64,000 bases of DNA from Utricularia gibba (lineage: Eukaryota; Streptophyta; Magnoliopsida; Lamiales; Lentibulariaceae). The position numbers were made by a program, and so were the translations under genes. Where the stretch lies: positions 1,116,001 through 1,180,000 of the forward strand of contig NEEC01000013.1 of the NCBI GenBank assembly GCA_002189035.1. The letters run 5' to 3'. Positions 1-64,000 of the stretch are shown in pieces. How positions within the stretch are numbered: the first letter of the stretch is position 1; every line of letters starts with the position of its first letter. The notes under the pieces were generated by a model. It ran no database searches. It worked only from the letters and a program-made list of their open reading frames with translations, and had not been told where the DNA came from.

Positions 1-5
1 AGCTT

Positions 6-862
6 CTACAAGAACTTCTCTATGGAGGTTGTTAATGTGGACTCGGGGACTGCACCGATCACAGCATCTTTCTTCTCCCCATTCTTGAAAATTATCACAG
101 TGGGAATGCTTCGGATCCCATACTGCGTTGCAATAGAGGGGCTTTCATCAGTATTGACTTTGTAGCATTTGAGCTTACCAGCATACTGCTTGGCCAATTT
201 GTCAATGACAGGATGGATTATGCGACAAGGGCCACACCATGGTGCCCAAAATTCAACCAAAACAGGTGAGTCGGACTTGAGAACAAGAGATTCCCAAGTT
301 GAATCACTAACAGCAGCCACTGCAATGCAGGATTTGAATTAGCAAACGAAGAGTTGTTGCAACTGATGAACTGAAGGATACATAAACATAAACATCGTTA
401 CGAAGAGCGCCTCAGATAAGGACATCAAATATATCCTACGCATTCTGCTCCAACAAGCCAGACAATTTTAAGTGTGCATAAACGAGCCACCAAATAAGAC
501 ACTAGCAATTGTGACATTGAGAATACAAAATCTGACTAGAGGAAATTTAGCCCTACCAAAGACGTATTTCAGGATCTGTTAACACAATCCATCGCATGAT
601 CAACTAAAAACCACCTCAACCGGATTCCATTATCAAAAGAGGTACCTTCGAGAGCAGCTTCCTGAGCCTCGCAGACAATCCTACTACCGCCACGGCCGAG
701 CTTCTTGCTCGAAGTCAGCTTCACCGAGGAGCGAGCCGGCCGGACCTTGAGTCCTCCAAAGTTAGAGAATCCGACGGTGCTAGATACAGCTACCGGAGAG
801 AAGGCGACAGCCGGGAGCGCGGTAGCGCGAGGGAGTCCAAGCGTTTCGAGCACAGCAGCCAT
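6..862 (-). CDS. Chloroplast m-type thioredoxin
   Basis: This is a small plastid disulfide reductase of 176 residues. M-type thioredoxins pass electrons from ferredoxin-thioredoxin reductase to stromal enzymes. There are two coding exons, 862-646 and 319-6, joined in phase across a GT-AG intron. Residues 1 to about 65 are rich in Ala, Ser and Arg and poor in acids, as expected for a transit peptide. The mature domain follows, with the redox motif WCGPC at residues 100-104 and the conserved IPT (cis-Pro) segment downstream. The ATG at 862 was chosen because it starts the transit peptide; upstream sequence is only weakly open. The stop codon is at 6-8, so the gene is complete even though it lies at the window edge. 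It is divergent from DCP2, with 358 bp between the start codons. The assignment to m-type rests on length and motif context; the exact paralogue is not resolved. Confidence 0.95.
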
Positions 863-1220
863 GGCGGAGACGAGGGGAAAAAGCTGGAGTTCAGCGGTTG
901 GCTCTGGTGAATACAATCCATAAAAGCTAACCCATTTTTTGTGTGGCTCCCAATGCGGAACGCGAATCGATCACGTGGGCCCACATGATCTCTCCGATTT
1001 GGGCTTCAATTCATACGGCCCATTTCATTTTTACTCGGCCCAAGTCTGAGATATTCTACTACCGACTGAGTTCTTAATTGCCATGCCGCACATCATCTAA
1101 CGCCCTACACTCGGTACTCGGTGTTTGCAAGGCCTTTTTTCACCCGATCTTATTTCAGCTTTGTGGGTTTTTGATTTTGTAGCAATCTTGTTGACTTCGG
1201 CAACTTGTGGATTTAGAAGG
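863..1220. promoter_or_regulatory. Shared divergent intergenic region, thioredoxin m / DCP2
   Basis: These 358 bp separate two start codons facing opposite ways, so both promoters and both 5' leaders must lie here unless 5' introns exist. No convincing TATA box is visible on either strand. The sequence contains a CACGTG-like core in atcacgtgggcccac (about 970-985), which resembles a G-box next to a TGGGCC-type site, a combination common in promoters of broadly expressed plant genes. Assigning it to either gene is inference. Confidence 0.45.
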
Positions 1221-3175
1221 ATGTCTGGGGGTGGGGTAAATCGGCCGTTTAGTACTACTTCCAAGAACACTCTGCCGCCACAGGAGCTACTAGACGATCT
1301 TTGCAGGTCCTACCTAATTCATTGAGTCAAAATAATGTTGGATTAAATGCCCCATTTCACATAGTTAATGATTTTCAGCAGATTACAAGTTTTTTCTTCA
1401 TGGATTTGGTTCCACGGTTTTGATGAACACAAAATTTCGAAATGTTAGTTTTCTTCACTTTGTTGCCTTGTAGCAAATGCATTCTATGGTATATGATGCG
1501 ATTCTTTTAGTGTACTGCATGAATATTTTATATGTGCTTTTTCGTATATGATCCTTGGTTATGCCAACATATTCCTTTTTTTTTTTTTTTTTTGCAGCCG
1601 TTTTGTTCTGAATGTGCCAATGGAAGACAAACAGTCCTTTGAGAGAATCTTGTTCCTTGTTGAATATGCACATTGGTTTTATGAAGATAACTCTGTCGAA
1701 AAGGATCCATCATTGAAGTCATTAACGTTAAAAGAATTCACTTCTTTATGTATCCTCACTCTTGGTTGTTTTGTTCACAAGTCTATTCCCTTTTTCATTT
1801 GTACATTTGAGTTCGCCATATGTTTTCAATATTTATGTTCTCACTCACATAATATGATTTTCACGCGTTATTGTATGATATTTTTGTTCCCCTTAACATG
1901 TCAGTATTTAATAACTGTGATGTTTTAAAGCCATATGTCCCTCACATAGATGACATATTTAAGGACTTCACATCCTACAAGGTGCGGGTTCCCGTTACTG
2001 GAGCGATTATACTTGATGAAACATATGAAAGAGTGAGTTTCTGGGGCGACTGCTAGATTTTTCCAGAAAATATGTTAATCCTTTATGATGACATTATTGA
2101 AATCATTATTGAAATACTGAAACATTGTCGACAGTGCTTGCTCGTAAAGGGATGGAAAGGGACAAGTTGGAGCTTTCCTAGAGGGAAAAAGAACAAGGAT
2201 GAGGAGGATTACACTTGTGCCATTAGAGAAGTATAAATACTTTCATCTTGTGTTATGTTTGTGATTCTGTTCGCCAAACTTCTCATGAAGTACCTTGTTT
2301 TGCATCCATTGTTCTCTTTCAAGGAAAATAATAATTGCGTTATCCTGCCGTAGGTGTTGGAAGAAACAGGTTTTGATGTTTCCAAAATTCTTGATAAAGA
2401 TGATTACATTGAGATGATTTTTGGGCAGCAGAGAGTTAGATTGTACATCGTTGGTGGAGTGAAAGATGATACTTCTTTTGCCCCTCTTACTAAAAAGGAG
2501 ATAAGTGTGCGTAATTTTATTTTGAAGCAAAAGTGGCTTCTTTTCTACTATTCCAAGATATTTAGTACTTTCTTTGTGAATCTTGTCTTTGATGTCTTTA
2601 CTTGTTTTTTTCTCTATTGCTATTCTATAGGAAATTGCTTGGTTTCGGCTTGACGAGTTTCATCCTTCTAATGATCATGTCATATCTCGGGGGTCACTGG
2701 TCTCAAGCTTTATATGGTTGCTCCATTCTTGAGGTGAGTATATGACCTTCACGTTGTTTTCTATAGAAATGTAGTCAACGGTTGAAGGTTTTGAAGTGTT
2801 ATGTAGCTCTCTAAAAGTTTGGATTTCAACTCATTCTCCTCCGAGGGCAGCTAGGTCAGATAGACCTTCAAAAGGTATTCTCTTTTCTTCATGCTAATTC
2901 CAACGCAAATAACATTTATAGAAGTTGTATGATTGTTATCTGTCAACTACTATAAGCATTATCTTACAATTTGTATCTCACACGAAGGATTCACTGTTTG
3001 GAAGGCGAAAAGTGGTTCTGGGGATAGCAGCTTAAACATCATTGAGATCAACCAGTCATCTAAAACAGTGGCTGAAATAAATCTTGTTGACACAAGGCCT
3101 GGGAGGAGCTTCAGAAACTTCCATTTTGATAGGGATCCCATCTTGCAAGCTCTAGATAGTGCATTCTCTATTTAA
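1221..3175 (+). CDS. DCP2: mRNA-decapping enzyme DCP2 (Nudix hydrolase), with one apparent frameshift
   Basis: This is the catalytic subunit that removes the m7G cap of mRNAs in cytoplasmic processing bodies, working with DCP1 and VARICOSE. I resolve eight exons: 1221-1306, 1598-1749, 1905-2032, 2135-2230, 2354-2506, 2631-2733, 2807-2874 and 2988-3175. An N-terminal Box A domain spans about residues 20-115. The Nudix box starts near G139 and contains E145, R153-E154 and the metal-binding pair E157/E158 in REVLEETGF. The C-terminal part matches the short plant form, about 324 residues. The reading frame breaks inside exon 6 at the G run 2689-2693: the frame of ISRG runs into a stop, whereas [12 protein letters not shown] follows one base out. 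The spliced exons total 974 nt, one short of a multiple of three, so one lost G explains everything. Assembly error is more likely than a null allele. Confidence 0.92.
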
Positions 3176-5338
3176 ATGGGTAGATGAAGTGATTGAAAAC
3201 AATTTAGCTGTCACAGTTGCTCACATGATCTTTTGCAGGGTTGTATATTCTGTTGTGCTTGAAGAGATAGTTTAGATTTCAACACTTTTTGAAGTGATTC
3301 AATAAGATGGTTTCGATTAGGATAGAATGAGGATCAAACCCATTCAAATTTTTATGCCTAATTTCATGTTCATGCTAAAAGAAAAGAATTTAGTAACAAA
3401 GTTGAAGGTCACGGAAGATTTAGAAAATGAAATTGAAATAGAAGCCCTTTTCTTTTTGTCCATTGGTAGGCGCATCTCAGCGTACTTTCAATTTGACAAA
3501 GCATTGTTTTTTGTTTTAACGAAAAGAAGTGCCCGAAGGATCAAAAAGCAATGGAAGTTCTTTTGCCTTATTATGTGATTAGATAATTAAATGTGAGATA
3601 TTTAGATGTAGTTTTTGATTTTTCTTTGCAAATAAATGAAGTTAATTTGAGAAATGTTCATCTTTCTTTATTAAAATTTGTGAAATAGATGATGTTTTAA
3701 TTTTAATTTATAAAATAGATAAGGTTCGATATATTTATTATAATATATTTTAATTAAGTTCATAAAAATATTTTACTCTAATTTAAATTTTTAACGAGTT
3801 GATATATTTATTATACTATAGTTTTTGTAACGAATTTTGTGTTGTTTTATTTTATTAATCATGTAAGATTATGTAAATAAAAAATGGATCATTTATTACA
3901 ATGTAGAATTATGTGAATAAAAAAATTAAAATTAATAAATTGAGGTATTTTACAAATTATTCTAAACTAAAATAAATTAAAATAATATATACGATAAAAT
4001 ATGAAATGAGTCACATATAATGATAAAAAAATAAATATATATTTTTTACATTATTATTTATTCATAAAACATTAAATATGTTAACTATATCATTTTCAAA
4101 AATTCAAAACAAATAAAATCAAATATCATCTATTTTACACATAAAATTTAAAATATTGTCTATTTAACCAACCTTTTCCCAACCTCATCTATTTTGCAAA
4201 TATAAATATATAAGTACATTTACATACCCATCGGACCCGTTGAACATGAACCTAAATCTTGTGTTAAATTCCAACAGCTCCCATCAGATTGACATGCTGT
4301 TACGCTTTAAAGTTGGTGTTTGGATGGTACCTACATCTAAAAGAGACAACATGCGTTGTTGGGGTGTAGTAAAAATTGCATCTTTTGATGCCTTCTAAAC
4401 TTTTAAGATGGTGTTTAGTAATTGACTTAATATTTTGAGTACATGATTTAAGATAAAATGTATTTTATGGTTTTAGATTTAAAACATATTTGATAGATGG
4501 ATTTAGATATGTTATATTTTGTAATAAATATATTTTGAGTTGTGTTTTTAATTGATTAGTTTTATATTTATTTTGAAATAAAGAAGGAATAAAGTTATAT
4601 TGGGAATAAATATTTGATTTAATATAAAATATAGTATCTATTCAGTTTTCGATAAACCATTATATGCAGTTTTAATTTATTTTAAAATATTTTTAAACTA
4701 TACTTCAAAATCACCATTAAATTAAAACTTCCTATCAAAACACATATCTAAAATAAAATACACTTCAAAATTACTATTAAATCATCTACCAAACACCATC
4801 TAAACTCTTAATCCTAAACCATAAATTTTTAAAATTACATTATTAAAATTATCTATCAAGAGCATTCAAAGAGATAGGATGGTGAATGTTGAATGGGAGA
4901 GCAGCAGCCCGGGATGCTCAATGACTCCAGAAGCACAGACGGGAAAACAACCGGAACATTCATGGATACTTGAAATAATCGATTTGGGGCGGCGCGTTGG
5001 AGGAATCGAATACATGACAAGAATGCTAAGCTTCTGCCGATCAAGGATCAGGCAGCATGGGAAATGAAGAAGCAGTGCCCTGTTCGAATAAGATGACCAG
5101 AACGAACAGATCGTTATATTGCTTGCCGCCTCATAAACGCCCTTATCACAATGAACCAACCAAATGCTTTTTCAACAAAATTTACTGCAGAAACAGAAAC
5201 AGATCAACTAAGTTAGTCGAAAACTGTAACTTATTGCTGTACAAGGTGATCTGGAAAGGGAAATGTCGCACTTGTTTGCAAAACGAATAGGGTAGAACAT
5301 GTGCAAAGAACAAACTTCATTCATAATGCTCAGCAGCA
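3176..5338. other. AT-rich intergenic region
   Basis: The first 150 bases are probably DCP2 3' UTR. From about 3580 to 4850 the DNA is very AT-rich with many in-frame stops on both strands. I see no gene in it. It contains the MITE-like element described separately at 4406-4801. The last 450 bases before 5339 are of normal composition and probably include the 3' UTR of the minus-strand membrane protein gene. Confidence 0.6.
4406..4801. mobile_element. MITE-like element with imperfect terminal inverted repeats
   Basis: A 26-bp segment at 4406-4431 starting AGATGGTGTTT recurs in inverted orientation at 4776-4801. About 22 of the 26 positions agree by eye. The 396-bp interval between is AT-rich and non-coding. 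Size, base composition and terminal repeats fit a miniature inverted-repeat transposable element. I see no clean target-site duplication, so the superfamily is not assigned and the exact ends are uncertain. A related TTGGTGTTTGGATGGTA motif lies just outside at about 4313-4330. Confidence 0.5.
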
Positions 5339-5773
5339 TCAATCATATTTCTCCCTCCATGAGTACACCAGAAAAAATACCCAGGAAAGTCCTAGAACCA
5401 TATCCCCAAGCACAAGCCTCAGCCAATCATGGCCCAAGTCTTCAACCTTTCTCTCAAAGTAGATTCTCCAGATGGCCATTGTGATGTGAAGAACAACACA
5501 GCCTCTGGCAAAGAAGTTGTGAAAATCCTTGTCCTTCACAAAAGCCACCATGAACAAGAGAAAGCCAATTGCAAATAAAAGCAACCCGGAAAATGAATCA
5601 GATGTTTGAATCAACAGCTGATCATGAGGAGTTGAGCCCAAAAGCTTACTCGCATGATCTTTCCCATGGCTGAAAACAAGAATCTCATCTCTGCAGAACA
5701 TCAGGAGGGATCCACAGGTTACGGCGACGGCAGAGTGGAGAGTGCAGATCAAGAAAAAAACAGGGGAAGCCAT
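5339..5773 (-). CDS. Small four-helix plant membrane protein (DUF7865-type)
   Basis: This is an intronless 144-residue protein of unknown function, found across land plants. Four hydrophobic segments are visible, at about residues 4-25, 60-78, 86-106 and 120-139, with short hydrophilic loops. The C terminus ends in the conserved WREKYD. Motifs such as GSTPHD and QTSDSFSGLL are recognisable from plant relatives. The ATG at 5773 was chosen over an upstream in-frame codon at 5806 because MASPVFF is the usual family start and opens the first membrane helix. The first helix could also act as a signal anchor. The location (ER, plasma membrane or other) cannot be told from the sequence. Confidence 0.85.
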   Translation of the reverse strand: MASPVFFLICTLHSAVAVTCGSLLMFCRDEILVFSHGKDHASKLLGSTPHDQLLIQTSDSFSGLLLFAIGFLLFMVAFVKDKDFHNFFARGCVVLHITMAIWRIYFERKVEDLGHDWLRLVLGDMVLGLSWVFFLVYSWREKYD

Positions 5774-7686
5774 GGAAATCGATTCCGTGTTAAGCGTCGA
5801 TCGCAATTCAACTTAGGTTTCGAAGACAACCCATATGAACCCTGATGACAATTCGGATCAAGACGAAAATACGATACCAGATGAGCCAATGATTCTGCTT
5901 ACGGCAGAATCAAAAAATAAGGGAAAAGCTATAAACATTTCCTTGCGAAAGCCAGATCTTGAATCTAAAATACCTCCAAAGCCTAGATTTTGAGGATTCT
6001 AATCGCGGAAGGCTATCGACGAATCAAGGGAGACTCATATCCTGTTGCAATTAGGAGAATTCCCAGAAAGGGAAGCGAGCAAAGCGTTAATAAGCGATAC
6101 TCCTTCACTAACAACTGAGAAATCCAAATCCAAACCTACCCACAGAAAAATATCCAAATCGAAGATGGAATCTAAAACATGACCGACGTCAAGTGGACTT
6201 TTTCTTTTCTTTAGATATTTATCCAAAGCCACAGTTGTGGCCTTTTCCATGTACCCCATTCCCAATCAGTTTTCTTCTTTTCCTCTGTCTAATTGTTTTC
6301 AGTGATAATGTGGAGACATCTTAGTGCAGTCATCATCGATCATTACCATCTCTACACACAGCAATATCCTTTTCTCAATTCAAAAAACCCCCTTTCCCCC
6401 AAAAACTAAAGTCCACGTAGCAATAGATCAGCATGAACACCATCCAGATCCAAAAAAGAATCGAACTTTATGTTATTTTCCGAAACCCTAAAACCCCTCG
6501 AAGGAGAGGAGCGATGCCTCCGGTCGGTGCACAGTTTGCCCACCAAACCGACCGAGCAGGGTCCGGCATCAAGCATGGGCTGGGCTCCATTGTCCAGACC
6601 ACCCAATAGCACACAACCACCACACTTACATCCATTTAAATGAGTGTTTCTCTAAGATCAAAAGAGGGTTCGAGCATGTTCTTCTATGTCACAATTAACT
6701 GCTGCAAATCACAATCTTTCTGTACCAAGGTTTTTACGTCGACGGTCATCTTTGACTATTCATAAGTAAAATTGATCATCGGAATGAAATACCGTTTTTT
6801 TTTCATCTGTAAGGCACATTTTTCCCCCAGTTCTAAGAATCACAGCCTTCTGACTACGGGACACAGGTGACAAATGCAATACTTTCATGGATGTTGTTTT
6901 TTTGTAAACGAGGGGCAGGGGTGAATGCCTGGGAAGATCAGAACAGTGAAAGCTGTCTGGACTCCAGCTACAGCGCATCCCCTTCCTCCGAAACCTCGCT
7001 GTCAAATCACCGAATTTTCGAGAGCGGATCGCATTTGTGCGTGGAGGGAGAGGAGGTAATGGAGGAAGAAGTTCTTGAGTTGAATGTTTCCAAAGATTAA
7101 ACCCACAAAAAAAAAACACACTATTTGGGTTTCTGGGGCTGCTCCAACTTGTCTTCTCACAGCCAACCAAATGAAAAAAGTTGATACGTTTTCCCAAACA
7201 GTTATAAATACTCGAACCTCCTAGCATTAATGGTATTGGAAGAGAGGTATAAGGTATAAGCTAGGTACCCGTTCGCCTTTTTCTGTTGCACGATTTCTAC
7301 ATGGCGAACGGTCTAGCATCCGAGATCTGTCCATATCAGAGTACGATGTGGGGTGTGGCAATGCAATGCTGTCCCTGGTAATGCTCGCCAAACTCTTGCC
7401 GTTATGTTTCTGGGATTTAGCATTTTTTTGGTGAAAAGGTCACTTTTTGTGACTTTTCGTAAGTGGGGAGCTGGGTCATGGTTGGGAAATTGAAACAAGT
7501 GTATGTAGTTCGCGTCGATGTTTTTCCAGCGTGATCTGCGACTCGTATTTGGATTTTGCTGCTTCTGGTCTGATTATGCTGCGTATATGTTTTTTGGATG
7601 ACTTACTTGGAGGGAATGAATCAGGATGTGTTGTTGGTAGAAGAGAAGAGGGGATTGAGAATTGAAGTACTGATTTGTGTGGTGGG
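5774..7686. other. Intergenic region and leader of the CDK-like kinase gene
   Basis: No coding sequence is supported here; all open frames are short and lack family features. The left part (to about 6100) is probably the 5' leader and promoter of the minus-strand membrane protein gene. The right part holds a TATA-like box at 7203-7210 and a long probable 5' UTR, about 450 bases, before the kinase ATG at 7687. Confidence 0.5.
7203..7210 (+). promoter_or_regulatory. TATA box, probable promoter of CDK-like kinase
   Basis: The sequence TATAAATA sits in a non-coding context about 480 bases before the kinase start codon. It would place transcription start near 7235-7240 and give a long leader. The match to the plant consensus is good, but the assignment to this gene is inference. 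Confidence 0.45.
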
Positions 7687-10557
7687 ATGGGGTGTGCTTG
7701 CTGTAAAGCAGTGGGCAGTGGCAACAAGAACTCTTCTACAGAGAGAGTATCGGAGAAAGCAGCATCTGAATTGCGGCCTTCAAGGGCAGTTTCCTCAAGA
7801 AGGGAGGAGAGTTATCGCCTGAAGGATCAATTAGACAGTAGCAGTAATAATGGGAGGGTGATACTGATAGATAAGCAAGTCAATGGTTCAGTACAACTAC
7901 TGGGAGAAAATACGGATAGGAAGAAAGAAAAGCCTGGTTATTCTTGGGGTATGCATCCCCCTGGTGTGTACATGATTCCTAGAGCAATGGAAGGGGAACA
8001 GGTTGCGGCTGGATGGCCATCTTGGTTGGCTGCTGTTGCTGGTGAAGCTATTGCAGGATGGCTGCCTAGAAGGGCAGAGTCCTTCGAGAAAATGGACAAG
8101 GTGCGACTCTTTTCAGCATTTGGTTTCCTGCCATCGGTTTCACATTCAGGAGCTTAAAAATGTTGCAACTCCATTCATTCTTTTTGTCCTTGTAAGATCT
8201 TTTATGAACTATGAACTGCTTGATACGGTGCTAATTCCCTTTCACTTCTACATTTTTAGATTGGTCAGGGAACTTATAGCAATGTATATCGTGCCCAAGA
8301 TCTTGATCAACGGAAGATTGTGGCTTTGAAGAAGGTACGGTTTGATAACCTTGAGCCTGAAAGTGTTCGCTTCATGGCCCGAGAAATCCATATTCTGCGA
8401 AGGCTCAACCATCCAAATGTAATCAAGTTGGAAGGCCTAGTTACCTCAAGAATGTCTTGTAGCCTTTACCTAGTCTTTGAATACATGGAACATGATTTGG
8501 CAGGACTTGCATCTCACCCTGGAATCAAGTTTACTGAAAGTCAGGTATCTCTGTTATTATTTTCCTAGTTCATAGAGGATATCACAAGGACAAAAACAAG
8601 TTAAAGAAATCAAATTGTTTCTTTGTTTCCAGGTTAAATGCTACATGAAGCAACTTCTACAAGGCCTTGATCATTGTCACAGTCGAGGTGTTCTCCATCG
8701 TGACATAAAAGGCTCCAATCTTCTAGTTGACAACAACGGGATCCTGAAAATTGCAGACTTTGGTCTTGCTAGTTTCTATGATCCTTGTCTGAATCATCCT
8801 CTTACAAGCCGTGTTGTCACTCTTTGGTACCGCCCCCCTGAGCTTTTACTTGGGGCAACTCTGTATAGCACTGCTGTTGATTTGTGGAGCACAGGCTGCA
8901 TCCTTGCCGAGTTATATGCTGGAAAACCTATTATGCCTGGAAGAACGGAGGTAGAAGCCATTTTGGCTTTTTTTTTTCTCTACACCGAACGCAGAAAACA
9001 AGCTTCCAATTTTCTGTCATGCGGGCATATCTTTAGACGTGATGCATTTGTAGGTTGAGCAGTTGCACAAGATTTTCAAACTCTGTGGATCACCTTCTGA
9101 GGATTACTGGAGAAAAGCGAAGCTGCCTCATGCAACAATTTTCAAGCCCCAACAGCCTTACAAGCGCCAACTTGCTGAAGTGTATAAAGATTTCCCGGCA
9201 CCAGCTCTGGCACTCGTAGAAACACTGCTGTCTATAGATCCTGCTGATCGTGGCTCTGCAGCTGCTGCTTTGAAAAGCAATGTAAGAAAGTGTTGTTGGA
9301 ACTTTTCACACCTTTTGTGACTCCCAGCGTTTACTTGTGACTTCGTTTCACTTTTGGATTTAGCAGAATACTGCTAAAATATTATAATCAACTGCATTGC
9401 TTCTATCTTCACAGTTCTTCACTACCAGACCACTACCTTGTGATCCTTCAAGCTTACCCGAGTATTCTCCAAGCAAGGAACTTGATGCCAAACTGCGAGA
9501 TGAAGAAGCAAGGAGGTGAATTCTCCAAGCAAGGAACTTGTGACTTTTATAAGAACTATGCTTATTATGGTTATCCAGATAATATGAATTTTTCCTTCCA
9601 ATGAAATCTGCAGGCAAGCAGCAGGTGGAATGAGAGGTGACAAGTTCGCCATTGAAAAACGAAGAAACAGAGAATCTCGTGCTGTTCCTGCGCCTGATGC
9701 CAATGCAGAACTAATGTCATCAATGAAGGTCACCTCGATGTCCTGATAAACTTTTCTGTATGCAGTAATCTCGCAGGTGTCTACTTCTAACTCTTGGCAT
9801 CATCTCGGTTACACAGAAAAGGCAGGCCGAATCGAATTTTAAGAGCAGGAGTGAGGTGTTCAGTTCTCATCCTGAAGAAGTGGCTTCTGGTTTTCCAATT
9901 GACCCCCCTAGACCTTTACAGCCTATGGGAGATGCTAATGATGATCACCAGGGAAACGCCCACAAGAGGGCTTCTCATTCTGGGCCTTTGGTCGATAGAT
10001 CCACCTGGGCTAAATCCGGGAAGAACAAGGAGGATGCTCTTGCTTCAAAAAACCTGGATGTGACGGAGTTATCAGCCATGTCTGGTTTAGTAGCATCCAG
10101 AAGGAGCATGTTGTCTGAAGAAGACACGAAGAATTATCATTCTCAACAGGGTTCAAAACTTGTGTCTCGTTTTCAGAGATCATTAAAAGAGACTTCAAAT
10201 GCAACAACGAGGCAAGACAACCGAAACAGTCGGCAGCAGGAAGAAGAGAGGGCAACCATCAATCCTGCCCCTGTAAGTTGCCTTGAGGCTCGCTTATAAT
10301 ATTCGAGTGTTCTTTTCGGAGGTGGACTGACAGTTACTTTTTATCTCCGGCAGGGAAAAGGGTCGAAGAGCAGCAAAATCCACTACTCGGGGCCTTTGCT
10401 AGCTTCATCGGCCAAAATGGATCAGGTCCTGAAAGATCATGACCGCCAAATCCAAGAGGCGGTTCGACGCGCCCGGCTCGACAAGGAGAGACTTCGAAAG
10501 CAGCAGGTTTTCAAGAGCCAGTTGTCAATGAACACGTCATTCATTTCTGGGCGATGA
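7687..10557 (+). CDS. CDK-like protein kinase with N-myristoylation motif (At1g54610 / IBS1-type)
   Basis: This is a Ser/Thr kinase of the plant CDK-like (CRK/CDC2C) group, 706 residues from eight exons: 7687-8100, 8260-8544, 8633-8950, 9054-9281, 9415-9515, 9614-9728, 9817-10272 and 10354-10557. All junctions are in phase. The N terminus MGCACCK has Gly2 and several Cys, the pattern of myristoylation plus palmitoylation, so membrane attachment is likely. The kinase core begins at IGQGTYSNVY (about residue 139). It carries the catalytic loop HRDIKGSN, the DFG motif, and an activation segment ending RVVTLWYRPPELLLG. No cyclin-binding PSTAIRE helix is evident. The C-terminal 270 residues are charged, low-complexity and likely disordered. 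One family member, IBS1, acts in defence priming; other roles are little known. A 21-bp piece of exon 5 is repeated in the following intron. Confidence 0.93.
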
Positions 10558-11515
10558 TGCGTCCGGCCGGTGTGGCTCACCGGATAACCATGGCCATCTG
10601 GAGCAGATGCCCGTTACACTTTTACTGTGATTCTTTGAAAATCCATTATTTATTTGTCTTGTTCCATGGAGCGACTGTGTGAGAAGCCTGATGCGAATGA
10701 AAACTCCTGCCAAATTCCACTAGCCGCCACTGACATCGGCAAATTGCAGCCGACACCATGTGCCGGGATAGCGGTTTCTTCCCACTTGAAGAAGGTCCGT
10801 ACACTTCCCTTTGGAATATTTATGCAGTTCTTTAAATGTCAAATGGGAAAAGCGTTCGTGGCTGAGGATGGGCCACGTCGCCATTTCTCAGAATCCCGGG
10901 CGATCGGTGATGAAGCGTTTTGGTTTTTTGTTCAACAATGATACAAGACGGTAAACAGTGAAAGTCCGTCCTGAGATTGCTGCAGTATCATCACGATTCT
11001 GTATCTGTACTTCCGTTCTCGAGAGATATTACTTGAATGCTCTGTTATCGTCATTATTCTATATTTGTACTTGGGCGACATCTTGTTTTGTGACACCGCG
11101 GGATGGCTTTTGTGAAAAACGACAAAAGCTTTTGCTTTTGGCAAATCCGTTTGTGTGGCCAGTACTTCTCTCGCTAGCTGAGCCACTAGTTCTTAGTATC
11201 GGCCTTCTTCTGTTGTGAGCGTCTCTCTCCCTTCGAACTCTCAAACTGCCGAATCTGTGAAAGACGCTTCTTTTTCCTGCGATTCTATAGAGTTTGTATG
11301 ACCAAAAAGAAGAAGAGTTTCGTGGGCGCTGTGTGAAATTATCTTTTAGCTATTTGGGTGATCCTGGTTTTGGTTTGTTTTGAGATTCCCAGACGCGTAG
11401 TTGTGAAAGTGGTTTCTGCATTCCACTGACTTAATTACTGGATGCACAATGTCAGGAGAAAGGCCATTGTTTGATCACTTTTGGATTCATTAACTTTAGT
11501 GATCGCAGGGTGGTT
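10558..11515. other. Intergenic region between kinase and SPA genes
   Basis: The first 150-300 bases are probably the kinase 3' UTR. The rest likely holds the SPA promoter and 5' leader. The pyrimidine-rich stretches at 11220-11460 are typical of plant 5' UTRs. No coding sequence is supported. Confidence 0.5.
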
Positions 11516-14500
11516 ATGGATGACTCGTCCGAGTCAAGAGGGTTGAATTCTTCATTTTCAGGCAGGAATCCGAGAATTCGTGGAGCAAGAACTGTTTGGT
11601 CTTCTGATGAAAATGATTTCGGTTGTGTCTCCACCAGAAATGCAAGTGAAGGAGCTAATTGGCCTCAATTTAGCTGGACGCCTAGACGTGAGAGTATTGC
11701 GGGTGGGGAAGCTTTTGGGCCGGTGGTCCGGACGTTAGATTCCAGTGAGGTGAGTTTGAGGCAGTGGTTGGATAATCCAGAAAGAACAGTAAATGCACTC
11801 GAGTGCCTTCACATCTTTTCTCAAATTGTGCATATTGTGAGCTTGGCTCATTCTCAAGGAAGTTTTTTTCACAATATTAGGCCTTCATGCTTCGTTTTGT
11901 CCTCGTTACACCATGTTTCTTTCATTAAATCTGCCTCTTGTTCGAATTTGGAATCTTATGATCATAGATCAGATGATCAAATTGCAGAGTCTGAGGAGGG
12001 CCCTTCTTCCCTTTTACCTCCAGAGTCACAATCAAATATGCATTGTGAAAGTGAACTGGTTGTACTAGATTCTATGATCGTGATGAATCGACCTCATGCT
12101 GTTCCACTAATTAAATCTCAGTCGACCTGTTTGCAATCAAGCTCAGTTGCTGGTTTTAATCCCATGGGAGCTTTTGGAAAGGGAGGAGAGGATGGAAAGA
12201 AGTCTTCCTCTCCTATGAAACAGATATTGCGCATGGAGTCAAGCTGCTATATCTCCCCTGAAGAGGAAGCTGGTGCCGCTTCATGTTCTACATCAGATAT
12301 TTATCGGCTTGGTGTATTGCTCTTTGAGGTTAGTTCTGTATATGAATATAAAATTCTTCCGAGTAAGTACTTTGTTGCATTCACATGGTGCACTTTTCCA
12401 TGTATTACCAGCTATTTTGCACCTTTACTTCATTGGAAGAGAAAATCTCAACCATGAAGAACTTGAGGCGTCGTGTACTCCCTCCAAACGTGCTTTCTAA
12501 ATGGCCTAGAGAAGCTTCATTCTGTTTGTTGTTGTTGCATCCGGAACCTGATTGCCGGCCGAAAATCAAGTGGGTTTGGTGATCTTTTGACAACTTAAAT
12601 TCTCAGTCTGCTTTCGACATATCATGATAGATGCTCTAGAGCATGATTTCTCTGTTCTTTCAAAGATTTTCCACCAATGATTCTCGTTGGATTTTGTGGG
12701 GTGTAAGCATGAAATCCAAACAAAATGAGTGGTTTAATCAGGTGAAAGAACAGGGTCAATTTGTGTGCCTCTGCTTGTTCTTACACACTTTTTTCTCTAT
12801 GCAACAGTGAAATCTTAGAAAGTGAATTTCTAAATGAACCCAGAGGTGACATAGAAGAACGACATGCAGCTACTGAACTACGGGAGAGAATAGAGGAGCA
12901 GGAGTTGTTACTGGAGTTCCTTATGCTACTTCACCGTAAGAAACAAGATGAAGCTGATAGTTTAAGGGATATCATATCTCTGTTATCTTCTGACATCGAA
13001 GAAGTGTCCAGACTTCAGGCAGATAATGGGACCAATCCTATGCCGATCAAGGAATCAGTTTCTGGCTCTCTCAACCCTATAGAGCATTATGATTCCGGCA
13101 GCTCCAGCACCAGAAAGCAAATCCTGCAAGAGGAATCTCTAGAAAAGGAAGGTGGATCTGACAATGTGGGCATGCCATTCCTACCCAAAAGTTCTCGGTT
13201 GATGAGTAATTTCAGAGAACTGGAATCAGCCTATTTCATGACGAGACGCAGATTTATGAAATCTGCATCAAAGCGGGGTGCTAGAAATTCTAAAAGGAGT
13301 AATGATGGCAGAAGTTATAGTCTACAAATTGATAGAAGTTCTATCAATAATCAGTACTCCAAAGAAAAGTCAACTGACCATAGGCAAAGTGGGTGGATAC
13401 ATACATTTCTAGAAGGATTATGCAAATACTTTACTTTCAGTAATCTAAAAGTTAAGGCAGATTTGCATCAAGGGGATCTCTTAAACTCTTCAAATTTGGT
13501 GAGCTCCCTTAGCTTTGGCCCTGATGGGGAGTTTTTAGCAACAGCAGGCGTAAACAAGAAGATTAAGGTTTTTGAATATAATTCGATCTTAAGTAGCAAC
13601 CGGGATATTCATTATCCTATGGTCGAAATGACAAGTACATCAAAGCTCAGTAGCATATGCTGGAATAGCTACATTCAAAGTCATATTGCTTCTAGTAACT
13701 TTGAAGGTGTGGTGCAGGTGAGCTAAGTTCTCTGGTACATTCAATTTTCTTTTGATTTCCTCTCATTATCACTGGTTTTGCCCTTCAGGTATGGGATGTT
13801 ACTAGAAGTCGTACCTTCATGGAAATGAAAGAACATGGACGGCGCGTCTGGTCTGTTGATTTCTCAGTTTCAGATCCGACATTGCTAGCTAGTGGGGGTG
13901 ATGATGGATCCGTTAAGCTCTGGAATATCAATCAGGCAAGCCTGCTTTCTCAGTGAACATGTTCCTGTCCCTCTTCTTACATGTGTTGCTATTGCAGGGA
14001 GCGAGTGTCAGTACAATTCAAACAAAAGCCAACGTGTGCTGTGTCCAGTTCCCTCTAACCTCTGGTCGCTCCCTAGCATATGGATCAGCTGACCATAAGA
14101 TATACTATTACGATCTTCGCAATATGAAACGACCATTATGTATTCTGACTGGCCACAAGAAGACTGTGAGCTATGTCAAGTTTATTGATTCTACAACACT
14201 TGTTTCTGCTTCCACGGACAACACATTAAAGCTCTGGAATTTATCCATGGGTGCTTCTGGAGTTATTGATTCTCCTCAGCAGTCCTATACTGGCCATTTG
14301 AATGTCAAGGTATACAACACTTGTTCTGCCGGAGCTCCCATGATTCTGCTTTATTATTAACCACAAATTGAACTCTGAACTTCTGTTTCATTTCAGAATT
14401 TCGTTGGTCTCTCTGTATCTGACGGTTACATTGCAACTGGCTCTGAGACAAACGAGGTACTTGCTGCACCTCCTACTCCCTCATCATGATATACAGCAAC

Positions 14501-14735
14501 CTGAAAATCACATGAAAAGTAACAAGAAAAGTAACACTACGTAATGGTGCAGGTTTATGTTTACCACAAGGCTTTCCCCATGCCAGCTTCTTCATTCAAA
14601 TTCACAGATCCACTTTCCACCAATGAAGTAGATGAGTCTGCTTTATTCATCTCATCTGTATGTTGGCGTGGGCAGTCTTCCACCTTGGTGGCAGCAAATT
14701 CCATGGGGAACATCAAGCTGTTAGAAATGGTTTAG
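11516..14735 (+). CDS. SPA1-related protein (SPA3/SPA4 type), COP1-SPA ubiquitin ligase subunit
   Basis: SPA proteins partner COP1 in the nuclear CUL4-DDB1 ligase that degrades light-response factors in darkness. The product has 860 residues from seven exons: 11516-12328, 12412-12569, 12808-13717, 13789-13935, 13998-14309, 14397-14456 and 14553-14735. An N-terminal kinase-like region (about 60-330) contains SYISPEE-type and SDIYRLGVLLFE segments but lacks a catalytic HRD loop, as usual for SPAs. A coiled coil follows (about 335-390, ELRERIEEQELLLEFL), then a seven-bladed WD40 domain from about 500 to the end, including SASTDNTLKLW and the final NSMGNIKLLEM. The compact N terminus resembles SPA3/4 rather than SPA1/2. 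The start at 11516 was preferred to an in-frame ATG at 11471 because MDDSS aligns with family starts. Intron 13936-13997 has a GC donor. Confidence 0.95.
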
Positions 14736-15044
14736 GGCCAATCGACCACGGAAATCAAAGATTACAGTTGAGACTTACCATTTGGACCACAATATAGTGA
14801 GTAAAATGTAAAATGGTCCCAGAAACACATTTTTGCATAGTTTGTAGCTTAAACTAATCCTAACTGAAGCAAGCATGGCAGCCTTTTGTTTTGTAGGTAC
14901 ATTTTGTAGGTACACGTGCCTACATGCTTAATTGTAGCTACATTGGTTGTAAATGGCCAAGATTGAAGAAACGTGTGTAGAAGATCTGCAAAAGGCTAAC
15001 TATCCTACATATAAATAAGATCACAACCGTAAATAAACACCATC
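14736..15044. other. SPA 3' region
   Basis: This is probably the 3' UTR and downstream flank of the SPA gene. It is AT-rich with no coding potential. A short direct repeat (cattttgtaggtac, ttgtaggtacacg) is visible near 14900-14920. Confidence 0.4.
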
Positions 15045-15801
15045 TTAAGTCACCAATGGATCATCAATCAAGAGGACTGAGATTTCTAAACAAATCCCAA
15101 TCATCACATCTCCGTAGAGGGATAGAGCAAGCATGGAAGGTCCTCTGTATGTGACCATGCTTGATAAGTTGGTGGTTAGATCATTGCCAGCTTGTCTTAA
15201 GACTGAGTTTCTTTCGACCCAGGTAGCAAGTTCCAATCTTTCCTCAGCAGGTGACTCAAGATCCGGATGAACGGCAAAACAGTTTCATGGATGATCAAGA
15301 GAAAGCAGTGTTTCTCCAGATATCCTGTCAGAGATAAGGTACGCAAATTCTGGAGTAGGAAGGGAAGCATGTGCTGGAATTCACTGTGATTACCAATGGA
15401 CTTTAGGGCTGTAGCATGACCACGGTAGCTAAGATCTCAGACACAAGCTCCATATTTGAGGACGCTGATGAATTCGAATGAGCTTACGCCTATAGGGAAC
15501 AACACCCTTCTGTTTTCCTTCCTCAAGCCCTCATTGCATAAACTTATTGGTCTTCTTCACTGCAATGCGTTCTCAATTCCCTGCAAAAAAATTCTGTAAA
15601 ACGGTCGAAGACTGATCCAGATAGCTCAAGCTGATGCTCTGACAAGGCTGGAACAGAATCCACAAAGCATTTAGTCTCTGAGACATTTAAGCAGGCAGCT
15701 GGAGGGAAGCTTTGCCATCTGAAACAGGAGGAACTGCGGAGCGCGGCTTGAATTGTTGAACTCATGGACGTGATACCACAAAAAAAGCCCCGCTGATACA
15801 C
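15045..15801 (-). pseudogene. Unrecognised minus-strand gene remnant
   Basis: Several open segments on the minus strand read like protein but are not joined by clear splice sites. One is 15236-15045 (with ELATWVERNSVLRQAG, CLEISVLLIDD). A second, in another frame, covers about 15405-15210 (with FLLQNLRTLSLTGYLEKHC). A third lies at about 15760-15544 (with ACLNVSETKCFVDSV). Balanced amino-acid composition and long helical-looking stretches suggest a former or badly assembled gene. I do not recognise the family. The frame change near 15250 is not explained by a simple intron. Non-coding sequence with chance open frames is the alternative. Confidence 0.25.
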
Positions 15802-16516
15802 CCAGAAAAAGTGGAAGCATTAGTCACCAAAAAATGTTCAGACAAGGTACATCAGTAAATTCCAAAAACCCCAAGAAACTTACAACCGCTGCCAATTCTG
15901 AAACACCCTGCACTCCACACAGGGTAGAAAACAACATACCTGGTCGTAAAACTTGGATTCGAGTCCGACAAAAGGGTTCGTTTGGATTCAATATCGGTAG
16001 ACTATAGGCACAGCGAATCAAAAAAAAAAATTGCTGCTTCTGGATGGTGATCGTTAAAAGTTGCTGTCTTCAACCTTCAGCTTCCACCTGGGGCGCCACT
16101 TTGAAGTGCACACAACACGTCCCCTACGCAAGTGTTCAATTTTTCATAGACCCACCACCCAAATTTCCCCCCGAGTCAAACTGAGGTATGTGGTGCGTCT
16201 CGGATACGGGTGGATGCGTGTCTGAATGCATTTGTCTAAACTGTGATATCAACATGTCAGGAGCTACAGAAAGCAAAGAATTATGGCGATGAATGTGCAT
16301 TAAACTGTGATAATGAACAAGTTTAGGTACCGAATATAAAAATACATAAAATTATTTATTCCATTTCTTGAGAAAGCTCTGGCTGTGGCGGTTAACGGAT
16401 TCCAGATGCAAGCGCCGTCTCCGGATTGTTTCGGTGAATGTCGATACGACATGAATCATAACGTGGGGAAATGCTGAATGGGAGGAGAAAGAGAATGATC
16501 TGGAATTTCTAGGGTT
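15802..16516. other. Intergenic region downstream of RALF gene
   Basis: No gene is supported. The right end (about 16300-16516) probably contains the RALF 3' UTR, on the minus strand. Confidence 0.45.
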
Positions 16517-16861
16517 TCAGTGATTTTGTCGAGCGCATCTCGTCGCTCGGGTGCATCCGCGGCTGTATGGATTGGCCTGCTGGTGGCCGCGGCAGTTGTA
16601 GTAAGAACTGCCGCGGCGGTTGCAGGGGACGCGGTTTTTGTTCAAAGCGCCGTAACTTATGTATCCACCGCCTACGATAAGGTGCCGGCGGGCGGCTTCG
16701 GAGTCCAGCATCAACTCCTCGTCGAGATCCAGGGCGTCGGCGACCAGACCATGGCCGTCGGTTGATGCACCGACGTCTTTGTACCCGGTGGCCTGGAAGG
16801 AAGATTGGGAAACCGTCGCAAGGGTAATAATCAGAAAAGCGAACCCTAATCGGATAGCCAT
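16517..16861 (-). CDS. RALF-like peptide hormone precursor
   Basis: This encodes a secreted rapid alkalinization factor, a ligand of FERONIA-type CrRLK1L receptors at the cell wall that raises apoplastic pH and restrains growth. The single-exon precursor has 114 residues. Residues 1-25 form a signal peptide (MAIRLGFAFLIITLATVS). A pro-region follows, with the RRHL site (about 58-61) used by the subtilase S1P. The mature peptide carries the YISY receptor-binding motif and four Cys in the usual C-x(n)-C ... C-x(n)-C arrangement, including RGSSYYNC and NPYSRGC. The closest groups by motif are RALF1/22/23/33. The length is normal and nothing is broken. The start is the only ATG that gives a signal peptide. 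Confidence 0.95.
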   Translation of the reverse strand: MAIRLGFAFLIITLATVSQSSFQATGYKDVGASTDGHGLVADALDLDEELMLDSEAARRHLIVGGGYISYGALNKNRVPCNRRGSSYYNCRGHQQANPYSRGCTRATRCARQNH

Positions 16862-17606
16862 TGAGTGAGGGTTGAGACCGGGAATCGGATAGAGGATTTC
16901 TGCTCTTTTTTGTGATCAATTTCCTGCTTGGTGTTGGGGGATTTTATTTCTTTGTGCGGCTGTTCTTGGTTTTCGCTTCATCTCAGCCTAAGGGTGACAA
17001 GCAGAACGCTTGTTTCTTGGGAGTTATTGAGTTGCTTTAGAGGAGGAAGACAGGGGATGGAGATCCGACTCCGCCAGCGGCGCTGCTTATTTTCCGGTAG
17101 CTTCGACTGCAGGGGCAACATTGTAGGGCCCGCGGATTTCTCCTGGTCGGTCGGGGTATCATCTGACTTTCCTCTTATTAGTTTTTCTATAATTAAATAA
17201 GATTTCTTAGGCGGGCTGTAATTGCCAAATCGGCCACCACCGGCCCTTGTGATACCAGCCTGCTGATTTGCAAGCTTTGGGGCCTCACGACCGGAAAAGA
17301 AGTCCAGCCCAGCAGAGTTACTGGCCTGAGCTGTGGCCCGGTAGCTGCAGTCGTGAGTAGATCCATTTTACGGCAGTCCAACACAGATATGATTACGAGC
17401 CTCGTGTTAGGGCTCGATTTGGAGCTATTCGGGGCAGTCCAGTTTTTTGAGTCCACTATTGTTCCGGACCTCGCGTCAGGCTCGTGATCAGTGGTCGAAG
17501 TCGAAGTTGGAGTTTACTCCGGCTTCTCTTCAGAGTTCGGCTGTGGCGTCTCTAGTTCAGAGAAATGGTGTTGTTTATCACTCTATGCTTTTAAAGCGTA
17601 CCGAAT
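16862..17606. other. Divergent intergenic region RALF / PPR
   Basis: It must contain the RALF promoter (minus) and the PPR leader (plus). No clear TATA box is visible. Open frames here lack family features and several need non-ATG starts. Confidence 0.4.
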
Positions 17607-19373
17607 ATGTATCTATTCCGCAGGCGCACGTTTACGTCGCCGCCGCTGCTCTATCTGGTTCGGTTCCTGGTATCGGAGCCTGATTTCCAGAGCCGAGTTT
17701 CATCATTCATCGCGGGACAGCAGTGGTCGGATATCAAACCAATGGTGGAATCTTCTGATCCGAAAGATTTCTTGAATCGGCTTTACATGGAGAACGTTAA
17801 CTGCGAATTCATTTTATCTTACTTCAAATGGTCCCAGAAAGCCTTCCAGGTGACTTACTCTGTTGAAAGCTATATTAAAGTTACTGTTTTGCTAGCCAAC
17901 GCTGGAAAGTATTCAAAGGTTCGATCCTTGTTGCATATACTTGTGAAAGAAGTGGAGCCCATACCGATTCCAGTGGTTTTCCATGTTCTCTTGAATATTA
18001 ACAATAATGTATTCACTAATGGTGCTATTGTTGATATGTTGATGTTGGCTTCTGTGTACAATGGAAATCTTGACATGGCAGTTGAGGTATTTAAGCGCTC
18101 TGGGAATTACAGTTATAGGCTATCAACGCGTTCATGCAATGCGTTGTTGAGTGCTTTGGTGAAGGAGAAGAGAATAGGGACTGTGCAGTTTGTGTTCAAC
18201 GAGATGAGTAGGAGGAGAATTGTGATGAATACTATTACATTCAACACGGTGATCAACGGGTTATGTAAGGTCGGGGGATTGAATAAAGCAAGAGACTTGA
18301 TGGAGGATATACAGGTTTATGGGTTATCGCCCAATGTTGTCTCATATAATTCTTTGATTGCTGGATATTGTAAGAGTAATAAACTTGATAGAATGTATAA
18401 AGCGGATTCATTACTGAAGGAAATGGTGCAGAAGGGAATCACCCCAAATGAGATCACTTACAACACTCTAATTGATGGTTTCTGCAAAGATGATAATTTG
18501 TCTGCTGGGCTTGGGGTGTTCAAAGAAATGAAAGTTCAAGGTTTGAAACCACTATTGACTACATTTAATTCTCTGATTAATGGATTCTGTTCCGTTGGAA
18601 AAATCGGCAAAGCCTTGGATTTGAAGGATGAGATGATAGAGTCCGACTTGGAACCAAATGTAGTAACCTACAACTCAATAATCAAGGGGTTCTGTAAGAA
18701 GAAAATGTTGAGTGAAGCTATGGATTGTTTTGGTGATATTGAGAAGAAAGGGGTTTTGGCAAATGTATTGACATTTAATACACTGATCGATGCTCATTGT
18801 AAATCAGGGAAAATGAAGGAAGCATTGGCCTTGTGCAATGTCATGTTGGAGAAAATGGTTTCTCCTAGTGTTTCAACGTTCAATTGCTTGCTTGGTGGTT
18901 ATTATCGTAATGGAGACATTGAAGCTGCCAATGGGATTCTGGATGAAATGGAGCATAAAGGTGTAAAACCAGATGTGATCACTTACAACATTCGCATAGA
19001 TTCACTGTGCCGGAGAGGTGAAACGAGAAGAGCTGTTAGATTCATTGATGAAATGACGAGAAAAGGATTAAAACCAAATCATATCACGTACAATGCCCTG
19101 ATTTCTGGTTACTGCCTTCAGGGGAACCTCAAAGGTGCCCTTACAGTGAAGAAAAGAATGGAGAATGAAGGAAAGAGGCCAAATGTTGTAACATATAACA
19201 TATTGATCAAGGGCTATTGTAACAATAGCATGATGGAAGAAGCCTGCAAGTTTCTGAATGAGATGTTGGAGAAGGGACTGGTACCGAATCAAACAACCTA
19301 CGAAATTATCAACGAAGAGATGTTGGAAAAGGGTTATGTTCCTGAAATAGAAGGGCATCTGTATAACAACTAA
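17607..19373 (+). CDS. P-class pentatricopeptide repeat protein, At1g09820-like
   Basis: This is an intronless RNA-binding PPR protein of 588 residues, predicted to act on organellar transcripts. The N terminus (MYLFRRRTFTSPPLLYLVRF) is Arg-rich and without acids, which fits a mitochondrial or plastid presequence. From about residue 170 to 580 there are roughly eleven tandem 35-residue repeats of pure P type. The recurring phrases are NVVTYNSLI-like, such as NTITFNTVINGLCK, NEITYNTLIDGFCK and NVVTYNILIKGYC. The C terminus has no E, DYW or SMR domain, so RNA editing is unlikely and stabilisation, splicing or translation roles are more likely. The resemblance to At1g09820 is by overall layout and phrases from memory, not by alignment. 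Confidence 0.9.
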   Translation: MYLFRRRTFTSPPLLYLVRFLVSEPDFQSRVSSFIAGQQWSDIKPMVESSDPKDFLNRLYMENVNCEFILSYFKWSQKAFQVTYSVESYIKVTVLLANAGKYSKVRSLLHILVKEVEPIPIPVVFHVLLNINNNVFTNGAIVDMLMLASVYNGNLDMAVEVFKRSGNYSYRLSTRSCNALLSALVKEKRIGTVQFVFNEMSRRRIVMNTITFNTVINGLCKVGGLNKARDLMEDIQVYGLSPNVVSYNSLIAGYCKSNKLDRMYKADSLLKEMVQKGITPNEITYNTLIDGFCKDDNLSAGLGVFKEMKVQGLKPLLTTFNSLINGFCSVGKIGKALDLKDEMIESDLEPNVVTYNSIIKGFCKKKMLSEAMDCFGDIEKKGVLANVLTFNTLIDAHCKSGKMKEALALCNVMLEKMVSPSVSTFNCLLGGYYRNGDIEAANGILDEMEHKGVKPDVITYNIRIDSLCRRGETRRAVRFIDEMTRKGLKPNHITYNALISGYCLQGNLKGALTVKKRMENEGKRPNVVTYNILIKGYCNNSMMEEACKFLNEMLEKGLVPNQTTYEIINEEMLEKGYVPEIEGHLYNN

Positions 19374-21863
19374 CAGCTTTCTCTTTTCTGAGTTCAATTT
19401 GAGCCTAGAGGATGACTTGGGAGCTTTGATTCTCACTATGAGTGCAAAAGAGTATGTGATGAACGGTGATTACAGCTGTTCCCTCGTTGGGTTACTTCAT
19501 TCAGTTGTTTTCCCGACACCGCACATTGATCTGGTAAGTTTTACACCAAACATTCTTTATCACTGCTTGTTAGCTAAACAGATACCCTTTACAAACTCAA
19601 TGCATATTACCTAAACGGTATGTGAAGAACGGCTTTGATGCTCGTTTTTATTTCAGGTTCTTGAATCTGTATCAGCACCCCAAGTTTCCGAGTGTATAAT
19701 GTTCACTCAGTGCCACACCAGATTGAGAAGTCAAAAGCTTAAACTGGACTGACTGTTACATTCGGAGCTGGTTCTTCAAGAATTTTCTAACAAAAAACTG
19801 CGATCTACACAAGAGTTCTAAAGACTATGGTGTTGTGGGCGGCTGAGACTAGACAATCAGCCGGTGGTAACGGCAGCAGACATTCACATGGGGCATCGTC
19901 AGAGACCGCAGGCATTAATCCAATACACCCCTTGTTTGAGTCTCTACGACGAACTTACGCTGGTTTCCATTCGCAGGCACAGTCTGTTTCAAGGCGACAA
20001 CAAATCTTCCTGAGGGGAACTATTTCCTGGAAAAGGATGTACGTGTATCAAGTAACTTTTTTATCATGTGAAGGCAAAACAGAGACATTCACCTGGACAG
20101 AAACTGATGCCCTAGCTGCCTTGGCTCCAAGGGCTGAGCGACTATTTTGGAACCAGTTCCATATCTGTTGCATACAGCTAAATACCAGTCAAAACAGTCA
20201 CGAGGTAAAAGAGCATGTCCAGCAGAAAGCTCTATACCTGCTTTGCCAAAACTTCCACCTTTCCAGATCTTTTTGCTGAGGTACTGAATGAAAGAAAAGC
20301 ACAAAACGTAGTAATTTACCCATACACATACATAACATGACACCACATGAAACAGTGAACAACCAACCTGAACTTGTGGACAAGGGCATCAAGCACTTCA
20401 CCCCAGGGGGGCAATGTATAGTGTTCTTGCAGAGTAGCTTCAATTTTTTTTTTTTTTTACCTATGACATAACTCGAAAAATGAAAAATAAAAGCATGAGA
20501 AAACTTTCAGCATCATCCTGAGCATCCTAAAAAACGTGGAGGTGCACCAAAACTTACCAAAAATCAGAAACAATGCACATAGGCTCAGAACATTGTACAT
20601 CAACGCAAACGCATTAGACCGACATTAGCAGTGCAAAAATACAGAATTTAGCCTTCCAGAGAAAAAAAAAACAAGATTCTTAAAATCACTCAACACATAC
20701 ATAATTTCTACTCAATTTGCGTTAACAAATAATAATTCAATCCAAAAATCAAGAAAATAAATACAATAATTTTATGTGATTCATTCCAAATTAAAGTTTA
20801 TATCATAAAAATTCACTATTTATCAAAAGTAATATAAAAAGATTTATACTGCTAAACTATGACAAAATAAATTTACAGGAAAAATGACATAAAGAACATA
20901 AACAACAAGACCAACATCAAACATCAAGTCTAGAAACTTGAACTAAAACAACCAGTTAACAACAAATATACAATCATTCAAAGAGATGATGAACTATTGT
21001 GAGTCACCTCATGAATTAACCCTATTTTATACCATATTTGTATTTTGTAATTTATCTTGCCATTGGAAAAAAAAAATTGTACATTGCAATTTACAAGTTA
21101 TTTTTTTAAAGCTATGAACCTGCTTGTATATAACATTATATAATAATAGATTTAAATTATTGCGATTAATAATTTTTTTTATATGTGACATTTAGGATTA
21201 GACTATTTTAAATGTTGTATTTGATTTGATGAATTTATAATAATGGGTAAAAAATAAAATATCAAAAATATGATTTTCAAAAAATCAAAATTTCTAAAAT
21301 TTAGATGAAAAATATATTTTGTAATGATACAAAATCACTTATAAAATTTTATAAATCAGTAATAATGATGGAGACAAATAAAAAGTAACCAATACATGAC
21401 AACAAACAATCGAATTTTTCGATGGAAATAGGAATAAGCAACCAGAAAAATCAATACTTTTTATAAATGCTAGATGCAGAATAAAACCTTATGAACACCT
21501 AATCATGAATATTTTTTTAAATATAAAACATGTAACATATAATATTTTTTAAAATTTAATTTGATGATAATGTTTGTATTGATATTTTTATAATAAATTT
21601 AATAATTTTTAATTATAATTTAAAAACTTTAAAAAATAAAAATATTTGAAATTATCCGATTGAATTTATGTTTTGATTTTTAAAATAAAACCCTGTATAC
21701 GAAAATCGGGAATTCGAGTTTCGGAGTGGATAGCCGCTCGATTTCTTTGTGTCTTGGTAGCTGACTCTCCGTTGTTCGCGCGCTTGTTTGCAGCTTTCTT
21801 TCTGAGTGCACCTTTGCGTAAACCCTAACCCTCCTTCCCAACTCGTAATCACTGAATTGAGCC
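19374..21863. other. Intergenic region between PPR and API5 genes
   Basis: The left 300-400 bases are probably PPR 3' UTR, perhaps with a spliced tail. The interval 19700-20450 has near-normal base composition but no supported coding sequence. From about 20600 to 21650 it is strongly AT-rich with many stops. The last 200 bases (21660-21863) are the API5 leader and proximal promoter, with the telomere-repeat-like AAACCCTAACCCT at about 21819-21831, a telo-box common in promoters of growth and translation genes. Confidence 0.5.
21819..21831 (+). promoter_or_regulatory. telo-box in API5 5' region
   Basis: The sequence AAACCCTAACCCT lies about 35 bases before the API5 start codon. Telo-boxes (AAACCCTA) are known plant promoter and leader elements bound by TRB/Purα-type proteins in growth-related genes. 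A functional role here is inference. Confidence 0.55.
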
Positions 21864-24800
21864 ATGGCCGACGCGGTAGACGATGTAGAGAAGCTCTACG
21901 ACTACTGCGAGAAGCTCAACGAGGCCCAAGATAAGTCTCAGGTTGGTAGACCTTTTTCCTGTGTTTCTTTATTTTTGTTCTAAATGCACTTCATGGGTTG
22001 TGATTTTTGGTTCTGGGGTTGGGCAGAATTGGGAGTACTATGAGGGGATCATTGCAGCTGTAAATGGGACCGTTAAGGCGAAGCAGTTAGCGGCGCAAAT
22101 GATACCCAAGTTCTTCAAGTATTTCCCTGAGCTTTCTGAGCAAGCCCTTGACCAGCATTTCTGTTTGTGCGATGATGATGACCTTGGAGTAAGGGTTTTC
22201 ATTTTTTCGGCTGCTTTGACCCCCTTTTTCTTTATTATTATTATTTGTCTTGGCATTGAATCCGAGGGTTTAATAGACACTGAACTTCCAGCCTTCTGCG
22301 AGGAATTGAATTTGAGTTTCGATCGGTATATTTTTTCCCGACGACATTTTTGCATCTCATGCTGCTACACACGATGTCGCCTGCGTTCCGTCTTGTTCTC
22401 TATGTCCTTTTCCTGCGTCTGATGTTGATCTTGCAAAGATTTTAGACAAGTGTTTCAAGATTGCAACTTACGAGCTACAAAAATTTTTCGAAGTTGCAAT
22501 TTTAGGATTTTTTTTTTTTTGTTGGGTTTATGTTTTGAATAAAAAAAATGGGCTTTTGTGTGACAGCATATAATTCTCATCTGGAATTTCAGGTCCGTGT
22601 TCAAGCCATTCGCGGATTTCCCCTTATCTGCAAGGATTCACCTGATAATCTGGCAAAGATTGTTGATGTTCTTGGTCAGCTTCTAGTTTCTGGTAAGTGA
22701 TATTTGTGCCGGTACATTATTTTTAGTGTTTTTTTGTTTTATCCTCAGAAAAAACGACATTTTTAAATGTGATGATTGTTTCCAGGTGATAGTGTTGAGC
22801 GTGATGCAGTACATAAAGCCCTATTGACTTTGTTACGGCAGGATATAAAGAGTAAGAAATTTTGATTGTACTGCAGTTTAGATGACCACAATTTCTTTCT
22901 ACCTGTGATACTGTTTCATGTAATCTGCAGGTCTTTTAAGATTATTATCATGTTAACTTAAGTGGTTTTTTCTGTTTCTATTCCAGCATCATTAACTGCT
23001 TTGTTTAAACACATTGGAAGCACTGATGACCGAAATTCTGAGGATAATAGTGCGTGGGATACTATTCGTGAGAAGGTGCTGTACTTCGTCAGGGACAAAG
23101 TGAGATTCTTTCTGATTTGATGTGTTTTTTTATTTTTCTTAGTAGGTCGATGACCTAATAGGATTAAGATTTTGAAGTCAACGAGGTTAGATTTCGTAGT
23201 TTTCAGATGTACTTGACTTCCTTTTGGGGTTTTTTTTTAATCCTTTATGTGTTAACGAATTCCTCTGTAGGTGTTCCCTCTTAAATCTGAGTTGTTGAAG
23301 CCGAGGGATGAAATGGAGAGATACATAACTAATCTTGTGAAACAGGTATTTCTAGTGATGGGTATTCTACCTCAGAGTGTTCATGATTCAGTATCCGTTA
23401 TGATACTTTTTTATGTCATACAGGGTGATATATGTTCCTTGTACATTTTTTAATTTCGTTTTACTGCAGAATCTGCAAGATGTGACAGCTGCAGAGTTCA
23501 AAATGTTCATGGACTTCTTGAGGAGTTTGAGCTTATTTGGACCAGAAGCTCCTGTGGAAAGAGTTCAAGAACTTGTGGAGATTATTGAGGGCCAGGCAGA
23601 TCTGGATGCTCAATTCAATGTATGTTTGTGATTATACATCACCAGAGCTAGCCTTTTCATCTTCTACATGTGTCTAGTTTGGTTATTTTTCTAGATGAAG
23701 TTATTTTATTCCTGCACTGGTGGTCATTTGAAAAAGCTTTTGTGCGTCTCTCTAGATGCTAGGACCATTTTCTAATTGTTTTTTCCAGGTCAAAATTTTT
23801 CTGAGTTTTCTTATGTTGTAATAGTGTGACTTTGTGATCCATCGGTGAGGTTTTGAATTACTTCTGTAGTTATTGGAGGGCTATTTATTGGTATTTTTAT
23901 TTTAGTCCCATGGATAGAGTTTTCACTGCCATGTTCTAAGGTACCCTTGATCCTGCAGGTCTCAGATGGTGACCACATTGCCCGGTATATATCCTGCCTG
24001 CAAATGGCCTTACCATTGTTTGTGGTAAAATTTCAATATCCCATGTACTTGCTCAAAGCTCGATCAGCTTTTGATTGCAAGGTTTTCATGTAATTGCAGA
24101 GGGGTGCGTCGAGCAGCAAATTCTTCAGTTATTTGTGCAAGCAAATACTCCCTGTTTTTGACAAGGTATTGCTTTAGTTTTTATGTAGAGGTTTAAGCAT
24201 TGACAATATAAGTTTTTGTCGGGGCTAAGTTATTCATCCCCCTCATCAGTCACTTATTATTATGCGAAACTTCCCATTCGTTCTATGAATTTTCCTGTCT
24301 TAGTTTAGTAATACATTACAATGGCACCTTCAGTTTCCTGAAGAACAAAAAATGGACTTGCTGAAGATTGTTGCCGAATGTTCCTTGTATGTAAAAGCGC
24401 AAGACTCAAGGCAGCTGCTTCCATCTGTCGTTCAACTGCTAAAGGTATAATTTCCTTGATGTAGGTAAAAATGAAATTGGAAGAGATTTTGAGTTGTCTT
24501 CTTTCCAACTTTCTTGCCCAGAAATACATGGTTAAAAGAAAGATCGAAGAAATGAGTTTCACTGCCCTTGAGTGCTTGTTATTTTCATTTCAACATTTGG
24601 CTCACAAGGTATGAGCTACTTCGAGGCAGATAAGCACATTGTTCTGTGCATGTTACAAATCTAATATCGAAGCCTCCATTTCTAGGCTCCTAATGCTACA
24701 AACAGCCTTTGTGGTTACAAGATTGTCACTGGACAGCCTTCAGATCGCCTTGGTGAAGATTTCTCAGAGCAGTATAGAGATTTTACAGAGAGGTTCCTTC

Positions 24801-25950
24801 ATTAACTTAAGCTTGCCCCTGTATTAAATTCTAGTTTCACTGTCATAATTTTAAATAATGAATCTCATAAAATCTTTTCTTGGGGTGGAATCAAATCATC
24901 CATTTTTTTTCAATATTGCAGCTTGCATGCTTTGATTGCCATGGTAGTTTTTAATTTTGTTGGTATTCACTTGCTGATTCTGCATTTTACTGATGCAATA
25001 GGCTGTCCATCATCGAGGAACTTGCAAAGGCAATGAATAAGAAACTGGCTCATGCGATGGCAGAAAGCAATAAAGCAATGGCAGCGGCAAAGACTGAAGA
25101 GGAAAAAGATATAATTGTTGGTTCTTTCGATATACTTCGTTTTACATGCTTCCTTTCGCTCTTCCAGTCTTTTTGAAAGTTCTCACCATGACCAAGTTTG
25201 TTGCCTCAACTCAAACTATCTCTTTTGTGTACTGCAGAAGAAGCAAAAGCAAAACACTGCTGCCAGTCTTCGATCCTGCAACAATATACTGGCAATGTCT
25301 CAGGTGCAAGATCGCTCCCTAGTTATTTGTTCATTCTAGTCGTAAATCCTCACCAGATGTGTATACTGACCGTAACCTTGTAGCTTTTTTTATTTAATCT
25401 ACAATAATATTCTCGTTCTGTGGATAACATGGTTGCAAAGCTGGGATACTTGTTTGTACTGGTCTTTTATTTGTCCAACTCAAGCTTCTTGCTTTTTCCT
25501 AAACTCATAAACCTTGATGCAGCCTTTGCACTCAAAAGCTCCTTCCTTCATCGGGGACCAGACCGTTGTTTTATCCTGGAAAGATGCCACTAAAGCTCCT
25601 CCAGTGACACCAACTGCTCCTGCTGCTGCCAGGTAACAAATTGTTTGGGGTCCAGAACCAAATCGGTCAATGTCCTAGCCCAGTCTGCAACCGGAATGAC
25701 AACAAGGTTTACCCTTTTGTTTGTATGTTATTGCAGTAAGAAGCGACCCGCTGCTGCTGCTCCTAATGGATCCAGAGCAAATGCTTTCAAGAAAGGGAGA
25801 GGAGGAGGGGGTTTGCAGCCACATATCGTTGACAGGGGGTTTAGAGGCATGAATGATGGAACAACGTTTGCGGGTGTCCGAGGTAGAGGTAGAGGTAGAG
25901 TTAGAGGCAGAGGTAGAGGGCGCGGCGGCAGAGGACGGATTTACCGTTGA
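21864..25950 (+). CDS. API5: Apoptosis inhibitor 5 (API5/AAC-11) homologue
   Basis: This is a nuclear helical-repeat scaffold; in rice API5 controls tapetal cell death with DEAD-box partners. I trace sixteen in-phase exons: 21864-21941, 22027-22188, 22593-22692, 22786-22851, 22987-23099, 23271-23345, 23470-23619, 23959-24024, 24100-24165, 24334-24444, 24522-24608, 24686-24792, 25002-25116, 25238-25303, 25523-25632 and 25737-25950. They give 561 residues. The N-terminal half is ARM/HEAT-like, with AKQLAAQMIPKFFKYFP and VRVQAIRGFPLICKD typical of the family. A Lys/Arg-rich stretch and a C-terminal RGG tail follow (RGRGRGRVRGRGRGRGGRGR), suggesting RNA binding and nuclear import. All junctions but two have ordinary donors; exons 12 and 13 use weaker ones (gttcct, gttggt). 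Confidence 0.94.
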
Positions 25951-26166
25951 GGGGAAGGAGAAAGACGGCCTGGCCTGCAACTACTAGAGAGACAGACACA
26001 TCTGGTTTAGTTTCTTTCTGACTGTGGAGTTGTATTTGTAAGCGTTAGCGCATTTGATTTGCTGATACATTACCTTGAATATTGTAGGCAGTACCTTCGG
26101 TATTGGAATTGTGAAGGAAAAACTAATTTTATTACAATAACACTACAAAAAATATCTATCATCATC

Positions 26167-26240
26167 GGTCCCGTAGCTCAGTTGGTTAGAGCGTTGGTCT
26201 TATGAGCCGAAGGTCGCGGGTTCGAGCCCCGCCGGGACCA
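26167..26240 (+). tRNA. tRNA, anticodon UAU (isoleucine by code), intronless
   Basis: A full cloverleaf folds from 74 bases. The acceptor stem pairs GGTCCCG with CGGGACC. The D arm is GCTC/GAGC. The anticodon stem is TTGGT/GCCGA with loop CTTATGA. The variable loop is AGGTC, and the T arm GCGGG/CCCGC has TTCGAGC. The discriminator is A, and no CCA end is encoded as such. The internal A box (TAGCTCAGTTGG) and B box (GGTTCGAGCCC) match Pol III promoters, and a T4 terminator lies at 26249-26252. The loop reads U33-UAU-G37. G37 is odd because a UAU anticodon normally has A37 for t6A modification, and eukaryotic tRNA-Ile(UAU) genes usually contain an intron. The amino-acid identity is therefore less sure than the tRNA call. 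Confidence 0.9.
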
Positions 26241-26248
26241 CCACATTG

Positions 26249-26252
26249 TTTT
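26249..26252 (+). terminator. Pol III T-run terminator of the tRNA gene
   Basis: A TTTT run starts nine bases after the discriminator base, as expected for RNA polymerase III. Confidence 0.7.
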
Positions 26253-26690
26253 GGGCCGGGCGAAGAGGATGATGATGCTATTCTATTTTGCAGCATTTTT
26301 TTTGGCCAATGGGCGGTGCTCTCAGTTCCGATGTAATCTGGCCGTAGGAACTCATCGCTGCAAATAAGTAAGCCCAGTTTTTTCTTGCCACGGACAATGC
26401 TTCCTGTTCCTCAGTTGTATGTATTATCTATACGAATTGCTCGATGAAATGTCCGATAAAGAATATTAATGATGTTTGCTTTTGGGTTCTGTATTAATTG
26501 GATGGCGATGTTTTCTCATGCAAGCTTCGTGGTTTTCCAATCCGAAATGTCACATACGTGCTTGTTTTTTTGTTTTTTGTTTTGGAGATCATAGTGACTA
26601 GTATGACACTCTTGCCAGGAACTGCCTGTTATTTTCATGTTGATTACCTCACTAAACACTTGTGCTAAGTCTTTCTTATTTGCACAGAAG

Positions 26691-28201
26691 ATGTATCCCA
26701 GCGCCAATGTACATCTTGCAAAGAGAGCATGGTCTAGCATTCTTACTGCCGATATGGGACGGTTGAGTCACCTTAGGGGAGAATGCTGTTCTAGGACAAC
26801 TCCAAAGGAGAATATCTATCTTCGACATAGACCTCCTGTAAGATCCTTCAGATGCCAAGTAAATCAGGGAATTCTGGTGGAAGGCCATTCGCTGAATAAC
26901 GAGGTAAATTATCAACTGATGACTGCTGCTCTCTCTAGTGGAAAACCTGATCATGGAAACAAGGGTAGAGTCCCATGGAACAAGGGAGTGAAACACAGTG
27001 AAGGTAGGTAGTTCTTTTCCTATGTTCACTGCTCATTTTGCAGGATCCGTTAAGAACTTTGAATTTTCACAGAGACCCGCTCGAAAATCAGGCATCGAAC
27101 AAAGGAGGCTCTTATGGACCCCAAGGTGAAGTCATGTAAGGATTTGTCTATTTAGATTTCAGATTCATGAACCTGTAAAGTTGTCCTTTTTAGTTTCCCA
27201 CACACTCCTGCTTCTCATAGGTATTTAGCAGTACTCCCAGTCAGTGTTGGGTTTGTACTTGCATCAGCTAATGAGCTAACTCCAGAATGAGTATTCAGTT
27301 GATCTATTCTTTTAGTTGTCTTGATTTGTAACACTCTTGATTCATGCACATTTTCAGGTCAGGAAGAAGATGTCCGATGCTCCTCGTTCACTTAGGTAAT
27401 AGCCTCCCTTCCATATACTGGAATTGAACATTTTCTTTCTTGCAAGGGGTATTTGATACTGATCAAATCTACCAGTTGTAATGATACTTGTAATGTGTCT
27501 TGCAGTGATCAGACTAGAGAAAGAATACGGAGATCTGTTCTCCATCTGTGGAGTAAACGCTTAAAGCGAAAAAGAGCAGCAGAGAGACTCTTGCGCTCGT
27601 GGGCCGAAAGCATAGCTTTAGCGGCAAAGGCAGGAGGAGGGAGTGATCAGCAAGAACTACAATGGGATAGCTATGAAAAGCACCAAAAGGAAATGGAAGA
27701 GTTGAAGAGGCAAGCAGTAAACAACCTCCGTACAGAGAGAACTCCACAAAAGAGGAGAGAGCGGGCACAAACGAAGGTAGACAGAGGAGAAACTGGAAAA
27801 AGGAACATCAAGGCTGAAGAGGAAAAGTGGAAGTTGAAAGAACAGCAGGAAGAGAAACTCAAGAAGCGACTCCTGAAGGTATGTGAGCTTGCTGGGAGTG
27901 TTTTGTTGCCAAAAAACTGCAGTTACCCTGAAAACCCAGCACAACCATGAAGATAACCAATTGTGCACTGATTTTCTCTTATGACGATTGCTTGCTGCTG
28001 AACCAGATACACATGAAGAAGTCGAGGATTGATCGAGTTAGCGGTGGGCGTAAGCGAAATTGGGAGAGCTTCGACTTACCCTCGGTGGAGGAGCGGCTGC
28101 ACAATGAGGTTTCTCTTGCAGACCAGATTCGTGAAGCTAGGAGCAACATGGGTCCGGAGGGTGTCCGGGCAGTGAAGCAGCTGAACCAGCAGGAAAACTG
28201 A
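26691..28201 (+). CDS. Plant NUMOD3-motif protein
   Basis: This 323-residue protein carries the NUMOD3 motif, a DNA-binding module known mainly from homing endonucleases. Five exons are in phase: 26691-27003, 27073-27125, 27358-27395, 27506-27878 and 28007-28201. Residues 1 to about 55 are Arg/Ser-rich with few acids and could be an organelle presequence. The NUMOD3-like segment covers about 95-150, with GRVPWNKGVKHSEETR, then KIRHRTKEALMDPKVRKKM and a second Ser-xx-Thr-xx-(R/K)I copy. No GIY-YIG or HNH nuclease domain is visible. The C-terminal half is a long charged coiled coil (KRKRAAERLL, EEKWKLKEQQEEKLKKRL). Homologues are known in plants only as uncharacterised proteins, to my knowledge. 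The ATG at 26691 follows a probable 5' UTR intron acceptor (TTGCACAG). Confidence 0.85.
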
Positions 28202-28399
28202 AAAACTCAACTGGTGAGATTTTGAATACATGCTGGTGTTCAAGTCCGAATCTGTGCTCATAAGTGAACTTGAAGGAAAGCCTATCTTGTACTCATATGT
28301 TGGAAAAGTGTAACACGACAGTGGCAGTTTAGGGGGTTGGGGTATAGAAAACGGCAGCAACTAGCGTCTAGAAACAAACAAACAAACGCGAGCAGCAAC

Positions 28400-30735
28400 T
28401 TACTGGTGGACGAAAAGCATGCCTTTCGCAACCTCAAGTGCCTTCTTCCGTCCAAAAAACTTCTCCACAATTGCCAGGGCGTATTCCATAGTGGTTCCTG
28501 GTCCTCTGCTGGTTATGAGATTGCCATCCACAACAACGCGGTGATCAGCTTCACTGGCGTCTGAGAGCTTGTTGCACATAGCAGGAAAAGCAGTGGCCTT
28601 CTTTCCCTGTAGATAGGCGGTTAAGCATTTCATTGCAGGACCAAGTGTTCTATTTTTTTTGGTATACACAAACATGTACCTTCAGCAAACCGTGGGGCTC
28701 CAGGACCAAAGCTGGTGAAGCACAAATAGCCCCATAATACGCATTCGAGTCTCGTTGCTTCTTCAACAAATCTACTAGTTTGACAGAGTTTGCAAACGCT
28801 TGTGCACCACCAAGTCCACCCTGTGTTTTCCAAGAGGATTAATATCCTTGAGAAACAATTGCTGAGCTGTGGAAGAATTCTCTACTTACAGGTAAAACAA
28901 CGAGGTTATATGAACTTGTTAAGGCCTCATCTAAAAGAGCATCTGCCAAGAGTTTAACGTTCCTTGAAGCCAAAATTTCTAGTTTATCTTCAACAGATGC
29001 TACCACCACCTTTGCTTTTGCTCTACGGAGAACATCAATAATGATAACTGCTTCCATCTCTTCAGTTCCATTTGCAATAGGGACAAGAATCTGTCAGGAT
29101 GTAACATACAGACTATCATTAACGGCCCAACGAACATGCCTAGGCTATCATCGTCCCTGCTCCCAAGTTCGTAGATATGAATCGAGTGGCCCCATAATTT
29201 TACCCTCTACTTTGTTTTCTCAGTCCTTTCACAACAATAAGCATTAGGAGGGGAGACATCCATAAACCATTTCAATCAGGAACAAAGACAGCATTCACCA
29301 ATCGTTCAACACATCTCACCCGACGTGAAACATAACTTGGAGGAAAAAAGAAGCAGCTTTCTAGGTGTATAGAATTTGTAGTACCTGAGGTGAACCTGAA
29401 AAAGTCCAGTTGGAAGGATTCAGTTCCTTATGTGTGTACTCTTCACCATGATTTGACCGCAAAACCTAGATAGGGATGCAAATGAAAAAATGTCAACATC
29501 TTGCAATCCCAAGATCTTCATGCCTGAATAAATACCATAGGCGGCCTAAGCAGCAAGGTGATTAAACCAACGAAATCACTTTAAAAAGCGGGAAGAAGTC
29601 TGACTACATTCAGGACTATGATCATCAAGATTTAGATTCATTCAGAAACCCCTAACCAGCCACGGTGACAGACTATCTAGGCACAAATAGAATCAGAGGA
29701 GAGAAGAACGCAATACCAGAGGTCCAGCAACCTCATCTGCCTTTTCCTTTCCATACAACAGTTCAACCAAAGCAACAGAGTACTCCAGAGCTGTCCCAGG
29801 TCCACGACTTGTTACTACCTTCCCATCCTTCTGCACACGGGAGTCAGTCGCTGAAGCTGATGAAGACAATTGATCCATAAATGATGGATAACATGTTGCC
29901 TGTTTACAAGTCAGAGAGACCATCCTTACGTCCTAAACCTTTTTAGAAACTTATAAGCTGAACAAACCTAGGAACTAGCAACACTAGTTTATCCCACCTT
30001 CACGCCCTTCAGTAGACCCCAAGTGCCAAGGGCAACAGCAGGAGCAGCACATATCGCAGCATATAACCGGCCATCAGCAGCATGCCTTTTCACTAGTTGT
30101 TCCAGTACTTTGCAATCCCTAAGAGTGGCTGCACCAGGCATCCCCCCCTAGAGATCAGCATAAGAACCTGTAAATCGGACACGTACCAGACTTCCAGAAA
30201 ATCCAAATTCGAATACAATCATGTTAAACGCAACTCGTCGATTCCTAATTTTCAAGAACGCGATCAACGCAAAGCAGTAAAAATTTATACCGGGAGCGAA
30301 ATAAGGTCGAAATCAGTGCCGACGCAATCCGAAATCACAGCATCAGCAACAATTTTCACCCGTGGCAAGCCTCGATGATCAGATCCTTCTCCACCGAGGC
30401 CACCGTAACATCCGCTCCAGCTCTCCGCAGCAAATCCACCGTCACCACCGCTTCCAACGGCTCCGTTCCATCGGCCACCGGCACTAGAACCTAGGAAAGC
30501 ACGAAAACAACAACACCACAACATCACCGCATTTCACCATCAAAAAAAGGCAAGCCACCGAGTGTCTGAATCGGCATACCTTCTTCGCAGATGAAGCCAT
30601 GGCTGCAACAGTGAAGCGATTTCTGGCGCGAGAAGGGGAGAAGGCAGGAGAATATACAGTTTTTAGGGGCCGCGGTGCAAAATGAGAGAAATTCCGCGGC
30701 AGCGCATAGCGGAGGTGTAGGTGTACTGCCGCCAT
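28400..30735 (-). CDS. Tandem DJ-1/PfpI-domain protein (chloroplast DJ1B type), one apparent frameshift
   Basis: DJ-1 proteins are glutathione-independent glyoxalase/deglycase and redox-stress proteins; plant forms have two fused domains. Eight exons were traced: 30735-30580, 30490-30291, 30147-29998, 29899-29717, 29465-29385, 29090-28890, 28820-28680 and 28606-28400. The expected length is 439 residues. Residues 1-50 look like a plastid transit peptide. Domain 1 has its nucleophile Cys in AAICAAPA, domain 2 in GAICASPA; each opens with a [12 protein letters not shown]- or [12 protein letters not shown]-type strand. Exon 2 has a stop at the C run 30359-30361: CHG then TGA, while [12 protein letters not shown] continues one base out. 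Exon 2 is 200 nt where 201 is needed. One lost base in a homopolymer is the simplest cause. Confidence 0.92.
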
Positions 30736-31153
30736 TTTTATAGTCCCGAGGCCACCTCTAGAAGCCTCTCTTAATGAGGCAATAGACGGACATCTGTCCG
30801 GCAGATGAATGCAGACTGGATGACTGTTTCTCCATCATTTTAAATTATTTATTATTTATTAATAAATAATAGTTTGCAAATTTAATTAATAATTTAATAT
30901 TCAAGAAGGAATGTCAAGAACAAAGCGTGGAAGATGATGGATCACTCTGAAGTCGCTCATCATTTTGCAGGAAAGAGTTGAATTTCTCCCATCCACTTCG
31001 GTCGTCGCCGCCTCCTGGCTCTTGGGGGCTGCGGGATTTCCGCTAGGGGCAAGGTTGATTAGCAGCAGTCGCAGGAAAAGCGAAGAAAGAAGAGATTCGC
31101 CTGAATTGGGGGTTGGATCCCTACCGTGCTGCGTCTTGTACAGCGCAGGGAGA
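30736..31153. promoter_or_regulatory. Divergent region DJ-1 / galactosyltransferase
   Basis: These 418 bp hold the promoters and leaders of two divergently transcribed genes. An AT-rich core (about 30840-30900) could provide TATA-like elements for either. No specific site is assigned. Confidence 0.4.
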
Positions 31154-32894
31154 ATGCCATCGTCTCCCAAGGCGCTGCACGCGCGCCCATCTTCTTATAA
31201 CCACAGATCGGCGACAGTTATCATCTCCTTTCTAATCGGGATCTCGGGGTTTGTTTTTGGTATCGCTGCGATTTCATGGAGGGGACAGGGGCATGATTTC
31301 AAGTATCACAAGCCATTGACGGTTTCTGTAAAATGGGATAAGTCCTCGGGTGGTGGGGTTTCCGATGATAGCCCACGGCGGAAGGTGATGGGTTTTGTTG
31401 GTATACAAACGGGGTTTGGATCTGCGGGCCGCCGCGTGGCCTTGCGTCAGACTTGGTTTCCCTCAGATCATCAAGGGCTGCTGCGGTACCTTTCATTTTC
31501 GCATCTTTAGAGAATTTTTGCTCTCTTGTGATGGTAGTGCGGACTTGTCACATACCAAGCATACTTTAAAATTTGGATTTTGGATACAAATTTGAGATTA
31601 TGAGTATTAATCTGAGTGAATTGGGCCACTTTCAAATTTTAAATTATGAGTGTTATCTGATAAATAGGAAAGTGCTTTCTTTGTGGAGACTGTGAGCTCG
31701 CGTATCTTGTTAGATGGTTTGAGTCCTTATTCTCATGCATATGTAGCATTGAGGTTTACTGCTCACATTTAGTTGTGTGGTAGGTTAGAAGAAAGCACTG
31801 GCTTGGTTTTCAGATTTGTGATTGGTAGAACAAGTGATAGTGCCAAGATGGTGGAACTCAAAAAGGAGGTCGCACAGTATGATGACTTCTTGCTTCTAGA
31901 CATTGAAGAGGAGTACAGTAAGCTCCCGTACAAAACGTTAGTTCTTCTTTATCCTCTATGGATCCCGGATGCCCCTCCTTTATGATCTTGCCCTCTTACA
32001 TTGTTTTCTTGCAGCCTAGCTTTCTTTAAAGCTGCATTTGCGCTATATAATGCTGATTTTTACGTCAAGGCAGATGATGACATATATCTTCGACCTGGTA
32101 GCCAAAACTTTACTTTCTTAGAGCTTTTCACAGGACTGACTCTCAACGCACACATTTCTCCCTTTCTTTTTGTATGAACAGACCGCCTTTCGTTACTCCT
32201 GGCAAAAGATCGTTCTCATTCACAGACCTATATTGGGTGTATGAAGAAAGGCCCTGTGTTTACAGATCCAAAGCTTAAGTGGTTAGTTATGCAATGTTCC
32301 TTTTTTCAGAAGGAGAGTTAGCAGGAATTTGATACTTGACACCTGACAGACAGCATTTCTGATTATATAGGTATGAACCTTTGTCATATTTGCTCGGAAA
32401 GGAATACTTTCTTCACGCTTATGGCCCAATATATGCTCTGTCAGATGACGTTGTTGCAAGTTTGGCTGCCCTGAGAAACGATAGGTGCATAATTTCAACA
32501 AATAAGCAATGAATGCCAACCATGATTTATGTGCTCTTCATTTTCTAAACCATCTTGTGTGATATATATGCTGCACAGTTTCCGAATGTTCAGCAATGAG
32601 GATGTGACCATCGGTTCTTGGATGCTTGCAATGAATGTCAACCATGAGAATATAAAGGAACTCTGTGTAGCAGATTGCACACCCTCATCCATAGCCGTGT
32701 GGGACATTCCCAAATGTTCTGGTATACACCCTCCATTGTTTTAAAAACCAGTTTGCCCATTTTTCTTAAGAAAGCTAGTGTTTGATCTGACAGGACTATG
32801 CAATCCTGAGAAGAAGATGTTGGAGCTTCATGCCAAGGATATTTGCTCCAAAAGCCCGACTCTGCAACCCGAGGAGGAGGACTCTGAGAAGTAG
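31154..32894 (+). CDS. Beta-1,3-galactosyltransferase of the B3GALT12-14 group (GT31)
   Basis: This is a Golgi type II membrane glycosyltransferase, 341 residues, thought to add beta-1,3-galactose to glycoprotein glycans. Seven in-phase exons: 31154-31485, 31784-31936, 32015-32097, 32182-32281, 32371-32484, 32579-32721 and 32794-32894. A single signal anchor lies at about residues 21-42 ([19 protein letters not shown]). The GT31 domain follows. It includes [22 protein letters not shown], the DxD-type nucleotide-sugar site in [22 protein letters not shown], and the ED in [11 protein letters not shown]. The C terminus retains [12 protein letters not shown]. The start at 31154 gives the normal short cytosolic tail; an upstream in-frame codon at 30965 would add 63 unrelated residues and was rejected. 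The gene is intact. Confidence 0.92.
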
Positions 32895-33879
32895 CCTGCC
32901 CCCTGCAACTCTCTCCCTTCTCATTGTCCAAGTTCCAGCATACCCAATCAACCAGAGGCTAACCCCCTTCGAGTTGCACTTCATTCAACACCTTGACTGA
33001 TCAGAAGGCCTGAATTCTTTTATGTAGCAGCAGCAACACTTTGCTCAGCAATGTTAACTGTACTGTTGGAAAACCTATCTTGGTTTGTATTATTAAAATA
33101 TATTGTGATTTTTTTTATTATGAAAAAAAAATTTATTAGATGTTTTTTGATTTAATATTGTTAATGTTATGGGGTTTTATTTTTAAAATTGATTATATTC
33201 TTTTTTGCATTTTTGAAAATTTTCGAAAATAAAAATTCATCCAATAAAAGGGCATGGTCAAGGGGCTTTTTATTATGACAGTTTTATCCTTTCGCACTAC
33301 CCGACCCGCCCCGGCCACCACCAGTACCGGCATTTGTGTAAGTGGATCGGGCAAAATGGGTCATGTTATCGAGAGCCCTGAGGGAGGATCCAAACCCTAA
33401 CCCTTTTCGGCAGTCGGATCTCCGTTCGGATTTTTCACGGTTGTTTCCTCCACCGGTGAGAGTCCTTCATAGGTATCGACCATGTCATTTCTACTGAAAA
33501 GCGGTGTCTTAGTTAGATAGCAGCAGTGATTGTTTGGAAGTTTTGGGTTCTAACTTCTAAGCGGATTTTTTTTTTTTTTTTTTTGCGATTGCTGCCTCGA
33601 AAATCTGGCTGTTCGTACTGCTTCGTATTCGAATTTTGCTTCATTTCTTTGCAGCTAATGAAATATCAAATTTCATGTGTGCATCAAAAGAAAAGTAGTG
33701 GAAAATTGCAGCATATAGAAGCGACAGCATGTTGAAGCTTGAATATTTTCGTCTATTTTCAGTTATTACAGACAAAAGAAAGTTTTTTTGAGCTTATCCT
33801 TCTTATAATGGAGTAAATATTGAATGCAGTTTATCGTGTATAGATGCTGATAAGATAGCATTGGTGTTTATCCTCGGAC
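32895..33879. other. Intergenic region and leader of the hAT-derived gene
   Basis: The left 170 bases are probably 3' UTR of the galactosyltransferase. An AT-rich spacer follows to about 33280. From about 33350 the sequence becomes leader-like, with a possible 5' UTR donor (ACCGGTGAGAG at about 33451) and a T17 run at 33568-33584. No coding sequence is supported. Confidence 0.45.
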
Positions 33880-35850
33880 ATGGAAATGTTGCACGACAAT
33901 GCTGCCAAGAAGACAAAGAGGTTGACTTCCGTTGTGTGGAATCATTTTGAAAGAATAAAAAAAGCAGATGCACAGTATGCTGTTTGTCTCCATTGCAAAA
34001 AGAAACTAAGTGGATCTAGTAATAGCGGTACAACGCATCTAAGGAACCATTTGTTGAGGTGTTTAAAGAGATCGAATTACGATGTTTCTCAGATACTTTC
34101 TGCAAAGAGGAAGAGGAAGGATACTATCCAGGGGCATCTACCAGCCATCACTTATGGGGAGGGCAGAATGAAAGACGAAGTCCTCAGCCCAATTCCTCTT
34201 AGGTTTGATCAGGAGCATAGAAGAGAAGAATTTATCCAAGCTATGAATCTAGGAAGTCTTAAATTTGACCAAGGACGTAGTCGGGTGGATCTTGCTCGAA
34301 TGATCATGCTTCATGGCTACCCTCTCAGCATGGTTGATCATGTTGGATTCCAGATATTTGTCAAAAACCTTCAGCCCATGTTTGAGTTCAAAGACTGTGG
34401 TACTGTTGAAATGGATTGTTTGAGTATTTATGTGAATCAGAAACAGAAAGTATATGGGATCCTTGATCGCTTACATGGTAGAATTAACGTCTCTGTCAAC
34501 ATTTGGGGCGCTGCTTGTGGTTCTGATTTCATTTGTCTCGTGGCGAGTTACATTGATGAGGACTGGAAGCTACAGAAGAAAATGCTTAACTTTATAGCAG
34601 TGGATCTATCTAGCTGCGATGTACTTTCTGAAGTTATTATCAATAACTTGACAGACTGGGGCGTTGATGGTAAATTGCTTTCCATGACATTCGATGATTG
34701 TTCTGCCAATGAACTAGCAGTGTTAAAGATCAAGGATTTATTAGCTCAAAACAGGCATATGTTAAAGGATGTGGAGTTATTTGACATGCGCTGTGTCGCA
34801 CATCTTTTGAAGTCTATCGCCTTAGAAATTATGGAAGCTAGCGAGAAACTAATACATAAAATCCGTGATTCCATTAGGCATGTCAAGAGTTCTCGAGCAT
34901 TGCTCAGTAAGTTCAGAGATACTGCTGACCAAGTTGGAATAGACAGTAGTAAATGCCTAGTACATGACGTCCCAGCCCGATGGGACTCGACTTATGCAAT
35001 GCTTCAAGCAGCTATCGAGTACAAGGGCGCTTTCTCATTTTTGCAAGAAAATGATTCATCGTTCTCGAAAGGTCTATCAGAAAAAGAGTGGGAGCAAGTG
35101 AGTTTGGTTGCAGCTTGCATCAAGTTACTAGTGGATTCCACTACCATCCTAATTGAAAACAAGCATCCGACAGCCAACATATTTTTCTCAGAGATATGTG
35201 ATTTGCACTTGCGGTTAATGGAGTGGTCAAAAAGCCCTGACGAGTTCCTCAGTTGTATGGCCTTGAAGATGAAGTACAAGTTCGACGTTCACTGGAACAA
35301 ATGCAGGTTGGTTTTGGCAGTAGCAGCTGTGTTGGATCCACGTTTCAAGATGAAGCTGGTTGAGTACTACTTCCTGGAGGTTTATGGCGATGCAGCTCCT
35401 CAACACATTGAAGAAGTTTCTACTGGTCTGAGGGAACTGTTCAATGAATACTCAAGAGAAACCTCCTGCGACCATGATTCAGCTCTTGTGGAAGACGGCC
35501 CACGAGATAAACTCAAGGGCTTTGACAAGTTCTTATACGAAACTTCACAAAGTCACAGCACAACGTCTGATTTGGAAAAGTACTTAGAGGACCCTGTGTT
35601 TCCAAGAAACTCGGATTTCAGCATTTTAAACTGGTGGAAAGTGCATGCTCCGAGGTATCCTGTTTTGTCAATGCTGGCACACGACGTTCTTTCCATTCAT
35701 GTCTCAACGCTAGAGCCGGAGTTCGCTTTCAGCAAAACAGGCAGAGTGCTTGATCCCTGCTATACCTCTTTGAACCCAGATACCAGAGAAGCTTTGCTCT
35801 GTGGGCGAGATTGGCTGCAAATGGAACCCGAGTGTAGTAGTAATCTGTGA
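33880..35850 (+). CDS. BED zinc-finger protein derived from a hAT transposase (DAYSLEEPER/RICESLEEPER-like)
   Basis: This is a single-exon 656-residue protein. The BED finger spans about residues 15-70, with Cys pair CLHC, then TTHLRNHLLRC. The RNase H-like core follows. The second catalytic-site segment reads TFDDCSANE, and the Arg-Trp motif is PARWDSTY. The C-terminal hAT dimerisation region includes NWWKVHAPRYPVLSMLAHD and EPEFAFSKTGRVLD. The first catalytic Asp, expected in a TxDxW-type motif, is replaced: the sequence reads SVNIWG. The long intact frame with a lost catalytic residue and no obvious terminal repeats fits domestication rather than a live transposon. Relatives act as DNA-binding regulators needed for growth. 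A young element with a fresh mutation is the less likely alternative. Confidence 0.88.
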   Translation: MEMLHDNAAKKTKRLTSVVWNHFERIKKADAQYAVCLHCKKKLSGSSNSGTTHLRNHLLRCLKRSNYDVSQILSAKRKRKDTIQGHLPAITYGEGRMKDEVLSPIPLRFDQEHRREEFIQAMNLGSLKFDQGRSRVDLARMIMLHGYPLSMVDHVGFQIFVKNLQPMFEFKDCGTVEMDCLSIYVNQKQKVYGILDRLHGRINVSVNIWGAACGSDFICLVASYIDEDWKLQKKMLNFIAVDLSSCDVLSEVIINNLTDWGVDGKLLSMTFDDCSANELAVLKIKDLLAQNRHMLKDVELFDMRCVAHLLKSIALEIMEASEKLIHKIRDSIRHVKSSRALLSKFRDTADQVGIDSSKCLVHDVPARWDSTYAMLQAAIEYKGAFSFLQENDSSFSKGLSEKEWEQVSLVAACIKLLVDSTTILIENKHPTANIFFSEICDLHLRLMEWSKSPDEFLSCMALKMKYKFDVHWNKCRLVLAVAAVLDPRFKMKLVEYYFLEVYGDAAPQHIEEVSTGLRELFNEYSRETSCDHDSALVEDGPRDKLKGFDKFLYETSQSHSTTSDLEKYLEDPVFPRNSDFSILNWWKVHAPRYPVLSMLAHDVLSIHVSTLEPEFAFSKTGRVLDPCYTSLNPDTREALLCGRDWLQMEPECSSNL

Positions 35851-36193
35851 CATATCAGCTGGTTCAATCCACATTCTTCTCAGAATTGTATGAAAAATGT
35901 ATGCAATTCAATCCAGAAAACCTTCCTCAAAACTGCATGTTTTTTCTTTCTTCTGAATTTCGTAACTCAAGAGTTTTTAATGGAGACTTCACGTGGAAAA
36001 CAGGTTTATTCAGCAGAACCTTGCTTCCGAATGGTACATGAACAAATGAATTGCCGAAGAAGCATATCTAGTGTCACATTCTTCTAAAAAGCTAAGTAAG
36101 GCAATAACAAGAATGAGAGATGAGGCTGAGGCACATGAAGGGAATAATTTGACAACAGCAGCAGTGCAGATGATCGGCAACTCCCCTTAAAAC
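35851..36193. other. Convergent 3' ends of hAT-derived gene and RHM
   Basis: These 343 bases lie between two converging stop codons and should contain both 3' UTRs. No gene is seen. Confidence 0.5.
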
Positions 36194-38286
36194 TCAGGCC
36201 CGACTTCTTCCGTTGGGTTCAAACACATACTTGATCAATGATTCCTTGATGGAGAGCATCTCAGGGAATTCCCCTTTGAGTTTGGAAGCATCCAGCTCGT
36301 TGTTGCTTCGGGGAGCAATGATCACCTTGGCTTGCTCTTCCAGGGTGAAGTTGGTCCATTTGAATTCAGGGTCGATGTAGTTCTTGTACATCTCCAGGAT
36401 CTCGTTGTGGCTAACAACACCAGGATTGGTGAAGTTCCATATGCCACGAAGGTTCCGCTTTGCCATCTCGATCGAAATGGGAAGGAGCTCATCCAAAATT
36501 GTCATGCTGTTGGGAATGTTAACCACCTTGTTGTATCTTGAGATCTTGGTGATGAAGTTCCGAGGGTTCGTCAAGTCAGATGATATGGGCATTCGAACCC
36601 TGAGTGTGCACACGTTGTCATATTCTTTCAGCAGCTCTTCGACCTAATGGGAAGCAAGCAAGAGCAGGGTTAATGAAAAAAGGAAAGCAGTAGGTGATTG
36701 AGTGGACATTGTTTTTTAAGTGACATTACCATGGCCTTGGTCTTTGAATAAAAAGAACCAGTAAAATTTGGGGTGTCTTCCTCCTTAAATCCCACACCAG
36801 AGCCTTCAGGGTGAGCAGGATCATACTCAAAAATGCACCCGGTGGTATAGTTTATCAGCAGGATGTTATGCTCCTTGCATACATCTGCCAAGGTTAGTGT
36901 ACCAGCAACGTTGGTTCTTATTGTTTCAGTTTTGTGACTCTCACACCAATCAACGTTGGGTCTCCCAGTAACACCCGCAGCATTGAAGACATGTGTTGGG
37001 TGAACAGAAAGAATATCAGAAACAAGCTGAGAGCGGTTCTCTAGACGGCCCTTTCCATATTCAAAAGGAATTCCCTGTTTCTCACACAGTTTTCCAAGCA
37101 AACCACCAATCCATCCAGTCTTACCGTAGATCAGGAACTTGAAGGCTGGTTTCTGAATGCTCTTTGTACCAGGAATCACCATTCCGGTGGCCTTCGAAGC
37201 CACGTAAATATCAGTTTTCTCAGATTCATACACCTCAGTTTGTCGTTCAATTCCGCCAGGCATCATCAGCATCCGGGGATGAGGAAGCAGTGCCCCAGAG
37301 ACATCACCCCACCAACCTGGATTGCTAGTATACCACTCCATTGTTTTCTTCAGCCCTTCTTCCCATGTGGTTCTTTCAAACCATCCCAGGTTTTTCAATT
37401 TCTGGTCATCAAGGAAGTAACGTTGATCATTAAAAGGCCTGTTCTCCACAAACTGTATACTATTGTCTGGATTCGTGTTGAATAATTTACAGATATCTTT
37501 GGCTACATCTATAACTCGCCTTTCCTTCTTTGTTCCAATGTTGTACACATGACCGACTTCTCCTTTGTGTAGGATCACTTCAAATGCCTCCGCTACATCC
37601 TCACAGAAAAGGTAGCTTCGCACATTCGAGCCATCCCCGTGAATAGGAAGGGGCTTGCCCTTCATAGCTAGAAGAATAAACTTGGGGATCAGCTTTTCAG
37701 GAAACTGATTAGGCCCATAAACATTGTTTCCACGAGTGGTAATCACCGGTAATCCATAAGATCTCCCATAAGCCATTACCAACATCTCAGCCCCGGCTTT
37801 AGTAGCAGAATAGGGATTTGTGGGAAGAAGCTGAGAGGCCTCATGATTTCCCACGACAGCATCCTCATCAGTCTCCCCGTACACCTCATCTGTGCTAACA
37901 TGAATGAACCTTTTGATCTGTCCAGTAACTTTACATGCCTCCAGAAGCACGTGAGTGCCATAAATATTGTTCTTTGTGAACTCAAAGCTGTTACCAAATG
38001 AATTGTCAACATGGGTCTGAGCAGCAAAATGCATTATGGTGTCGATGCTCTCCGTGATGAGAACATAGTTAACGAGGTCAGCACTGGCAATATCTCCCTT
38101 TACAAACTTGAAGTTTTGCGAGGACGAGGACGGCTTGAGGTTTTTAATATTCGAGCAGTAGTCCAGTTTGTCAAGCACCACAATCTTGTAATCGGGGTAG
38201 TTCCTGACGAGTCTATTAGCAACATGAGACGCTATAAATCCAGCAGCACCAGTGATGAGGATGTTCTTCGGCTTAAATGTTGTCAT
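36194..38286 (-). CDS. RHM: UDP-rhamnose synthase (RHM)
   Basis: This cytosolic enzyme converts UDP-glucose to UDP-L-rhamnose for pectin (RG-I) and flavonoid rhamnosylation. The protein has 668 residues, the usual length, from two coding exons, 38286-36730 and 36643-36194. The N-terminal half is a UDP-glucose 4,6-dehydratase. It has the NAD site GAAGFIAS (about 12-19) and the catalytic YSATK motif preceded by the Asp-Glu of STDEVYGE. The C-terminal half, from about 385, is the 3,5-epimerase/4-keto-reductase with the second nucleotide site GKTGWIGG and the YSKTK motif just before the intron. Both halves are intact. The paralogue (RHM1, 2 or 3) is not resolved. A GT-AG intron in the 5' UTR is likely at 38717-38300, and a TATA box lies at 38862-38874. 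Confidence 0.96.
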
Positions 38287-38299
38287 AATTTTTCAGTGT

Positions 38300-38717
38300 C
38301 TGCAAAAGAAGCACGTCCACAAGTTTTCAGTATTCATACATGAGCACGGCAGATTCCCGTGCTGCAACAGAGATCTAGTCAACTTCTCTGTTGCAACTGT
38401 TTCCTGATCCAATAGCTTCATGAACACATTCACAATGAACAATCAATGTGCATTTCGAAATCAAAGATCTCAGCCCGAGATCAGGGTAATGTATCAACAG
38501 ACTTGGGATTTGCAGATCCAACCAAAATTCCGTCAAACCCATCCTTTCCCCTTACCAAACTCAAGCATATACAAAATTCAGTCAAGATATGGACACAAAA
38601 TAAACAGATCGAACACTAAAATAAACACAGTTCATAAAACTTCGGTATCCAAAGCATTCAAGATGGATCAAAATGAATGTCGGTCCCTGGTCAAAAAGGA
38701 AAAATCAAGAAACTCAC
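38300..38717 (-). other. Probable 5' UTR intron of RHM
   Basis: On the minus strand a consensus donor (C, then GTGAGT) at 38717-38712 and an acceptor (TTTTGCAG) ending at 38300 frame a 418-base interval immediately upstream of the RHM ATG (13 bases of leader follow). Leader introns are common in highly expressed plant genes and often raise expression. Confidence 0.6.
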
Positions 38718-38861
38718 GTATTTAATCAAACTCCGAGAGAGGATCGGGCGGCCGGCGAAGAAATCGGAGAAAAAAAATCAGAAAATCCGCATACAGAAGA
38801 AGGAATCCGCGTGAAACGGGAAAAGATGAAAGAACGAGGAAGTCCAGCACTATGTAGGCGG

Positions 38862-38874
38862 TATTTATATATAT
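38862..38874 (-). promoter_or_regulatory. TATA box of RHM
   Basis: The minus-strand sequence TATATATAAATA lies about 145 bases upstream of the proposed leader intron donor and fits a canonical TATA box. Confidence 0.65.
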
Positions 38875-38939
38875 GTGTGAGTTTGTAGCCTCCAGTTCCG
38901 TTGCTCGGCAGTGCACCCTCCCTCTTCAAAGTCAGACGC

Positions 38940-40825
38940 GATACACGCTTTCAAAGTAGTATGTCGTGAATCTTAAATTGAATTTTTCACACCAAGTCCA
39001 TGTTATGTGAACATAATTTTCTAAAGTAATTTTGCTTAGTTTTTAAATATTCAAATATTTAATCATTTTATAATAAAATTAAAAATTCATATTTTATTAT
39101 TGATTTAAAAAATTATTCAATTTATCAAATATATGGTTTAATGATTAATTTTTTATTTAAAATAATCTATTTATATTATAATATTAATATATTAAAATTT
39201 ATAATTTATTTTATTAACACTGTGTTTTGGAAAATTATTAAATCTATTTTTATTTTTCAAAAATAAAAATAATTTTGTTTTAAAATACTATCAATTATAA
39301 GTACACTAATTTTACTTTTTATTTATACTTTTTTAAAATAACTTTAAAAAATAAAAATATCTTTTAAAAATTTTTCAGAACACTAATTAAATTTTATAAG
39401 ATAATTTTATACTATACTAAAAAACATTTTTTATAATTTTAAATTATTTATATTTACATAATCTTATAATTGATTTTAACATAATCTGAATTACTGATTC
39501 AAAATACATAATAGGTTCTATATTATTAGTTGACTATTTTTCTAAATGATTGGATGCGGTATTATTATGAAAAAAGTATTTTATCATGTACTGCCGACGC
39601 ATTGAAGATTAGATGCCGTCCACGTACCCCACAAACTTCATTATTGGTACAAACTAATACCTAATAATTCACAATAAGAGACACCGAGGCCACATACATA
39701 ATCTCTTGGATTAGCGGCTAACACGTTTCGTTTATTCCTTTCATTCCACATCTCATAAATGTGCTTCCAATCACATTTATAATAGAATTTGCTATAATGT
39801 TTGAATTTAATAATTATTCTAAATATGAATTGATTTTATAAGAAACGAATTGGTTTTGACTATGTAAGTTTCAAGATTCATTTGCCTATTGAGAAATTTC
39901 TAGGTAAAATGTGTATTTAAAGTATTATGTTCGTAAAATACATATAATATATATATAATTTTTAATTTTCAAATTTAATATATCGAGACAACACAACTTT
40001 AACATAAAAAAAATTGTAACATATCAAATTGTAGTGTTTTAAAAACGAGTTCAACCTATACTTCGATTTATTCTTAGTTTTGAGTTCAACTTTTTCTATA
40101 ATGAGTTGAATTCATTATAAATATATTATAAAAATATAATAATTATTTAAATTTAATGGAAATTTTAAAATATATATACGAATCAAAAAAATCATGAGAT
40201 TGAATTAATCGAATCGAATCTTTAATTCAACACATGATTTTAAAATACTAAGTTTTCATTATATTTTTTATTAAAAATATAATGAAAATCCAATGTGTAT
40301 TTTTTAAAATATATTTACATAATAAATATATAAAAATATATTGTTCATTGTATTTATTATATATTCTTTAAAATATATAAAAATATTTTAAACCGAATCG
40401 AATCTTTATATTACAATAAGTTTTCATTAATTATTAATTTTTTTATTAAAACGATATTTAGTAAAAAGTATATTTTTATTAAAGAAAATCAATTAATTCG
40501 CTAGAATCTTAACATGGGATCTATATATATTTTAATGCATGCATATTAATCGGTAATTCGATATTTATTCTGTGTACGTGCAATAAATTTATATTTAAAT
40601 ATTAAATTTTAGATGGAATGGTCGGTGGTGGCCCACAATTGGTGGAATCCAAAACTAATTTGCTTCCCCCCTCCGGCCACTTTCAAAGATCCAAATGAAA
40701 AAACCTCTGCCGCCGCCGCGAAATATTCAAAGATTCGGACGCTCCCGCCGCCGTGAAATTTCGTCTCGTCTCCACGACTTGTTTATAGACCATGGATTTT
40801 CTCCGCTTGTTTACCGACGGAGCAC
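38940..40825. other. AT-rich intergenic region
   Basis: The interval is extremely AT-rich from about 38980 to 40600, with stops in all frames and no recognisable element. The final 200 bases before 40826 are GC-richer and hold the leader of the PHD gene. I saw no convincing terminal repeats or LTRs. Confidence 0.6.
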
Positions 40826-41884
40826 ATGGAGTTCAATTACCAGTGTTTGCCTCCCTTGAAAAGGTTCAAGCTGATGCACCAAGAACAGCAACAAGCCAAT
40901 TCCTCCATGAAGGCTGTATCTGAAGGCATTGCTAGTCAGTCGAACCTTCCAGCGAAGAAGCGAAAGGGATGCGTTGATTCATCGCCGTTTTTGCCGGTTT
41001 CCTCCCCTGCTCACAGTTACTGTTTGCCGGCTAAGAAAAAGGTGTGGGCGCTTCCGCCTTTTGACCTGAATCTCGAATGGGGACCCTCTTTTGATCCCGA
41101 GTTCGAGAAACCTTCAGAAATAAGCGGTTCGGATGAGAACAACGGTGTTGGCGTCGAAGAATCACCCGCTAGGGATGCAGAAGAAAGTGCCGCTTACACG
41201 GACGATGATGATGGGATTGCTTGTGCTGTGTGCCAGAGCACGGACGGGGATCCAGTGGATCCGATCGTCCTTTGCGATGGCTGCGATCTGATGGTGCACT
41301 CATCTTGCTACGGTTATCCATTGACAAATGGTGTTCCAGAGGGTGACTGGTTTTGTGCTCAATGTCTCGAGTCAAAATCCATCAATGTTGAGCAGCCTCT
41401 CTCTTGCTGCCTTTGCCCTAATTCCGGCGGTGCTTTGAAGCGTACTACCGACGGCAGGTGGGCTCATCTGGTTTGTTCTATTTATGTGCCCGAGGTGTTT
41501 TTTCTAGACCCTGAAAACAGAGAAGGCATTGACTGTGGGAAGGTTGCAAAGAGAAGATGGGAGCAGAATTGTTATATATGTGAATCTCATGAGGGATGTG
41601 TGGTTGATTGCTCGGAACCCAAGTGCCAATTGACCTTCCACGTGACTTGTGGAATGAAGGAAGAGCTCTGCATGGAGTACAGACAAGGGAAGAAAAGGGG
41701 AGCCGTTGTTGCTGCGTTTTGCAGATCTCATACTGATCTTTGGAAGAAGGTAGATTTCTATAGTGATGCTTACTAACTGAGCCATGCATTTCGAGATTCT
41801 AACATATAAATGTTTGTTGGTGATGTGCAGCAAGAGCAAACAGGGAAGTTCAAGATTGTAGCAAGAGATAAGAGCAAGGAATGA
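40826..41884 (+). CDS. PHD/extended-PHD finger chromatin protein
   Basis: This is a predicted nuclear histone reader of 325 residues from two exons, 40826-41749 and 41831-41884, the second coding only 17 residues (QEQTGKFKIVARDKSKE). The N terminus carries basic stretches (PAKKRKG, LPAKKKVW) that could be nuclear localisation signals, then an acidic segment. A canonical PHD finger covers about 134-182 (Cys4-His-Cys3, with CAVCQSTDGDP, LCDGCDLMVHSSCYG, WFCAQC). An extended PHD follows, about 195-305, with CCLCPNSGGALK, WAHLVCSIYVPEV and CYICESHEGCVVDC. This PHD-knuckle-ePHD layout is that of Jade/BRPF/AF10-type proteins, without any bromodomain or enzyme domain here. Target mark and complex cannot be read from sequence. 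Confidence 0.9.
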
Positions 41885-42429
41885 TGTGATGTAACCTGTC
41901 ACAGTATTTGTTTTTGCTACTGGTTGTTCTTAGGGAGTAGCCCAAGTGTTTGTTTAGTTCACACTTGCTTTCTCTGTTGCAATTCAAAACTTCTTGAGGT
42001 GAATGAAGTTATCATTACGCAGCAGATATTATATCCCTTTCATACATCCAAATTCCAAAGTCTTAAAAATGGTGCTCAAATCATATGATCCATGACTATG
42101 TTTGGAAGGGTTTTGGTGTGAGAATGCAGATATTATGTAAAGGACAAACCGCAGCTGGCTTGACATAAGTTCATCCACATCTGTTGACAAACTTTTCTCT
42201 ATTATATTGTTCTTGTATGAGTTGGCTGAGTTTCTCCAGCTCGAATGATGAAAAAGGTTGAAGGATCTCAATTGAGTAATGAATAAAGATGCCATGCTGG
42301 ATACATGGGCTGCTGGCTTATAAACGTCAAGGCATAACAAACAAAGCCTGTCTTAATCCTTTCCGTTCATTTCTTCTGTTACTTTGTTCTTCCTGGTTTT
42401 TCTCTGCGGTTTGCATCCACAGATTTCAG
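41885..42429. other. Spacer between PHD gene and receptor-kinase remnant
   Basis: The first 150-200 bases are probably the PHD gene 3' UTR. No coding sequence is supported in the rest. Confidence 0.45.
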
Positions 42430-43749
42430 ATGGGAGTTCCTCAGAATCTTCCCTTCTATGTGGCTGTTTCTGTTGTGGCATTTGTCATCTCCAAGATAAT
42501 CATCGGATTCCTTTGCTACCGCCGCTGGAAGCGCAAGCAGGCGGTCATTCATGACAGCTTCACCGGTAACTACCTTCATTTGAATGCACCCACCCTGTTT
42601 CTTAATGACATGGGAATGCTTCAATCTTTAAGGTGGGAAACTGGTGATGTTCGAGTCAGTAAGAACCAAGAACTTGAGAAAGGAGTTATTGAACAAGGCA
42701 ATGAAGCTAAGCAACAAGGACTTCATCGGAGCAGGTGGACAAGGCACTGTGTACAAGCTTGAGATAAATCGAGAAATATCGTTTGCTGTGAAGAAGCTGA
42801 ACAAACTTGGCTCTGGGCAAGATCGGGGATTCGAGAGAGAGCTTGAAGCTACATTGCAGCATCACTCTGCAATCTCCTCGTTTACGAGCTCATGCCCAAC
42901 GGAAGCCTCGAATCCTTCCTCCACGGTAGATATACACCTCGATCTTAGGTTAAACCACTGTTTTTTGATGCCTTTCCCCATGTGGGTTCAAAGATGGGAT
43001 TGTGAGTTGGATGCAGGGAAGTGTAAGAAGAAGACGGTGCTGAATTGGGATTCAAGATACAGGATAGTAGTGGGAGCAGCAAGAGGAATACGTTACCTTC
43101 ACCATCATTGTATTCCTCATATAATTCACAGAGACATCAAGTCCAGCAACATTCCTCTCGATCACAACCTGGAAGCTCGTGTTTCTGATTTCGGGCTGGC
43201 AACTTTGATGGAACCTGACAGAACCCATGTCACCACTCAAGTCATCGGGACTTTCGGTTACTTACACGGGTCGCTTACACTTTTTCGCAGGTGTCAGTTT
43301 GAGATGTGGCGCAGGGTATATAGACACTGGAAAAGCGTCATCTAAGTTTACAGCTACGGAGTTGTGCTGCTAGAGCTTCTAACGGGGAAAAGACCGTCCG
43401 ATCAAACGTTCATCGAAGAGGGTTCCAACCTGTGACATGGGTACTGTATGAAGTTGAACTGCTTTTACTGTGTTATCCTCCGCGCTTATCTGGATAAACA
43501 ACAAGCGCAATGTCTACTGTTCCCCAGCAGGTGAAATCTGTTGTGTAAGAGGAGGAAGAAAGAGTGGTCGATGAGAACTTGGTGGATGGCTCCACACCAG
43601 AAATCCAGCAAGTTTTTGGCATCGCAGCGTTGTGCCTGGAGGTGGAGCCATCCAACAGACCCACCATGCCCCAGGTCATCAAAATGTTGGAGGAAATAAG
43701 GCACAATGGACAGTCCGATGTATTAAGTCAAAAATTAACATTGATTTGA
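42430..43749 (+). pseudogene. Decayed receptor-like kinase (membrane anchor plus kinase domain)
   Basis: The remnant keeps the order of a receptor-like kinase without large ectodomain. An ATG at 42430 opens a membrane helix (VAVSVVAFVISKIIIGFLCY). A plausible intron (42566-42632) then joins it to a kinase start with GAGGQGTVYKL and FAVKKL. A deletion of about 20 codons near 42860-42873 removes the segment between alpha-C and the hinge. The hinge resumes in another frame (LLVYELMPNGSLESFLHG). After intron 42926-43016 the catalytic loop HRDIKSSN and SDFGLATLMEPD are present. The APE region after GTFGYL is scrambled near 43265-43310. GVVLLELLTGKRPSD continues in another frame, with a stop at about 43432-43436. 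A further in-frame TAA precedes VVDENLVDGSTPE near 43547. Several independent lesions mean a true pseudogene, even allowing for assembly errors. Confidence 0.85.
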
Positions 43750-43904
43750 ACTATCAAAACATTGCTTCCACACAGGTTGGTTTCTGAGAATCCTAATCAC
43801 CTGTGTTGTTCTTGAAAATGAAATCTCTGGTTTTCATAGACGGTGAAGAAAGGCTAGTAATTGAAATTCCGTTGCCTACCCCTTTGAGAAGAAGCTGGCA
43901 TGAT

Positions 43905-44510
43905 CTAGTTTGAAGAGGACTGCTTCAGAGAACACGCCACGGCCTGCGCCCAGTGCCTGAGTCTGGTTTTGAGACGCTGAGGATCTTCAGCTGCATAAGA
44001 TTTGACACGTTAAGAGGATACAAATGTACATGAAACCATGGAGGGGTTGGTCTTTTTACTGGCGGGGATGATCTTAAAGGCATCGGAATCGGGATCGGAG
44101 GTGGTGCTGCCGGGGCTGGAAACAGGGCTACTGGAAAGCTGTCTGTTGACGGCGAAATAGAGATCCAATGCCGGGAGAGTGGAAGAGAGACGCTGCCTAT
44201 TTTCTTCATTGAAATCGAATCCCAGTTCTATGCACGCCTTGAGCTCGTTGAGATCCTCGTCGGTCAGTGAATCCGCTTCCCCACCAGCATTCCCATTCCT
44301 CCGCCGCTCCTGCAGCAGAAACTGGCGCCGCCTCCGCTCCCACGCTAAGGCCCGAGGGACCTCGCACATTGACAGCTGCTTCGACAGCTTTTTACGTGGG
44401 CTCACGTTTCTACGGAACGACGGAGCCAGCTCCAACGTCTGCAGGTCCTCGTTGGCGTCCGACGGCGGAGATGAAGAAGTTGATGACGATGGCTTTTGCA
44501 GATGTTCCAT
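43905..44510 (-). CDS. DUF1685 family protein
   Basis: This is a plant-specific protein of unknown function, 178 residues from two exons, 44510-44060 and 43990-43905. The ATG at 44510 (MEHLQKPSSS) is the first real ATG; the frame stays open upstream but only from a TTG. The N terminus is Ser-rich. A basic patch (RRNVSPRKKLSKQLS) and an Arg-rich helix (WERRRRQFLLQERRR) lead to the DUF1685 core, SLTDEDLNELKACIELGF ... TLPALDLYF. The second exon supplies the conserved tail RLKTRLRHWAQAVACSL. The splice junction (A|CT, Thr) is in phase and restores the family C terminus. The gene is tandem with the WVD2-like gene upstream on the same strand. No enzymatic motif is visible. Confidence 0.85.
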
Positions 44511-44832
44511 TTTTACCCACAACCACGGCGGAGGAAGCTGCAGAACCGCCTCAACCCGCCGTGACGTCGACGATTGGATTATGGCTGGGAAACAAAGCCA
44601 CCTTTTTTCGATGAACTTAAATAAACGGTTCAAGAGAACGCCGGCGGTTTCGGAGTTGCCCCCCTTTTTTGACCGACGCAACGCCTCCGATAATGAAGGG
44701 GGCCGTTGGTTCGTTTGCGTCAACTAGAAAAAAGGATGCAACCCCCCCAAGTCATATTCATGAGTGGCACAACAAGGAGACTCAAAATTTCTAATCAGTC
44801 GAAAGGGCACTCAGAAGTCGAAAGGTTCACCT

Positions 44833-46648
44833 TCAAGAAGTGACATCAATGGCTGCATCTGCTTTCCCTTCTGCGCCCGAGACTTCAGCTTCACCAGTCT
44901 TTTTCATTTGGGTGCGCGAGAGTCGCGTTTTTCCAGATCCATTTGATGCAGGGGAGCCATTTTGAGCCCTGCTCTTTGAGCCAAGGGGAGAAAGGGCTTG
45001 TCCTGCTCCTCTGGTTGCACCAGTGCTGTGCCTGGACCCAACTACTCTTCCCAGAGGAGATGGCATCTTGGTTGCAGCATCACCGCAGCTCTTCCTGCGA
45101 CTGAAGTTTGGCGACTTCGCACGAGTCACTGGTATCTGCAGACCCCAAACCACAGCAGAGCAAGTAAGGTTCTGCTTTCCCTTGTAGGTGCAGAAGCAGC
45201 TTTTTTTTTTTCATGTGCACCAGGTGAATCCATGACTATGTCATTTCCCATACAAGATGAACTTAAAACTAAAGGATCATTGGAGTGCTTCACCTCCAGA
45301 GCTTGCTTTATCTACATCATTTTATGGATTACCTTCTTCAGCTCAGCTTTTGGGGAGGTCCTTCACGATAGAAACTGGGAACTGGATTTGCCTTGTAGCT
45401 CATGTTCTTTCTCAGCAACTTTAGAGCTGCTTGGTCTTCTTCCTGTTGATTTAGGGAACAAACATGAACATGATCAGGTTTTACGGTATTCCCAGAGAGA
45501 AAGATGTACAAAAAAATTTGCCTAGCCTTGATTCTAGCTTCGTAATCATGCTTCTCCTTCTCCAAGGCTTTGTGTTTCTCCTCAAGCTTAGAGTAAAACT
45601 GGTTATGGAGATGGCATAAGATAAGTATCATAAAATAATAAGAAAAAGGGTAACAAAGAATCTGTTCATCAAGAAGATGTACTTCCTTGCGCCTCTGCAG
45701 ACGATCAGAACAGGTAAACCTTGGGGCAACTGGCACAGTAACTTTGGTAGTGCGTACAGAAGAGGCGCTACTAAATAACTAAGGAACAAACAAACCATTT
45801 TCAAAAGCATAAGAAATGTCAAACAAGTTGGGGACAGCTAAAGAATGAAGAGAACATCAAAAAGAAGAATGCAGAGTTGGGATACGCGGAAAACAAAGAC
45901 CAATTGTCATCTTCATCATAGTGGCTTCTGGTAATAAGATATTGTTGTTTCCTCTCCACAGTGTGCGCGTTTGGCTGGATATAAACCCAGTCAACATAAA
46001 AACCAAAATCAGAAACTTTAAACAACAGAAGCCAATCACTAAATCTGGGATTTGCACATGCAAATCACCAGGAAACATCACAAGAATGAAACCATTATGA
46101 GGACTATTTTTCCTACCAAATTTCTTTCATGTTTGTTACAAGACATGGGCAATCAGACCAGAATTCAGAAAACAAGGGAAAGGCATAAAATTCTGACTTG
46201 CACATGTAAATCAGGAAACATCAAAACAATGAAACCACCATGAGGAATACTTTTTCCTCCTGATGGACCATAACTCTGGCACACAAGGCAAAGATTCGGT
46301 TATTGCGAAAAGAAACACACAAACCACCATTTTTTTATCTGGTTCGGGAGAACGTGCAGGAGAATTCCTGTTAATCATTTGATTGATTGCAGATCCTGAG
46401 GCAATTTTAACAGGCGAGCTCAACTTCAACCCATTCAAGTTCTGCACCTCCGCCTCAATTATTTTTTCCTCTGGCTCATGGCCTACAATATTTCCTTCCA
46501 GAGCTTGTTGCTTCATTTCGGTAGTCATCCCGTTTGCAACGTGATTCAAGTTTTTCTCTGAATTTTCCGGCGAGCCTTGATCACTACCTTGGGTGATGAC
46601 TACATTAGACTCCTGATCAATGCACGACCCAGAAACATCTCGCCCCAT
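44833..46648 (-). CDS. WVD2-like microtubule-associated protein (TPX2 domain), one apparent frameshift
   Basis: WVD2/WDL proteins bind and bundle cortical microtubules and influence anisotropic growth. Six exons were traced: 46648-46328, 45974-45901, 45770-45683, 45598-45527, 45442-45333 and 45135-44833. The expected length is 322 residues. The N-terminal third is acidic and variable. The TPX2 core spans about 130-220, with RLQRRKEFYSKLEEKHKALE, EARIK and LLRKNMSYKANPVPSFYREGPP. The C terminus is basic, Ser-rich and low-complexity (TRAKSPNFSRRKSCGDA). In exon 5 the frame hits a stop after GPPQKLS. Adding one C to the run at 45352-45355 gives PPPKAELKK and rejoins exon 6. Intron 45526-45443 appears to have a GC donor and reads through in frame. 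Exon 2's donor (gtcttt) is weak, so that boundary is less sure. Confidence 0.85.
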
Positions 46649-48353
46649 TAGTCTGCAAGGACAATGAGTTTAAAATGTGATAATCAGAACTACGTGAAAA
46701 ACAAGTGACAAATTGAGATGATTAGATCAGCTCAATTCCACTTGATGTGAAAACACAGAATACAGCCACCAGAAAACCAAGTATACGTACCAAGGAGTTT
46801 AAAATGTACCTCAAAATCTTAAAATGACAGCAAACCCCCAGCATTGTTTCAAATCCAGAGCCAACACAGAAAATTCACAGCCCTCACAAGCAAAAACAAG
46901 AACCTCCATGACGAAAACCCTTAAAGAGCGAACCTTTCAAAACCCCAGCCCTCACATTCCCATTCACAAACCGCAAACAAATCAATGCACTAAAAATTCA
47001 GGAAAACCAAACGATGAGCCCATCAGAAAAGCGTCCACTACACCCAGAAATTAAAACAAAAAAACAAAAAAAAAACAGCCGAGCAAGAGACTCAAAGGCC
47101 TCATTCTCGAGTGTAGTACAAGAAAAAAGATACCCCGCTTCCTAATCCTTGTCTCCGATCTAGGCGACAGGGATACCCAAGCAATCTTCACCGCCAAAAG
47201 AGCAATGTAACGAAACGCGTCAGCACACCCGCACTCCCTCACCGGCTCCCTCTCATATGAACGGCATTATCATCCTCGTTCCAGAACGACTCGCCGGGTC
47301 ACTCCAAAAGGTGTGAGGTTTTGCACACCGGAAGTGCCTACTGTTGACGGTGTCTTCTGATTTACACCTGCGAATGCCATTTCATTTATTTTCACATAAT
47401 TCAGACCAATCGCATTAATTGTGTCCCCTTTTGTACAAATAAAATATTAAATAATTAGCTTATATAAATAATATTTACTCTCCAAATTAACTATATTCCC
47501 TATACATTGTTATTCTTATTTTTATTAGTGAAATAAAAAAGTGTAGTTTGATAGCGGTACTCCAAGTTATAATTATTATAATTTTTTTTTGTAAACAATT
47601 TGCTTTAGAATTTATAAAATTGCATATAAACTTTTATGTTTGAATCTTTATTGTATTGTTTTGATAATTATTTAGATATTTGTTGTATATTTAACCAATA
47701 ATGTTTGTAGTATCATTGTATATTTAATTTCTTGTGTTTGATTCATTTTTTAAAAATTTTGAAAACTATTTGAGTTTTCGTTGTACATTTTTTATATCTT
47801 GAGATGATTTTTTATAATTTTGAAATTTTGCGGCTAAATTCTTTATATTGACTAAAATTTAATGTGTTATTATTGAAATATTTTTGAAATAAAAATAAAT
47901 AGTTATAATATATTAATATAAAATAAAATATTTTACTCATTACTTTTCATGCTCATTGTAATAAGTTTTTTTAAAAAAATTATTTTTTCTTTTTTATTTC
48001 AATTATTTTTTTTAAACTGATTTCCTAATTTTTCATTTCTATTATTATGAAAAATTAAAGTTAAAATCTATTATGGGAATGGATCCTATATTTCAGACAT
48101 CAACGCGGGCGCACGCGTGAACTAATTGGTTCGAATTGATGTCCGTAAGTTGAAAAAGGCTTCTGTTTCGGACATCCATCCATTGCTTTCGTCTTCGTCG
48201 TCGTCGTCTTCTTCTTCCGTACACTGATTCCCTGCCCCTGGTCTCTGTATATATAAATGAGGGAGCTGGTTTTCTCGGGAACGCAAGGCCTCGAATATCT
48301 TGTACCATTTTCTATTTGATTTTTAGTGGCCAGGAGCGAGACACGAACTCACA
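46649..48353. other. Divergent intergenic region WVD2-like / ALBA
   Basis: The left 600 bases probably contain the WVD2-like leader, possibly with a leader intron. From about 47390 to 48090 the DNA is AT-rich and shows no gene. The ALBA TATA box is at 48248-48258. A short (GTC)n/(TTC)n tract sits at about 48190-48216. Confidence 0.5.
48248..48258 (+). promoter_or_regulatory. TATA box of ALBA gene
   Basis: TATATATAAAT lies 106 bases upstream of the ALBA start codon, followed by GC-richer leader sequence. Position and match are both good. Confidence 0.65.
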
Positions 48354-49150
48354 ATGACCATGGCGATGAGCCCAACGGCGAACGACACCAACAGCAATCT
48401 CAAGAAGAACAGGATCCAGGTCTCCAACACAAAGAAACCCCTCTTCTTCTACGTCAATCTCGCCAAGGTACAAAGAAACCAAAACAAAAAAGAAAACTGC
48501 ATTTTTCTGTGTGATGGGGGTTGTTTGTTCTGCGCGCAGAGGTACCTGCAGCAGCATGCCGAGATCGAGCTCTCTGCTCTGGGAATGGGTAGAGACGCCT
48601 TCCCCCTGCATGCATCTTTTTCTTCCTGTGGCCACAAAACTGACTATCCGCTGCTGTTGCTACAGCGATCACGACGGTTGTCACCATAGCTGAGATCTTG
48701 AAGAACAATGGGTTCGTCAAGGAAAAGAGTACGGTAATCGCATCACTCGTTCTCCCCATCAACGATCGATCAATCAATCGTTGAAGCGGAGAACAGTCTC
48801 GTGGTTATGATACCCCTTCTTCCCTCCCTCTAATGACTCTGATACGAGACGCAGGTATTTCAACGTCCACGGTCGGGATGAAGGATCAGACAAAGGGGCG
48901 CACTGTTCAGAAGGCTCGGGTGAGTTCACTTGCACCATAAACAAAACAGCATTCCCATTTCCCAACTTGTATTGACAAAATGGAGGGTCTGAGTGACTGC
49001 CTTTAGATCGAGATCGTTCTGGAGAAGTCGGAGAAGTTCGAGACCCTGATGAGCAACGTGCAGCAGAAGGCTTCCAACAATCCCAAAGCTGCTCCTGCTG
49101 CTGCTGCTGCTCCGGCTGCGAATGGGAATCCAGAAGAGGAGAGCAAATAG
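48354..49150 (+). CDS. ALBA-domain nucleic-acid-binding protein (short plant form)
   Basis: ALBA proteins bind RNA, DNA and R-loops; the short plant forms act in genome stability and mRNA protection. The product has 144 residues from five exons: 48354-48467, 48540-48588, 48666-48728, 48855-48919 and 49007-49150. The ALBA fold covers about residues 18-110. It contains NRIQVSNTKKPLFFYVNLAK, where the Lys pair is the usual nucleic-acid contact, then ELSALGMAITTVVTIAEILK and GRTVQKARIEIVLEKSEKF. The C-terminal tail is a low-complexity Ala/Pro/Glu stretch from a (GCT)n-like tract. Exon 3 ends at AGA before GTACGG rather than five bases later, because only that donor keeps the frame (EKSISTSTV). 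The gene is intact. Confidence 0.93.
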
Positions 49151-50580
49151 ATGATGGGTCGCTCCGGAGGGACTGGGAACACACAATAATGAGCCATAGC
49201 CATGATCTACACGTTCGTTAATCACCAGTGTGATGCTGCTCCCCGTTGATGGTGAAGCAAAGCACCACCTTGTGACCTTCATGTCTTGTATCACCGTCAC
49301 TTTACCAGAACAGCAGCTTCATTCAACGGCTCTATGAACTAGACCAAATTCCAAACATCCGCACTCCATATTCTGCTCCTTTTCAATTCACTTGGTTACA
49401 GCGACCCATCAGAATGAATAACAAGGAGATCTCTTTCACGCAGTTTCGTACACACCATTTTATTATTTACAGCAGCGTAATGATTCATCACTTTCATTGT
49501 CTTCATCGTCGTTTCCAATTCCAGACTCAGTTCAGTGCACGGCAGGATCGATCAGTAGCATGCGCGTCTTCGCGGGTTCCGAATAACCTAACATTGAATT
49601 AAATTTTGTTTGTTTTAGATATTCAATTTTGGCTTCAGGTTATTTTAATTTTAAAAATTATTATAATTATGTCTGATATCGATTATAAATGGAATAATTA
49701 TGCAAATTTTATAATTCTAAACTTAAATACATTTTTAAATTTTTTATTTAAAAATGAAGAAAACGTAAAATTATGATAATTAGTTATGAATAATATAGTA
49801 TAAAGTAAATATAAGTGAATAAATTATGAATATTGATATTTGATATAAATTAAAATATTTATTTCATCAAGTATAAATTATCAATGAAGTGGGCAAGAGA
49901 AAATTCAAAAAAGAAAAAAAAAGAGATAAATCCACAAACATGAAGCGTGCGTTAGAGATACAATATTTAGATAATGTTTGATAGTGTAGTATATAAAATT
50001 TATACTCAATTTTACACATACACTGTTATTTGATTAATTAATATATATGACATACATGTATAATTATACTGCTGATATGTTCAATTTTTAAATATGTGAG
50101 TGATATAAATAAATAAATAAGATAACTAATTTTATTTACATTAGAATATCTGTTTTTCATTTATACCCCTTCAAAATTATTCCTATCTCTATTCTAGATT
50201 GTTATAGCTCAAATTTCTATTATCCAATATCAAATATAAAATTTATTATATATTTTACAATTGATTATATGCATATACACACTAAATAAATTAATATCAA
50301 ATTAATACTCACAAGCACATAAATTCAGATGCGTGCGACGCGCCAGGTGTGGGACACGCGTCACCTCTCAAATTGTCTTAGGTTTCGAATAGTACTACTG
50401 TTTTTTATTATCCAATAAATAGATTAATTAATACCTTTTTTATTGGATTTTTTTTTCTATTTTGCTTTTGTGGAGATAGGGAGGCAGTTAGTTGGTTGCC
50501 TGTTGATTCGGGTGTGGCTAACAGTTTTCGGTTACCCTTTTATCATCCCTGACGACGGCTTCTCTGCAACAGTTCCGACA
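49151..50580. other. Intergenic region ALBA / RING gene
   Basis: About 300 bases of probable ALBA 3' UTR are followed, from about 49600 to 50440, by strongly AT-rich DNA with no gene. The RING gene leader occupies the last 130 bases. Confidence 0.5.
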
Positions 50581-51425
50581 ATGGATTCCGATGGGATGGT
50601 GCCCGGCCCGTCGTTGCCGCGCTCGGAATCCAACCGCACGCTCTTCGACATCATCCGTGAGGAACGCGGCGGATCGAAAGAGAGCAAGAAGACCTGGAAG
50701 AGCTTCAAGAGCAAGCTCCACCGTAAGAGCAGCGGAGGACGCGGCTCCACGTGGACATCCACCGTATCAGTTCCGACCTCCGACATTCCTCTCAATAGCA
50801 ACAGTACCAATCGAAGCATGACACGCCAACCATCCACTCTAACCGGATCCGATCCAACGGATCAGCCCGACATCCACGCCGTGCCGGAGGCCGCACCCAG
50901 TTTAGCCCGAAGGCCGACCCTTGCAAGGGAGAGCCGTAGCGGCAGGTTCGATCTTCAACTAGGTATAATGAATTGAGTACTTTTACATTCCTTGCATTCC
51001 GAGCGAATCATCTTAATTTGATTAAACAGGAACGAACCCGTCGAGGCGATTCGAGAGGGAAACCGATTTTGACGACGACGAAGACGATGAAGATGTGGAC
51101 GGAGCCACGGGCGAGGAGGGAGGAGAAGGCGGCGGGGAAACGGAGGAACGGCCGGTGAGAATGTCGCTGATGTCTCTGTTAGCTGAGACGGACGACGAGG
51201 GAATGTTTCCGTACGGGATGGACGAGGAGGAAGAAGAGGAGGAAGAGGAGGAGGAGCAGGGCGGGAGTACTACAATTGCTGCGTTTGTATGGTCAGGCAC
51301 AAGGGCACGGCGTTCGTGCCGTGTGGCCACTCTTTCTGCCGATTGTGCTCCCGGGAGCTCTGCGTGCAAGGAGGAAACTGCCCCTCTGCAAAAATTACAT
51401 CTTGGAAATTCTTGACATCTTCTGA
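50581..51425 (+). CDS. C-terminal RING finger protein, two apparent frameshifts
   Basis: This is a candidate E3 ubiquitin ligase, expected length 259 residues, from exons 50581-50962 and 51030-51425. The N terminus has PRSESNRTLFDIIREE and a Lys-rich KTWKSFKSKLHRK segment known from plant relatives. The middle is disordered and Ser/Thr-rich. An acidic stretch ends in an 11-residue Glu run at about 204-214. The C-terminal RING needs two frame corrections. After GGC the run 51263-51265 must gain a G to give EYYNCCVCMVRHKG, FVPCGHSFCRLCSREL. The run 51381-51384 must gain a C to give NCPLCKNYILEILDIF and the stop at 51423-51425. As given, the last two zinc ligands are lost. Both sites are C or G runs, so base-calling error is likely. 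Confidence 0.85.
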
Positions 51426-51643
51426 TAACCAAATTCGGCATTCTTCTTCCTTCTACTCAATAAATGTGTCTAATTATCTTCATCTTGAACTAAAAGTCAG
51501 AAAATGTAACTGATCGGTTGTCTGAGAGTTTAAAAGAAGGTGGAAGGAGCTGGTTCAGAACCATTTGAAAACAGACAGTCAAGGAACAACCTTGTCTGTC
51601 TTTACCCCTCCCCTAATGCATCTAACAGAAAAAACTACATTTT

Positions 51644-52159
51644 TCATTTGAACAGTGATCCAGGAGCGGGAATAGGGAGGCCTGGAATTTGTAAATACTC
51701 TCCGCCGACAAAGCTTCCGGCATCACCAATGGGACCCGCCGCCGAAGAGAAACCGTATAACGGCCAAGCGGCCCTCCCCAGTCCGAAATTCACGTCATCT
51801 AGAGTGAACCCAAGCGCTAGCACTCCGGCTCCATACGGATTAACATTGCTGCTATTTATTAACGAGGTGAAGCTCCCTACAGGCTTACCGCGGAGGTCGT
51901 CGTAGGAGGGGACGGTGCGAGAGCGTTTGGTGCTCTTACGGCTTCCACCGCCGACGGGGATGTCGCGGAGAGTGCCGCCGTGGGTCCAGTACCGACGGCA
52001 CGACTTGCAGAAGTGACGTGGCTGGGAGAAGTTGTAGTTGTTGTAGTAGCAGAATTTGGTGTTGGTTGAGCTGCAACGCGGACAGGGAAGATGCTCCGCT
52101 TGCGGCTGAGGCGCCGCCGCCTTCCCCTCTCCGGTGGTTGATGCACTCTCAGTTCCCAT
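51644..52159 (-). CDS. Dof zinc-finger transcription factor
   Basis: This is a nuclear plant transcription factor that binds AAAG cores. It is a single exon of 171 residues. The Dof domain covers about residues 20-72, with [40 protein letters not shown] and the basic tail [15 protein letters not shown], all four zinc Cys present. The remainder is Gly/Ser/Pro-rich without other domains. The ATG at 52159 (MGTESAS) was chosen because the longer frame upstream starts only from TTG. The protein is short for the family but complete. A TATA box (minus, TATAAATA) lies about 50 bases upstream at 52212-52219. The target genes and subgroup are not clear. Confidence 0.93.
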
Positions 52160-52211
52160 ATCTCCAATGAACTCCAACTTTCAATGCTCATTTGCAGCGT
52201 GGCAATGCACA

Positions 52212-52219
52212 TATTTATA
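52212..52219 (-). promoter_or_regulatory. TATA box of Dof gene
   Basis: Minus-strand TATAAATA, about 52 bases upstream of the Dof start codon. The position implies a very short leader. Confidence 0.6.
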
Positions 52220-53033
52220 GTGGAAACCCGAAACTCAATTCTACTGTACAAAATGATAAAACAAATAAAACCGTATAAAAACCTTTTCATACACTTGTTA
52301 AAATCGGTGTGCAGCTTCAGCACTGCGTGTCTCTCTGTTTTGTTCTCCTGCGGTCGGTCGCCTCTGTGGGCAGCAAGCACGCAGTCCTCATCGAAAAACT
52401 GAGCTCCTCTCGTGCCTGCGGCTGATCCCAAGCCTGTCTTCCAGAGTTTTGTTTGGTATCTCGTGAGACTTCAGACTACTTTTATTTACGACATCCACTC
52501 TCTTGCAGGAGACCTGGACTGTTGCGATAGCGTGGCACATTTGGGAAGGTACAGTCAAAAAAATTACTTGGGAACAGTAACACAGATCGCAACTAGTAGA
52601 CTGAACGGCGTGGAAGGATTTGGCGGAGGCAGATGAGAAAACGATTCGTGTGTCGGGTCGGCGGAGCTAAATGTGAAGCTAGACACTGCGGCACGCGGCG
52701 GAGGAGTCAGAGCAACACATTCTCGACCCGGGGTGTCCCGAAGATTCTCACAGCTGGTGCAGTGCAGCTGCGGTCGTTTTCCCATTTCAGCCGCGTGCAG
52801 GTTTCGCCGGCAAGCTGATGTAATCCATATGCAGAGAGGTTCTCTGCGGCGTCGTCTCGTCCTTTTGTCCAGTTCTCCTACCAGGAACATTTTGACTGCT
52901 CCAGGGCCTCCATTTCTCATATTTATTTTATTTATCGGAAATTAATAATTGTGAATTTAATTGTTGGAATTTACTTCATGTTGGGCCTGATTTCAGTATG
53001 ACCGGAAAATATTCAAGAGATTTGCAGTACAGT
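52220..53033. other. Intergenic region Dof / GDSL
   Basis: It holds the Dof promoter and the GDSL 3' UTR, both minus strand. No coding sequence is supported; the longer open frames lack motifs. Confidence 0.45.
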
Positions 53034-54469
53034 TCAGAGATCGAGAAGCCGGCGGAGGTTGATCGGAGAAACGTACGTGGTGTTTCCAGTCATCAATTGC
53101 TTGGCGATTATGAGGTTAGAAGCCTCGCTTGGATGGTACGCATCCCAAAACACGTGGCTTCCACGGTCCCTGCACAGGCTCGACGTCGGTCCGCAGGGGA
53201 TTATCGCGGCGAGTTGCTCTCCGCCGTTGCTGCAGCAAGCGTTGCTAGCCGTAGTGAATCCTGAAACAATCGTTTTTTTGGTAAATGAGAGTTTGAACTC
53301 GGATGTAGGGCTTTTTTTTTTTACCGTATTGGGCGTAATTGGTGATGATTTCCATGACTAGGGCGTTTACGTCGGCGTAAACGAATGTCGCGTTGGCGAA
53401 ATTGCTGTTCACTTCCTTGAGAAGATCCTTGAGTTTTGAATTGTATTGGAGAGCCAGCTGATTGGGCAGGGCGGCACATTCGTTAGCGCCAAGTTGATTG
53501 ATGATTTTCTGGTATGGTATGCAGCCGATTGGGCCTACATTTCCGATCACAAACTTCCGTGCACCCAGCATGTAAAGCCTCTGCAATGTTGTACCAGAAG
53601 ATCAAGTTCCCAACATGTTCTGGGCGATGAGCATTATCAGAAATGATACCGTGAGTTGGTTTCTTAAATGTGAGATCATGTCGTTGATGAAGGCGTCCGG
53701 CGTTTGCCGGATTCTGGTGCCGATGGAGACTACAGGGAGGAGGTAGTTGTTTAGGAAGTCGTTGGAGCCAATGACGACGGAGAAGATTGATCTTTTGTTT
53801 ATGTATTCCTTGGCCTTCGCCTCACCTAGCAGGCCATCTATCTGCTTTCTGGTGATGTTGAAGTAATCAACTTGAATGTCCAAGGAGAGCCTGTTAACCT
53901 GCATCCGTAGTGAAAACCTCAACTGGTCATGCCCATCACTTTAAACTTGGTTTGAAGACATAGAGATGGATAAGAGCCATGGCAGAGGGAAGTGTAGCTA
54001 AGCTTACGAATATTGCGCCGGAGGAATTGAGGATTCCGCCTCCACCGGAGGCATAATTGACGCCATATAGCAATGCTTTTCCGGTGGTATTGGGAGCAAG
54101 GAATGGCGAGGCATAGTGCTGCTGCTTCATTTCTTCCCCTGAACACATACTCCATTGCATGTAAACTTCAACTTAGTTATGACTAGTAGGGGAGAGTAAT
54201 TCTTGATTCTGACCGAGGATATCCGCGATGGTTCTTCCGTTGGTGAATCTTCCGGTCGGATTTCCACCGGAGGGCTTGAAGTCAATCCCATTAGGAGGGG
54301 CATCAGCCTTGGACAAACTCTGCAGATAGTTATTGTTCCCAGCGTCAACCAGAGAATCCCCAAAGATGAACGACGCTCCTCCCGACGGTGAGCCTGCATC
54401 CTCTTGACAGAACCCAGATGCTAAGCTCAAGCCTAGAATCAGGACCGCAGCATGAGCGGAGAACTTCAT
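53034..54469 (-). CDS. GDSL esterase/lipase
   Basis: This is a secreted SGNH-hydrolase family lipase/esterase of 372 residues from five in-phase exons: 54469-54214, 54138-54008, 53898-53650, 53580-53325 and 53260-53034. Residues 1-22 form a signal peptide. Block I, FIFGDSLVDAGNNN, carries the nucleophile Ser (about 38). Block II Gly lies in NYASGGGGIL, block III Asn in VVIGSNDFLNNY, and block V supplies the Asp-His pair in FWDAYHPSEA, so all four SGNH positions are present. Several Asn-Xaa-Ser/Thr glycosylation sites are visible (APNTTGK, FNITRK, NATFVYAD). Plant GDSL enzymes act on cutin, cell-wall esters or lipids; the substrate is unknown here. The start at 54469 is the first ATG giving a clean signal peptide. 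The gene is divergent from WAKL14. Confidence 0.94.
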
Positions 54470-54948
54470 GTTCCGAAATGCTGCAAGGTCCAGCAAATTG
54501 CAGACAAGGATGATGATAAGAAGACGAGTGCAGGCAATGTTTTCGTAGCTGAGAAATCTCCGCCGGATTTGTGTTATGGTTCAACGACCTTTGCTGGTGA
54601 GAAGACATCTGTGATGGGGTTAGGAACTTAGGCCATCGCCGTTGAAAAATTCTAATACTTTTTGCTTTAGCTGATGGATGATCATTATTATAATTTTATT
54701 GTAGGCAACGGTCGTCTGTTGGGGTTCCGCGGGAAACACTGAAAATGGCGCTGAGTTTCTGTGATCCAGAGCATTGATGGCTTCCCACCAGCATCAACTG
54801 TGCATCTTAATTTCCCGATTTAATGCCCTCTTGCAGGGTCAACGTCTACCGTGTTTTTGTTCTTTCTATTCTCCCTTCTCCTCCCTCCTGCATTTGACGA
54901 GAACACCTCCCTATCCGCTAGTCTAGTCCCACCTTCCCACGTTCAATC
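54470..54948. promoter_or_regulatory. Divergent region GDSL / WAKL14-like
   Basis: These 479 bp between opposite start codons must contain both promoters. No clear TATA box is seen; the part next to 54949 is pyrimidine-rich and leader-like. Confidence 0.4.
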
Positions 54949-57509
54949 ATGCCTTCACTCATCTTCTTTCTACTCTTTTTTTGCCTTTCTCCGGCCGCCG
55001 CCAACTTCACATCCGCGGCGGAGTGCCTGCGGGTTTGTGGGGAAACCCGGGTTTCGTACCCTTTTGGGTTCTCGGATGGGTGCGAGATCAGGTTGAATTG
55101 CACCGCCGATGGTGGGGTTAGAATCGGGCAATTCAGGGTTCAGAATGTGACTGGTGAACAGATACTGGTCAGTTTGCCTGCGAAATGCGACCGCCCAGTA
55201 ATGGATTTGGCTTCTCTTTTTGGGGATAACTTTGCGCCTACATGGAGAAACGCCCTACTTTTTGAGAACTGCAGCCAGCAGCTGTTGCACGATTGCTCCA
55301 TTCCCACATTATTGCTCAAGTCGAAGATCGGGGGTAGTGACTGTGTCCACAATGTGAGTTGCTATTCGGTTGGGACCGCAGACGACTTCACTTTGTTCAT
55401 GAACTTTGAAAAAGTGAGAAGAAAAGCGAATTGCAGTGTTCTTGTATCGTCGGTTATGGTGGATGTGGACCTGAGACAAAACGCAACCACCGGAAGCAGA
55501 TCATCCATCGCGCTTGATTTTCAATTTGTGGATCTGGGGTGTGGGTTCGAGGGGCGTGTGATTGCGACCCCAATGCTGACTGTACGCTGGCTCACAATGC
55601 CCCACCTGGATTTCGATGTAACTGCAACGATGGCTTCGTCGGAGATGGCTTCTCCAAGGGACAAGGCTGCCGGAGAGGTTAGATCATCCATATTGCAGCC
55701 ATTGTTCCTTGACATATTCCAGATTGCTCTGTAAACTGTATGTGGATTGGGTTTAGTCCAAATTCTTGACTTTAGGAGTAGGGGTTGAACTCAACCGCAG
55801 AAAAGTTGAAGCTTCAACCGGAGGTTTGTTACACCATCCTCCTTCTCTGCAATGGGACAAACATTAGATCGTAATGAGCTGTAGACTTATTTTGGGATTT
55901 TTGTGCATGTTCTAGCTAGGATATCTGGGGGCTCTAATGTGTTTGTTTGATTTCTTTCAGAAATATTGGGTGATTACTGAAGTTTTCAATCACTACTAGA
56001 CTTCTCTTTGAGATACAGCTAAAAATTTGCTTTTTGGTGAAGTTCTTGCATCAGTACCTGATCATGGCTCTCGAGATCCAAGGCACCCGCTACTCTCTGG
56101 TCGACATTTGGGGAGTAAACTAGACCCCCTTGTTGGTGGTGAGTGCTTCCTTAGCTGGTCTAGGCACACCTTCTTGATGCAATTGGGTGTTCTTGGTGTA
56201 AATCATGCTTGTGTTTCTGCTTTCAGGGATAGTTGTCGGAGCTTTACTGATGGCAGCAACGACAACCATCGCCTACTGCATGAAGAAACGGTCTGCAACT
56301 CTCAAGAGCAGATTGAGTGCAAGGCGATTGATCAGTGAAGCTGCAGGGGAGACCATTGTGCCCTTGTATCTCTACAGAGACATAGAGAGAGCAACAAACA
56401 GCTTTTCCGAGAGTCGTCGAATAGGAACTGGCGCTTATGGAACAGTTTTTGCTGGAAAACTGCTGAATGGTGAATGGCTGGCGATCAAGAGGCTAAAGCA
56501 CCGGGACAAGGACAGCTCTGAGCAAGTGAAGAATGAGATCAAGCTTCTGTCATCTGTTAGCCATCCAAATCTGGTTCGGCTCCTGGGCTGCTGTATCGAG
56601 AATGGGGAACACATTCTTGTCTATGAGTACATGCCGAATGGTACTCTTGCTCAGCATCTACAGAGAGAAAGGGGATCTATTCTTCCATGGACAGCTCGCC
56701 TAACCATTGCTGCAGAAACAGCACATGCCATAGCCTACCTTCACTCCTCAGTGAGCCCTCCTATATACCACAGAGATATCAAGTCCAGCAACATTCTCTT
56801 GGACTACAACTTCAACTCCAAACTAGCTGATTTCGGGCTCTCCAGACATGTAATCACAGATGATTCTCATGTCTCCACAGCTCCTCAGGGGACCCCGGGC
56901 TATGTTGATCCTCAGTACCACCAGAACTACCACCTTTCAGACAAGAGCGATGTTTATAGCTTTGGGGTTGTGCTGGTGGAGATCATAACATCCATGAAAG
57001 CAGTTGATTTCAACAGACCCCATGGGGATGTAATCTTGGCTTCCTTGGCAGTGGAGAGGATTGGGAAAGGGGCCATTGATGAGATCATCGATCCGTTTAT
57101 TGAACCAGACAGGGATGCCTGGACACTGTCGTCGGTTCACAAAGTCGCCGAGCTGGCTTTCCGGTGTCTCTCTTTTCACCGAGACATGCGGCCGGCGATG
57201 AAGGAAGTGGCGGAGGAGCTGGAGCAGATCAAGCTCAGCGGCTGGGTGTCGTTCGAGGATGGTGTGCGGATGACATCATCAAGATTTTCTTCTTGTTCGT
57301 CCCTTCTCCATGAGAGCGATGACGCGTCATTACGCAAATCGTCGAGCAGGAAGGTTGCGACGCACGACAGCCGGAGGTTGGCCGTACCGGCGGTGCTGGC
57401 GGAGGAGAACACGGATTGCTCCCCTATGTCGGTGCAGGACTCCTGGCCGAGCCAAGGCAGCTCCCCTTCAACCACCAGCTTACTAAGTGCTCTGCAATCA
57501 AACAAATGA
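54949..57509 (+). CDS. Wall-associated receptor kinase-like 14 (WAKL14) type, one apparent frameshift
   Basis: This is a plasma-membrane receptor-like kinase, expected length 698 residues, from exons 54949-55677, 56055-56138 and 56227-57509. A signal peptide (about 1-19) precedes a GUB_WAK pectin-binding-type domain (CLRVCGETRVSYPFGFSDGC). An EGF-like Cys cluster follows, then a membrane helix (IVVGALLMAATTTIAYC). The kinase has GTGAYGTVF, AIKRLKHRD, HRDIKSSN, LADFGLSR and GTPGYVDPQYHQ, and is complete. The second exon is unusually degenerate relative to what I expect but keeps both splice phases. Exon 1 breaks near 55536-55545: after VDLG the frame becomes unrelated, and one added G restores WWVRGACDCDPNADC and the EGF Cys pattern. 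The restored exon then joins exon 2 in phase. Binding of cell-wall fragments is inferred from the family. Confidence 0.88.
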
Positions 57510-57712
57510 GCTGTTTGTGGTTAATTTTTTGATATTTATAGCAATAATTATCAATATTTTATTGTTTATTTTAACTATTTATTAATTAAATTATTTGTTC
57601 TGAAAAAAACCCTAATCTTTGTTAAAACCCTGTGTGACCTGGAACCGGTGTCTTTTCTCTTCTCATGGCGGGGTTTTAGTTCAGTTTCGGTACATTCTTC
57701 TGCGGCAAGGTC

Positions 57713-60700
57713 ATGGTGCTCCCCCATGTTTCACCCAGGCGCTTCGTCGCTTCCAAGGATTTATGTCGTTATGTTTTATGGAAAGTTCAAGGTGTGGCAG
57801 GTTTTTCGGCGATGCCGGCGGCAGATGACTCATCTCGGCAATCTAATCCTTCTGAGAAACCCTCTTCACTTTCCGCTAGGTTGAGTTTCATTTTTGATCA
57901 AATTGATGAAATCGATAAAAAGAGAGAAGAAAAAGACCAAACGCTGCAGCGAATTCGCGCTTGGCGTGAATCAAGGAAACAAACGGAGAGTCAGAGTGAA
58001 CCTGTCACGAGAACGGTAGGGTCCGATTCAACGGAGGAATTGAAGCCAGTAGTGGTAAAAACTGGAACTTTTTTGGAGAATGGAGACGGAAAGAAAGAGG
58101 TTGAGTTAGTTCATCCATGGCCAGAGTGGATTGAGCTGATGGAGAGGCTTGTGCAGCAGAATTACTTTGATCACAGGAGAAGGGATGAGGATGGTATGAT
58201 CGAAAGCCTGGGCTTTAGTGCTCCTGACGTTGCAGTGAAGGTGGATAAGGAGTTTGATTTTTCTCGGGACTATAAGACCGTTCAGACTGCCATGGTGAAT
58301 TTTGGTCGTGATCGCTTCGATATTTTGAGGTATGTTTTCATTTTACATGAACGTGTTTTTACGTGTTTCTGCACTGAGGAACACTTGGGAGAAGTCTGCT
58401 AGTTGAAGAAACTTGGTTTTTTGTATCCCCATGATAGTTTTTGCAGCATTTTGGCCCAAAGGTTTTAGGTGCTCTTTTGAAGATTCGATCTTGTGACGTG
58501 TATGGAGAAATGTGACATTTTTTTGTGCTGTGGGTTTTGCTAGTTTTACTGCATTGTAATTGGTATACAAATATTTGTAGGGCCTTGCCCAGGCATGATC
58601 TTCAATTGTTGGTCGGCTATGGTTGCCCCAGTACCGATAAGAGGGCTGTCTACTCAGGAAAATTGTTGAGGAAGTACACGCATCTGGATGAAGGGGATGT
58701 AAGCTTTTGCGTTGTACATAATATATTTGTGGCTTGTGTATTGTGAAAAGATCATAAAATAAAATTGTTGAGGAAGTACACGCATCTGGATGAAGGAGAT
58801 GTAAGCTTTTGTGCTGTACGCAGTATTTGTGGCTTGTGTATTGTGAAGAGATCATGAAATAACTATGTTAACTCATATCAGTTTGTAATCTGTCCTTTAT
58901 AGGATTTCTTATATCATCAATAAATATTTTCTTATTGATGTTTATCGTTCGTCCTTGGGATTAAAGTAACCTGATTTTTAATTTTATGCCTCAGGTTTGT
59001 AGCTCCTGCAGTTTGCGGGGTTCTTGTGAGAAAGCATATCTGCTAACAAATAAAGAGGATGAAGCACGGACAATTGATGTCATGCGTATCCTGCTTTCTT
59101 ATGGTTTTGATCCAAAGGGTGAATTTGTATCAAATAAGGACTTACTAAAAATGAAGCCAGTGAAGGCTATTGTCAGGAAATTGCTTCATCAAGTGGTCAA
59201 GTTAAGTGCAGTTCCCATAGATCCAACTCTATCCCCTCCTGTTGTTAAAAAGCCGCCACCAAAGGTTAAGCAACCTCCTCCTACTCCAAAGAAAAGGATT
59301 GGGCGCTATGATGTTGAAATGAAAAAGGGGACTGGCTCTGCACAAAGTAATTTTCTATTTGGTCTATTGAAATGCCTTTTTGATTTTTTTTTTTCCAGAA
59401 TTTCTCATGCTTTAGCTAGAAATACTCATGCCCGTTAATTTTAATTTTCCATGCATGAATGCGATTTCATTCATTTGTATCCATTCTATGCTTCATTACT
59501 AATCAAGTAGCATGCTGTGCGGCAGTGCCATTTTAGCGTTATTCCTTTTGAGAATCATACCTCCCATCTTAGTGGGGAAGATCGGGTGGTCATCATTCTT
59601 TCTCTATGATCAAGCAACTGTATTCCTTTTCAGTATGGATGCTTATCATTATTAGTTCATTTTTCCAGAATATATATTCCTTCTTCTATGTTGCATGAGC
59701 TCTGCTATTGTTTTTGAACAATGCCTTATATTCCTCAGGTGTGACTTCTTGAATTTCGCAAAAAATACAAATTGTCTGCAGTGTGAAGCGAAGCGTCCTA
59801 AGAGGCAACTCCTTCCAGGGGAATGGGAATGCCCACAGTATGCTATTACCCTCCTTCGTCCACTTTTTTTTTTTTATTTGTGTGGCATTTTGCTAGGTTA
59901 CTTTCTTCATTGAATCAACTTTTTTTTTTTACTGGTTAAACCACTTTCGATTTTTCCACTTTAAAATTTAACCAGGTAGAAGCTACATCAAAAGTCAAAA
60001 GTTCATGCGCATGACATTACTGATACATATATCTCTGTCGCTGTCGTGCTAAGTGGGCTTCCAACTTTCTACAGGTGTAATTTCCTAAATTACAGGAGGA
60101 ACACCGTATGTTTTCATTGTGAACATAAGCGCCCAGCTGACTCATATATTGATCAGTATCCAGAGAAACCAGGTGCTCCAGGAACCAGGACAGACAAGAT
60201 TCTTGATCGAGCAGCTGTTTCCAATGCATGGAATTTTGATTTTGATGATGATGAGTCTGATGGAGCCGATGTTGCTGCATTTGAGTATGCTGATTCTCAG
60301 AGAATGAATGAGGATTTCCCCTCACCCAGCCTACTAATGGAGTTCCCAGAGGACACGACCGTGGCTCGGATAAGATGTCCAGGGACCGTGGTAACTCTGA
60401 ACCAGTGAGATTTGGGATGGGATTCAATGATTTTGATGAAGACGATGATGATGATGTCGACAGCTATGAGCTGGTTGGGCCAAATGAGGCGCCCAGGACA
60501 CCTCGAGTAAAATTTTCTGATATTGAAGATGAATCAGAATCCGAAGATGACTCAGTGGGCATCAATGAAGGTGGCCATGGCAAGGATAAATTCCCTGGCC
60601 GTGGACGGAGGACTCGTGGCCAAGGACGGAGAGATTCTGAAGGTGATGATCTTGACTTCGGCACTGATGATGACCTTCCCATGCACCCAAACTGGAAATC

Positions 60701-61286
60701 CAGCCATGTCGCCAACCCAAAAAAGCAAAGCAAAAGGTTCAATACCAGGAGCCTTGAATCAGAAGATGATCTTCCCTTCAACTCTGACTCCGACGATGAA
60801 GAAGGTTTCAGATCCAGAAGGGCAAGGAACGGGAGAAGTTCCAAGGAGTCGCGCCATACAAGAGGAAGACATCCAAGCAGTTCTTTCTCTGAGACGGATT
60901 CTGATGATGACGACGACGACTTCAAACGTCACAATAATAAGCAGAGGCGTGGAGGAGGATCAGGTCGGATTTCCGGCAGCCGTCACCGTGGTGGGAAGAC
61001 GGATTCTTATGACGACGACGACGACTTCAAACATGACCGCAATAAGCCAAAGCACAGAGGAGGTTCACAGCGGTTTTCCGATAGACCACACCGTGGCGCT
61101 GCGGGCAGGCGTACTACTAACGGAGATTCCCCATACAGAAGACAACCCCCTTCATTTAGAGACACAAGAGCTTCCAAGTTTGATGGCCGTGGATCGTTTC
61201 AGAACCGTGGCGGAAGATCATCCACAGACTTTGGAAGTGATATCGACGACGAAAGACATCGGAGGCCGAGGATAAACGTCCGATGA
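57713..61286 (+). CDS. RanBP2-type zinc-finger protein (organelle zinc finger/VAR3-like), two apparent frameshifts
   Basis: RanBP2-type fingers (W-x-C-x2-C...C-x2-C) bind RNA; plant relatives such as VAR3/OZ1 work in plastid RNA editing and development. The expected length is 799 residues from exons 57713-58329, 58581-58698, 58995-59346, 59739-59837 and 60075-61286. The N terminus is basic and presequence-like. The central region is conserved (WPEWIELMERLVQQNYFD, CSSCSLRGSCEKAY). Two fingers span exons 3-5, with KCDFLNFAKNTNCLQC and QCNFLNYRRNTVCFHC. The C-terminal 300 residues are acidic-basic low complexity with two similar poly-Asp/Arg-Gly blocks. The frame needs one G at 59327-59330 (giving GDWLCTKC, the first finger) and one C at 60318-60321. 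Whether the long tail allows organelle import is not clear. Confidence 0.85.
58659..58862 (+). repeat. Tandem duplication, period 102 bp, covering an exon end and its donor
   Basis: Copy 1 at 58659-58760 and copy 2 at 58761-58862 match over most of their length, with differences such as GGGGAT/GGAGAT and small indels near 58725. The unit contains the last 40 bases of exon 2 of the zinc-finger gene, its splice donor (GTAAGC), and 62 bases of intron. The second copy is therefore a decoy exon end lying in the intron; the first frame after copy 1 runs into a stop, so it cannot extend the protein. Confidence 0.85.
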
Positions 61287-61558
61287 AACCACCGTTTTTT
61301 GTTGGGGCACGGCGTGAGAATGAAGTGAATGTAAATTCAGTGGCCATCAAGTGCTTCGACAGCTGAATTTACCAGCCCGGCCGCTGCTGCTGCATCAGAT
61401 TTATCTTCTTGAACCCGGAGTTGGTGGAGAAAAGAGGTTTAGTGGCCATCAATGATCGCTTGTAATTTATTTGAAGATAAATGTATGCACTAATTTTCAG
61501 GGGAAGTTGCTTCTCGTTGTTCTACGTTACAATTCAAAATTTAAATTCCTGTTAAGGA
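61287..61558. other. Convergent 3' ends of zinc-finger and DEG14-like genes
   Basis: These 272 bases contain the 3' UTRs of two converging genes. No gene is seen. Confidence 0.45.
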
Positions 61559-63884
61559 TCACATTCTAGGCCTGGATTCCACGGGAGTGACGGTTAGTGT
61601 CTGAATGGAGCTCCTCCCTCTTCTCACAACTGCCTTGAAGGGCTGTCCAACTTTGTCATCCATTGATTCGATCACCTGCAGTGAACCAATCGCCGTGTGA
61701 ACCCAGAGAAGCAGCATCTTGATATAATGCAAAAACCAGTACCTCATTAACGTTTGCAATGGGCTTGCCTCCAAATTCAATCACAACATCTCCGGGACGA
61801 AAACCGGCGAGATCAGCTGGTGATCCTGCAGATACCTGAATGGCGGAGCGCAAATCCGCAACTTCTTTTTAGGGAAAAAAAAACTACTTACAACTGAATA
61901 ACTTTGGTGAGCTATTAATAATGATGGCTAACCAACCATATTCACAAGAACGCCAGCACTGACATCTGGAAAGGAAGAATTTGCTTCCTTGAGCTGAGCA
62001 ACAAGCATGTCATTAAGATCAATCATTCTCATTCCAAGCCAAGGCCGCACTACTCTCCTGCATCAGTAGAGATCAACATGCCATGAAGCAAAACCAGAGT
62101 GTGATTGACAGAAAGAAATGGCGAAGTGTGTTGTAAAAACCAGGTAGAAAAGACATCATACCCGTTCCTTTTGAACTGCTCAACGATTTTTAAAGCCGAG
62201 TCAATTGGAAGAGCAAAACTTAAACCATCAGCACCTGAGACTTTCATTACACTAATGCCTACAACTTCTCCATCGATGTTGACAAGAGGTCCACCAGAAT
62301 TACCCTACAAAGATAAATCCTTTTAATAACAAAGAAGTGCTAATACTGTAAGTACTGACCCGACAGTCAAGCCAAAAAAACAAAAAATTACATGATTTAT
62401 TGCACAATCCGTCTGTATATACTCCCTTTCTACACCTTCCAACCCCAGATCAGTACTTTTACGTCCAACAAAGCTGGATGCAACAGAGGAAGAACAAAAA
62501 ATTCAAATCAGGAAAAACGTTATTTGTGACTACATTGAAGAGTAAAACTCTATATCGCTTGTTGCACGAATATGAAAGGTTAATGAAGTAAAACTGCCTT
62601 ATGATGCCTGCAGTAATGGTATTTTGAAGAGTATGAGGACACCCCATTGCAACGACCCAGTCTCCAGGGCAGAGCTTATTTGAAGATCCAAGCTTCGCAA
62701 ATGGAAATGGAGTCTTGGATTTAATCTTCACCACTGCTACATCATAATGTAAATCAGCACTCACAACTACGCCTTCAAATGACCGACCATCATGTAAGGT
62801 TACTTCAACCTGCCATGATCTGTATGTACTTAATAACAACATTCACTACGTTTGTTTTTCAGAGACTGGGGAGGATGGTAAGATATAGCGCTAGCACAGG
62901 GGCTACCTCAGATGATAGTTTTAAACCTTGGGGATCAGCCACAACATGTGCACAAGTCAAAATAGTGCCACCTTCATCAATTATTGTTCCAGAACCGATG
63001 CCTTTACCCACATCCCTCCCAAAAAAACCTACATCAGATAAAACACCAAAACAATTAAAGTCCATCGGCATTACCTTCCATTATCAATAAAGGGCAAGGG
63101 CAGAAAGGATACTTTTCGAAATAGATATATTCACAACAGCAGGTCCAACTTTTTTTGCCACGTTAGAAAAGGTGTCACGGCCGAGACAGTTGCAACAATG
63201 GTTGGGATAACCACCAGGATCAATTACAGCTCCTTTTGGTATTGCAGTATCGGGGGCATTGCTCATCGTAGAAAGAAATTGAGGAAAAACACCTACAATT
63301 AAATGAAAGCTCAATCCAGAAGAAAAAACGGGGTGGCAAAAAAGCTACGCGATTACCAAAACCATGTTGTGATTGGCTGCGATGTAAAAACGGGAAAACA
63401 TTCCGCTCGTATATCGAACTCCATGGAAGGATTAAAGAATCCCGTATGGGATGAGGCACCGAAACCGCTCCCGATACGTCTACATTCAGCAATAAAAAAA
63501 ACACATATTTGAACTAAACCCAGAACCAGTTGCTCATTTCATTCCATGAGAACATTCTACATAAAAATAAAAAAAAATTGTCCTTGAATCACAAAGGAAT
63601 TCATAGAAATGCATACTATAATCTGAAGATACGACGTGCCACGCGAATCCCGAGCCTGCTGCAGCTAAAACCGCTCCAGGAATTAGAAATATTTTACTTG
63701 AAAATTTTTTCTGCACATGCAACAAGACAAATCATGAAATCATAAAGCAAAAGCGCATAACTCCAGAATTCAGATCACGTCTAAACGGAATCCGTTGAAT
63801 CGCTGTTCTACCAAATGATGCATTGCGTAGCTCAACGTTGAATAGCAAACAAGGCACGCTTTGCGGTTTTTCCCCAATTTCCAT
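61559..63884 (-). CDS. DEGP14: DEG/HtrA-type serine protease, DEG14-like
   Basis: This is a trypsin-like protease with a C-terminal PDZ domain, 469 residues over eleven exons: 63884-63762, 63710-63617, 63479-63357, 63292-63113, 63028-62907, 62809-62598, 62473-62392, 62304-62162, 62057-61937, 61835-61743 and 61675-61559. The catalytic His lies in LTCAHVVAD, the Asp in HYDVAVVKI and the Ser in [10 protein letters not shown]. The PDZ domain (about 380-465) has [21 protein letters not shown]. The N terminus carries a possible membrane segment ([18 protein letters not shown]) and no acidic run, consistent with an organelle or membrane-anchored form. The first exon, starting at 63884 ([10 protein letters not shown]), and donor 63762 are inferred from phase and are the least certain. 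Intron 62597-62474 has a GC donor. DEG14 function in plants is little known. Confidence 0.88.
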
Positions 63885-64000
63885 ACACGAAGAAGGCCGG
63901 CCCGTATTTCGCTAGGCCCAAATAAAAAGCAAAATGCGGCCCATTATAAAATTAATTGTTTTTTACAACTTATTTATTTATTTGTTTTGATGCCGTGTGC

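Follow-up and report, generated by a model that had tools for sequence, protein, structure and literature searches.

Reading-frame breaks at eight sites in six plant genes as probable consensus errors at G/C runs

Introduction

Six genes in one stretch of plant DNA (the window, 64,000 nucleotides at its full length) have reading frames interrupted at eight sites, and the question raised by this locus is whether the missing bases were lost by the plant or by its assembly. With a probability of about 95%, the eight breaks are assembly errors in which single G/C bases were dropped, rather than plant mutations. A sequence-only reading of the window had described the same lesion at these sites and attributed it to noisy long-read consensus; the lesion was confirmed by three-frame readings, splicing and paralogs, a base lacking at every site, and the proposed cause is supported by the one-sided sense of the changes, their G/C-run context, the rise of the rate with run length and the spread over the genome.

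Reading-frame breaks in the window

Three-frame readings showed a frame shift at each of the eight sites, always in the same sense of one base too few, and the sequence at each of the eight coordinates agrees with the earlier description. Spliced with GT-AG introns, the exons sum to 974 (DCP2), 1184 (DJ-1), 778 (RING), 2096 (WAKL14-like) and 2398 bases (zinc-finger gene), and the addition of 1, 1, 2, 1 and 2 bases respectively brings them to 975, 1185, 780, 2097 and 2400, so that the claim that the sums become multiples of three only after the additions holds for the five spliced genes. The predicted truncation of proteins was likewise found in these five, whose as-assembled spliced readings all end at early stops. 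None of the eight sites needs an inserted base removed, as had been claimed, and the survey described below contains one clear insertion elsewhere. The window's other genes (approximately 15–18) were inspected by eye in the list of open reading frames, so further breaks are possible.

The DCP2-like mRNA decapping enzyme gene (1221..3175, + strand, 8 exons), identified by Pfam and by alignment to Dcp2 structures, is one base short at site 1, GGGGG (2689..2693, + strand), beyond which the C-terminal catalytic region resumes only in the shifted frame. Chains of Schizosaccharomyces pombe Dcp2 align through the site (E 1e-62). Both readings of the gene, as assembled and with the base restored, gave Pfam matches to Box A (PF05026) and NUDIX, and the added base improved neither score. 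No second full DCP2 match was found in the genome, where the only other match is a partial one of 33 residues. Arabidopsis DCP2 null mutants are reported as post-embryonic lethal, a lethality rescued by RDR6 loss (PMC9338796). Since the as-assembled gene keeps its Box A and NUDIX matches, it would not certainly be null.

The two-domain DJ-1 gene (28400..30600, − strand, 8 exons) was delimited by its spliced reading and protein similarity. Splicing places its loss at site 2 (30359..30361, − strand; CCC on the + strand, GGG in the gene) and alignment at 30358. Among the matches listed, it reaches at most 83% identity over its full length to Lamiales DJ-1 proteins, and its exons 1 and 2, searched as DNA, have one genomic match, a search that a diverged copy would escape. 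A run of seven G at the exon 3 acceptor near 30147 keeps its length.

The WVD2-like gene with a TPX2 domain (approximately 44833..46669, − strand), recognised by PF06886 and by same-genome paralogs, carries site 3 (45352..45355, − strand; GGGG on the + strand, CCCC in the gene). Its missing base, as claimed, is borne out by the in-frame paralogs L112–L114, which are one base longer there; the closest paralog reads CCTGCA at the site, and what was lost may be a G flanked by Cs (the G of CCCGC). The TPX2 score of this piece fell from 44.9 to 40.5 bits when the base was allowed. The two-exon RING-finger (C3HC4) gene (50581..51425, + strand), delimited by splicing and Pfam, lacks one base at each of two sites, site 4 (GGG, 51263..51265, + strand) and site 5 (CCCC, 51381..51384, + strand), both supported by frame reading, splicing and Pfam: as assembled, the gene has no Pfam match, and with both bases allowed together PF13920 is matched at 28.4 bits (cut-off 27).

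The WAKL14-like receptor kinase gene (54949..57509, + strand; exons 54949-55677, 56055-56138 and 56227-57509) was built from splicing and relatives, and its exon sum includes an 84-base exon found by alignment (2012 bases without that exon). Site 6, GGGGTGTGGG (55536..55545, + strand), is one base too short against relatives reading LGWWV, and alignment puts the loss at 55540; most simply, the lost base would be a G of GGTGG, since the relatives have LGWW. The VAR3-like RanBP2-type zinc-finger gene (57713..61286, + strand, 5 exons), supported by splicing, relatives and Pfam, matches a Paulownia protein at 59% identity over 100%. At its site 7 (GGGG, 59327..59330, + strand; aligned at 59322) one base is lacking and the zinc finger appears only in the shifted frame. 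At site 8 (CCCC, 60318..60321, + strand; aligned at 60325) one base is also lacking, in the least conserved surroundings: conservation past it is 0.58 versus 1.34 and 1.71 in the earlier parts of the gene. The earlier assignment of the lost bases to G/C runs is to be taken with caution at two sites, the WAKL14-like and the WVD2-like one, and a lost base does not always come from a long run.

Among the best 120 matches per gene for the WAKL14-like, DJ-1 and VAR3-like genes (plant proteins and transcript contigs), no protein of the same species appeared and none reached 90% identity; the top identities among the matches listed were 83% for DJ-1, 64% for the VAR3-like gene and, over part of the query, 73% for the WAKL14-like gene. 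The same three genes were aligned to 27, 22 and 17 relatives, with introns, gains and losses allowed. This free alignment re-found four of the eight sites (two in the VAR3-like gene and one each in the WAKL14-like and DJ-1 genes) with no gain and no in-frame stop in any of the three. The other four sites (DCP2, WVD2-like and the two of the RING gene) are supported by a relative of solved structure, by intact paralogs or by a Pfam domain.

These alignments bear on the idea that nothing is broken and that splice junctions or small introns were overlooked at these sites. Frame reading can indeed confuse an intron with a frameshift: an intron-blind alignment tried on the GRAS family gave false shifts at introns in L013, L017 and L020 and false stops in L026, all resolved by the intron-aware version. 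However, the aligner, free to place a GT-AG intron of at least 60 bases at the cost of a one-base change, settled on one-base losses at four sites; moreover, the extra base of the WVD2-like paralogs lies within an uninterrupted exon, and the DCP2 and RING breaks fall within conserved stretches, which makes hidden introns exceedingly improbable.

Spread of the losses across the genome

The surveyed assembly comprises 100,091,633 bases (100.09 Mb) in 516 contigs, some of megabase length. The survey covered 100 loci of three families of the author's choice (GRAS, KCS and BAHD) and 125,943 aligned coding bases, taking 40 of the 45 grouped GRAS loci, all 33 grouped KCS loci and 27 of 29 BAHD loci. 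The share of broken GRAS loci is slightly too high because five loci were left out, four of them single open matches (C316:31414, C213:1223211, C413:5006936 and C1:4829522) and one a fragment on C177.

The survey gave 43 net losses, 4 net gains and 3 in-frame stops. The calls were 39 of −1, 4 of +2 (the same net sense), 1 of +1 and 3 of −2; each of the −2 calls is explicable as two losses, which leaves one clear insertion (L074). Simulated single-base losses and gains were detected about equally (116/120 and 117/120), so the method itself does not produce the one-sidedness. The 47 shifts correspond to a rate of approximately 3.7e-4 per coding base. Breaks were found in 34 of the 100 loci, across many contigs and irrespective of gene function within the three chosen families. 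The pattern described as window-wide is thus real in the window and is nothing special to it, being found well beyond.

Real mutation and recoding as alternatives

The losses might be real, in which case all six genes, together with a third of the loci sampled, would be recent pseudogenes, arising for instance through a bias of oxidative guanine damage. The broken frames are all present in the assembled sequence, the sampled families may include real pseudogenes (three in-frame stops were found) and homopolymers are favoured places for real deletions too. Real disabling should, however, bring nonsense changes, gains and larger indels, and such a mixture was encountered neither in the three aligned window genes (0 stops) nor in the survey, where 3 stops stand against 47 shifts and net losses far outnumber net gains. 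Nor is conservation lowered downstream of single breaks: in the 23 single-break loci the mean profile score is 0.94 downstream and 0.79 upstream, with 1.00 in 66 break-free loci. Relaxed constraint past the lesions is thus absent in these 23 loci, the exception being the tail beyond site 8 (0.58). Additionally, the GRAS paralogs L010, L011 and L014 break at one common profile column, each beside 5 or 6 C, which real mutation could produce only by repeated hits, and disabling would have struck a DCP2 without a second full match and a DJ-1 whose exon DNA occurs at one place (a diverged copy would be missed).

Genuine decay in this genome also looks otherwise. The psaA gene was considered as a plastid control and seemed broken on C515, but this contig of 267,500 bases is mitochondrial (COX1 lies on it) and its psaA is a decayed plastid-derived insert (L124), and the argument from a plastid gene was given up. 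This true pseudogene resembles the window sites in its broken frames and differs from them in its mixed lesions, in-frame stops and substitutions, and in being a copy outside the plastid. Among the matches listed, the one psaA match on any other contig is a short fragment on C375. The rbcL gene has an open frame on C516. Taken together, these points make real mutation highly unlikely.

The conserved sequence that continues past single breaks would also suit recoding, in which the short DNA is real and slippage during transcription, RNA editing or ribosomal frameshifting at G/C runs would yield full products all the same; slippage is able to act at homopolymers. Such recoding would nevertheless be needed in dozens of unrelated genes, even where the longest G/C run is 1–3 bases. 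The relatives of the WAKL14-like, DJ-1 and VAR3-like genes are, among the matches listed, full-length one-frame proteins, and the WVD2-like paralogs are in frame, so a conserved shift site was not seen in any of these relatives. Recoding is hence barely credible, and scarcely any probability attaches to its combination with mutation, whereby the plant would truly lose bases from its G/C runs extremely often (for example by oxidative damage) and rescue its proteins at the transcript or ribosome level.

Run-length context

A G/C run of at least 4 was present in 22 of 41 break intervals versus 16 of the 150 random deletions that were simulated (p = 2e-8), whereas A/T runs occurred in 3/41 and 14/150 (p = 1); the 41 intervals derive from the 43 losses, two of which lay within the interval of a neighbouring event. 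The estimated loss rate for true G/C runs of length 2 to 7 rises through 0.0001, 0.003, 0.021, 0.094, 0.13 and 0.67. There are two length-8 G/C runs, both intact, to which no loss was assigned, and 7 of the 41 intervals lack any G/C run of at least 3; together with the L074 insertion, these two observations were counted against consensus error.

In the window's own run spectrum (second-order Markov model, 20 simulations), G/C runs of 5 and 6 numbered 28 and 6 versus 35.5 and 7.4 expected, a weak shortage, and runs of length 4 were in excess (199 versus 159.7); this spectrum counted rather against consensus error and was not used as proof.

Origin in the consensus step

Assembly error accounts for the losses being one-sided, for their setting in G/C runs, for the rate that climbs with run length and for the spread over many contigs, as well as for the scarcity of nonsense changes, the conservation past single breaks and the hit in a DCP2 without a second full match. 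Most likely, noisy PacBio reads served to assemble the genome and were also the only reads used to polish it. The consensus would then under-count some G/C runs, or occasionally a G or C adjoining one, and drop one base, which in an exon would break the frame and shorten the gene model. Raw PacBio reads are described as insertion-rich (8% versus approximately 3% deletions) and as showing an excess of all four homopolymers (PMC7671305). This is a point against consensus error, since the bias towards losses would have to originate in the consensus step itself. A PacBio HGAP assembly of Utricularia gibba has been reported at 88x with a contig N50 of 3.4 Mb (PMC5793159), and others have mapped RNA-seq to the PacBio map (PMC10663240). 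A Dicer-like locus lacking the dimer domain agrees with this origin of the present contigs. We infer that the present assembly is this U. gibba PacBio assembly, that the Quiver step is at fault and that reads or transcripts would carry the missing base.

The artefact would be an ordinary, already known residual error of PacBio/Quiver consensus. The Streptomyces albus SM254 genome, made with P6-C4 chemistry, HGAP and Quiver, retained 205 indels in 7.17 Mb, almost all of them at homopolymers of G or C (PMC4832174). Both cases show single-base errors, mostly in G/C runs, surviving polishing with the same CLR reads, although the rate here is more than tenfold higher per base, a point against the same cause; the sense (loss) was measured here and goes unstated in the passage reporting the SM254 indels (PMC4832174). 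Leftover run-length errors are likewise described for long-read-only assemblies generally (PMC8812927), from which the present case differs in affecting G/C runs only, A/T runs being without excess.

Consequences for gene models

Should the assembly be the public Utricularia gibba reference, approximately a third of the sampled gene copies carry a false frame break, and claims of gene loss, pseudogenes or protein length drawn from its gene models call for verification against short reads or transcripts. A usable rule is that one-base-missing frame breaks beside G/C runs of at least 4 deserve distrust. At the DCL3 locus, no helicase-like frame was seen by eye in the surrounding 8 kb and no dimer-domain match was obtained. 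The published N-terminal loss of DCL3 is an example of such a claim unaffected by the artefact, its authors reporting evidence from RNA-seq and 5' RACE (PMC8333044).

Frame Breaks in the Window Genes

The sequence-only reading had described one and the same lesion, a missing G or C put down to long-read consensus error, at eight sites in six genes: DCP2 (2689-2693), DJ-1 (30359-30361), a WVD2-like gene (45352-45355), a RING gene (51263-51265 and 51381-51384), a WAKL14-like gene (55536-55545) and a VAR3-like zinc-finger gene (59327-59330 and 60318-60321). The bases at all eight coordinates match that description, and the reading frame shifts in one sense at each, as with one base absent. When the exons of DCP2, DJ-1, the RING gene, the WAKL14-like gene and the VAR3-like gene were joined at GT-AG introns, the spliced lengths as assembled were 974, 1184, 778, 2096 and 2398, respectively, none of the five divisible by three and each reading with a premature stop. 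With 1, 1, 2, 1 and 2 added bases all five lengths become divisible, so that the claim that exon sums are multiples of three only after the addition was shown for these five genes. The WAKL14-like length includes a small exon of 84 bases (56055-56138) added from alignment to relatives, whose conservation is weak by eye. At the WVD2-like site, three paralogs of the same genome (L112, L113 and L114) keep the frame and carry one extra base; L112, the nearest of them, has CCT CCT GCA AAA there, and by this comparison it may be a G flanked by Cs that went missing. Relatives read LGWW at the WAKL14-like site, where the simplest candidate for the lost base is therefore a G of GGTGG. Thus, of the earlier claim, what stands at every site is that a base has been lost from a G/C stretch; homopolymer loss in the strict sense, with a run made shorter, is not proven for all of them (WAKL14-like, WVD2-like). 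In DJ-1, a run of 7 G (7 C on the forward strand) at the exon 3 acceptor (about 30141-30147, reverse strand) has exactly the length that the frame requires; therefore long G/C runs sometimes escape shortening.

A purpose-written aligner, in which a profile of relatives chooses freely among introns, gains and losses, gave a single break, a loss, in the WAKL14-like gene (at 55540, 27 relatives) and in DJ-1 (at 30358, 22 relatives), and two breaks, both losses, in the VAR3-like gene (at 59322 and 60325, 17 relatives). No gains or stops were found in these three alignments, in agreement with the statement that no inserted base needs removal. Pfam matches to the RING domain and to RanBP2 zinc fingers, absent from the as-assembled pieces, appear once the missing bases are supplied, which also lifts the DJ-1 score from 31.8 to 295 bits. 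The scores of TPX2 (44.9 to 40.5), NUDIX (59.6 to 58.1) and Box A (103.9 to 103.0) did not improve, because the WVD2-like and DCP2 breaks sit at or past the domain ends; structures from S. pombe align across the DCP2 site (query residues 226-248).

Losses and Gains Across the Genome

The genome assembly (100,091,633 bases, 516 contigs) was searched for GRAS, BAHD acyltransferase and KCS genes, and 100 loci outside the window (by our grouping GRAS 40/45, KCS 33/33 and BAHD 27/29) were subjected to intron-aware alignment, with 125,943 aligned coding bases in total. There were 43 net one-base losses (called as -1 in 39 cases and as +2 in 4) and 4 calls in the net gain sense (one +1, and three -2 that could each equal two losses), with 34 of the 100 loci broken (GRAS 16/40, KCS 8/33, BAHD 10/27). 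The sole clear single-base gain lies in a KCS gene, L074 (G000:C4:3823300-3825800), that also bears a loss. Simulated losses and gains were detected almost equally (116/120 and 117/120), and therefore the method has no preference for losses. The rate of about 3.7 breaks per 10,000 coding bases implies that several are expected in a gene-dense window of 64 kb. KCS (fatty-acid elongase) matches, some fragmentary, cluster within about 52 kb (G000:C413:4946600-4998300; L057-L061, L067, L071, L079, L081). Contigs C1, C505, C507 and C515 are round-sized in the searched copy (8,500,000; 3,452,500; 642,500; 267,500), as if cut.

The possible interval was computed for each loss, giving 41 distinct stretches from the 43 events, with 150 simulated random deletions as null. 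A G/C run of at least 4 fell within the interval in 22/41 losses versus 16/150 in the null (p = 2e-8), with a small bias in favor of this result from the interval medians (14 versus 11), and a run of at least 6 in 8/41 versus 0/150; A/T runs of at least 4 were not enriched (3/41 versus 14/150, p = 1). Taking the longest G/C run in a stretch as the affected one, the loss rate by true run length was 0.0001 (2), 0.003 (3), 0.021 (4), 0.094 (5), 0.13 (6) and 0.67 (7; 8/12), with 0/2 at length 8. In coding orientation the run of at least 4 was of C in 13 cases and of G in 8, with one tie, and three GRAS paralogs share the profile column of their break, adjoining runs of 5 or 6 C.

Real Mutation or Consensus Error

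With real disabling mutations one would expect nonsense changes, gains and signs of decay. The survey held only 3 in-frame stops, and past single breaks the mean profile score was 0.94 versus 0.79 before them (23 loci; 1.00 in 66 break-free loci), the exception being the acidic tail past the second VAR3-like site (0.58). For DCP2 no other full match was found in the genome, and Arabidopsis DCP2 null mutants are described as post-embryonic lethal (PMC9338796), as are decapping mutants in general (PMC10226599); on the other hand, Arabidopsis dcp2 is reported to be rescued by RDR6 loss (PMC9338796) and the as-assembled protein retains Box A and most of NUDIX. DJ-1 exons 1-2, searched as DNA, match one place. 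True decay in the same genome looks different, as in a plastid-derived psaA-psaB insert in a mitochondrial contig (L124, G000:C515:69801-74900), where psaA is decayed and psaB open (744-codon frame). In the window, a remnant in two overlapping frames by eye (42283-43345, forward strand), which by its family features we take to be a receptor-like kinase with the stretch after the ELEA motif seemingly missing, looks like a real decayed pseudogene, unlike the one-base breaks.

The one-sided losses of the survey, their G/C-run context, the conservation past breaks and the PacBio/Quiver precedent support long-read consensus error as the cause; the earlier observation was right, and the kind of error is already known. 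A PacBio HGAP assembly of Utricularia gibba is described with 88x coverage, a contig N50 of 3.4 Mb and a genome size given as 82 Mb (PMC5793159). HGAP assembly and Quiver polishing to above QV50 left 205 indels in a P6-C4 PacBio genome, nearly all in G or C homopolymers, like the G/C-stretch losses of the window; Illumina reads were then used to fix them (PMC4832174). Since raw PacBio reads are described as rich in insertions (PMC7671305), the bias toward loss would have to come from read merging, and one-base G/C losses would arise as reads are merged into consensus. No report of such losses for U. gibba was found in the accessible text of the licence-limited literature naming the species (including PMC5793159, PMC8333044 and PMC10663240). 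For practical use, the survey supplies a rate and a rule, to distrust frame breaks of one missing base beside G/C runs of 4 or more.

Other Features

Of the four Dicer-like loci in the genome, L050 (G000:C213:2756501-2764500) shows two matches to RNase III but none to the Dicer dimer domain, and no helicase-like frame was seen by eye in the 8 kb read around it, in line with what has been published on DCL3 of U. gibba (PMC8333044). In the VAR3-like gene (58660-58806), about 45 bases of exon end and donor recur within the intron, some 100 bases further downstream, which is a partial exon duplication. An unbroken frame of 663 codons (33859-35850, forward strand) resembles by eye a protein derived from a hAT-type (BED zinc finger) transposase.
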